Below are positions 1 through 35,096 of a stretch of 35,096 nt of DNA, piece by piece. The notes below the pieces were generated by a model. The model saw only the letters and a program-made list of their open reading frames with translations, was not told where the DNA came from and did not search any database. Positions within the stretch are counted from its first letter, which is position 1; each line of letters opens with the position of its first letter. A program made the translations under genes and the position numbers. The DNA comes from a virus, in IMG/VR virus record IMGVR_UViG_3300027742_000395, positions 1 through 35,096 of that record, one strand, 5' to 3'.

Positions 1-22
1 ATGGGGTACGAAATGGGGTATG
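1..22. repeat. Short direct repeat upstream of integrase (possible arm-type site)
   Basis: ATGGGGTAYG occurs twice with a 12-bp period (1-10 and 13-22), just upstream of the likely integrase start. Tyrosine integrases bind short direct repeats flanking attP, so this may be an arm site. The attachment core itself cannot be defined because the flanking host sequence is absent. Confidence 0.25.
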
Positions 23-69
23 TTTCGACTCAAATTCTGCTCAAAATGACACAACAAGGGATACATGAA

Positions 70-1281
70 ATGTCACAGCTAACAGCGACAGCAATTAAGA
101 ATTTAAAAGCGGATGAGAAAGATTATCGCGTGCATGATGGCAACGGCTTGTATGTGCTAGTCAGAAAAACAGGTAACAAAATATTTCTGCATCGCGTGAG
201 AAAGCCCAGGGACACATTCACAAAAATCGGGAATTTTCCGACGGTCTCGCTTGCTGATGCGCGTGCTTATGTAGCGAATTTGACAAGAAAGAAAGAGCAA
301 GAAGATTCATCGATTGCGCATATAGATGCGTCATTTTATGAAATAGCTGAACGCTTATATAAAAATCACTACACAACTTTATCAGCGACTTATGCTAAGC
401 AAGTACGCAACATGTTAGATGATGATATCTATCCGCATATTAAAAATAAAAACGTTGCTAAGATCACATCAAAAGACGTGTATTTAGTGATGAAAGAGAT
501 AAAAGATCGCGGTGCAATAACACCTGCAAATATTGCGAAAAATATAATGCATACTGTTTTTAAGTATGCAATTAGCAATCTGCACTGTGATAATGATCCG
601 ACACTTGCAGTTGATTCAATCAAAAGAACAAAAGTAAAACATGCTGTAGCATTGAATCAACGACAGTTGCAGAGATTGTTTGATGAATATGAAGAATCAA
701 CTACTAAGATTACAACAAAATTAGCGAATCGATTTTTAGCATTGACAATGTTACGCACAGTTGAAATGTGTCAAACTAAATGGACAGATATTGATTATCA
801 AAATAAGTTGTTGATCATCAGTGCGGATAGAATGAAAAGATCAAATCCGCACATTGTACCATTATCGAAAGCTGCATTACTTGTGCTTGATGAAATGAAA
901 GAGTACACGTCACATAAAGAATATATTTTCAGTGCTATCTATCAGCATAATGATAAAGAAAAGCATATGAATCGACGTACTATTTATAATTCGTTAGTAG
1001 TCCCGCGCTCGTGGCTAGTGGATTTAAAATTTGGCCCCCATGGTTATAGAGCGACAGCATCAACAATATTAAATCAGAAAGGGTATCGTTCAGATGTGAT
1101 TGAAAAACAGCTAGCGCATTCATCATCAAATAAAGTAAGAGCATCATACAATCACGCAGATTACTTAGAAGAACGTAGAGAAATGATGGAATTTTGGGGT
1201 AACTATGTTGATCACATTATTGTTAACGCGATACAGAAAACATATTATCCGACGATTAGACGCTGTACCATTATTAATTAA
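70..1281 (+). CDS. int: Tyrosine site-specific integrase, P4/DUF4102 type
   Basis: Catalyses integration and excision of the phage chromosome. Numbered from the start chosen here (403 aa), an N-terminal DUF4102 arm-binding domain covers about residues 1-80 (typical SQLTATAIKNLK opening), followed by a SAM-like core-binding domain and a C-terminal catalytic domain. Visible catalytic residues are R229, K256, H324-x-x-R327, H350 and the nucleophile Y360, in the family-typical ASYNHADYLEERR context. The frame is open back to base 1, but the ATG at 70 has AAGGG at 56-60 with 9-nt spacing and gives the usual family N-terminus. The gene is convergent with the minus-strand gene at 1351-1863 and ends just before a bidirectional terminator. 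All catalytic residues are intact, so it is probably functional. Confidence 0.95.
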   Translation: MSQLTATAIKNLKADEKDYRVHDGNGLYVLVRKTGNKIFLHRVRKPRDTFTKIGNFPTVSLADARAYVANLTRKKEQEDSSIAHIDASFYEIAERLYKNHYTTLSATYAKQVRNMLDDDIYPHIKNKNVAKITSKDVYLVMKEIKDRGAITPANIAKNIMHTVFKYAISNLHCDNDPTLAVDSIKRTKVKHAVALNQRQLQRLFDEYEESTTKITTKLANRFLALTMLRTVEMCQTKWTDIDYQNKLLIISADRMKRSNPHIVPLSKAALLVLDEMKEYTSHKEYIFSAIYQHNDKEKHMNRRTIYNSLVVPRSWLVDLKFGPHGYRATASTILNQKGYRSDVIEKQLAHSSSNKVRASYNHADYLEERREMMEFWGNYVDHIIVNAIQKTYYPTIRRCTIIN

Positions 1282-1287
1282 CAATAG

Positions 1288-1311
1288 AAAAAGCCCCGTA
1301 AGGGGCTTTTT
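1288..1311. terminator. Bidirectional rho-independent terminator
   Basis: The hairpin AAAAAGCCCC-GTAA-GGGGCTTTTT has a GC stem flanked by A/T runs on both sides, so it can stop transcription from the integrase and from the converging minus-strand gene. Confidence 0.9.
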
Positions 1312-1350
1312 CATTGGTGTATCTAATGTGTAAAGTGTAAAGTTTAACAA

Positions 1351-1863
1351 TTAACATTCGTTCAACAATTTCATTTTATTAAGCTTACGAATGAATGTAG
1401 GATCATTCTTGATATCATCACGAATATACTTAAAGAAATTATTGCTTTCGATTTCTTTTAACGTTGACTGCTTAATAAAAAATAAAACATTATCAATAGT
1501 TTGAAATTCGGGTGGTAGAGCTATAAACATTACTGAGTGATTCACTAATATATACATCACTGCACATTCAATATTTGAATGATTATTTGAAAATGTTGGA
1601 AAGCTATTAAGTACACACACAAAATCTAAATGCTCTTTGCTAAGTCTATCGATTTCAGCACTCAATGATTTGATATAAACTTTCATTGCTGATGTAGTTA
1701 AGTCAGTACGCGCATACGCTATTAGTTTATGTTGTGCATTACTGCTTAAAAAATTTGTGAGAAAGAATTGTTTCATATCTTTTTCGAGCTGTTCAATGTC
1801 CCCATCATTTAATTCATTCAATTTTAATTCTTTTGGTATATTAATCATCTTGCGTGTAGACAT
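1351..1863 (-). CDS. Phage early protein of unknown function, paralog A of a three-member family
   Basis: 170 aa, with no recognised domain. The C-terminal part (about residues 100-167) shares a pattern with the products at 3371-4048 and 4887-5426: a hydrophobic stretch, then QT-hydrophobic-DN-hydrophobic-L (residues 121-127), IRDDI (147-151), a proline-phenylalanine segment and LNKMKLL (161-167). ATG start with GGAGAA 5 nt upstream. It follows the shared 41-bp element at 1915-1955 and ends at the terminator shared with int, so it looks like a separately controlled early unit. No membrane segment or signal peptide is obvious. Function is unknown. Confidence 0.8.
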   Translation of the reverse strand: MSTRKMINIPKELKLNELNDGDIEQLEKDMKQFFLTNFLSSNAQHKLIAYARTDLTTSAMKVYIKSLSAEIDRLSKEHLDFVCVLNSFPTFSNNHSNIECAVMYILVNHSVMFIALPPEFQTIDNVLFFIKQSTLKEIESNNFFKYIRDDIKNDPTFIRKLNKMKLLNEC

Positions 1864-1914
1864 ATTTGTTCTCCGTTTTTTGTTGGTTGGTTTGTATTGC
1901 TATGTGTTACATGA

Positions 1915-1955
1915 GTAGTTAGCAAGATGATTTAATTTTATAACATAGGTGTTAT
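1915..1955 (-). promoter_or_regulatory. Shared early promoter/operator element, copy 1
   Basis: GTAGTTAG lies exactly 21 bp from TTTTATAACATAGGTGTTAT on the plus strand; the second part contains the inverted repeat ATAACA-n4-TGTTAT. The same two blocks with the same spacing occur at 5456-5497 and 7639-7679, each upstream of a minus-strand gene preceded by GGAGAA. A promoter/operator role is inferred from position and conservation. Confidence 0.6.
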
Positions 1956-1956
1956 A

Positions 1957-1984
1957 AGAACGCAGTTATTAGAACGCTGTTATA
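1957..1984. repeat. Two tandem 14-bp direct repeats
   Basis: AGAACGCAGTTATT at 1957-1970 is followed directly by AGAACGCTGTTATA at 1971-1984. They lie between the AlpA-like gene and the 41-bp element and may be binding sites for an activator or excisionase. Confidence 0.5.
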
Positions 1985-1991
1985 AATGTTA

Positions 1992-2264
1992 CTAACAGCT
2001 ATAGTTCAGATGAATGTAATGCAATATATCATTCTTGTTAAATCGTTTACCGAACTTGAAATCGTAAACTCTTGGAAAGCTGGTATCTTCTTTCATAAGT
2101 CGATAAACAGTTGAGCGATGTACACACAATAACTTAGCTGTGTTAGTGACAGTGATCAGTTCTACATTTTCTAATTCATTGTTTGTCTCATTTGTCGTTG
2201 GCATGAGCTTAAGTCTCTTTTCGTCGTTGATGTCGTTAGTGATACAATAACTATAAACCTTCAT
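1992..2264 (-). CDS. AlpA/excisionase-like helix-turn-helix protein
   Basis: 90 aa. Residues from about 37 to 85 match the MerR-like winged HTH of AlpA/Xis proteins: ITVTNTAKLLCVHRSTVYRLM forms the helix-turn-helix, followed by FPRVYDFKFGKRFNKNDILHYI, the typical wing and closing helix. Members of this family regulate prophage integrase genes or act as excision directionality factors. A shorter start at the internal ATG (codon 21, 2204) has an AAGAGA sequence upstream and may be the true one. It sits between the integrase region and the divergent plus-strand RuvC-like gene. Its target could be att or the neighbouring repeats. Confidence 0.75.
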   Translation of the reverse strand: MKVYSYCITNDINDEKRLKLMPTTNETNNELENVELITVTNTAKLLCVHRSTVYRLMKEDTSFPRVYDFKFGKRFNKNDILHYIHLNYSC

Positions 2265-2352
2265 AAAACTCAGTCAATAGTTCAACAATTTACAATAAAT
2301 TGGATGCGCCAAAGAATTGCTTAAATAGCCCTATACAATAAGGCTTATAGCA

Positions 2353-2853
2353 ATGATTAATAATTTAAAGAAAGTTGAAAAAACTATGGGAATAGATCAA
2401 TCAATGACAAAAACGGGCGTTGTCATCTTTGATAATAATTCTCAGACAATGCTGCATCATGAAATTATAGAGACTGTATTGAACAAAGCAGTAGCACTGG
2501 ACAGTTTCTTACGTGTGCAAATGATCGCTAGTCGTATCGAATTTCTATGCAATTTATACAATATTGATGCTGTGAGAATTGAGGGGCTTAGCTATGGGTC
2601 GGTAGGGCAGGCAACACGCACGCTAGCAGGGCTGCACTATGTGATCGTAGATCGTTTGCTACGTGCTAGCATTGATGTAGCAGTGATTGCCCCTACAGCG
2701 CTCAAGAAAGCCGCTACAGGGTCGGGTAGGGCTGACAAACAAGCAATGCTTGATGCATGTCCCGACACTGTGAAACAACAATTTCTAAAAATCGGTAAAA
2801 CAAAAGGCAGGTTCGATCTTGCTGATGCTTATCATCTTGCGTCTTTGTGTTAG
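2353..2853 (+). CDS. RuvC-like Holliday junction resolvase (RNase H fold)
   Basis: 166 aa. The layout is that of RuvC-type resolvases: an acidic residue on the first strand (MGIDQSMTKTG, D15), E77 in RIEGLSYGS, and the C-terminal acidic pair D155/D158 in FDLADAYHLASL. The middle has the expected GxxxG-like helix (AGLHYVIVDRLL) and the P-x-x-LKK segment before the last catalytic helix. Phage members process branched replication or recombination intermediates before packaging. It starts at ATG 2353 with AAGG 9 nt upstream; an internal ATG (codon 12) is possible. It is transcribed divergently from the AlpA-like gene. The RuvC fold is fairly certain; the exact substrate is inferred. Confidence 0.85.
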   Translation: MINNLKKVEKTMGIDQSMTKTGVVIFDNNSQTMLHHEIIETVLNKAVALDSFLRVQMIASRIEFLCNLYNIDAVRIEGLSYGSVGQATRTLAGLHYVIVDRLLRASIDVAVIAPTALKKAATGSGRADKQAMLDACPDTVKQQFLKIGKTKGRFDLADAYHLASLC

Positions 2854-2878
2854 TACTATTATTATAATCAGTGTTAAT

Positions 2879-2894
2879 GAAATAATTTTATTTC
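2879..2894. promoter_or_regulatory. Inverted repeat upstream of the MvaT-like gene
   Basis: GAAATAA-TT-TTATTTC forms a perfect 7-bp inverted repeat 22 bp before the start codon, with a TATAAT sequence at 2863-2868 but no good -35. It may be an operator or autoregulation site. Confidence 0.3.
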
Positions 2895-2916
2895 ACTCTA
2901 CTACCACGGTGAACGA

Positions 2917-3297
2917 ATGTCAGTATTGAATGATTACATCAAAAAAGAACAGCTTTTAAAGCAATTGCAAGATGAATTGAATGCGTTGCAAGACAACAAA
3001 GAATTGCAAGCTGAATTAGAATTTAAAGACGCTCTAACGCGGCTCATGACTGAGTACGGCAAAGTATCGCGTGATGTGTGTGCAATGCTTGATCCGAATT
3101 ACAACGCACCAGGGGCGGGCAAGAAAGCTACAGGCGGGGGTGATGTACGTAAGAAACGAATGATGAAAGTATACAAAAACCCACATACAGGCGAAATTGT
3201 AGAAACTCGCGGGGGCAATCATCGAACGATACAAGAATGGAAAGCGGAGCATGGGAATGAGGAGGTAGTAAGCTGGGTTATTGAAGAACGGGCTTAA
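2917..3297 (+). CDS. MvaT/MvaU-type H-NS-family xenogeneic silencer
   Basis: 126 aa, the usual length for the MvaT/MvaU family. Residues 1-60 are a charged coiled-coil oligomerisation segment opening MSVLNDYIKKEQLLKQL and ending in the family-like RDVCAMLDP. After a glycine-rich basic linker (about 62-82), residues 83-123 match the DNA-binding domain: VYKNPHTGEIVETRGGNH, then RTIQEWKAEHG and VSWV. The RGGN at 98-101 corresponds to the Gly-Asn part of the AT-pincer that inserts in the minor groove. Host MvaT proteins silence AT-rich foreign DNA; a copy on the phage could silence its own AT-rich genes in lysogeny, modify host silencing, or repress competing elements. It ends at a strong terminator convergent with 3371-4048. 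Confidence 0.9.
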   Translation: MSVLNDYIKKEQLLKQLQDELNALQDNKELQAELEFKDALTRLMTEYGKVSRDVCAMLDPNYNAPGAGKKATGGGDVRKKRMMKVYKNPHTGEIVETRGGNHRTIQEWKAEHGNEEVVSWVIEERA

Positions 3298-3331
3298 CAT
3301 CGAATCATAGTGTGATAGTTGAGACACAATT

Positions 3332-3357
3332 GAAAAACCCGCTGAGGCGGGTTTTTC
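3332..3357. terminator. Bidirectional rho-independent terminator
   Basis: Hairpin GAAAAACCCGC-TGAG-GCGGGTTTTTC between convergent genes. It is identical in stem and loop to those at 4833-4858 and 28970-28995. Confidence 0.9.
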
Positions 3358-3370
3358 ATGAGTGAAAGCT

Positions 3371-4048
3371 TTACGAGTATAAAAGCTTTAATTTATTTAA
3401 CTGCTTTTGAAAATACTGACTGTCTGATATGTCATCACGTATTACAAAATACTCTTTAGAGTTTACAAAGCTACCACCATAATATCTGTAAACGTACAAG
3501 ATATTATCTAAAGTCTGATATTGTTTATCAATGCACATCATATAGGCGGGACAATACAACAAGACTAAGTGAATGATAAAATCATAAACATTAGAAAAAC
3601 CAATCTTGTCTGAAACTGACTCTAAATTATGCATTGTTGTTTCACAGTGTATGTATTCTATTTCTCTTTCAAAATGCGGGAAGGGTGGGGGTTGAATATT
3701 GCTATCAAATAAAGAGTCAACTTTATTCTCCCGCTCAATTAAAGCAAAAGTAAATGACTTTATGAACTTGTCAAAAAATTCACATTTATTATTTACATCA
3801 TTCTGTTTAATAAACAATTCTGCTAAACGTATCATGGTTGATGGCAGTGCTTGTCTGAGTTTTATTGCATTTAAGTTTATAGAATGATCAAAACATGCAT
3901 ATACTAAAGTTTGTGAATCAAAGTCTAGATCGTCATCAATCAAGTGTATGCTATTACTAATATAATTTTCGATTTCATCAATAAAAGCTTGAATTTCATC
4001 ATCAGTAAGTTTGTAGTATTCAATATTGCTTTTGTCTAAATAGTTCAA
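3371..4048 (-). CDS. Phage protein of unknown function, paralog B (longest member)
   Basis: 225 aa; no known domain recognised. It shares an N-terminal motif with paralog C (NIEYYKLTDDE against TINYYKLSKYE) and the C-terminal family pattern: QTLDNILYV at about 178-186, IRDDI at 203-207 and LNKLKLL at 217-223. It carries about 50 extra residues in the middle, including a proline-rich PPPFPHF. The start is TTG at 4048 with GGAGA 8 nt upstream. Only 40 nt separate it from 4089-4478, so both probably form one operon driven by the minus-strand TATAAATA at 4505-4512, which would place B under late control, unlike A and C. Function unknown. Confidence 0.75.
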   Translation of the reverse strand: MNYLDKSNIEYYKLTDDEIQAFIDEIENYISNSIHLIDDDLDFDSQTLVYACFDHSINLNAIKLRQALPSTMIRLAELFIKQNDVNNKCEFFDKFIKSFTFALIERENKVDSLFDSNIQPPPFPHFEREIEYIHCETTMHNLESVSDKIGFSNVYDFIIHLVLLYCPAYMMCIDKQYQTLDNILYVYRYYGGSFVNSKEYFVIRDDISDSQYFQKQLNKLKLLYS

Positions 4049-4088
4049 TTTAAAATTCTCCGTTGTTATTTTAGTAGTTGAGCTACAA

Positions 4089-4478
4089 TTAAAGCCACTG
4101 TGCGATGTTGTGGGGGGTGTGGTAAAGCATTAGAAAATCTTTTAAATGATCAAGATTAACACTTAACGTTTTAAGAGAATTATTTAGATAATCTGCACGA
4201 TATTCTGCATGTTCTCTAATTCTATAATGTTCAGCGTCTACACATGTCATTAAGCTAAAATCAATATCTAGCTCTACATCATCAGCAGATACAATTATGG
4301 CGGGAGAATCAAAGTCTACCCACATATAAACGCGGGGGAAACCGGCGGCATCTGTTTCTTTTGAAAGCAGTTGTAAACAATTGATTGAGTCATTATTGAT
4401 AGTCTTTTTAAAATTACTTATTTTATCAGCATCGATGATAGTTTCTGTGTTGCTGTTTTGAATAATTATTGTATCCAT
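4089..4478 (-). CDS. Hypothetical protein
   Basis: 129 aa, acidic, with no family recognised. It contains a beta-rich middle (RVYMWVDFDSPAIIVSADDVELDIDF) and a C-terminal leucine-rich helix (LDHLKDFLML). No membrane segment is seen. The ATG is preceded by TAAGGAAC, and 26 nt separate the start from a minus-strand TATAAATA box, so it is probably the first gene of a two-gene operon with paralog B. Confidence 0.65.
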   Translation of the reverse strand: MDTIIIQNSNTETIIDADKISNFKKTINNDSINCLQLLSKETDAAGFPRVYMWVDFDSPAIIVSADDVELDIDFSLMTCVDAEHYRIREHAEYRADYLNNSLKTLSVNLDHLKDFLMLYHTPHNIAQWL

Positions 4479-4504
4479 TGTTTGTGTTCCTTAATTGTTA
4501 TTAT

Positions 4505-4512
4505 TATTTATA
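4505..4512 (-). promoter_or_regulatory. T4-late-like promoter box TATAAATA (minus strand)
   Basis: Reads TATAAATA on the minus strand with G immediately upstream, 26 nt before the start of the 129-aa gene at 4478. It is the only intergenic copy facing left. Confidence 0.5.
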
Positions 4513-4528
4513 CTATTCCTTATAAAAC

Positions 4529-4774
4529 TTACGTTAGATAGTGAGACGCTAGCATTTCTAGTATGTACTTTCTATGAGCATCCCATGTGCGCTCATCAAC
4601 AAGATCAGCAAGCACGCTGGGCATTTCAGCGTAAGTGATCCATAGTTCAAGCGTGTCAGCAGGGGTGAGACCAATTTTTGATTTTAAATTCTGAGAACGT
4701 ATATCAAACTGAATATAAAAGCTTAAGTCATTAGCTTGACGTAGTGAGTATGAGAATTTTTTTAGCTTGTTCAT
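4529..4774 (-). CDS. Small hypothetical protein
   Basis: 81 aa from the ATG at 4774; a GTG start three codons earlier (4783) is also open, and neither has a clear ribosome binding site. The sequence is mixed helical (TPADTLELWITYAEMPSVLADLVDERTWDAHRK reads as packed helices), and nothing about it identifies a family. It lies between the terminator at 4833-4858 and the minus-strand TATAAATA box. Confidence 0.5.
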   Translation of the reverse strand: MNKLKKFSYSLRQANDLSFYIQFDIRSQNLKSKIGLTPADTLELWITYAEMPSVLADLVDERTWDAHRKYILEMLASHYLT

Positions 4775-4832
4775 AGTCAGCACTTTTGAATAATCGTTTA
4801 CAACATGATAGCAGAATATTTTATCGATAATA

Positions 4833-4858
4833 GAAAAACCCGCTGAGGCGGGTTTTTC
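4833..4858. terminator. Rho-independent terminator
   Basis: Hairpin GAAAAACCCGC-TGAG-GCGGGTTTTTC, a perfect copy of the one at 3332-3357. It ends the leftward transcript carrying paralog C. Confidence 0.88.
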
Positions 4859-4886
4859 GTGTGTCGATAATTAGTTAGCTTAAAAT

Positions 4887-5426
4887 TTAAATTGATGAAT
4901 TCACTAGTTTGATTCTGTTCAATTCTTTTTGAAAATATGGATCATCTAAAATGTCTTGTCTGATGTTTTCTTTAAACATCCTATTATCGAAGATTTTTTT
5001 ATAACCCACCGTTTTCAACAAGTATAAAACATTATCGACAGTTTGAACATCATTATGTAATGTTATGAATAATGTTGTGAAATGAATTAATATCAAATGT
5101 GCGATTAATGATTCGCTATCTTTGAAACCAAAATTATCAGGAAAGTTTAAACCGAACGTGTTCAGTTCTACTGCTTTAGTTGATTTAACTCGTTTAGTAA
5201 GAATTGAATGAATCGATGTTGCATTGATGAAATGAAAGTACTGAACACACTTTTTTAATATCATTGATAGCGCAATTAGATAATCAGTCTTTTGCTGTTT
5301 TAAAGTGTATGGAGGTTCATCATGATAATAGACGTTAATAGCTTTCTTTATCGTTTCAAATTCATACTTTGATAATTTGTAATAGTTAATAGTGTTCAAG
5401 TTGATGTTGGTTGTAGATGCAGTCAT
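4887..5426 (-). CDS. Phage early protein of unknown function, paralog C
   Basis: 179 aa. The N-terminus has TINYYKLSKYEFE, matching paralog B, and the C-terminal half carries the family pattern: LIAHLILIHFTTLFITL (hydrophobic helix about 107-123), QTVDNVLYLL (128-137), IRQDI (155-159), DDPYFQKELNRIKL (161-174). ATG start with GGAGAA upstream. It is directly downstream of the second copy of the 41-bp element and upstream of a terminator, so it is a single-gene early unit like paralog A. The hydrophobic stretch is short and could be buried helix rather than a membrane anchor. Function unknown. Confidence 0.8.
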   Translation of the reverse strand: MTASTTNINLNTINYYKLSKYEFETIKKAINVYYHDEPPYTLKQQKTDYLIALSMILKKCVQYFHFINATSIHSILTKRVKSTKAVELNTFGLNFPDNFGFKDSESLIAHLILIHFTTLFITLHNDVQTVDNVLYLLKTVGYKKIFDNRMFKENIRQDILDDPYFQKELNRIKLVNSSI

Positions 5427-5455
5427 GGTCTTTCTCCGTTTTTAATCTTGTATAT

Positions 5456-5497
5456 GTAGTTAGCGTATTGTATTTGTTTTATAACTACGTAGTTAAT
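5456..5497 (-). promoter_or_regulatory. Shared early promoter/operator element, copy 2
   Basis: GTAGTTAGC, then 21 bp from its first base TTTTATAAC. Here the palindromic part is a perfect 14-bp palindrome, TAACTACGTAGTTA (5482-5495). On the minus strand a TACAAT sequence could serve as -10 for paralog C. Confidence 0.6.
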
Positions 5498-5519
5498 CCA
5501 TTATTCAATCATTCAATAA

Positions 5520-5885
5520 TTACTTATGCTTCTTTCCGCGCTTTCTATCAAACTCAACAAGTGATTGATCATCAGCCAGCGGGTAGGGCGGTAACACGTT
5601 TCTTAAGCGATAGCTATTGCGTATACGTGTCGTCTCAAATTCAGTTAAGTCTTTTACATTCGATCTTGCGTGAATTTCCCAGTGCTGCATATCCCCAGGC
5701 TTTAGTTCTTTGATACAATCAATCCACGCTTGAACACTTCTTTTCATTCCGAATTGGTGGGGTATATCATAATCTGGGTATAATTTATTCATCAAATCTT
5801 CAATTTCTAGTGCAAAATTACGCTGATGTAGATACTTGTAATCAGCTACTTTCAAATCAATATCTTTCTTTAGTGATATACTCAT
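5520..5885 (-). CDS. Hypothetical protein next to the replicative helicase
   Basis: 121 aa, basic at the C-terminus (FDRKRGKKHK), mostly helical; no family recognised. It begins 12 nt after the stop of the DnaB-like gene, so the two are almost certainly co-transcribed, and a role in replication (loader, accessory factor) is possible by position only. ATG start; the upstream sequence AAAGGAACCG gives a plausible ribosome binding site. Confidence 0.65.
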   Translation of the reverse strand: MSISLKKDIDLKVADYKYLHQRNFALEIEDLMNKLYPDYDIPHQFGMKRSVQAWIDCIKELKPGDMQHWEIHARSNVKDLTEFETTRIRNSYRLRNVLPPYPLADDQSLVEFDRKRGKKHK

Positions 5886-5897
5886 TTTACGGTTCCT

Positions 5898-7283
5898 TTA
5901 GATTTTTTGAGTTAAAGCATTTAAGCGTAATTGATCAAGGCGTGAAAGCGGTGCAGTGGTGGCCGTTGGTGTAACTTGTGCGGTATCCAGGGGATCACTA
6001 ATACGTAATGATTTCTTGTCTAACTTGAATCTAAGAACTTTATGAGTACTTGCAGAATTTCTAGATTTCAAAACCGTGACTTCAAATTCTCCAAGTTCGA
6101 ACATTTCTTTAGTTTGTCTAATACCGAGAACCAAATCAGCCGTATTGATTTTCGTGATACCGCCTGCAATATGTTCATGCCCTAATTCTTCGGCTTGATT
6201 AGCGCCGCGCACAAGCTGACTAGCGGTAATTAGATGCTTACCCGACTTATCAGCAATAGCTCTAAGTTCTTCACTAACTGCTTTATCTTTCAAGCTAACA
6301 TTATTGATATCTACAAAGCGGTGGGGCTGAATAATATCAATATAGTCTACGATGATAAGATCAAGTTCATTGCTTTTAACAAGCGCATCAACACGTTTTT
6401 TAATATCTTGTGTTGTTGCTGAAACATCCAGCTTTTCAAAAAATATGTTAGCTGTAATGTTATTGTCAGTACGTACTTTTTCGTATGCATCATACAATTC
6501 TTGTTCGCCCAGCTTTTCAATATCAGTATCATGCATGTTCAAAAACATCTTAGTGAAGCGCATTGCTGTTTCACGATCACTGTTTTCGATGCTGACAAAC
6601 ATCACGTTCTTATTGTTGAATAGTGCGTTAATCGCATGATTCATTAGAAATAGAGACTTACCAACGCCGCTAGGGGCGCAATAGATCGTCATACGACCCG
6701 CTTCAAACTCACCAACGCTTTCATCTAAGCACTTGTAGCCCGTGCTTTGTGTTTCATATTTCTCGTGCAAAACACTGAACATACTTGATGAATTCTTAGT
6801 ACTGAATGAATCACTACCATTAAAATCGGGTAAGTCGGCTAGTGCTGCTGTCGCTGATTTGAGTGCTTTATCATCAAAGCTTTGTGCAGCTTTGCGTTGC
6901 TGCTGAACGTAGAATTCGACGTATATGAAAGTTGTTATGTACTTGATGAATTCAATTTCAATTTCAAAATCAGGTGTATTAATATCGTATGTATGGGTGA
7001 TACCAATATTTGAATCTTTAAAAACAATATGTTTTGTGTTTAACGGGGCATCATTATATTGATCGTAATATGCAAAAGCTTTTTCAATAATTGAATGATA
7101 TTCAACAGTAAAAAATTCAGTTTTTAAATGTTTACGTACAACATTCATGTATTCAACTGATGAAAAAACTTTCGATAAGTACCATAATTCAGTGTCTATC
7201 TTGCTAAGCTGTTCGTGCTGTTCTTCTTTGATGTAATCAATAAAATCTTTGTGTTTAATTTCTGTGTGTTTAGTTGCTTTCAT
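5898..7283 (-). CDS. DnaB-like replicative DNA helicase
   Basis: 461 aa, near the usual DnaB length. An N-terminal helical domain (about 25-130) is followed by a linker and a RecA-like motor domain from about 180. Walker A is APSGVGKS (203-210), Walker B is LIIVDYIDII (309-318), and the conserved SQL segment with a helicase-typical glutamine is at 355-357 (ITASQLVRGANQA), followed by the GGITKINTADLVLGI stretch that resembles the DnaB DNA-binding loop and arginine-finger region. It unwinds the phage replication fork as a hexameric ring. No primase or polymerase gene is present, so host enzymes must be recruited. Co-directional with the 121-aa gene downstream. Confidence 0.92.
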   Translation of the reverse strand: MKATKHTEIKHKDFIDYIKEEQHEQLSKIDTELWYLSKVFSSVEYMNVVRKHLKTEFFTVEYHSIIEKAFAYYDQYNDAPLNTKHIVFKDSNIGITHTYDINTPDFEIEIEFIKYITTFIYVEFYVQQQRKAAQSFDDKALKSATAALADLPDFNGSDSFSTKNSSSMFSVLHEKYETQSTGYKCLDESVGEFEAGRMTIYCAPSGVGKSLFLMNHAINALFNNKNVMFVSIENSDRETAMRFTKMFLNMHDTDIEKLGEQELYDAYEKVRTDNNITANIFFEKLDVSATTQDIKKRVDALVKSNELDLIIVDYIDIIQPHRFVDINNVSLKDKAVSEELRAIADKSGKHLITASQLVRGANQAEELGHEHIAGGITKINTADLVLGIRQTKEMFELGEFEVTVLKSRNSASTHKVLRFKLDKKSLRISDPLDTAQVTPTATTAPLSRLDQLRLNALTQKI

Positions 7284-7368
7284 TCTTATTGTCTCACTTA
7301 AGTGTTGAGTATTCCTATATTTAAATTCGTGGGTTTAACTGCTGTTTTTACTTTCAAAGCTGAAATCA

Positions 7369-7602
7369 TTAACGATTACCGTTTTTAAATTTCATTCTCA
7401 ATTCATACTTTTCTTTTAAGTCTTTAATTTCTTGTTCAAATTCTTCATCGAAACCATTTTTAACAATTTGCTTAATTGCATATTGAATGATGATTGATTT
7501 TACTGATCCATATTTCTTATTGATTTCATCTAATTCATCAAAAGCGTTTTGGTCTAAATTTATTCTAAGTAGCTTTTTATCTTCATGTGATTTGTCGTGC
7601 AT
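7369..7602 (-). CDS. Ribbon-helix-helix-like DNA-binding protein
   Basis: 77 aa. The pattern LLRINLDQNAFDELDEINKKYGSVKSIIIQYAIKQIVKN fits a ribbon-helix-helix (Arc/CopG-like) fold: a short beta strand, helix A, a turn and helix B. A charged coiled tail follows (about 50-77). Such proteins are dimeric repressors of short palindromes. ATG start with GGAGAAA about 6 nt upstream, downstream of the third 41-bp element. It lies 85 nt upstream of the helicase gene and could autoregulate through that element. RHH assignment is by pattern, not by alignment. Confidence 0.6.
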   Translation of the reverse strand: MHDKSHEDKKLLRINLDQNAFDELDEINKKYGSVKSIIIQYAIKQIVKNGFDEEFEQEIKDLKEKYELRMKFKNGNR

Positions 7603-7638
7603 CTTGTTTCTCCGTTGGGGTTTCTTTCTATTACGTCA

Positions 7639-7679
7639 GTAGTTAGTGTGTGTAAATATTTTTAAAACATAGGTGTTAT
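7639..7679 (-). promoter_or_regulatory. Shared early promoter/operator element, copy 3
   Basis: GTAGTTAGT with TTTTAAAACATAGGTGTTAT starting exactly 21 bp further on. The AACATAGGTGTTAT core is identical to copy 1. It precedes the RHH gene and may also drive the helicase operon. Confidence 0.6.
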
Positions 7680-7696
7680 CGGTAATATTTTAAAAA

Positions 7697-8095
7697 CTAT
7701 GGTTCTAAAGCTTTCAATTCATCAATCTCGGCTTTAGTTGAAAGTCGGTCTTTAATCAAAATATCAGTACGATCATGTATTTTTTTATCTCTATAAATTC
7801 CGTGAATCTTTATAGCAATCTCGCTAAATTCATCAGATGTTAAGTCACGTTTATCAAAGAGGGTGTAGCCGATTAATTCATAATCTCTAGTCTTATCTAG
7901 TAGGGACTTTATTTTACAATCCGGTTTATTGATCTTCTTAATAATCTTTTCAATTGCCTTATCAATACTGTCGCTAAAATTAGCGAGTGTATTAAGATCA
8001 GCGTCAATAGTTTTAGTGTTTGATACATAAATGTTAGAGCCATCGCTGTTTTTAAAATAAAAAATGCCATACGCTTTAATTAATTGTTCAGTCAT
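7697..8095 (-). CDS. Hypothetical protein
   Basis: 132 aa, charged and mostly helical, with an N-terminal beta segment (KAYGIFYFKNSDGSNIYVSN). No family recognised. ATG with GGAGAAAGAC directly upstream. It starts 15 nt after the stop of the SF2-like helicase, so the two are one transcription unit. Nothing in the sequence gives a function. Confidence 0.65.
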   Translation of the reverse strand: MTEQLIKAYGIFYFKNSDGSNIYVSNTKTIDADLNTLANFSDSIDKAIEKIIKKINKPDCKIKSLLDKTRDYELIGYTLFDKRDLTSDEFSEIAIKIHGIYRDKKIHDRTDILIKDRLSTKAEIDELKALEP

Positions 8096-8110
8096 TGTCT
8101 TTCTCCGTTT

Positions 8111-9649
8111 TTAAATAAATTTCTGTGTATCAAAATCAAATAGTGTAGGTTTCGTTGAACGATCCAACATTTCACGACTAGCGTTATATTCAAGTGATTC
8201 TTCAAACGAAAGGTTCTTACCACGTTTTGATTTTTTATATAAGTAGTTAACTCGATCCAGACTTTTTCTATCATTTCTTTGCATTTTCGGTACTTTATTG
8301 GTTGTTGACGATATCGAATTATAATTTTTCAGCATTATTCGTGTGGGTTCTGGTGACAGTGGGAACAGTGAATGTAAGAAATCCGCAGACTTTTTGCTAA
8401 TGCAGTATGCATAGACTGTCGGGCAAGGTGTTTTCACTGAATGTGTGCGCAGTTTAGAACGTGACACTAGCTGATAGAATGAATGTGCATTTCTATCTCT
8501 TTCAATATCGTCGTAAGTAATGCCGAAATCTTTATATTTTTTAGTTTCCTCTGGGGGTGGGTTCTGACTTATTGATGACACGACAACAGTTTCCTCAATG
8601 TACTCATTAGAACCGCTCTCGCTTATGACGTATAAACCACCAGCGCTTTCAAACATACTTCGAAATTTAGATTCTTGATTACACTTGAATATGAAACGAT
8701 TGTGATGATGAGCAACGTAGTCAGATAACGATTGCTGAATGTTTGTTTTGTCACGCTCAGTCGCAGTGTAATTATCCAATACATAGCAAATGTTTAATTT
8801 ATCAAACGTGTGCGTTATGGGTAACGTTTCATCAAACACTAATTCGATATCATTCAATTCAAGTATTTTTCTAGAAACCGTTATATCAAAGCGAGCGCTT
8901 AGTATTTCAAAGCGAGCGCATGAGCTTACAAACTCACGTGATAATACTTTCATGAACGTGATAGACGTATAAGCACTTACAGCGCTTTGTAGGCGTTCTA
9001 AAGACGCATTAGAGACGAGTAGATCATAACCAATGCTTTGTAGTGTTTGATAAAAAGTTTGTGGTGCAAATGATGAATTAGCTATGTACGTCTGATTAGT
9101 TTGAACTTTAGAATTTAATGTGAACTGTTTAGCGCTAGCACGTGACTTAATAAACGCTTTAGCGTTAGCATCATCTTTTACGGATATACGCTGTAACTCT
9201 TTATTATTAGTATCGACAAAATCGAGTGTTGAGAATGTACCAAGCGATTCATAATAATAAGCATTTGTTGTAATCATGTAAGAAAAATTTATTAATTCAT
9301 CAATCACAACGTGATAATGCTTAAAGTTATCTAACAAAGTTCGATCATGATTATTCATAATCGTCTGTAACGTTGAATGTGAGCATACAATAATATGTTT
9401 TTTATCACGTATAGCAGTTAACGTTGATTTGATTGCGCTATCTGTAGTGTGTTGATGTATGTTTTCTACATGAAATCCGCGTTCTTGAAGTTTCAGTGTT
9501 GTAGCGTTTTGAACGGCATTTGTGGGTGCTGCATAGATGTAATTGTGTTCATGTGAAACTTTGTCGATGAAGTGGTCTGTTTTACCGGCACCGGTTATCG
9601 AATGGTTTACATAAATTTTGGCGGGTGTTTGGATGGGTGTTTGATGCAT
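8111..9649 (-). CDS. DEAD/SF2-like helicase or ATPase
   Basis: 512 aa from the ATG at 9649, which has AGAAGAGG 7 nt upstream; a TTG 18 codons further up is open but has no such site. The N-terminus has Walker A SITGAGKT (about 17-24), the motif-Ia-like IYAAPTNAV, and Walker B VVIDELINF with D117/E118, as in superfamily 2. A C-terminal HSFYQLVSRSKLR resembles motif VI (Q-x-x-x-R-x-x-R), although the intervening second domain is divergent. It may act in origin melting or recombination beside the DnaB-like helicase and the adjacent iteron region. The family call is moderate and the exact role is unknown. Confidence 0.75.
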   Translation of the reverse strand: MHQTPIQTPAKIYVNHSITGAGKTDHFIDKVSHEHNYIYAAPTNAVQNATTLKLQERGFHVENIHQHTTDSAIKSTLTAIRDKKHIIVCSHSTLQTIMNNHDRTLLDNFKHYHVVIDELINFSYMITTNAYYYESLGTFSTLDFVDTNNKELQRISVKDDANAKAFIKSRASAKQFTLNSKVQTNQTYIANSSFAPQTFYQTLQSIGYDLLVSNASLERLQSAVSAYTSITFMKVLSREFVSSCARFEILSARFDITVSRKILELNDIELVFDETLPITHTFDKLNICYVLDNYTATERDKTNIQQSLSDYVAHHHNRFIFKCNQESKFRSMFESAGGLYVISESGSNEYIEETVVVSSISQNPPPEETKKYKDFGITYDDIERDRNAHSFYQLVSRSKLRTHSVKTPCPTVYAYCISKKSADFLHSLFPLSPEPTRIMLKNYNSISSTTNKVPKMQRNDRKSLDRVNYLYKKSKRGKNLSFEESLEYNASREMLDRSTKPTLFDFDTQKFI

Positions 9650-9709
9650 TTGTAACCTCTTCTGAGATAGTTTATAAATTTTGAATGTTATTCTTAATAA
9701 CAATTATAT

Positions 9710-9746
9710 TTAGCAGTGTTAATAATTAATTAAAACCATAGTTATA
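9710..9746 (-). promoter_or_regulatory. Degenerate fourth copy of the early element
   Basis: TTAGC followed at 18 bp by AAAACCATAGTTAT resembles the TTAGC/AAAACATAGG arrangement of the three better copies, with one extra base in the spacer. It lies about 60 nt upstream of the SF2-like helicase start. Confidence 0.3.
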
Positions 9747-9758
9747 AATTTATGGCTT

Positions 9759-9824
9759 AAAAGCTAAGTGGTAAATCTATCTTCTCACTGATTGCAAATC
9801 CGTCAATCATATTTCAAAGCTTTT
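9759..9824 (+). other. Degenerate tRNA-Cys(GCA)-like segment
   Basis: GATTGCAAATCCGTC (9790-9804) matches, from memory, the anticodon arm of bacterial tRNA-Cys. Upstream AAGTGGTAA looks like a D-loop, and AAAAGCT/AGCTTTT could be a 7-bp acceptor pair. The T arm is not recoverable and the length (66 nt) is short, so a functional tRNA is unlikely. Confidence 0.2.
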
Positions 9825-9830
9825 TTTAAT

Positions 9831-9894
9831 AATGTTTTAAATTGATAATGTTTTAAATTGATAATGTTTTAAATTGATAATTTTTTAAATTGAT
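9831..9894. repeat. Four tandem 16-bp iterons
   Basis: AATGTTTTAAATTGAT is repeated three times without gaps (9831-9878), and a fourth copy with one change (AATTTTTTAAATTGAT) fills 9879-9894. AT-rich tandem iterons next to helicase genes are typical of phage replication origins. Confidence 0.75.
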
Positions 9895-10024
9895 GAACTG
9901 AAAATGTGAGTATATTTTTACTACTGGAAATGTGTATTATAAGATTACAACCAAGTTGTAAACATTTAATACTTTATTATAAAAACAAAAAGAAGTTGTA
10001 ATAATTAATTAAAAACACAAAAGC

Positions 10025-10165
10025 AAGTAATACATGTATGTACGAGCAAGTTAATTTTATTTCTCTTTCTCTTATGTCATCCCCCCAAAGGGATGACTGA
10101 TCAAGAGAAAGTAATTAGAAATGAAATGAATACGTAGCTCAAATACATACATGAGAATATTACTT
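10025..10165. repeat. 141-nt nested inverted repeat
   Basis: Five pairs of arms nest in order: AAGTAATA/TATTACTT (10025-10032 with 10158-10165), CATGTATGTA/TACATACATG (10033-10042 with 10144-10153), GAGC/GCTC, ATTTCT and CTTTCTCTT with AAGAGAAAG and AGAAAT (10059-10073 with 10103-10122), and an apical GTCATCCC/GGGATGAC (10076-10083 with 10090-10097). Small bulges separate them. It could be a structured RNA or a cruciform. Confidence 0.7.
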
Positions 10166-10190
10166 GTAAGAACTATCAAAGTAACTATGA

Positions 10191-10223
10191 GCATTTGTCT
10201 GTATGACTAATACAGACAAATGC
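10191..10223. repeat. Perfect 13-bp hairpin without a T-run
   Basis: GCATTTGTCTGTA pairs with TACAGACAAATGC around a 7-nt loop. It is followed by GAATATAA rather than a run of T, so it is not a standard terminator. Confidence 0.7.
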
Positions 10224-10263
10224 GAATATAATTAAATCAGCCCGCGTTTTTGATGTATGGACA

Positions 10264-10444
10264 TAATTATTATAGTTCTTATTACATGTACATAGACTTA
10301 GAAGTAAATTAGAACCTTCAAAATTTAATGTTATTACTACATGAAATCCTTCAACTCCTTTGTAATTATTATAGTTCTTATTACATGTACATAGACTTAG
10401 AAGTAAATTAGAACCTTCAAAATTTAATGTTATTACTACATGAA
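10264..10444. repeat. 82-bp perfect direct repeat, two copies
   Basis: Bases 10264-10345 and 10363-10444 are identical over 82 bp with a 99-bp period. Neither copy encodes a protein. Perfect identity implies recent duplication or selection. Confidence 0.9.
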
Positions 10445-10509
10445 CTCCTACATGAACTACATGAATTACATCAATTAAGACATATGCGACACATTAGAAA
10501 CATTAAATG

Positions 10510-10517
10510 TATAAATA
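10510..10517 (+). promoter_or_regulatory. T4-late-like promoter box upstream of lysis genes
   Basis: Exact TATAAATA preceded by G, 111 nt before the holin-like gene. Confidence 0.5.
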
Positions 10518-10628
10518 TAACTGAATAGAAACAACAACGAATTAAGTCACAGCACATAACACCAACAAAATAAAGGTTTTCACGTGTAACGACACATAAT
10601 AATAATAATAATAATAAGAAGAACAAAA

Positions 10629-11081
10629 ATGATTATCTTTGAATTTTTTGCTGTATTAGGTATTAGTAAGTCATACGCAATAGCAGCTTTCGTCGCATCA
10701 CTTGTGCGCATCTTGATCTTAGCCCGACAGCCCAGCCCGACAGTTTTCGAGATAGGACGACAATCGTTGTTAACGATGATTCTCGTGGGATCATCAGAAC
10801 CCATTGCATTATTGATAGGTATAGACCCGACATATGCGACGCTCGCGGGTGTAGCAGTAGCTCTCCACGGCACGAACGATGTGGTGGAATACATAAAATC
10901 TATAATCAAAGTTTTATTACCCGAAAAATTGAAAGACGCAGTTGAACGAGTTGAAGCGGAGAAAAAGCTAAAAGATGCAGAACATACAAATGCAGAACAA
11001 ATAAAGCGTATTGAAGATAAGAAACAAGATGAATTGAAAGAAGAGATAGAAACAACGGTTGACAACGAGATGAAAAATTAA
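10629..11081 (+). CDS. Holin-like membrane protein
   Basis: 150 aa. Three hydrophobic segments are visible: about 13-32 (SYAIAAFVASLVRILIL), 47-65 (LLTMILVGSSEPIALLIGI) and 68-92 (TYATLAGVAVALHGTNDVVEYI). A long, strongly charged C-terminal helix follows (about 97-150), a common holin tail. It is followed in TAATG overlap by a spanin-like gene, with the lysozyme downstream, so a holin role fits: it would form inner-membrane holes that release the signal-less endolysin. ATG start after an AAGAAG sequence. No sequence family is confidently identified beyond topology. Confidence 0.7.
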   Translation: MIIFEFFAVLGISKSYAIAAFVASLVRILILARQPSPTVFEIGRQSLLTMILVGSSEPIALLIGIDPTYATLAGVAVALHGTNDVVEYIKSIIKVLLPEKLKDAVERVEAEKKLKDAEHTNAEQIKRIEDKKQDELKEEIETTVDNEMKN

Positions 11082-11503
11082 TGATCAGTTTAATAATGAA
11101 AGGCTTTACAATTATCAAATCCGGTTTAAAATCATATAAAGTGCTAAGCGTAGTGTTAATACTTTCGATCGTTCTAGTACAAGAAATTCGCATTAACAAT
11201 TTTAGAAACGATATTCAGCAACAGAAACAAGAATTTTTGGAATATAAGAGTGAACAGCAGCAACGCATTATTGAACAGACGAACAAAGACTTTCAAGAAT
11301 TCATTGATTTAACGAATGAGCAACGCGAAACAAGTTCTAGCATTCGAGAAAGTATAAATATAATCAATGGAACAGCAGCAGCACGACGTAAAGAAATCAT
11401 GACGATGTTCGATGATGTATCAGAAGATGATGTTGATGCATTGGAGGAAATTGCTAATCGTGAGACACAACGAATGAAAGAGCTATTTTTGAAAACAGAA
11501 TAA
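11081..11503 (+). CDS. Spanin-like (Rz-type) inner membrane protein
   Basis: 140 aa. A single N-terminal membrane segment (about 20-37, YKVLSVVLILSIVLVQEI) is followed by a long coiled coil rich in E, Q and K (about 40-140), which is the i-spanin layout. It overlaps the holin-like stop codon by one base. I-spanins connect inner and outer membrane in the last step of lysis with an o-spanin lipoprotein, but no lipobox-bearing frame was found overlapping or following it. An internal ATG (codon 6) is also possible. Confidence 0.65.
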   Translation: MISLIMKGFTIIKSGLKSYKVLSVVLILSIVLVQEIRINNFRNDIQQQKQEFLEYKSEQQQRIIEQTNKDFQEFIDLTNEQRETSSSIRESINIINGTAAARRKEIMTMFDDVSEDDVDALEEIANRETQRMKELFLKTE

Positions 11504-11527
11504 AGAGTTATATAAAAGTTAGTCATG

Positions 11528-11589
11528 CGTGGGATTGGTTACCCCACGTTCTCCGAAAAGAAAAGCCCGCCTTGTGCGGGTATTCTTTT
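11528..11589 (+). terminator. Hairpins after the lysis pair; weak terminator
   Basis: CGTGGG/CCCACG (11528-11548) is followed by CCCGC-CTTGT-GCGGG (11566-11580) within AAAAG...CTTTT context. The second hairpin with TATTCTTTT resembles a rho-independent terminator with an imperfect T tract. Confidence 0.6.
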
Positions 11590-11754
11590 GATTATAATTT
11601 ATTAAATGACAATAGTTCTTATCTTTTGTATCTCTATAAAGCCCTCTGAGCGCTTTAAAAAGAAAAGGAATAGTAAGGGTAGGGTAAGCGCATAAACCGC
11701 TTATATCGAATATTTGAGGTGTTCTCATCGATTAACACCAGGTATCACAATAAA

Positions 11755-11762
11755 TATAAATA
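11755..11762 (+). promoter_or_regulatory. T4-late-like promoter box
   Basis: Exact TATAAATA, 35 nt before the start codon of the 63-aa gene. Confidence 0.5.
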
Positions 11763-11797
11763 TAACGAGCAATAAAATAACAAAAGGAAAACGAAAA

Positions 11798-11989
11798 ATG
11801 AATGACACGCAGATAGAACGATTGATAGAAGCGCTACTCGATCAGACCAGGGCAATAGATCGGTTAGTTTTTTTGATCGATTCTCAAAACGCAATGCTTA
11901 TGAATAAAGAGCAACATAAAGAAGAAGAAGATGATGAAATAGAAATTAAATTAATGAACGGTGAGGTAATAAAAACAAAAAAATACTGA
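11798..11989 (+). CDS. Small hypothetical protein
   Basis: 63 aa, starting at an ATG with AAAAGGAAAACG upstream. A helical N-terminal half (IERLIEALLDQTRAIDRLVFLID) is followed by an acidic run (EEEDDEIEIKL). It lies between the lysis pair and the lysozyme, and no family is recognised. A longer upstream extension of the frame has no ribosome binding site. Confidence 0.6.
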   Translation: MNDTQIERLIEALLDQTRAIDRLVFLIDSQNAMLMNKEQHKEEEDDEIEIKLMNGEVIKTKKY

Positions 11990-11998
11990 TTCAATTTC

Positions 11999-12006
11999 CC
12001 TAAATA
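11999..12006 (+). promoter_or_regulatory. Variant late-promoter box CCTAAATA
   Basis: Differs from TATAAATA at the first two bases but keeps TAAATAC, 28 nt before the lysozyme start, the same spacing as exact boxes. Confidence 0.3.
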
Positions 12007-12034
12007 CTTACATCTAAACAACAGGTGTAAGTAT

Positions 12035-12520
12035 ATGATGAATGAAATTAGTTTTACAAGAAAGCTAGATGAAGATGGAATATCACACATTAAACAATTC
12101 GAGGGCTTTAGAACTCACGCTTATAAAGACAGTGCAGGAATTTGGACAGTAGGTTATGGCTCAACACGAATTCACGGTAGAGCAGTACAAGCAAATGATG
12201 TAGTTACAGAACATCAAGCACTTAATCAAATGCATCTTGATCTTGAATCATTTGAACGAACTGTTAATGAATCAGTGAAAGTCTATCTAACACAATCACA
12301 GTACAACGCTTTAGTATCGTTCACATATAACGTGGGATCACACGCTTTCAAAACGTCAACGCTATTAAAGAAACTGAATCAATCTGATTATCACGGTTGC
12401 GCCCAGCAATTTATGATGTGGATATTTGCAGGTGGTAAACCAATCGAGGGGCTAGTAACTCGACGCAGATTAGAACAGAAACTGTTTGTAAAAGATTTAA
12501 GTAATAATGAGCATTACTAA
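12035..12520 (+). CDS. Endolysin, T4-type lysozyme (GH24)
   Basis: 161 aa, the typical length. The catalytic triad of T4 lysozyme is spaced exactly: E23 (KQFEGFR), D32 and T38 (AYKDSAGIWTVGYGST), matching E11-D20-T26. Further family features are the QYNALVSFTYNVG and the C-terminal GLVTRRRLEQKLF. It hydrolyses the glycan of peptidoglycan. There is no signal peptide or membrane anchor, so it needs the holin-like protein for release. Two adjacent ATGs (12035, 12038) are possible starts; AGGTG lies upstream. Confidence 0.95.
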   Translation: MMNEISFTRKLDEDGISHIKQFEGFRTHAYKDSAGIWTVGYGSTRIHGRAVQANDVVTEHQALNQMHLDLESFERTVNESVKVYLTQSQYNALVSFTYNVGSHAFKTSTLLKKLNQSDYHGCAQQFMMWIFAGGKPIEGLVTRRRLEQKLFVKDLSNNEHY

Positions 12521-12538
12521 TAGTGTTGATTGAAATTC

Positions 12539-12546
12539 ACTAAATA
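12539..12546 (+). promoter_or_regulatory. Variant late-promoter box ACTAAATA
   Basis: CACTAAATACC just before the first HNH gene. It keeps the TAAATAC core; another CACTAAATAC is at 23553. Confidence 0.3.
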
Positions 12547-12551
12547 CCATC

Positions 12552-12902
12552 ATGAAAACAAATAATAATAAATCAATGAGTAACAGCACGGCTAGAGAAA
12601 GATACGGTAAGTTATATAACTGCACCCGCTGGCGTAAGCTTAGACTACAACAATTGAATAAGGAACCGCTGTGTGCGTACTGTCTCAAGTTTGATAATCG
12701 TTACACTCAAGCAACTGTAGTTGATCACGTGACGAAACATGAAGGATCAGAGGAGCTATTTTATTCTGCATCGAATCTTCAAAGTTTATGTGAATTTCAT
12801 CATAACTCATACAAGCAACGCTTAGAGAAACGCAACGTCCAAGCAATAGGATGTGATGAGGATGGTAACCCATTAGATTCGAATCATTCATACTATCGAT
12901 AG
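12552..12902 (+). CDS. HNH endonuclease
   Basis: 116 aa. The treble-clef zinc-finger HNH core is visible: CAYC (about 41-44), VVDHVTKHEGS with the DH pair, SASNLQSLCEFHHNSYKQ with the C-terminal C/HH residues. Small HNH proteins next to terminases assist cohesive-end cleavage in HK97-like phages. The first ATG is only 5 nt after a late-promoter-like box; the internal ATG at codon 9 (12576) would give a 29-nt spacing like other units, so it may be the true start. Neither has a clear ribosome binding site. Confidence 0.85.
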   Translation: MKTNNNKSMSNSTARERYGKLYNCTRWRKLRLQQLNKEPLCAYCLKFDNRYTQATVVDHVTKHEGSEELFYSASNLQSLCEFHHNSYKQRLEKRNVQAIGCDEDGNPLDSNHSYYR

Positions 12903-12911
12903 ATTTAAAAG

Positions 12912-12919
12912 TATAAATA
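12912..12919 (+). promoter_or_regulatory. T4-late-like promoter box
   Basis: TTTAAAAG followed by exact TATAAATA, 28 nt before the 66-aa gene. Confidence 0.5.
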
Positions 12920-12947
12920 AGTTTGTATAGAAAAAGGACAGACACAA

Positions 12948-13148
12948 ATGGATTTGATAGCAATGCACATTGATAGTACAGCAACTATGAAATCATTCTG
13001 TAATGAGACGTTTGAAGATATAGATGTTGCAGCTATCAAGATTACTTACGTGTATGACGATCATTCTATATCAGAACAATTGATTGAATGTAGTGATGTT
13101 TTGTTTACGGAACAGTTCGCAAGTTTTGCTATAAAACAAACATTATGA
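12948..13148 (+). CDS. Small hypothetical protein
   Basis: 66 aa, acidic, with an ATG preceded by AAAAAGGACAG and a TATAAATA box. It lies between two HNH genes. No family recognised. Confidence 0.55.
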   Translation: MDLIAMHIDSTATMKSFCNETFEDIDVAAIKITYVYDDHSISEQLIECSDVLFTEQFASFAIKQTL

Positions 13149-13195
13149 TTATTAAGAGTATAAAACAATGTTGACTAAACAGCGTTCCATGTTCT

Positions 13196-13203
13196 CCTAA
13201 ATA
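13196..13203 (+). promoter_or_regulatory. Variant late-promoter box CCTAAATA
   Basis: TCTCCTAAATATTAG, 19 nt before the second HNH gene; a TATAAAAC lies slightly further up at about 13160. Confidence 0.25.
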
Positions 13204-13222
13204 TTAGCAATAGGAGAATGTA

Positions 13223-13774
13223 ATGATTAAGATAATAACTAGAAAGCAAGCGCGATTAAATAAATTAACTACGTACTATACGGGCAAGCCCTGTCGTAAA
13301 GGTCATTATGATGAACGCGACACTTTGACATCTAAATGTGTAGAATGTGTTAAACGACATAAAGCGTATAAAGATAAAAAGCGTAAGAATATTACCCCGA
13401 ATAATTATCTAGATATCCGTATCATACCGAATTTAATGTTAAGAGATAAAGGATATCCGTTAGAAATATTATACACAAAGAACGACTTATTAAATCATTT
13501 AGAAAAACATTTTCTCGATGATATGACTTTTGAAAACTATGGTAAGTTGTGGAGTATAGATCATTTTATACCCATAGATTATTTTTATGAAAATGAAATT
13601 GATGATATTAATATTATTAATTCTTTAGGGAATCTATTTCCGTTATATTGTAATGATAATACAGTCAAAAGAAATAATGATTGGGATACATTCAAAGAAC
13701 AATATCCTGAGCGCGCCGCAAAATATTGGTGGGCTGATGATATATCAGCTATTCATAAGAATGAATTGTTTTAA
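13223..13774 (+). CDS. HNH-family homing-type endonuclease
   Basis: 183 aa. The N-terminus has a zinc-finger-like segment common in phage HNH nucleases (YYTGKPCRKGHYDERDT followed by KCVECVKRHKAYK, about 18-47). The C-terminal half has the HNH signature: WSIDHFIPIDYF (the DH pair) and INSLGNLFPLYCNDNTVKRNN (N-LGNLFPL-N-K). ATG with TAGGAGAATG upstream. Free-standing nucleases of this kind spread between phages, or may assist packaging. It is AT-rich relative to the terminase genes and sits directly before the candidate cos region. Confidence 0.85.
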   Translation: MIKIITRKQARLNKLTTYYTGKPCRKGHYDERDTLTSKCVECVKRHKAYKDKKRKNITPNNYLDIRIIPNLMLRDKGYPLEILYTKNDLLNHLEKHFLDDMTFENYGKLWSIDHFIPIDYFYENEIDDINIINSLGNLFPLYCNDNTVKRNNDWDTFKEQYPERAAKYWWADDISAIHKNELF

Positions 13775-13810
13775 TAATAATATTAACTTATACGAGTAGC
13801 TATCTATAAA

Positions 13811-13864
13811 AAGGTGGGGGGTATCAGCAATCGCTAAACGAATCGCTAGCGAAAACCCCGATTC
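13811..13864. other. Candidate cos / terminase recognition region
   Basis: The gap between the HNH gene and small terminase holds GGTGGGGGGTATC, a direct repeat AATCGCTA (13829-13836 and 13841-13848), a 10-bp palindrome TCGCTAGCGA (13843-13852) and an ACCCC run complementary to the G run. In HK97- and lambda-like phages cos lies in this position. Assignment is by position. Confidence 0.4.
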
Positions 13865-13988
13865 CTCATTTATATAGATCAAAGCGAATTTTAAAACTAA
13901 TTTGTGCTACACAAAACGACAATAACGACACCATTATCAACAAGATAGCAACAAATAGAACATTATAAGAATAATAAAGGAATAAAGA

Positions 13989-14459
13989 ATGGCAGGACGT
14001 AGACCAAAGCCGACGGACGTTAAAAGAGGAAATGGTAACCCAGGCGGTAGACCCCTCAATGACTCAGAAATCGAATCCGCATCAATTTCAGAATTTGAAC
14101 CCCCAGCACATTTAAGCGCACGCGCTAAAGATGCATGGTTACGCATCGTTGAACACTATTCACATACAAAAGTTATTCAAATTACTGATGAAATTGCGCT
14201 TGAATCGCTGTGTGAAGTTTATGCTGACATTCGTGAATTACGTGAAGACATAGCAATAGAAGGGCGTACGTTTTCAAGCATTGATCGCCACGGCGCAACA
14301 CAAATGAAACGTAACCCAGCAGTTGCTGAGTTATCCGACGCTGATAAGAGGCTTAGATCATGGCTTATCGAATTCGGTTTAACACCCTCCAGTCGTTCAA
14401 AATTCTCTGAAAATGGTGGCAATAAAGATGACGATGATCCGTTAGACGAATTTTTATAA
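13989..14459 (+). CDS. terS: Terminase small subunit, P27 family
   Basis: 156 aa. It opens MAGRRPKPTDVKRGNGNPGGRP, the family N-terminus; then FEPPAHLSARAKDAWLRIVEHY and CEVYADIRELREDIAIEGRTF, and a conserved NPAVAELSDADKRLRSWLIEFGLTPSSRSK C-terminal segment. P27-type small terminases bind cos DNA and deliver it to the large subunit. ATG with AAAGGAA 7 nt upstream. An acidic tail (DDDDPLDEFL) ends it. It is 14 nt upstream of the large subunit. Confidence 0.95.
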   Translation: MAGRRPKPTDVKRGNGNPGGRPLNDSEIESASISEFEPPAHLSARAKDAWLRIVEHYSHTKVIQITDEIALESLCEVYADIRELREDIAIEGRTFSSIDRHGATQMKRNPAVAELSDADKRLRSWLIEFGLTPSSRSKFSENGGNKDDDDPLDEFL

Positions 14460-14473
14460 TTAGAAACAATTAA

Positions 14474-16210
14474 ATGAACACTCAAGTAAATAAAAATAAT
14501 AAGAAAATAAGAACACTCGAAAATCTTGGTTATGACATTACGCATAGAACACATTCTTATGCGTTAAAAGTGTGTGCTAAAAAAATTATCGCGGGGCCAG
14601 ATATCCGCAATGCATGTAAAAGACACTTAGACGACTTAGAAAAAGCGGGTGAGCGTGGTTATTATTTTTGTGAACAAACAGCAGATAAAGTTTTTAGATT
14701 TTTTGAGAACGTATTAAAGCTTAACGGTGGTGAATTTGAGAATAAACCATTTATATTGCTGGAATGGCAATGTTTCATAATTGGTAATTTATTCGGTTGG
14801 AAACAATCATCTAACGATAAGCGCAGATTTAAAAAAGCATATATTGAAACCGGAAAAGGCAGCGGTAAAAGCCCGTTATCCGCTGGTATCGGATTGTATG
14901 GATTAATTGCAGATAAAGAGGGTTCAGCAGAAATCTATGCAGCAGCATCAAAGAAAGATCAGGCGCAAATCTTATTCAGAGATGCAACTAAAATGGTGCA
15001 ACAGTCACCAGCATTAAATGCAAAAATCCATTCATCAGGTAAAAATCCCGTATGGAATATGTCATATAACGGCTGTTTCTTTAAGCCTATCGCATCAGAT
15101 TCCGGCCAGTCAGGGCCGCGCCCTCACATCGCTTTAATAGATGAATTACACGAACACAAAAATGCAGAAATAATTGAAATGATGGTAGCGGGCACTAAAG
15201 GGCGAGAACAGCCATTAATTTTTATGATCACTAACAGCGGTTCAGATCGCACAAGTGTTTGCTATGAATATCACGATTACTCGAAAAAAGTAGCAGCGCA
15301 GCAGACAGAAGCTGATACGTTTTTTTCATTTATTTGTTCTTTAGATAAAAATGATGACCCTTTTAAAGACGAATCCTGTTGGTACAAAGCAAACCCCAGC
15401 CTAGGCCACACCATTAAATTAGAATATCTACGTGAACAAGTAGAATCAGCTCGCGGTATGCCATCAAAAGAATCTCTTGTACGCCGCTTAAATTTTTGCC
15501 AGTGGGTTGATGCCATCGACCCATGGATTACGGGAGAGGTATTCGACAAAGTACTTGAAGACTTTGATTACTCTACCTTAGCGGGGCAGAAATGCTACGG
15601 CGGTTTAGACCTTTCAAAGTCTAATGACTTAACAGCATTAGCGCTTTATTTTCCAGATTTGCAAAAAATGATCATCGAATATTGGACACCAGCAGACACG
15701 CTACACGAGCGCGGCAGGCGGGATCACGTTCCATACGACGCATGGGTTAAAGCGGGGCATATGCACGCGCCCAGCGGCATCAACGTCGATTTTAGAGATG
15801 TTGCGTTAAGAATTTCAGAATTACAGCAAATGTTTGATTTAGAAACTATCGCGTTTGATCCATACAAAATCTCATACTTACAAAAAGAGATTGATGAACT
15901 TAATTTAAATATCAATTTAGAGTGTCATGCGCAGGGCTACAGCAAATCGAAAAATGGTTTATGGATGCCTCAGTCTATCAACTTAATTGAAAAAGATATT
16001 TTAGAACAAAACATTAAATTTAAAAAGAATCCAGTTACGCGCTGGAATGTTAGCGGCGCTGTCATTGAATCTGATCGTCAAGATAATCGCGTATTCGCTA
16101 AAAATAAAGCAACGCATCGCATAGATGGAATCGTTGCGGCAAGTATGGCGCGAGGTTGCGCAGAAATGCAGCACGTTTCTAAATCATCAGTTGATTATTT
16201 CTTTGTATAA
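14474..16210 (+). CDS. terL: Terminase large subunit (HK97-like, Terminase_1)
   Basis: 578 aa, normal length. The ATPase domain has Walker A ETGKGSGKS (125-133) and Walker B HIALIDELHEH (218-228, D223/E224). The C-terminal RNase H-like nuclease has GGLDLSKSNDLTAL (D379), IAFDPYKIS (D462) and a terminal HRIDGIVAASMA. It packages DNA through the portal and cuts it at cos. ATG with only a weak AGAAAC site, suggesting coupling with the preceding gene. No late-promoter box is present between the subunits. Confidence 0.97.
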   Translation: MNTQVNKNNKKIRTLENLGYDITHRTHSYALKVCAKKIIAGPDIRNACKRHLDDLEKAGERGYYFCEQTADKVFRFFENVLKLNGGEFENKPFILLEWQCFIIGNLFGWKQSSNDKRRFKKAYIETGKGSGKSPLSAGIGLYGLIADKEGSAEIYAAASKKDQAQILFRDATKMVQQSPALNAKIHSSGKNPVWNMSYNGCFFKPIASDSGQSGPRPHIALIDELHEHKNAEIIEMMVAGTKGREQPLIFMITNSGSDRTSVCYEYHDYSKKVAAQQTEADTFFSFICSLDKNDDPFKDESCWYKANPSLGHTIKLEYLREQVESARGMPSKESLVRRLNFCQWVDAIDPWITGEVFDKVLEDFDYSTLAGQKCYGGLDLSKSNDLTALALYFPDLQKMIIEYWTPADTLHERGRRDHVPYDAWVKAGHMHAPSGINVDFRDVALRISELQQMFDLETIAFDPYKISYLQKEIDELNLNINLECHAQGYSKSKNGLWMPQSINLIEKDILEQNIKFKKNPVTRWNVSGAVIESDRQDNRVFAKNKATHRIDGIVAASMARGCAEMQHVSKSSVDYFFV

Positions 16211-16214
16211 AAAG

Positions 16215-16222
16215 CATAAATA
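16215..16222 (+). promoter_or_regulatory. Variant late-promoter box CATAAATA
   Basis: One-base variant 30 bp upstream of the exact box at 16252, before the capsid unit. Confidence 0.25.
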
Positions 16223-16251
16223 ACATTGTCTGAAATAATTAATTTAAAAAG

Positions 16252-16259
16252 TATAAATA
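16252..16259 (+). promoter_or_regulatory. T4-late-like promoter box for capsid
   Basis: TTTAAAAAG followed by exact TATAAATA, 60 nt before the capsid gene start. Confidence 0.5.
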
Positions 16260-16319
16260 AGTGTAATAAAGATTAAAGAAAACAGAAATTAAGAATAAAA
16301 ACAAAAGAACAATAATAAT

Positions 16320-18296
16320 ATGAAGAATAAAGCTTATTCAATTTTAACTGTTAATAAACAGTACACAGACGAAGAAACAAATGAACGTGTAATCACTGGC
16401 ACCGCTACAACACCCGCTGCTGATCGCGTTAATGATGTTATTAATCCGCTAGGAATTACTTTTCAAAATCCATTACCGCTACTTTTTCATCATGATCATG
16501 AAAAGCCCGTTGGCACTGTTTTTTTTGAAAATCCGACAGAAGAGGGCATTAAGTTTGTCGCTCGAATCGCTGATATTCAAGAACCAGGGCTTTTAAAAGA
16601 TCGTTGCGATGAGGCATGGCAAAGCGTTAAAGCACAGCTAGTGCGCGGTGTAAGCATTGGTTTTCGACCCACGGGTGATGTTGAATATATTAAAAACGGT
16701 GGGATTCTCTATAAAACATGTGAAGTGTTCGAACTTTCACTAGTAACAATTCCGTGCAACGCACAAGCGACAATTGAACTAATCAAATCTTTAGATACTA
16801 GCGCGTCAGCTATAGATAAAGATGATGTAGAAAAGCAAGAAAGCAATTTACAAATAAAATCAAAAGAATCAGAAACAGCGCGTCAGCTTGATTCAGAAAA
16901 CACTAAATGTGTTGATTCCGAAAACACTAAATATATTAAAGTCAGTTACAAAAATGACTCCAAAATTATAAAAAATAATAATAAAGGTATGACAACTATG
17001 AAATTCGCAGAACAAATTAAAAACGTTAAAAGTGCACGCGCTGATAAAGTTAAAGCTATGCAAGACATTATGAGTGAGCAAGTAACTCTAGACGATGAAC
17101 AAAATGCACAGTATGAAACCTTAGAATCTGAAGTTAAATCTTTAGACGCTCAACTAAAGCGTTTAGAAGATTTAGAAAAAATGAGTGCTAGCGAAGCTAC
17201 TGATGTTGAAGTTAGCAAAGCTTACAAGCCACAAGTTTTGATTAAAACTCAAAAAGATGCCGCCCCAGGTGTTGCATTCGCACGCATCGCAGGCGCTCTA
17301 GCACAAGCTAAAGGCAATGTTACTGCTGCTGCTGAAATCACTAAGCGTTTCAGTGATACCCCAGCCGTACATGAATTCCTAAAAAATAAATCAATCGGTA
17401 TGACTGATGATGAGGCATGGGCAAGTCCACTTGTACAAGAGTCTAATATCGTTGATGAATTCGTTGAATTACTACGTCCAGCATCAGTAATGGGCAAAAT
17501 TCAAGGTTTCCGCACTGTACCCTTTAATACAAAAATCGTAGTTCAAACCAACGGTACATCAGCAAATTGGGTGGGTGAGTCTCAAGAAATCGGCAAAACG
17601 GGTATGGGTTTCTCGACTGTTTCTTTGAATCACTCTAAAGTAGCTGCAATCGTTCCGATCTCAGCAGAGCTAGCACGTTTCTCTAACCCATCAGCAGAAC
17701 TCGCTGTTCGTGATGATCTTATCAAAGCTATCACACAAAAAGTTGATAATACTTTATTCGATTTTGATGCTGTTGAATCTAGCGATAATCCAGGGTCTTT
17801 AACTGCTAATGCATCTATGATCGTAGACAGCGGTGAAACTGCTGAAAATGTTGAAGCTGATCTTGAATCACTATTTGCAAAATATCTTGAAGATAATGCG
17901 TCATTTGAGGGCTGCTATATTGCTATGTCAACTCAGCGTGCAATGCGAATCGGTAACATGAAAAACGCGGTAGGTGCTTACATTTTTCCAGGTATGCAGG
18001 GCATTATGAACAACGAACGTTCGCTGATGGGTCTACCCGTTGTTACAAGTGAAGTTACATCATTACAAGATAAAATCGTACTTATGAAACCATCCGAAAT
18101 TCTTGTTGCTGATGACAGTATTGTTGATCTAGATGTTGATCTAAGCGGTGTTTATACCGACGAAAACGGCGTAGCTGTAAGCGCATGGGAACGTGATTTG
18201 GTGCTAATTCGTGCTAAGCGTGCAATTCGCTGGAAAGCTGCACGTCCCAAAGCTGTCGCGTTTATCACTTATGATCCCAATATCGTAGCATCATAA
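16320..18296 (+). CDS. Fused HK97 prohead protease - major capsid protein
   Basis: 658 aa in one frame. Residues about 20-155 are an HK97/U35-type prohead protease: GTATTPAADRVNDVINPLG, FHHDH with the catalytic histidine (H57 or H58), RGVSIGF (S112) and the closing FELSLVTIPCNAQA. After a charged, repetitive linker (155-220, twice DSENTK), residues about 227-300 form the helical scaffold domain and 300-658 the HK97-fold capsid (AWASPLVQES, FNTKIVVQTNGTSANWVGE). In HK97 the two are separate genes. An internal start near 16989-17000 may give capsid alone. The protease would cut itself and the scaffold out of the prohead. Confidence 0.93.
   Translation: MKNKAYSILTVNKQYTDEETNERVITGTATTPAADRVNDVINPLGITFQNPLPLLFHHDHEKPVGTVFFENPTEEGIKFVARIADIQEPGLLKDRCDEAWQSVKAQLVRGVSIGFRPTGDVEYIKNGGILYKTCEVFELSLVTIPCNAQATIELIKSLDTSASAIDKDDVEKQESNLQIKSKESETARQLDSENTKCVDSENTKYIKVSYKNDSKIIKNNNKGMTTMKFAEQIKNVKSARADKVKAMQDIMSEQVTLDDEQNAQYETLESEVKSLDAQLKRLEDLEKMSASEATDVEVSKAYKPQVLIKTQKDAAPGVAFARIAGALAQAKGNVTAAAEITKRFSDTPAVHEFLKNKSIGMTDDEAWASPLVQESNIVDEFVELLRPASVMGKIQGFRTVPFNTKIVVQTNGTSANWVGESQEIGKTGMGFSTVSLNHSKVAAIVPISAELARFSNPSAELAVRDDLIKAITQKVDNTLFDFDAVESSDNPGSLTANASMIVDSGETAENVEADLESLFAKYLEDNASFEGCYIAMSTQRAMRIGNMKNAVGAYIFPGMQGIMNNERSLMGLPVVTSEVTSLQDKIVLMKPSEILVADDSIVDLDVDLSGVYTDENGVAVSAWERDLVLIRAKRAIRWKAARPKAVAFITYDPNIVAS
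16983..17000 (+). promoter_or_regulatory. Internal ribosome binding site for unfused capsid
   Basis: AAAGG at 16983-16987 sits 10 nt before an in-frame ATG at 16998 (and next to one at 16989), at the start of the scaffold domain. Translation from there would give a capsid protein of about 432 aa. Confidence 0.45.
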
Positions 18297-18389
18297 TTTC
18301 GCAAGAATCAAATGTTTAGTTGTTAATGTGTTAAGTAGAAATAAAAAGTTAGTTTAAAATAATAACAATAAAAAAGCTGTAACTTTTAG

Positions 18390-18416
18390 CCCAGACCTCA
18401 CAAGTCTGGGTTTTTT
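18390..18416 (+). terminator. Rho-independent terminator after capsid
   Basis: CCCAGAC-ctcacaa-GTCTGGG followed by TTTTTT. Confidence 0.92.
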
Positions 18417-18448
18417 ATTCTCAAATATTATCAATACTGTTTTAAAAC

Positions 18449-18456
18449 TATAAATA
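18449..18456 (+). promoter_or_regulatory. T4-late-like promoter box for portal unit
   Basis: TTTAAAAC followed by exact TATAAATAC, 34 nt before the 64-aa gene and just after the capsid terminator. Confidence 0.5.
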
Positions 18457-18490
18457 CAATTAATAAATTATAAACACTAAGGGCTTAACA

Positions 18491-18685
18491 ATGAGATATA
18501 AAATTATTAAAGAGGCTTATAAGCTACGCGATGTAGGTAAAGAGATAGAGTTTTCAGATAAAGAACTAGCGCAAGCAAATCTTTTAGAGAAAATGGGTTA
18601 CATCGAAAAAGTTGAAGATGTTAAAAAAACTAATTCACGTAAAAAGAAAACAACTAAAAACGATGATGAGACTAGTACAGACTAA
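18491..18685 (+). CDS. Small head-region protein, unknown function
   Basis: 64 aa. YKIIKEAYKLRDVGKEIEFSDKELAQANLLEKMGYIEKV resembles small phage head-gene neighbours that describe a beta-strand followed by a 'degree-of-glycine-tyrosine' helix end; the C-terminal 20 residues are a charged lysine tail. It is translated ahead of the portal, 34 nt upstream of its start. Function unknown; a structural accessory is possible. Confidence 0.6.
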   Translation: MRYKIIKEAYKLRDVGKEIEFSDKELAQANLLEKMGYIEKVEDVKKTNSRKKKTTKNDDETSTD

Positions 18686-18719
18686 GCATTAAAAAATAAT
18701 AACAAGGAATAATAATAAA

Positions 18720-20108
18720 ATGTTTAAGACATTCAAGAAATTTTTTAATACACCGTCATCTGTCACATCAAATTTCAATACTTACGCAAGTAACGATTCG
18801 TCAATATCTTTCGATGATATTGTTTTATCTGATGTATTGTTTGCATGCTTAACGATGATTACAAATGATATTTCTAAGTTGCCGCTGAACTTGATTCAAA
18901 GCGATGACGACAATATTCAAACAGTAGTTAACGTAAGAAATCAATACAACACGTTATTGAATAAACCGAATCATTATCAAAACATTCAGCAATTCATTGC
19001 AAGCTGGGTAATGTCAAAGTTAAAAACGGGCAACACATACGTATTAAAAAATTATAAAAACAACAAAATTCAATCACTCTTTGTTCTAGACGCTGATCGT
19101 GTATCAGTAGCAATCACACCCAGCGGAGAGATTTTTTATAGATATCGAGTCGATGCTACACGTAATCTTGTCGATTATTACTCATCAGTTATAGAGGCTG
19201 ATAATGATAAATCTATTGTCACGATTCCCGCTCGATTCATCATTCATGATCGTTTCAATACGTTAAAACATGATTTAGTGGGTGTAAGCCCCATTGCTGC
19301 ATCAATGCTTTCATCTACTCAGAACGTAAGAATTCAGAAATTCGCTGATAACTTTTTTAAAAATAATAGCCGTCCTGGTGGCATTTTAACGGTAGAAAAT
19401 CTTGATGAAACAAAAGCAAAAGCTATATCTGCAAGTTGGAAAGAAAAATTCTCAAATGGTGGCAGCGGTCAGCTAGCAGTATTCGGACACGATGTTAAGT
19501 ACACAGATTTAGCAAACGCGGGTATGTCAGCGCTTGATGCTCAGTTAGTAGAGCAGTTTAACATGTCAGCTAAAAGCATTTGCCGCACGTTCCATATCGC
19601 ACCGCATCTTGTGGGTGTGGGTGATTATCCTAGTTTCAACAATATTGAATCTTTGAATCAGTCGTATTATTCGCAGACGCTACAGACGTTATTAGAAAGT
19701 ATAGAACTTTGCTTAACCGACGGTTTAGAAATTGGTAAAAATTCTAACAGCAATCTTTCTGTTTCATTTGATATTGATGCACTGTTACGCATGGATTCAG
19801 AAAGCAAGATTAATACATTAAAAACTGGTGTCGGTAGCGGCATTATGTCACCAAACGAGGCGCGTAAGCGCATGAATCTAAAACCCGTGGCTGGCGGTGA
19901 TAGTGTTTACTTACAAGTTCAGAATTACAGTTTAGAAGCTCTATCAAAGCGTGATTCTCAAGATGATGCATTTGCTACTAAGACAGTAAATACAACTACT
20001 AGCACAAACAATAATACTGTTAAGTCAACCAGCGAATCGACAAATAAGAATTTTAATGATGATGAAGATGTAACTGAATACATGCTTTCATTTTTAAGAG
20101 AACAATAA
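18720..20108 (+). CDS. Portal protein, HK97 family
   Basis: 462 aa. Family pattern: FDDIVLSDVLFACLTMITNDISKLPLNL near the N-terminus, then YNTLLNKPNHYQNIQQFIASWVMSKLKTGNTYVLKN, HDLVGVSPIAASML, the wing/stem FADNFFKNNSRPGGIL, and IAPHLVGVGDYPSFNNIESLNQSYYSQTLQTLLESIE. The C-terminus MSPNEARKRMNLKPVAGGD is typical. It forms the dodecameric ring for DNA entry. ATG with AAGGAA upstream. It lies downstream of capsid rather than between TerL and protease as in HK97. The last 50 residues are threonine/asparagine rich. Confidence 0.95.
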   Translation: MFKTFKKFFNTPSSVTSNFNTYASNDSSISFDDIVLSDVLFACLTMITNDISKLPLNLIQSDDDNIQTVVNVRNQYNTLLNKPNHYQNIQQFIASWVMSKLKTGNTYVLKNYKNNKIQSLFVLDADRVSVAITPSGEIFYRYRVDATRNLVDYYSSVIEADNDKSIVTIPARFIIHDRFNTLKHDLVGVSPIAASMLSSTQNVRIQKFADNFFKNNSRPGGILTVENLDETKAKAISASWKEKFSNGGSGQLAVFGHDVKYTDLANAGMSALDAQLVEQFNMSAKSICRTFHIAPHLVGVGDYPSFNNIESLNQSYYSQTLQTLLESIELCLTDGLEIGKNSNSNLSVSFDIDALLRMDSESKINTLKTGVGSGIMSPNEARKRMNLKPVAGGDSVYLQVQNYSLEALSKRDSQDDAFATKTVNTTTSTNNNTVKSTSESTNKNFNDDEDVTEYMLSFLREQ

Positions 20109-20109
20109 T

Positions 20110-20589
20110 ATGAAATTTGACGTAGAAAAATTAATGTCAGCTATCAAGCAATACATCGATAACAGCAATGCTAAGCAGATCAGCGAACAGTTGGACATTA
20201 TCAATAAACAGCAAGCAATCATCGATGAGCAACAGTCAACAGTTAAATCGTTGACTGAACGCTTAGACGAAATTGAAAAGAATGAGACAACGTTTGAAAT
20301 TGATGAAACAGCTTTTAATGAAATGATAGATAAATCGTTAGCTGAAAAGATGAATATCAATATTGATTATGACGATGAACGCACTATCACAGTAACAGTT
20401 AATGATGTTGTTAAATCTTTTGAAATACCCGTTCAGATATACAAAGGCGTTCATGTTGAAAATGATAATTATAAAAAAGGCGATACGGTAACGCATCAGG
20501 GCGGCATATGGCATTGCAAAACATTGACTAATGAAATCCCTGGTAAATCAGAACACTGGCAATTAGCTGTAAAAAGTGGGAGAAAATAA
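20110..20589 (+). CDS. Virion-associated protein with C-terminal carbohydrate-binding-like module
   Basis: 159 aa. Residues 1-60 form a coiled coil (SEQLDIINKQQAIIDEQQ), 60-105 a beta-rich linker, and 110-158 a module with the pattern YKGVHVENDNYKKGDTVTHQ, GGIWHC, KTLTNEIPGKSEHWQLAVKSGR. That pattern resembles the small CBM5/12-like domains appended to many phage portal-region proteins. It may be a head decoration or adhesion factor. The start follows the portal stop by 1 nt; AAGAG lies upstream. Sugar binding is inferred from the module alone. Confidence 0.65.
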   Translation: MKFDVEKLMSAIKQYIDNSNAKQISEQLDIINKQQAIIDEQQSTVKSLTERLDEIEKNETTFEIDETAFNEMIDKSLAEKMNINIDYDDERTITVTVNDVVKSFEIPVQIYKGVHVENDNYKKGDTVTHQGGIWHCKTLTNEIPGKSEHWQLAVKSGRK

Positions 20590-20590
20590 A

Positions 20591-20920
20591 ATGGAATTAA
20601 AATACATTACAGTTGAAATGCTTAAACATCACATGTTCATCGATCACGATCTTGATGATGAGTTAATAAAGATGTATGCATTAGCTGCTGAACATATCAT
20701 AAGCAATTACATCACAGAATCACCCTTTATTAATGAAATTGATGAAAATGATGTTGAACATATCAGTGTTAAACAGAACGTTGTAGCAGCTATTGCAATA
20801 TACACTGCAATCTTATATCGAAATCGTGATGAAATAAGTAATAAAAATCAGACTGAACGACAGTTACCGCAATCTGTTACATCATTACTTGCTACTGAAA
20901 GGGGCATTGTATTTTCATGA
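20591..20920 (+). CDS. Head-tail connector, gp6-like
   Basis: 110 aa from the ATG at 20591, one nt after the previous stop; GGGAGA lies 8 nt upstream and is a better site than the longer frame's start. The helical pattern (TVEMLKHHMFIDHDLDDELIKMYALAAEHIISNYI, then VAAIAIYTAILYRNRDE) is that of the HK97 gp6 adaptor, which docks under the portal. Overlaps the next start by ATGA. Confidence 0.82.
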   Translation: MELKYITVEMLKHHMFIDHDLDDELIKMYALAAEHIISNYITESPFINEIDENDVEHISVKQNVVAAIAIYTAILYRNRDEISNKNQTERQLPQSVTSLLATERGIVFS

Positions 20921-21258
20921 GTAAACAAAACGCGGGTAAGTATCGACACATCATTACGATTCAAAAGCAATCAAAAATTAAAAATGAAAATACTGGCGAG
21001 GTTACATATGAATTCGTTGATTACTTAACAAACATTCGTGCTGATGTTCATTTCTTAAGTGCTAACGAACGTATTGCAGCGTCAGCAGTTCAATCAAAAG
21101 TAACAGCGAGAATTGAAATACGTTATCGAACAGATTCGATTGATAACTCAATGCGTATCAAATACAAAAACAATTATTATGAAATTGATGGTGTAATCCC
21201 TGATAACGAAACTGGCATGCAGTGGATCACTTTAACAGTTCATGAAATAAGCACTTAA
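20917..21258 (+). CDS. Head-tail joining protein (stopper)
   Basis: 113 aa. The pattern MSKQNAGKYRHIITIQKQSK, GEVTYEFVDYLTNIRADVHFLSANERIAASAVQSKVTARIEIRYRTDSI and YYEIDGVIPDNETGMQWITLTVHEI fits the SPP1 gp16 / HK97 gp7-like Phage_H_T_join family, which closes the head-tail channel. Its start overlaps the previous stop (ATGA). Confidence 0.85.
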   Translation: MSKQNAGKYRHIITIQKQSKIKNENTGEVTYEFVDYLTNIRADVHFLSANERIAASAVQSKVTARIEIRYRTDSIDNSMRIKYKNNYYEIDGVIPDNETGMQWITLTVHEIST

Positions 21259-21278
21259 CAATAAAATGAATAACAATA

Positions 21279-21722
21279 ATGGCTAAAAATCTACAAAATT
21301 TGCAAGGTTCTAAAGACGTATTACGTCGCATGAATGACTTGAAAGAAACTCAGATCGTGACTGTGATGCGCACAGCAGGGCGCAAAGCTATGCAAACTGT
21401 TCTAGACGACGCTAAGCGCAACGCATCACAAATCGATGACAGTGAAACTCAGCTATCAATTACTGACAATTTAGCGATGAGAACGAGCTACAAGCGTAGC
21501 ACGGGCGACTTAGTGATTAAAGTGGGTGTCATTGGCGGCGCACGCTACAGACGCGGTGACAAAGAACAGGGGCTTACAACGTACTGGCGTTATGTGGAAT
21601 TCGGTACTGAACACTCAGCAGCGCAGCCATTTTTGCGCCCAGCGATGGATGATAATCAACAGCAATTATTTTCGAATTTCATAGCTGAGGTTAAAGCGGG
21701 ATTGAATCGACGTTTGAAATGA
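21279..21722 (+). CDS. HK97 gp10-like tail completion protein
   Basis: 147 aa. KDVLRRMNDLKETQIVTVMRTAGRKAMQTVLDDAKRNA is the conserved N-terminal helix, and WRYVEFGTEHSAAQPFLRPAMDDN the family signature near the C-terminus. It is a neck/tail-completion component. No obvious ribosome binding site; it follows the stopper by 20 nt and is probably coupled. Confidence 0.9.
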   Translation: MAKNLQNLQGSKDVLRRMNDLKETQIVTVMRTAGRKAMQTVLDDAKRNASQIDDSETQLSITDNLAMRTSYKRSTGDLVIKVGVIGGARYRRGDKEQGLTTYWRYVEFGTEHSAAQPFLRPAMDDNQQQLFSNFIAEVKAGLNRRLK

Positions 21723-21747
21723 AAACAAGAACAACAAGAGAAACTAA

Positions 21748-22116
21748 ATGAACACAGATTTTTATAAAGTATGCGCACAGTCAGTCATGATTCGCGGTTT
21801 ACTGAATGATGCACAGCAAGATTTAAAAATATTTCCGATACTAGCGCCAAGCGGCGTCAATTATCCGTACATCAAATATCAAACAATTAGCGCTAACGCT
21901 TGGTCATCATTGAATAATAATGATGTTGCTTATTCTGTACGTATTCAAATCAACATTTATTCAAAGTCGTATCAAGACGCAATTGATATTTTTGCAGCGA
22001 TTAGGAATGAATTTAAAGACTTAGCTCGAATACAGTTTAATCATGAAGACTATGATAGCAATGCATTCGTTTATGATTACTGTTTTGACTTAACGTTTAT
22101 ACAAGATGTTGATTGA
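21748..22116 (+). CDS. Tail terminator protein (DUF3168)
   Basis: 122 aa. VMIRGLLNDAQQDLKIFPILAPSGVNYPYIKYQTISANAWSSLNNNDVAYSVRIQINIYSKSYQDAIDIFAAIRNEF is the DUF3168 pattern; the protein caps the tail tube and stops its growth. ATG with AAGAGAAAC upstream. Confidence 0.88.
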   Translation: MNTDFYKVCAQSVMIRGLLNDAQQDLKIFPILAPSGVNYPYIKYQTISANAWSSLNNNDVAYSVRIQINIYSKSYQDAIDIFAAIRNEFKDLARIQFNHEDYDSNAFVYDYCFDLTFIQDVD

Positions 22117-22118
22117 TC

Positions 22119-22126
22119 TATAAATA
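22119..22126 (+). promoter_or_regulatory. T4-late-like promoter box, first of two
   Basis: Exact TATAAATA directly after the tail terminator stop; a second exact copy is 21 bp further on. Confidence 0.5.
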
Positions 22127-22139
22127 GCAGTTTTAAAAG

Positions 22140-22147
22140 TATAAATA
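22140..22147 (+). promoter_or_regulatory. T4-late-like promoter box for tail tube
   Basis: TTTTAAAAG followed by exact TATAAATAC, 97 nt before the tail tube start. Tandem with the box at 22119. Confidence 0.5.
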
Positions 22148-22244
22148 CAATAGCTATAGAATTCATACAAAGATAATTAAATGATTCATAGTGATTCGAA
22201 TTACTAAAATAACAATAAATTATAATAATAAAGGAAGTAACAAA

Positions 22245-22700
22245 ATGGCAGATTTTTTAAGAACTCAAGGTACAAGTTTGTACTTTATTTACAACAATAC
22301 AGTACATGAGGTGGAATGTTCGGGTATCAGCGGAATCGGTGGTTCACGTAACACACAGACAATTCAGACGCTTAAAGCTGAATCAGCAACAATTATCGCG
22401 GGTGCTCAACAGCCAGGTACACCATCATTTTCGATCTACATCAACAATTCTGAAACTCAAGCAGTACTGCAAGAGCTTTATCAGAATGCTGATACTGTTG
22501 ATTGGTTCGTGGGTTTTTCGGACGGTGATGTAGCACCAGAACCCGGCGTTATTAATGGCGCACGCTCGTGGCTAACTTTTCGCGGATTCGTAACTGATTT
22601 CCCCTTCGAATTCTCAGTAGACACTGTTGTTGAATCAAGTATCACAATTCAAATGCGTGATAAGTATACATTCATACCGATAGCCGCTGGCGGCGCTTAA
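22245..22700 (+). CDS. Major tail tube protein
   Basis: 151 aa from the ATG at 22245, which has AAAGGAAG 7 nt upstream; the frame's earlier start has none. MADFLRTQGTSLYFIYN, the glycine-rich GISGIGGSRNTQTIQTLKAESATIIAGAQQPGTPSFSIYIN and the C-terminal WLTFRGFVTDFPFEFSVDTVVESSITIQM fit lambda-like tube proteins. It polymerises around the tape measure. It has two exact late boxes upstream and its own terminator, consistent with high demand. Confidence 0.88.
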   Translation: MADFLRTQGTSLYFIYNNTVHEVECSGISGIGGSRNTQTIQTLKAESATIIAGAQQPGTPSFSIYINNSETQAVLQELYQNADTVDWFVGFSDGDVAPEPGVINGARSWLTFRGFVTDFPFEFSVDTVVESSITIQMRDKYTFIPIAAGGA

Positions 22701-22727
22701 TTTATACCAATTAAAGCTGAATCTTAC

Positions 22728-22750
22728 AAAGCCCCGCTAGGGGCTTTTTT
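22728..22750 (+). terminator. Rho-independent terminator after tail tube
   Basis: AAAGCCCC-GCTA-GGGGCTTT followed by further T. Confidence 0.9.
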
Positions 22751-22792
22751 ATTGAAAATCTTTAAACTCTAATAACGTATATGTCAGCAAAG

Positions 22793-22800
22793 TATAAATA
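22793..22800 (+). promoter_or_regulatory. T4-late-like promoter box for tail chaperone
   Basis: CAAAG followed by exact TATAAATAC, 45 nt before the chaperone start. Confidence 0.5.
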
Positions 22801-22845
22801 CTTTTGTTATTAATTGAACTAATAAAAACAAAGGTAATTACTACT

Positions 22846-23235
22846 ATGACAATGAACTTACTATCACTTACACAAAATCAAGATTTATTCGAAAAGACTT
22901 TCGTCAATATTCGCGATGATAAATTTGAAATGCATGTTAAGCGTAAGCTAACAGTTTCAGATAATGAATATGTTAACAACAATGTACCAAAAAATTTAGA
23001 GCATAATGATTCTACTTATATTATTGCAATGCTTACACACATGATTCATCGCTGTGTTCGTGTTGAAGATGAGCATCAAAAGCTAGTACAGCTACCAGTC
23101 GATACTATTTCTGAAACATTTTCTATCGATGAGCTAGCAGCAATCGTTGATGTTATTAATGAATCTCAAGGAAACAAAGCAGTTGCTACTGATGAACAGA
23201 AAGATGATGTAGAAAAAGAAATTAAAAAAAAGTAA
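22846..23235 (+). CDS. Tail assembly chaperone, G-like part
   Basis: 129 aa from the ATG at 22846 (AAAGG about 11 nt upstream; ATG at 22852 also possible). The protein has the mixed beta then helical form of lambda gpG-like chaperones (FEMHVKRKLTVSDNEYV, YIIAMLTHMIHRCVRV) and a lysine/acidic tail. The frame ends at AAA AAA AAG TAA, where a -1 slip on A AAA AAG continues into the next frame and yields the longer GT protein. It holds the tape measure in an assembly-competent state. Assignment rests mainly on the frameshift and gene order. Confidence 0.85.
   Translation: MTMNLLSLTQNQDLFEKTFVNIRDDKFEMHVKRKLTVSDNEYVNNNVPKNLEHNDSTYIIAMLTHMIHRCVRVEDEHQKLVQLPVDTISETFSIDELAAIVDVINESQGNKAVATDEQKDDVEKEIKKK
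23226..23232 (+). promoter_or_regulatory. Programmed -1 frameshift site A AAA AAG
   Basis: The canonical X-XXY-YYZ heptamer lies immediately before the TAA stop of the G part, in the correct reading phase. The -1 frame is open through it (GTA ACA GAC GAA) and joins the T part. Confidence 0.85.
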
Positions 23236-23549
23236 CAGACGAACAAATATGGCATGAATTAGTCTTGTCAGGCGTCGGTGGTAACACTATCGCAGAGGCA
23301 AAAGAAAACATGACAATGAATGAATTCAACGAGTGGTGTGTTTATCGAAATCAAACGGGGCCGCTCGATTCATCATCAAAGATTTGTGAATATATCAAAC
23401 AGCTAACATTTATCACTATTAAAATTGCTGGTGATAAAAAAATGACAATTGAAGATTTGGAATTGTATAGAGCTATTGAGAAACATGATCCCGACAAAGT
23501 AGCAACTACTAGTGATATTCTAAATCTTTTCAATAGTATCAATTCATAA
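23232..23549 (+). CDS. Tail assembly chaperone, T-like extension (-1 frame)
   Basis: Translated only after the -1 slip, adding about 105 residues. The extension begins VTDEQIWHELVLSGVGGNTIAEAKENMTMNEFNEWCVYR, the helical pattern of gpT parts that bind the tape measure. It has no ribosome binding site of its own: the earliest candidate in-frame start is a TTG at 23265. The full fusion spans 22846-23549 with about 234 aa. Confidence 0.85.
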   Translation, partial: VTDEQIWHELVLSGVGGNTIAEAKENMTMNEFNEWCVYRNQTGPLDSSSKICEYIKQLTFITIKIAGDKKMTIEDLELYRAIEKHDPDKVATTSDILNLFNSINS

Positions 23550-23552
23550 TTC

Positions 23553-23560
23553 ACTAAATA
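23553..23560 (+). promoter_or_regulatory. Variant late-promoter box ACTAAATA
   Basis: CACTAAATAC, the same as at 12539, just after the T part; there is no gene before the terminator at 23649. Confidence 0.25.
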
Positions 23561-23648
23561 CAATCACACTGCAAGATAACGCGCAATGCGTAATATTATT
23601 AATTGCGAAAATTATTAATTACGAATATTAAACATAAATGTCCTTTTT

Positions 23649-23675
23649 GAAACCCGCTCATGCGGGTTTCTTTTT
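23649..23675 (+). terminator. Rho-independent terminator
   Basis: GAAACCCGC-TCAT-GCGGGTTTC followed by TTTTT. Confidence 0.92.
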
Positions 23676-23707
23676 GTCTTTATTTTAATGTTCAACGTCA
23701 AGCTTTC

Positions 23708-23715
23708 TATAAATA
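23708..23715 (+). promoter_or_regulatory. T4-late-like promoter box for tape measure
   Basis: CTTTC followed by exact TATAAATAC, 43 nt before the tape measure gene. Confidence 0.5.
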
Positions 23716-23758
23716 CATAAGAATTTAAAACAATAATAATAAATATGGAATTCAAAAT

Positions 23759-26700
23759 ATGTCGATGAAGAGCTTAGGTTCTTTAACAGTTGATTTAGTT
23801 GCTAATGATAGCCAGTGGACAGCGGGTATGTCTCGTGCTGAACGCTCAACTAAACGATTCGAAGAACAAACAAAAAGACAAAACAAAGAACTAGAACGTG
23901 TTGTTTCTAAGATTGATCCTGTTGTCGGGAAACTTAGAGAACTTGATCGTCAACAGCAAGTTTTAAACAGATCACAGAAGAATGGACTGATCGATCAAAC
24001 ACAATTCGATTCGTTAACAAAAAAACTTGAGGCACAGCGTCGCAGCGTCAGGGGCTTAGATAATGACTTTGAACGCGCGGGCAAGTCTGCTGCAACGCTG
24101 AATAACTCATTATCAACTGTACGCGTCTTAGCGGGTGCTGCATTCGCTGCTGTTGGTGGCATGGGCTTGAGTCGTGTCATCAGTGAAACAGCGACTTTCG
24201 GCGAGTCGATGAACACGCTACGCGCTATTACAGGGGCCACTGGTGAGCAGTATGAAAAATTGGAGGAACAAGCTAGAACGCTAGGTGCTACTACTCGCTA
24301 CAGTGCGCAACAGTCAGCAGATGCGCAATCGTATCTTGCGCGTGCAGGTTTCGATGTAAATCAAACGTTAGCAGCGACACCGCAAATTTTAGCACTAGCC
24401 ACGGCGGGGCAACTCGATCTAGCGCGTGCAGCAGACATATCAAGCAACGTACTCGGTCAGTTCAATCTGCAAGTCGGAGACTTATCACGTGTCAATGACG
24501 TACTAGCGAAAGCTGCTAACAGTTCTAACACGACTGTTGAACAGCTTGCGACAGCACTTAAAAAAGCGGGGCCAATCGCGAATTCTGCAAATATTTCACT
24601 TGAGCAAACATCAGCACTAATATCAGCATTATCGGATAACGGCTTGCAAGGAGAAATTGCGGGAACTGGTGTACTTGGTTTCATACGTCAGCTATCAAAC
24701 GTTACCCCCGCAGCAGCGGATGCACTCGCGAAATACGGTTTAACTGTTAAAGATGTATCACTAGAAACAAATTCTTTAAGTACTGTTCTACATCGTCTTA
24801 AAGCTGCGAATTTCACAACATCAGATTCTTTTAAAATATTCGCAAGCGAAGCGGGGCCAGCAGCAGAAGTATTAGCTGAATCAGCAGATAAGATTGATGA
24901 ATTAACACTTGCTTATGAAAATTCAGCGGGTACTGCTGATGAAATGGCTAGAATTATCGGGCAGGGTTTATCTAATTCGATCAAGACATTTAATTCAGTA
25001 TTATCAGAATCAGTGTTGCAAATGGGCCAGGGCGGCTTAGGTAAAAGTTTCGAATTCGTAATACAGCAAGCGTCAGGCGTGATTTCAGTATGGAATGGCA
25101 TGGGTGATGTTTATGCTGAAACTAATGAACTCACTGATGAGCAAGCGAAACGCAACGAAATATTAGCGCAAACAATTCAGACAACAGCAGCAGCGGTATC
25201 AGCTTACAGCGCTGTTTTATTGGGTTATACAGCAGCATCAAAAACAGCAGCTATTGCAACAGCGATATTCACGAAAGCAGCTAAAGCTAACCCAATCATC
25301 GCAGCAGTATCTGGGGCAGCAGCAGCAATCGCTATTATCTATAGTTTTAAAGATCAAATAATTAGCGTAGGGGATACAACACTTGAGGTTTCAGAATATG
25401 TATCAGAAATCTGGCGGGTGTTCGTTAACAGAATTAGTGGTTACTGGGATAAATTCGATGATGTTGTTAGTGATGTACTGAGTAAATTTGATATCAATGT
25501 TTCAAGTGTTGTTGATCAAGCATCAAAATATTGGGAATCATATGTTTCATATATTGTTAACATTACAAGCACAGCTATCAATTCAGTTATAGGTTTATTC
25601 GTTGCTGTTGCTGATTCAGTCTTTGTCACTGTTAATACAATTTATGATAATTACGTGTATATGTTTGATCGCGTCCTAGCGACTGCTGGTGGTTTTGCTA
25701 AAGACTTCAAAAATATTCTCGACGGTAATTTATCATTTGGTAATTTAAAAGCAGAAATTGAGGAGGGCTTTAGCGGTACTACTAACGTCTTTTCAGCAAT
25801 TGCTGAGAGCGCACAGAATGCATTAAGCACTGATTATGTAAAGAACTCATTAGATGCAATTTCATCAGTGATCGATGAGGCAGAAAGAAATATTCGTGAT
25901 CGTGATATGTATCGTCCCTTAACTGATCATTTATTTGATTTGAATACAGCAGCATCAACGACAATTCAAAGTCAAAATGATTTAGCTCAAACATTTGATC
26001 AAACTGAACAATCAACAGCCGCAAACGCTAAAGCACTGCGTGATTCACAACGAGCAGCAGAACAATATAATAATTCAATTCAAACATTAGTTGATCGTCT
26101 AGACCCGCTCGGTAAGAAATTTAGAGATTTGAAATCAGATGAAATGTTATTGCAAACAGCGTTAATGCAAAACAAAGTATCTATTACTGATTATTTTAAA
26201 TTACTTGAAAAGATGAAACTTGAACAAGCTGAGGCTGTTAAAGGGACTGATGCACCAGAATTATCAGTATCATCAGAATTCGGCGGTGTGAGTAGTGATG
26301 TATCTAACATTATTAATTATGAAGAGCAGTTGAACAAATGGCGTGATGATGAACTGAATTCTTTATCAGAAATGAATGATGCTAAGTTATTAAACGATGT
26401 TGATTATTTAGAACGTAAAGCAAAGCTTGAGCAAACGTATGCAGCTAAAACAAATGAAATAGCAGTTGCATCAAAGAATGCTCAATTGTCAGTGCTCGGA
26501 AATCTTGCAGACAGCACAGCAGGCATTCTATCAACTATCGGTCAAGAATCATCAGCAGCATATAAAGCGATGTTCTTAGTGAGCAAAGCGGCAGCGATGG
26601 CGCAAGCACTCGTGAACACTGAACAAGCAGCAACGCTTGCACTAGCGCAGGGCGGGGGCATAGCGGGAATCCCGATGGCTACAATAGTACGCGCTAGCGG

Positions 26701-27037
26701 GTATGCATCAGTCGCTGCAATAGGGGCAACAACGCTGATGGGTATGGCGCACGATGGTATCGACTCAGTGCCGAACGATGGCACGTGGTTACTACAAAAA
26801 GGTGAGCGTGTCACGACTGCTAATACATCAGCAAAGCTAGATAAAACGTTAACTGATATTCAAGAGAACAATACAAACAATAACAATTCAAAAATAGTAT
26901 TTGCACCACAAATATCAGTCGGTCAAGGTTCTAACATTACAAGTAGTGAAATTGAAATGTTAATGAAAAAAGAACATGCACGCTTTAGAAATATGTTAGT
27001 GAAAGAGAAACAGCCAGGGGGTTTATTATATACGTAA
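23759..27037 (+). CDS. Tail tape measure protein
   Basis: 1092 aa; its length sets tail length. An N-terminal helical coil (SMKSLGSLTVDLVANDSQWTAGMSRAERSTKRFEEQ) is followed by the TP901-type core (about 120-420: GESMNTLRAITGATGEQYEKLEEQARTLGATTRYSAQQSADAQSYLARAGFDVNQ), hydrophobic helices near 475-530 (AVSAYSAVLLGYTAAS, NPIIAAVSGAAAAIAIIY), coiled coil to about 900 and a C-terminal glycine/alanine membrane-like segment (about 930-1000). ATG with TGGAATTC upstream. No lytic transglycosylase motif was seen. It is followed by its own terminator. Confidence 0.93.
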   Translation: MSMKSLGSLTVDLVANDSQWTAGMSRAERSTKRFEEQTKRQNKELERVVSKIDPVVGKLRELDRQQQVLNRSQKNGLIDQTQFDSLTKKLEAQRRSVRGLDNDFERAGKSAATLNNSLSTVRVLAGAAFAAVGGMGLSRVISETATFGESMNTLRAITGATGEQYEKLEEQARTLGATTRYSAQQSADAQSYLARAGFDVNQTLAATPQILALATAGQLDLARAADISSNVLGQFNLQVGDLSRVNDVLAKAANSSNTTVEQLATALKKAGPIANSANISLEQTSALISALSDNGLQGEIAGTGVLGFIRQLSNVTPAAADALAKYGLTVKDVSLETNSLSTVLHRLKAANFTTSDSFKIFASEAGPAAEVLAESADKIDELTLAYENSAGTADEMARIIGQGLSNSIKTFNSVLSESVLQMGQGGLGKSFEFVIQQASGVISVWNGMGDVYAETNELTDEQAKRNEILAQTIQTTAAAVSAYSAVLLGYTAASKTAAIATAIFTKAAKANPIIAAVSGAAAAIAIIYSFKDQIISVGDTTLEVSEYVSEIWRVFVNRISGYWDKFDDVVSDVLSKFDINVSSVVDQASKYWESYVSYIVNITSTAINSVIGLFVAVADSVFVTVNTIYDNYVYMFDRVLATAGGFAKDFKNILDGNLSFGNLKAEIEEGFSGTTNVFSAIAESAQNALSTDYVKNSLDAISSVIDEAERNIRDRDMYRPLTDHLFDLNTAASTTIQSQNDLAQTFDQTEQSTAANAKALRDSQRAAEQYNNSIQTLVDRLDPLGKKFRDLKSDEMLLQTALMQNKVSITDYFKLLEKMKLEQAEAVKGTDAPELSVSSEFGGVSSDVSNIINYEEQLNKWRDDELNSLSEMNDAKLLNDVDYLERKAKLEQTYAAKTNEIAVASKNAQLSVLGNLADSTAGILSTIGQESSAAYKAMFLVSKAAAMAQALVNTEQAATLALAQGGGIAGIPMATIVRASGYASVAAIGATTLMGMAHDGIDSVPNDGTWLLQKGERVTTANTSAKLDKTLTDIQENNTNNNNSKIVFAPQISVGQGSNITSSEIEMLMKKEHARFRNMLVKEKQPGGLLYT

Positions 27038-27061
27038 TTTAGAATAAGTATTAGACAAATT

Positions 27062-27085
27062 GAAAAGCCCCGTGAGGGGCTTTTC
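27062..27085. terminator. Rho-independent terminator after tape measure
   Basis: GAAAAGCCCC-GTGA-GGGGCTTTTC. Confidence 0.9.
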
Positions 27086-27108
27086 TTATTACTGCATGAT
27101 GTAATTTA

Positions 27109-27116
27109 TATAAATA
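27109..27116 (+). promoter_or_regulatory. T4-late-like promoter box for tail-tip genes
   Basis: Exact TATAAATAC 35 nt before the gpM-like start and 24 nt after the tape measure terminator. Confidence 0.5.
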
Positions 27117-27151
27117 CATTTAATAAAAAATAATAAGAAGGGAACTATTAA

Positions 27152-27499
27152 ATGTATGAAACATTTCCAATTCTTGAACGTGCAGATGTTGATGTTGGCG
27201 CACAAGAACAATATGAGTTTGCAGTAAATGTTATTAATTTCGGTGACGGTTACGAACAACGCAGCGCAAAAGGCATTAACAGCGTTAAGCAAACGCTTGA
27301 TGTTACGTTTACATCATTAAGCGATAGTGATGCTGTCATAATTACTGATTTCATTAAAGAACATGGCGGGGCTAAGCCTTTTTACTTTACGTTTTATATT
27401 AATGACTCAAAGCTTTATACGTGTAATTCATTATCTAAAACAGTTGTAGAAAAAGGGCAAACCACGATTTCTTTACAATTCGTGGAGGCTTTTGTATGA
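27152..27499 (+). CDS. Minor tail protein, lambda gpM-like
   Basis: 115 aa. INFGDGYEQRSAKGINSVKQTLDVTFTSLSDSDAVIITDFIKEHGGAKPFYFT is the typical gpM pattern. It links the tail tube to the tip complex. ATG with GAAGGGA upstream; overlaps gpL by ATGA. Confidence 0.9.
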   Translation: MYETFPILERADVDVGAQEQYEFAVNVINFGDGYEQRSAKGINSVKQTLDVTFTSLSDSDAVIITDFIKEHGGAKPFYFTFYINDSKLYTCNSLSKTVVEKGQTTISLQFVEAFV

Positions 27500-28197
27500 G
27501 TGAATTAATAGCGACTGAATCACAACAGCTTTATCATGACACGATCATTACTTTATATGAAATTGATGCATCAAAATATGGTGGTGGTATCTTACGATTT
27601 CAATCATCAAGTCATAATACTTTGACATTTAACGGCTATGACTATACGCCATTTCCTATAAAAGCATCGGGGTTCGAATATAACGGCAGGGGTCAAGCAC
27701 CGGAACCAAACCTTACAGTGTCTGTTGTCGATCTTGCATTTACAGCACAGCTATTATCTGCAAACAATTTAGTAAATTGTGATGTGAGACGTATCAAAAC
27801 ATTTCGAAAATACTTAGACGATGGCTCAGACCCGCAACCTAACGCAACGTTAGTTATAGATGAATTCTATATTTCACGTATGTCTGAGAAAACATCAACA
27901 CATGTAACGTTTGTTTTAGCTAGCAAATTGGATGTGCGTGGAAAGCAAATACCCGCTCGACAAATCATTAAATCTACATGTATGCATTCTTATAGGGTGT
28001 GGGATGCTGAAAGAAATAGATTTAATTATGAAAATGCTACTTGTCCTTACGCTCAAGCCAGCTATTACGATAGAAAAAACTTTCCAACTAGTGACCCAGC
28101 CGAGGACGTTTGTTCGCGTGATTTAGCGGGATGTAAAGCAAGATACGGACAATATGCGTTACCGTTCGCGGGTTTTCCAGGGGCGAGGCGTTATTAA
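27496..28197 (+). CDS. Minor tail protein, lambda gpL-like
   Basis: 233 aa. ATESQQLYHDTIITLYEIDASKYGGGILRF opens like gpL. The C-terminal domain has four cysteines, C162, C183, C206 and C213, in the spacing region where lambda gpL binds a [4Fe-4S] cluster, so a cluster is plausible. It acts in the tail-tip complex with J, I and K. TAATG overlap with the next gene. Confidence 0.92.
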   Translation: MSELIATESQQLYHDTIITLYEIDASKYGGGILRFQSSSHNTLTFNGYDYTPFPIKASGFEYNGRGQAPEPNLTVSVVDLAFTAQLLSANNLVNCDVRRIKTFRKYLDDGSDPQPNATLVIDEFYISRMSEKTSTHVTFVLASKLDVRGKQIPARQIIKSTCMHSYRVWDAERNRFNYENATCPYAQASYYDRKNFPTSDPAEDVCSRDLAGCKARYGQYALPFAGFPGARRY

Positions 28198-28940
28198 TGA
28201 CTATATCAAAAAATGATTTGCTTACAAATGAGCAAGTACAACACGTTAAAGATCAAGCAATTGAGCAGTATCCAAACGAAATAATATTTTTATTAACTGC
28301 ACAGAACGGCTTATATCAAGTTGATAATATTGCTGATGACATAACAAAAGAATTTCTAGTTAGTAGTGCTGATATGCAACAAGCACTTTCTGAAAATTTA
28401 ATTGCTGTTATACATAGTCATCCCGATTTTGAACCTTGTCCAAGCGCTGCTGATATGCGGTCACAGATCGCGACAGATGTTAATTATGGAATTGTGGCAA
28501 CGGATGGCGTCAATGCGACAGATGTATATTTCTGGGGTAAAGATATTGAAAAAAATCCACTAGTGGGCAGGGGCTTTATACACGGCATTCAAGACTGTTA
28601 TTCATTGATCAAAGATTACTACGCACAAGAATTAAATATTGAACTAGATGAATATCCGCGCGATTGGGAATGGTGGAATAAAGGCGATGATTTGTATTCT
28701 TTCAATGTTGATAAACAAGGTTTTATTCGTGTCGATGAGCCTCAAAAAGGCGATATGATTTTTATGCAAATACGTTCAAAAGTTCCAAATCATGGGGCTG
28801 TTTACATCGGTAATGATTTAATCATGCATCACATAACAAGTTCTAAAGCAGTTGATGAAACTAGACTTTCAACTGAAGAACCGATATTGCGTTATAGAAA
28901 TTACATTACACATTATTATCGTCACGAATCGATGTTTTAA
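28197..28940 (+). CDS. Tail assembly protein K-like: JAMM + NlpC/P60 domains
   Basis: 247 aa. An N-terminal JAMM/Mov34 metalloprotease-like domain (about 10-115) has the metal-binding VIHSHPDFEPCPSAADM (H73, H75, S83, D86). The C-terminal NlpC/P60 peptidase has C134 (GIQDCYSLIKDYY), H199 (NHGAVYIGN) and H211/H212. Lambda K uses these to process the cell wall on entry and act in tip assembly. All key residues are present. The start overlaps gpL by one base. Confidence 0.93.
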   Translation: MTISKNDLLTNEQVQHVKDQAIEQYPNEIIFLLTAQNGLYQVDNIADDITKEFLVSSADMQQALSENLIAVIHSHPDFEPCPSAADMRSQIATDVNYGIVATDGVNATDVYFWGKDIEKNPLVGRGFIHGIQDCYSLIKDYYAQELNIELDEYPRDWEWWNKGDDLYSFNVDKQGFIRVDEPQKGDMIFMQIRSKVPNHGAVYIGNDLIMHHITSSKAVDETRLSTEEPILRYRNYITHYYRHESMF

Positions 28941-28969
28941 ATTTTAAGATAAACATTATATCAAAGACA

Positions 28970-28995
28970 GAAAAACCCGCTGAGGCGGGTTTTTC
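28970..28995. terminator. Rho-independent terminator after K
   Basis: GAAAAACCCGC-TGAG-GCGGGTTTTTC, the same hairpin as at 3332 and 4833. Confidence 0.9.
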
Positions 28996-29035
28996 ATTGT
29001 GTGTGTTTGCATTTGTACATTAGCTTTCTAACTTA

Positions 29036-29043
29036 CATAAATA
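29036..29043 (+). promoter_or_regulatory. Variant late-promoter box CATAAATA
   Basis: One-base variant 34 nt before the I-like gene, just after the terminator. Confidence 0.35.
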
Positions 29044-29077
29044 TAATAAAGAAGAAGAACAAGTAAAAGGAACAATA

Positions 29078-29659
29078 ATGATTAACGTTAAATTATACGG
29101 ATCACTTAAAAAATTCGGTGAAAGTTATGAACTAAATGCAAGTGATGCAAAAGAATGTATACGTGCTTTAGCAGTACAGCTAGATAATTTTAAAGATGAA
29201 TTACTGAAATGTGATGTCCGTCTTGTGTGGGGTGATTTAAACCAAAATCGTGAACTAGATGCTCAGACATTATCACTCAATATTCCAAACAAAGAACTAC
29301 ATATCATTCCTAGCGCCAGTGGGGCAGGTGGTGGCAGCGGTAAAATTATCTCAGGTGTTGCATTAATTGGCGCAAGTTTCTTCGTTCCCGGTGCTGGCCT
29401 GATGGGTATATCCGCTTTAAGCGCTACAACAGTCGGTGTACTTGGCACAACTTTAGCGCTTACAGGTGTAGCACAATCATTAGCGCCAAACGTTCCAGCA
29501 GATTATGAATCACAGCAAAGACCCGAAGAAAGAGCAAGTTACATATTCGATGGGCCAGTTAATCGCGCAGGCGAGGGGATAGCTGTTCCGATAATTATCG
29601 GTGAGGTGTTAACAGGTTCAATTGTTGTATCCAGTGGTTTAGATGCTGAACAGCTTTGA
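29078..29659 (+). CDS. Tail assembly protein I-like
   Basis: 193 aa. KLYGSLKKFGESYELNASDAKECIRALAVQL is the gpI N-terminus (ubiquitin-like fold), followed by a glycine-rich linker (GAGGGSG), a hydrophobic stretch (IISGVALIGASFFVPGAGLMGISALSA) and a C-terminal RAGEGIAVPIIIGEVLTGSIVVSSG. It is needed for tail-tip assembly. ATG with AAAAGGAAC 5 nt upstream. Confidence 0.92.
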   Translation: MINVKLYGSLKKFGESYELNASDAKECIRALAVQLDNFKDELLKCDVRLVWGDLNQNRELDAQTLSLNIPNKELHIIPSASGAGGGSGKIISGVALIGASFFVPGAGLMGISALSATTVGVLGTTLALTGVAQSLAPNVPADYESQQRPEERASYIFDGPVNRAGEGIAVPIIIGEVLTGSIVVSSGLDAEQL

Positions 29660-29667
29660 TGTTAAAT

Positions 29668-29675
29668 GTTAAATA
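29668..29675 (+). promoter_or_regulatory. Variant late-promoter box GTTAAATA
   Basis: TGTTAAATACTTTC, 69 nt before the J-like gene; weaker than the others. Confidence 0.2.
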
Positions 29676-29744
29676 CTTTCATATAACAAAACAATAAATT
29701 AACAAAAAAGATTTTATAAAAATAATAACGGAATAAATTTAACA

Positions 29745-32700
29745 ATGAATGTTAACGATAAAGACGAATTTGATAATGATGTAGCTATATCCGGTGCGGG
29801 TGGTGGTGGTAAAAGTGGTGGAGGTGGTAGCGCACGAGTAGCGCAAGAAGACCCGAATACTTTACAGTCAAATGCTGTTGCACGCATTATAGATGTTATT
29901 GGCGAGGGTGAAATTAGCGGCTTAGTTAACGGCGCTAAATCTGTATTCGTTGATGGAACACCACTACAGAACGATGATGGTTCTTACAATTTTAACGGTA
30001 TTGAATTTCAAGAGCGGGTCGGTTTAACCGTTCAAAGTCATGTTGGCGGTTTTAATGGCGTTGAATCAACAACTGATGTATCAACAGAAATTACCCAAAA
30101 CGAACCCGTGATTCGTACTATCTCAGACTTAGATGCTGATGCAGTACGTGTCACTATATCTTTACAATCACTGACTAATCAAAATGCTGAAAATGGTGAC
30201 TTGCGCGGTTCAAGTGTTGATATAGCTATTGATCGTCGTAACAACGGCGGCATTTATAAAACTATTAAAACTGATCGAATCAGCGGTAAAACGACTAGTG
30301 CTTATCAACGTGCGTACAGAATTGAGCTTGATGGCGCGGGGCCATGGGATATTCGTGTAAGACGTATTACCCCCGATTCTGATTCATCACTAATTAACGA
30401 TAAAACATACTTTGCTAATTATACGTCAATCATTGAAACAAAATTAACATACCCCGACACGGCTTATATCGCTCTTAAAGTAGACGCGCAACAATTCGGA
30501 AACACTATTCCGAAAACATCTTATCTTATGCGCGGTTTAATTGTTAATGTACCTGATAATTATAATCCAATAAACCGCACTTACAGCGGCATTTGGTCAG
30601 GTAATTTCAAACGTGCATATACGAATAATCCAGCATGGATATTTTACGATTTAGCAACAAATACCCGCTACGGTGCAGGTTTAAGCAATGTTGATAAATG
30701 GTCACTGTATCAGATCGGCAGATATTGTGATGAATATGTTGATGACGGTTATGGTTCTACTGAACCACGTTTCACTATCAATACTGTTTTAAATTCACGC
30801 GATGATGTGTTTAAAGTTTTGCAATCATTAAGCACAGCTTTCAGGGGTATGACATATTACGGTGCGGGTACTGTCACAGCAGTACAAGATGCCCCAGCAA
30901 CCGCATCACGATTATTCAATAATTCCAATGTTGTCGATGGTGAATTCAAACGTTCAGATTCAGACATTAGAACACGTCACACACGGGTAGCAGTCAGTTG
31001 GAATGATCCCACTGATAATTATAAATTAACAACTGAACTTGTTGATGATAATGATGCTATTCAAAAATATGGAATTCAAACGTCAGAAATATCCGCTTTC
31101 GGATGCACATCACGAGGTCAAGCGAGGCGGCTAGGTCTTTGGACACTTTACACTGAACAGTTAGAAACTGAATCAGTTGAATTTTCTGTATCTATTGCTG
31201 ATGCAGATGTACGCCCTGGTGATATTATTAGTATTAATGATGCTTATCATGTAGGCGCAAGGATCGGTGGACGTTTAAAAACCAATAACACGACAACTGA
31301 ACTTTATCTTGATAAGCATCCTGATAATTTTACGGGCAGTAATAAAACTATTTCGCTACAAATGCCTAATGGTATTCCCGTTCATAAAGCTATCAATTCA
31401 ATTAATAATGGTGTTGTAACGTTAGCAGAAAGTTTGAATCAAGCGCCATTAGATAACGCTGTCTATACACTTTCTAGTTCTAACGTTGCATCACAAGAAT
31501 TTAGAGTGTTAGCAATTGTTGATAATGATGATCAAACTTACACAATATCTGCACTTGAACATAATAAAAATAAATATGCGTTAGTAGAGCAAGGGTTAAC
31601 CATTCCAGATAGTCCTACAACATTATTACCATCAGGTAAGCTATCTGCACCTCTATCATTATCGGTTGAAACCTACAAATATTTGGAGGGTGGAACAGAA
31701 CATCAAGCGGCAACGCTTGGCTGGACACCCAGCGGTGACCCGCGTGTTAAATCTTATATTGCTGAAATGTTAAGACCTGATTCAGCGACTTATGAAACCA
31801 TCGGTGCTACTAAGACAACATCAATAGACATTAGAAACGTATCAACGGGTGAATACACATTCAGAGTAGCATCAGTTAATTCATTAGGCGCACGCTCTGA
31901 GTGGTCTCTACTGACTACAACATTACAGTCATTATTGCTGCCCGTTGCGCCAACGTCTGTCGATGTTGACGCGGGTTTATTCAATGTAACATTAGTTCCG
32001 AATTCATCACGCGCGGGACAACTTTACGAATTCTATCGTTCAAGTGTTGCTTTAACGTCTGAAACAATTACTGCTAATGCGAATTTCTTGGGACGTTCTA
32101 CAACACTCGCTGATAACAATTTAGAATTTAACACCACTTATTTTTATTATATTCGTGGTTTCAATGCTTACGGCGTATCTGAATTCTATCCTGTTCAAGT
32201 CACTACTGATAATAGTCCCGCTAAGTACATCGATGTATTAACGGGTGAAATCCGTGAATCTCATTTATATCAGTCGTTGAATGAAGAAATAGAGAAAATT
32301 AGCGGGCCTGAATCACTTGTTGATTCAGTAGCGTATAAAGTTGCACAAGCGAAAGCTGAAACTGAAACATTTATTGTGACTGTAGAGAATACGTTAAAAG
32401 ATGCTGACACAGCATTAGCTGAACGTATCGATGTACTGTCTGCTAACTTTGATGATAATACTGCAATTATTCAATCTGAACAACAAGCACGCGCTGATGC
32501 TGATGATGCGTTAGCTCAACAAATCAACAGTGTTCAAACTCAAGTCGATGATACAATATCAGTTGCGATTAGTTCTTTAGAAAGTCAGATCGTTACTGTT
32601 GAGGATAAAACAACAGCTAACGCGCAAGCTATCACAAATGTTCAAACTGAGTTTAATGATACGCTAGCAACTGTTCAACAAGATTTCAATACTGAAATTA

Positions 32701-34358
32701 TTCAGTTAGATGATAAGATTGAAAATACATCAACTGCATTAACAACTGCGCAATCTACTTTTAGTGATGAAATTGCAAGCGTACAAACTGAATTAGAAAC
32801 TCAAATTATCAATACATCTAGTTTTGTTTTTAGAGAAAGTTTCAAAGATAGCTTAGAAAACTGGACAATTCACGAAGGCACTGCTGAAACATCAGTTGTT
32901 GAAACTGACTTAGCAAAACGTGATGGAAAATTATTAAGTGTTGGTAATAATGCGGGTAATGATGAACTGTGGCTTTATCACAATACACCGATTCCGTTTT
33001 ATGAAGATGTTTTATATAAAATTAAAGTACGCATGAGAAAGCCGAGCGGGGGTGGTAGGTTCTACGCTGGTTTAGAAGGGCTGGCTGGTGATGGTGTCAC
33101 ATTAGTTAATATGCTGGGTGCTGATAGTTATACATCTCAACATTACATTGCAGCAAATAACGTGTTACCGACAACCGATTTTATTGAATATGTCGGCTAT
33201 GTGAAAGGCACAGCGACAGCAGGATCATTTACGAATAAATCTTTTGATAAACCAGCAGTCATGCATGAGAACGTTAGATTCATTCGTCCTGTTCTTATCT
33301 GTAATTATTCAGATGCGGCGGGAAAAATGGAAATTGATTATTTTGAAATCGAATCTATTTCTGAAAATGTCGAACAGATCGGCGCACAGTACACCGCAAA
33401 AGTTGATGTAAATGGCTTAGTTGGTGGCTTTGGTTTATACAATGACGGTGAAACAATAGATGCTGGTTTCAATGTTGATAAATTCTATATTGGTAGAAAT
33501 CTTGAAAATCAAGTAGCACCTTTTATTGTCAATAATAATCAAGTCATTATTGATGATGCTTTAATCAATAGCTTACTGTTCACAAAACTACGTTCTGATG
33601 ATGATACATTAATTTTCGAGAATGGTAAGTTAAGTGCTGCACATATTGATGTTGATAGTTTAGTAGTCAGTAAAGGACAATCTAAAAACTTTGTGAATGG
33701 TCAAAGCGGGTGGCAGTTAACAGAAACTGGCGGACAGATTAACTTTCCTATAAATTTCGGCGGGACTATTGATTACGCTGATATCACTGGAACTAAGCCA
33801 CCCACTAACGCTGACCGTACCGCTAATAATACGTCTTATGATACGTCACGGGTAGCGGGGCATAATGCTAGGGCTCTTGCTAACGCGGCCATTCAGGCAA
33901 GGGATAGAGCGGCCCATTGGATCCGTCCAGGTCAGACAACCATTGACGGTAATAAGATTTATACCGGTGACGCTTATGTTGACACGCTACAAATTCGCGG
34001 TAATGCAATTACTGTTCCGTCAACTTATTATGCCGCGGGTAGAATTTCTCTTGGCTGGACGGGTACCGCATATCTAGGGGGCATTAATTTCAATTCTGGT
34101 GGGGCACCCATCACTATTATAGCGAGTGTTTATGTGTCCGGGCCGTCTAACGGCGGTACTGTGACAGTGAGATTAAAACGCGGGGGCTCAGTATTACGTG
34201 AAATAACTACAAGTGATAGTGCGCTTGGCAGCTTTGATGTTTCCATTGGCTTGGGTGCGGTGGGTGGTACACACACTTATTCTTTAGAAATGTCTACAAA
34301 TCGCGCCAGTGTCGGTGCGACTAGTCGTTTAATACATTTATTAGGAACAAAAAGATGA
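29745..34358 (+). CDS. Central tail tip / host-specificity protein J-like
   Basis: 1537 aa, longer than lambda J (about 1132). After a glycine-rich N-terminus (GAGGGGKSGGGGS) comes the hub (SNAVARIIDVIGEGEISGLV, about 40-600). Two FN3-like domains lie at about 630-820, a coiled coil at 870-1020, a jelly-roll-like CBM-type region at about 1025-1200 (DSLENWTIHEGTAE), then the DUF1983-like YTAKVDVNGLVGGFGLY. The last 175 residues (bases 33830-34350) look foreign: GC at 33841-33960 is 53% against 28% at 33481-33600. This tip probably binds the receptor. ATG with a CGGAA upstream. Overlaps the next gene by ATGA. Confidence 0.94.
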   Translation: MNVNDKDEFDNDVAISGAGGGGKSGGGGSARVAQEDPNTLQSNAVARIIDVIGEGEISGLVNGAKSVFVDGTPLQNDDGSYNFNGIEFQERVGLTVQSHVGGFNGVESTTDVSTEITQNEPVIRTISDLDADAVRVTISLQSLTNQNAENGDLRGSSVDIAIDRRNNGGIYKTIKTDRISGKTTSAYQRAYRIELDGAGPWDIRVRRITPDSDSSLINDKTYFANYTSIIETKLTYPDTAYIALKVDAQQFGNTIPKTSYLMRGLIVNVPDNYNPINRTYSGIWSGNFKRAYTNNPAWIFYDLATNTRYGAGLSNVDKWSLYQIGRYCDEYVDDGYGSTEPRFTINTVLNSRDDVFKVLQSLSTAFRGMTYYGAGTVTAVQDAPATASRLFNNSNVVDGEFKRSDSDIRTRHTRVAVSWNDPTDNYKLTTELVDDNDAIQKYGIQTSEISAFGCTSRGQARRLGLWTLYTEQLETESVEFSVSIADADVRPGDIISINDAYHVGARIGGRLKTNNTTTELYLDKHPDNFTGSNKTISLQMPNGIPVHKAINSINNGVVTLAESLNQAPLDNAVYTLSSSNVASQEFRVLAIVDNDDQTYTISALEHNKNKYALVEQGLTIPDSPTTLLPSGKLSAPLSLSVETYKYLEGGTEHQAATLGWTPSGDPRVKSYIAEMLRPDSATYETIGATKTTSIDIRNVSTGEYTFRVASVNSLGARSEWSLLTTTLQSLLLPVAPTSVDVDAGLFNVTLVPNSSRAGQLYEFYRSSVALTSETITANANFLGRSTTLADNNLEFNTTYFYYIRGFNAYGVSEFYPVQVTTDNSPAKYIDVLTGEIRESHLYQSLNEEIEKISGPESLVDSVAYKVAQAKAETETFIVTVENTLKDADTALAERIDVLSANFDDNTAIIQSEQQARADADDALAQQINSVQTQVDDTISVAISSLESQIVTVEDKTTANAQAITNVQTEFNDTLATVQQDFNTEIIQLDDKIENTSTALTTAQSTFSDEIASVQTELETQIINTSSFVFRESFKDSLENWTIHEGTAETSVVETDLAKRDGKLLSVGNNAGNDELWLYHNTPIPFYEDVLYKIKVRMRKPSGGGRFYAGLEGLAGDGVTLVNMLGADSYTSQHYIAANNVLPTTDFIEYVGYVKGTATAGSFTNKSFDKPAVMHENVRFIRPVLICNYSDAAGKMEIDYFEIESISENVEQIGAQYTAKVDVNGLVGGFGLYNDGETIDAGFNVDKFYIGRNLENQVAPFIVNNNQVIIDDALINSLLFTKLRSDDDTLIFENGKLSAAHIDVDSLVVSKGQSKNFVNGQSGWQLTETGGQINFPINFGGTIDYADITGTKPPTNADRTANNTSYDTSRVAGHNARALANAAIQARDRAAHWIRPGQTTIDGNKIYTGDAYVDTLQIRGNAITVPSTYYAAGRISLGWTGTAYLGGINFNSGGAPITIIASVYVSGPSNGGTVTVRLKRGGSVLREITTSDSALGSFDVSIGLGAVGGTHTYSLEMSTNRASVGATSRLIHLLGTKR

Positions 34359-34738
34359 AACAATATATTATATATAAAGATTCTGGTGAAATAACTAATT
34401 TATTAAGTATTCCAGAATCTATGCTTGATGATCAACTTTCGGATGGAATTTATGCTTTAGAGTGTGATGATGATGTATTAGATACAACGCATTATGTTGA
34501 TAATAAAGAAATACTTAAAAAGAAAACATTAGAATACACACTCAATATTGATGGCTTTACTGTAATTATCAATGGTTTGCCTGCTGGTTTACTAGTTGAA
34601 ATTCGCGGTGTCAGTGTTGTTACTGATGATGATCCGACAATTATTGAATTTGATAAAGCGGGAATTTATACATTGCAAATTTCGGGCAGTGTTGAACATT
34701 TAGAGGAAATTAAGGAATTAAAAATTGGCAACGCTTAA
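34355..34738 (+). CDS. Small tail-tip-associated protein
   Basis: 127 aa. MKQYIIYKDSGEITNLLSIPE, HYVDNKEILKKKTLEYTLNIDGFTVIINGLP and a beta-rich C-terminus resemble small proteins encoded just after J or fibre genes in other prophages; no defined family. It overlaps J by ATGA and the next gene by 14 nt, so the three are translated together. A fibre-assembly or tip-cap role is inferred by position. Confidence 0.65.
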   Translation: MKQYIIYKDSGEITNLLSIPESMLDDQLSDGIYALECDDDVLDTTHYVDNKEILKKKTLEYTLNIDGFTVIINGLPAGLLVEIRGVSVVTDDDPTIIEFDKAGIYTLQISGSVEHLEEIKELKIGNA

Positions 34739-35096
34739 CGCAAAAACGTATGCGTCAAATGATGACGCTATCAATTACTACACATCATTGATTGATGAGA
34801 AAGCAGAACAGACACGCTTGAAATTTTTGACAGCGGGCGCGGGGCAGTCGATGACGTATGATCAGAAATATGCTGAAGCGCTAGCGGGTGGGGGCACAAT
34901 GATCGATAGCGAGGCGCTAGCGCTTGATATGAGCGTGTCAGACGTGATTGATTCAGTATTAGCTGCACGAGCAGCATGGATTGAAAAGGGCGCAGAAATC
35001 GAAAGTGAACGTTTGAAAGCTAAGAAACAGATCAGACAAGCATCGACAGCACATGAAATGCATTTGATAGCATCATCAGCTTTCACTACTCACTGA
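34725..35096 (+). CDS. Tail-region protein of unknown function
   Basis: 123 aa. The start is TTG at 34725 with AAGGA 8 nt upstream, which overlaps the preceding gene by 14 nt. The segment LKFLTAGAGQSMTYDQKYAEALA is recurrent in small proteins behind phage tail genes, followed by helices (SVSDVIDSVLAARAAWIEKGAEIE). It has somewhat higher GC than its neighbours, like the J tip, suggesting that both were acquired together. The window ends at its stop codon. Confidence 0.6.
   Translation: MATLNAKTYASNDDAINYYTSLIDEKAEQTRLKFLTAGAGQSMTYDQKYAEALAGGGTMIDSEALALDMSVSDVIDSVLAARAAWIEKGAEIESERLKAKKQIRQASTAHEMHLIASSAFTTH

Follow-up and report, generated by a model that had tools for sequence, protein, structure and literature searches.

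Putative T4-late-like promoter boxes throughout a lambda/HK97-type temperate siphovirus

Phage T4 transcribes its virion genes from many separate late promoters, each with an 8-bp TATAAATA core and no conservation at -35 (PMC2988020), and the putative promoters of the phage described here resemble them in all these respects and in their predicted core-to-start spacing. The middle and late promoters of phiEco32 are also single elements without a -35 element and with starts 6-8 bp downstream, serving middle as well as late genes, but their element, tAATGTAtA, is a different one and is read by a recognisable phage sigma factor, gp36 (PMC8948821), of a kind not found here. For coliphage rV5, which has no gp45, gp33 or gp55 homologues, the authors noted a T4-late-like motif, TggTAaAAtA, ahead of the late genes; rV5 is a lytic myovirus, with eight copies and a weaker match (PMC3606486). 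Lambda, with its Q-dependent late transcription, has its virion and lysis genes in the same lambda/HK97-siphovirus order but makes one long late transcript, whereas the late region described here contains many putative promoters and terminators.

The window (the whole 35,096-nt stretch analysed) comes from an AT-rich temperate siphovirus, probably of the Halomonas family. PHROG matches include an integrase, HK97-type portal, protease, capsid and terminase, a tape measure and lambda M-L-K-I-J tail genes, and on this predicted gene content the phage is classed as a lambda/HK97-type temperate siphovirus. G001, a relative collinear with it (protein identity about 75%), reaches from its integrase as far as a host gene, gpx, and can therefore lack little; L001 and L137 are partial relatives. 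Halomonadaceae are strongly supported as hosts of G001 and are the likely hosts of the window phage.

Boxes in the window and its relatives

Thirteen copies of TATAAATA occur in the window (11 on the plus strand, 10,510-27,116, and two on the minus strand, at 981 and 4505), as against a mean of 5.6 and a maximum of 12 in shuffled whole windows. A previous sequence-only reading had listed the 11 plus-strand copies, ten of them in intergenic gaps, and all were recovered at exactly the places named, with the copy at 11353 lying within an ORF. The gaps between 9,704 and 29,745 (2,882 nt) contain ten copies on the plus strand and none on the minus strand, where Markov models predict 1.1-1.9 (order 1 to order 3) or 2.5 (order 4). 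That chance, or the base composition of A-rich leaders, produced the boxes is hardly credible: AATAATAA leaders do outnumber the box in the gaps, but Markov models up to order 4 do not reproduce the count, and conservation at orthologous places would be left unexplained. With the window and G001 pooled, 40 of 45 noncoding TAAATA sites lie sense-upstream of a gene, whichever strand that gene occupies; the minus-strand copy at 4505 stands 27 nt ahead of the 129-aa gene on the same strand.

In an alignment of 24 boxes, ATAAATA is invariant and the base before it is T, C or G. This is the conserved part, reduced to TAAATA in variant boxes, and the first T of TATAAATA is not conserved. The CATAAATA and TAAATAC variants reported ahead of the lysozyme, HNH, I and J genes are indeed present. 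A TTTAAAAG flank, said to recur in several boxes, was found at 12912 and 22140, but at 16252 there is one extra A and the flank is absent from the relative. The box-to-start distance, given in that reading as mostly 28-60 nt, is 30-60 nt in most cases but about 105-125 nt at 10510, 22119 and 22140. At the HNH-gene box (12541), the predicted transcription start is the A of the ATG, and the transcript would thus be leaderless. In all, the phage carries about twenty short boxes that are real as sequence features and probably act as promoters in the cell (Table 1).

Table 1 Putative promoter boxes, predicted terminators and selected genes in the window
Feature	Position	Strand	Neighbouring features	Relatives or remark
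TTAAATAGC box	2322..2327	+	RuvC-MvaT-like operon (2353) downstream	Identical sequence in G001 and the G285 remnant prophage
RuvC-like resolvase gene	2353..2853	+		74% identical in G001
MvaT-type H-NS family gene	2917..3297	+		74% identical in G001
TATAAATA box	4505..4512	-	129-aa gene (4089-4478, -) downstream	
84-aa gene	4529..4783	-		70% identical in G001
Possible box, AATT-TAAATAT	7318..7323	-	DnaB-like gene downstream	Weak; without pyrimidine-purine start
Box, CTGC-TAAATAT	9707..9712	-	DEAD-helicase-like gene downstream	AGATAAATAC ahead of G001 counterpart
TATAAATA box	10510..10517	+	Holin gene (10629) downstream	Orthologous CATAAATA at L083 7234
TATAAATA box	11755..11762	+	62-aa gene (11801) downstream	GATAAATAC at same place in L083, L001
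Variant box, CCC-TAAATAC	12001..12006	+	Lysozyme (12035) downstream	GATAAATAT in L083, CATAAATAT in L001
Variant box, CAC-TAAATAC	12541..12546	+	HNH gene (12552) downstream	
TATAAATA box	12912..12919	+	66-aa gene (12948) downstream	
Variant box, CTCC-TAAATAT	13198..13203	+	Endonuclease-VII-like gene (13223) downstream	
CATAAATA, first box	16215..16222	+	Protease-capsid gene (16320) downstream	Two boxes at same place in L083, L001
TATAAATA, second box	16252..16259	+	Protease-capsid gene downstream	
Intrinsic terminator	18388..18412	+	Ends capsid unit	
TATAAATA box	18449..18456	+	64-aa gene and portal downstream; terminator 18388-18412 upstream	L083 13829, 13846; L137 1973, 1990
TATAAATA, first box	22119..22126	+	Major tail protein (22245) downstream	L083 17461, L137 5599
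TATAAATA, second box	22140..22147	+	Major tail protein downstream	
TATAAATA box	22793..22800	+	127-aa gene (22852) downstream; terminator 22728-22747 upstream	L083 20439, L137 6220
TATAAATA box	23708..23715	+	Tape measure gene (23759) downstream; terminator 23649-23670 upstream	L083 21275
TATAAATA box	27109..27116	+	Minor tail gene (27152) downstream; terminator 27062-27085 upstream	L093 3122
CATAAATA box	29036..29043	+	gpI-like gene (29078) downstream; terminator 28970-28995 upstream	L093 4978
Variant box, TGT-TAAATAC	29670..29675	+	gpJ (29745) downstream	
Other intrinsic terminators	11565-11581, 22728-22747, 23649-23670, 27062-27085, 28970-28995			

The core stands at orthologous transcription-unit starts in G001 and in the partial relatives L001 and L137. 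The motif count proposed for related phages bore out the pattern, as 13 of the 15 window sites with a box and an existing orthologue are matched in G001 by an ATAAATA- or TAAATA-type box. Box state agreed between the window and its relatives for 13/15 box-bearing and 13/15 box-less genes (Fisher P = 1.5e-4), in a comparison that covers two independent lineages only and in which gap length is a confounder, since there is almost no gap ahead of many genes that lack a box. The gpJ box has no equivalent at the corresponding place in G001, and the endonuclease-VII-like homologue in G001 lies at a different site on the opposite strand, with a box of its own.

AT-rich prophages (37-43% GC) that have related terminases show no strand bias, their TAAATA sense/antisense ratio being 0.9 as against 8 here. 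In Halomonadaceae genomes, the relatives of TerL are distant and GC-rich, and they have no boxes. A near-identity search in phages gave no match, nor did scans of viral contigs with single proteins, capsid and helicase. When viral contigs were scanned with the extended box as a DNA pattern, 80 loci were returned. Only one of them, with 25% GC, passed the threshold set for enrichment (five or more sense copies and a ratio of 3 or more); another looked unrelated on reading. At the ends of the G285 remnant prophage, no shared attachment-site repeat of at least 11 nt was detected, and no Rfam family was matched.

All six intrinsic terminators are followed by a box. Several units end in such a terminator just ahead of the next box, and the region therefore appears to be served by many parallel promoters rather than by a single late transcript under antitermination. 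Neither a Q nor an N homologue was recognised. The boxes would head most transcription units, including those for lysis, capsid, tail, tape measure, the RuvC/MvaT-like operon, helicase and nuclease genes. This does not sit with the idea of a strictly late regulon, since the same box is conserved ahead of the RuvC-MvaT and DEAD-helicase genes and also precedes the DnaB and nuclease genes.

Start-site signature and the absence of a -35 element

At the position of the T4 -1/+1 step, a pyrimidine-purine step was found in 26/40 boxes (65%) but in 10/46 control TAAATA sites (22%; P = 7e-5, both phages pooled, gene starts assigned by the analyst). This offset gave the strongest signal of the 13 offsets compared, and the step was present in 12/16 boxes outside the set where it was first noticed. 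Transcription is predicted to start at T4 spacing, with +1 six bases below the core. We consider it very improbable that the boxes instead nucleate a silencer of the H-NS/MvaT type, from host or phage, which would keep the late genes silent during lysogeny. An MvaT-type gene is present in the phage, MvaT favours sequences with several TpA steps (PMC4466236), and box and promoter could coincide; however, silencer sites need no orientation, yet the boxes are strand-specific, and they stand at transcription-unit starts, with a start-site signature always the same distance away.

The 24 aligned boxes revealed no informative column in the -35 region, in agreement with the T4 late core without a -35 element described by the sequence-only reading, and no activator motif nearby. 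The main rival explanation, which we regard as doubtful, is that the host sigma70 holoenzyme reads the boxes as NATAAA -10 elements, with AT-rich flanks or a phage activator replacing the -35 contact. Boxes precede presumably early genes (helicase, RuvC/MvaT), which would be expressed before any phage factor could exist; no phage sigma was found; and a start 6-8 nt below a -10 element is also compatible with sigma70. However, read as a -10 hexamer, ATAAATA is without A-11 or without T-7 in every register; all 24 boxes have A at the T-7 place and keep TA past the hexamer, and they show neither a -35 element nor an extended -10 with A-11 and T-7. The sense/antisense ratio in the phage gaps is 1.8 for TATAAT as against 10.5 for ATAAATA, and sigma70-using relatives of similar GC have no such boxes. 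A consensus promoter scanner found fewer sigma70-like sites in the window than in shuffles.

Candidate readers of the boxes

Six-frame searches of the window and G001 gave no match to Sigma70_r2 (E <= 10) or to the sliding-clamp family of gp45 (PF02916), and no phage-encoded sigma-70-family protein of the phiEco32 type was found in either; the sequence-only reading had likewise recognised no such sigma gene in the window. Pfam, PHROGs and PDB searches of the proteins scanned gave no match to gp55- or gp33-like proteins, although remote gp33 homologues could escape the PHROG/Pfam scan. With no gp55, gp33 or gp45 homologue detected, placing the boxes in the T4 system is not supported; that system differs further in that the core here is NATAAATA and the boxes also serve non-late genes in a temperate 35-37 kb siphovirus. 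A true T4-type late system, with a gp55 homologue diverged past recognition and the host sliding clamp, appears improbable. Core, spacing and missing -35 agree with T4, and T4-family cores vary at -13/-12 (PMC2988020); but neither phage matches sigma-70 region 2, the T4 clamp family or relevant PDB sequences, and A, tolerated at -13 in nine of 50 T4 sites (PMC2988020), occupies that place in 0/24 boxes here.

The proteins previously put forward as readers fare poorly. The 84-aa protein is argued against by its moron-like character and host-type promoter (TGCTATnnT following a terminator, in both the window and G001). It is found in 13/275 Halomonadaceae genomes, in several of which its gene adjoins tRNA ends, and P2-like Halomonas prophages in which ATAAATA is nearly absent have it as well. 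Neither PDB nor BFVD gave a good match to its AlphaFold model (three strands and one helix, pLDDT 76). G001, which uses the same boxes, has no detectable homologue of the 121-, 129- or 132-aa protein or of paralogs A-C, and PDB searches with these proteins gave no match of note. Paralogs A-C are gp55-sized and all-helical, and the paralog AlphaFold model (pLDDT 43) is too poor to use. Outside the virion genes, both phages encode an integrase, AlpA-like, RuvC-like and MvaT-like proteins, the 84-aa protein and, weakly, RHH and DEAD proteins, with no obvious sigma among them.

A proposed single-element promoter system

We favour, with a probability of roughly 0.55, the explanation that the boxes are single-element promoters of a phage-specific class, to which host RNA polymerase is guided by some specificity factor and not by sigma70 unaided. 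Such a promoter would consist of NATAAATA (N = T, C or G; 24 boxes), four free bases and a pyrimidine-purine start, with no -35, and a TAAATA core with other preceding bases would serve some genes. Host core RNA polymerase would be brought to the boxes by a factor that is probably phage-encoded and not recognisable by sequence. More tentatively, this may be a small shared phage protein without sequence kinship to known sigmas (or a borrowed host factor) that redirects host RNA polymerase phage-wide, convergently with gp55. Should infection begin with transcription of the helicase and RuvC/MvaT genes, the simpler reader would be one that the host already possesses, which counts against our explanation. 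What stands of the originally proposed T4-like late regulon is a phage-wide set of putative T4-core promoters in a lambda/HK97-type siphovirus; restriction to late genes and the T4 machinery do not.

If this explanation is right, T4-late-like promoters would not be confined to the T4 lineage but would also serve, with another reader, a small temperate phage with a nearly complete known gene list, and there would therefore be only a handful of candidate readers for a -35-less TATAAATA promoter. Nor would lambda-type gene order then have to mean Q-type late control.

Boxes in the window and its relatives

We consider it very likely (about 0.9) that the boxes, short elements resembling T4 late promoters with the core ATAAATA (TAAATA in variants), form a genuine promoter class, as judged from their placement, conservation and anatomy. 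TATAAATA occurs 13 times in the window, and a recount bore out the sequence-only reading that 11 copies, at the positions it named, lie on the plus strand and 10 of these in gaps. The gaps between 9,704 and 29,745 (2,882 nt in total) hold ten copies on the plus strand and none on the minus strand, where 1.1 to 1.9 are expected under order-1 to order-3 Markov models and 2.5 under order 4.

Terminase scans located one near-complete relative, G001 (37,417 nt; pieces L092, L083 and L093), which is collinear with the window and whose late proteins are mostly 55-80% identical to their counterparts there. They also located L001 and L137, short contigs that both come from a further sample and are 86-90% identical to G001. 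The leading T of the box is not conserved between the window and G001; the box itself is, L137 and L001 concur over the full extent of their reach, and the gpJ box is lost in G001. Among genes with orthologues, 13 of 15 boxed in the window are also boxed in G001 and 13 of 15 box-less ones are also box-less (Fisher p = 1.5e-4), a tally confounded by gap length, since the gap before a box-less gene is often close to nil. Noncoding TAAATA lies sense-upstream of a gene in 40 of 45 cases over both phages together, minus-strand copies before minus-strand genes included. TAAATA counts in gaps were 32 sense and 4 antisense in the window plus G001, and 43 and 47 in prophages of Proteus and Providencia (37-43% GC) whose terminases belong to the same family; Halomonadaceae chromosome pieces gave 12 and 7, and TATAAT in the window plus G001 gave 11 and 6.

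Anatomy and scope of the boxes

Alignment of 24 boxes on ATAAATA revealed no -35-like signal in any column from -45 to -10, and the base preceding the core is never A, though A is the commonest background base (two A-preceded gap copies at 11750 and 23739, overlapping or leader repeats, were omitted). The column corresponding to T4 +1 is a purine in 22 of the 24. When every TAAATA of both phages was scored mechanically at 13 offsets, a pyrimidine-purine step stood at the T4 +1 place in 26 of 40 upstream-sense copies compared with 10 of the 46 remaining copies (p = 7e-5), a stronger signal than at any other offset (runner-up p = 0.02); outside the first 24 boxes, 12 of 16 sites have it, counted from the site listing.

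The boxes had been read as a late regulon, which is too narrow: they also precede the 129-aa gene, RuvC-MvaT, the DEAD-helicase gene (in both phages), the endonuclease-VII-like gene along with its G001 homologue, and possibly the DnaB gene. That interpretation is thus supported in part, namely for a promoter class, a T4 core, no -35 and no sigma found.

Features of the window, with boxes of G001 at orthologous places (window coordinates unless stated)
Feature	Position	Sequence or detail
Paralogs A-C, diverged	1351-1863, 3371-4048, 4887-5426	24-35% identity
Second early class, minus strand	1915-1960, 5456-5495, 7639-7680	
MvaT-type H-NS family protein	2917-3297	74% identical in G001
84-aa protein gene	4529-4783	
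Four to five tandem 16-nt repeats	9826-9890	TTGATAATGTTTTAAA
90-nt duplication	10264-10452	98% identity, copies 99 nt apart
Intrinsic terminator	11565-11581	then box at 11755
Intrinsic terminators	18388-18412, 22728-22747, 23649-23670, 27062-27085, 28970-28995	each then box 24-46 nt on
Box before RuvC-MvaT		TTAAATAGC, same in window, G001 and G285 remnant
G001 box, holin		CATAAATA
G001 box, 62-aa gene		GATAAATAC
G001 box, lysozyme		GGATAAATAT
G001 boxes, capsid		two GCATAAATA
G001 boxes, 64-aa gene		GATAAATAA plus TCATAAATAA
G001 box, major tail protein		AGATAAATAG
G001 box, 127-aa gene		AGATAAATAC
G001 box, tape measure		TATAAATAC
G001 box, M		CATAAATAA
G001 box, I		GATAAATAA
G001 cargo gene, 724 aa	L083 18168-20342	
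G285 remnant prophage	L124 14860 to L126 about 2000	

Gene content, host and other elements

The window, an IMG/VR virus contig (35,096 bases, 36% GC), runs from an integrase gene to just beyond gpJ, and PHROG matches make it a lambda/HK97-type temperate siphovirus with genes for terminase, a protease-capsid fusion, portal, connectors, major tail protein, tape measure and the lambda M-L-K-I-J tail proteins, as well as a RuvC-like resolvase, DnaB-like helicase, AlpA-like excisionase and endolysin. At its right end G001 carries a glutathione-peroxidase gene, 69-72% identical to Salinicola, MFB021 and Halomonas genes, and a gene of this kind also stands at the right end of a remnant prophage (int, AlpA, RuvC, MvaT, 84-aa gene) in the Halomonadaceae genome G285, found by the same family search; the host of G001 is therefore a member of the Halomonadaceae, and genes in common suggest the same for the window. 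The G285 remnant lies in the chromosome, its 84-aa gene is broken, other genes occupy its interior, higher-GC DNA of about 17 kb, and no match to the window late genes was detectable in it. The G001 cargo gene is inserted between tail transcription units and absent from L137, and the region upstream of it is unlike the box class in look.

Host flank in G001 has 52-58% GC, in contrast to the phage in the window. This phage of 36% GC encodes an MvaT-type protein, and no CI-like repressor was recognised in the window or G001, so lysogeny may involve silencing by a protein of the H-NS family.

A second putative early class of promoters or operators, differing from the boxes, stands upstream of the RHH gene and of paralogs A and C with the pattern roughly TTATAAAA-N12-13-CTAACTAC; CTAACTAC occurs in the window only at these three places, and the class was not found in G001. 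A palindrome, TAACTACGTAGTTA, lies ahead of paralog C, and five minus-strand genes have the ribosome site ACGGAGAA in common. Paralogs A-C have a conserved C-terminal IRDDI-x-DDP-x-F-x-LNK-x-KLL motif and may be helical, according to a low-confidence prediction. The tandem repeats, possibly operator or origin iterons, sit with the duplication in noncoding DNA, in the 0.9 kb that separate the helicase gene from the divergently oriented late genes.

Reader of the boxes and known systems

No sigma-70 region 2 or T4 clamp N-terminal domain was found in six frames of the window or G001, and proteins of unassigned function gave no match like gp55 or gp33 (T4 late sigma and co-activator) against Pfam, PHROG or PDB. 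Because box and geometry are common to both phages, a phage-encoded reader, the factor directing RNA polymerase to the boxes, should be common to both; G001 is complete from int to host gene, so few phage genes can hide outside the contig. The candidates left should be integrase, the AlpA-like, RuvC-like and MvaT-like proteins, small late proteins, the 84-aa protein and, weakly shared, RHH and DEAD. Of these, the 84-aa protein probably does not serve as reader: P2-like Halomonas prophages that are nearly devoid of ATAAATA carry it as well, and it looks like a moron with its own transcription. Its family is so far known from Halomonadaceae alone, both from genomes and from prophages of different types, and often adjoins a tRNA end; decayed second copies occur in G001 and G285, and the protein is predicted to fold into three strands and a helix. 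Boxes before possibly early genes favour a reader already inside the host, such as host sigma70, but we disfavour it given the invariant A at the position wanting T-7 and the lack of a -35 column.

The boxes, taken as a promoter class, have a core like that of T4 late promoters, and neither shows -35 conservation (PMC2988020); nine of fifty T4 late promoter sites have A at -13 (PMC2988020), a base that none of the 24 boxes has there. Elsewhere in the open-licence papers searched, the phiEco32 sigma gp36 serves promoters made of one element, with transcription starting 6-8 bp beyond it (PMC8948821), and a T4-late-like motif was noted in rV5, a phage without homologues of gp45 (the sliding clamp), gp33 and gp55 (PMC3606486). 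By their sequence, the present boxes would be a case of this kind, with stronger comparative evidence and in a temperate siphovirus.
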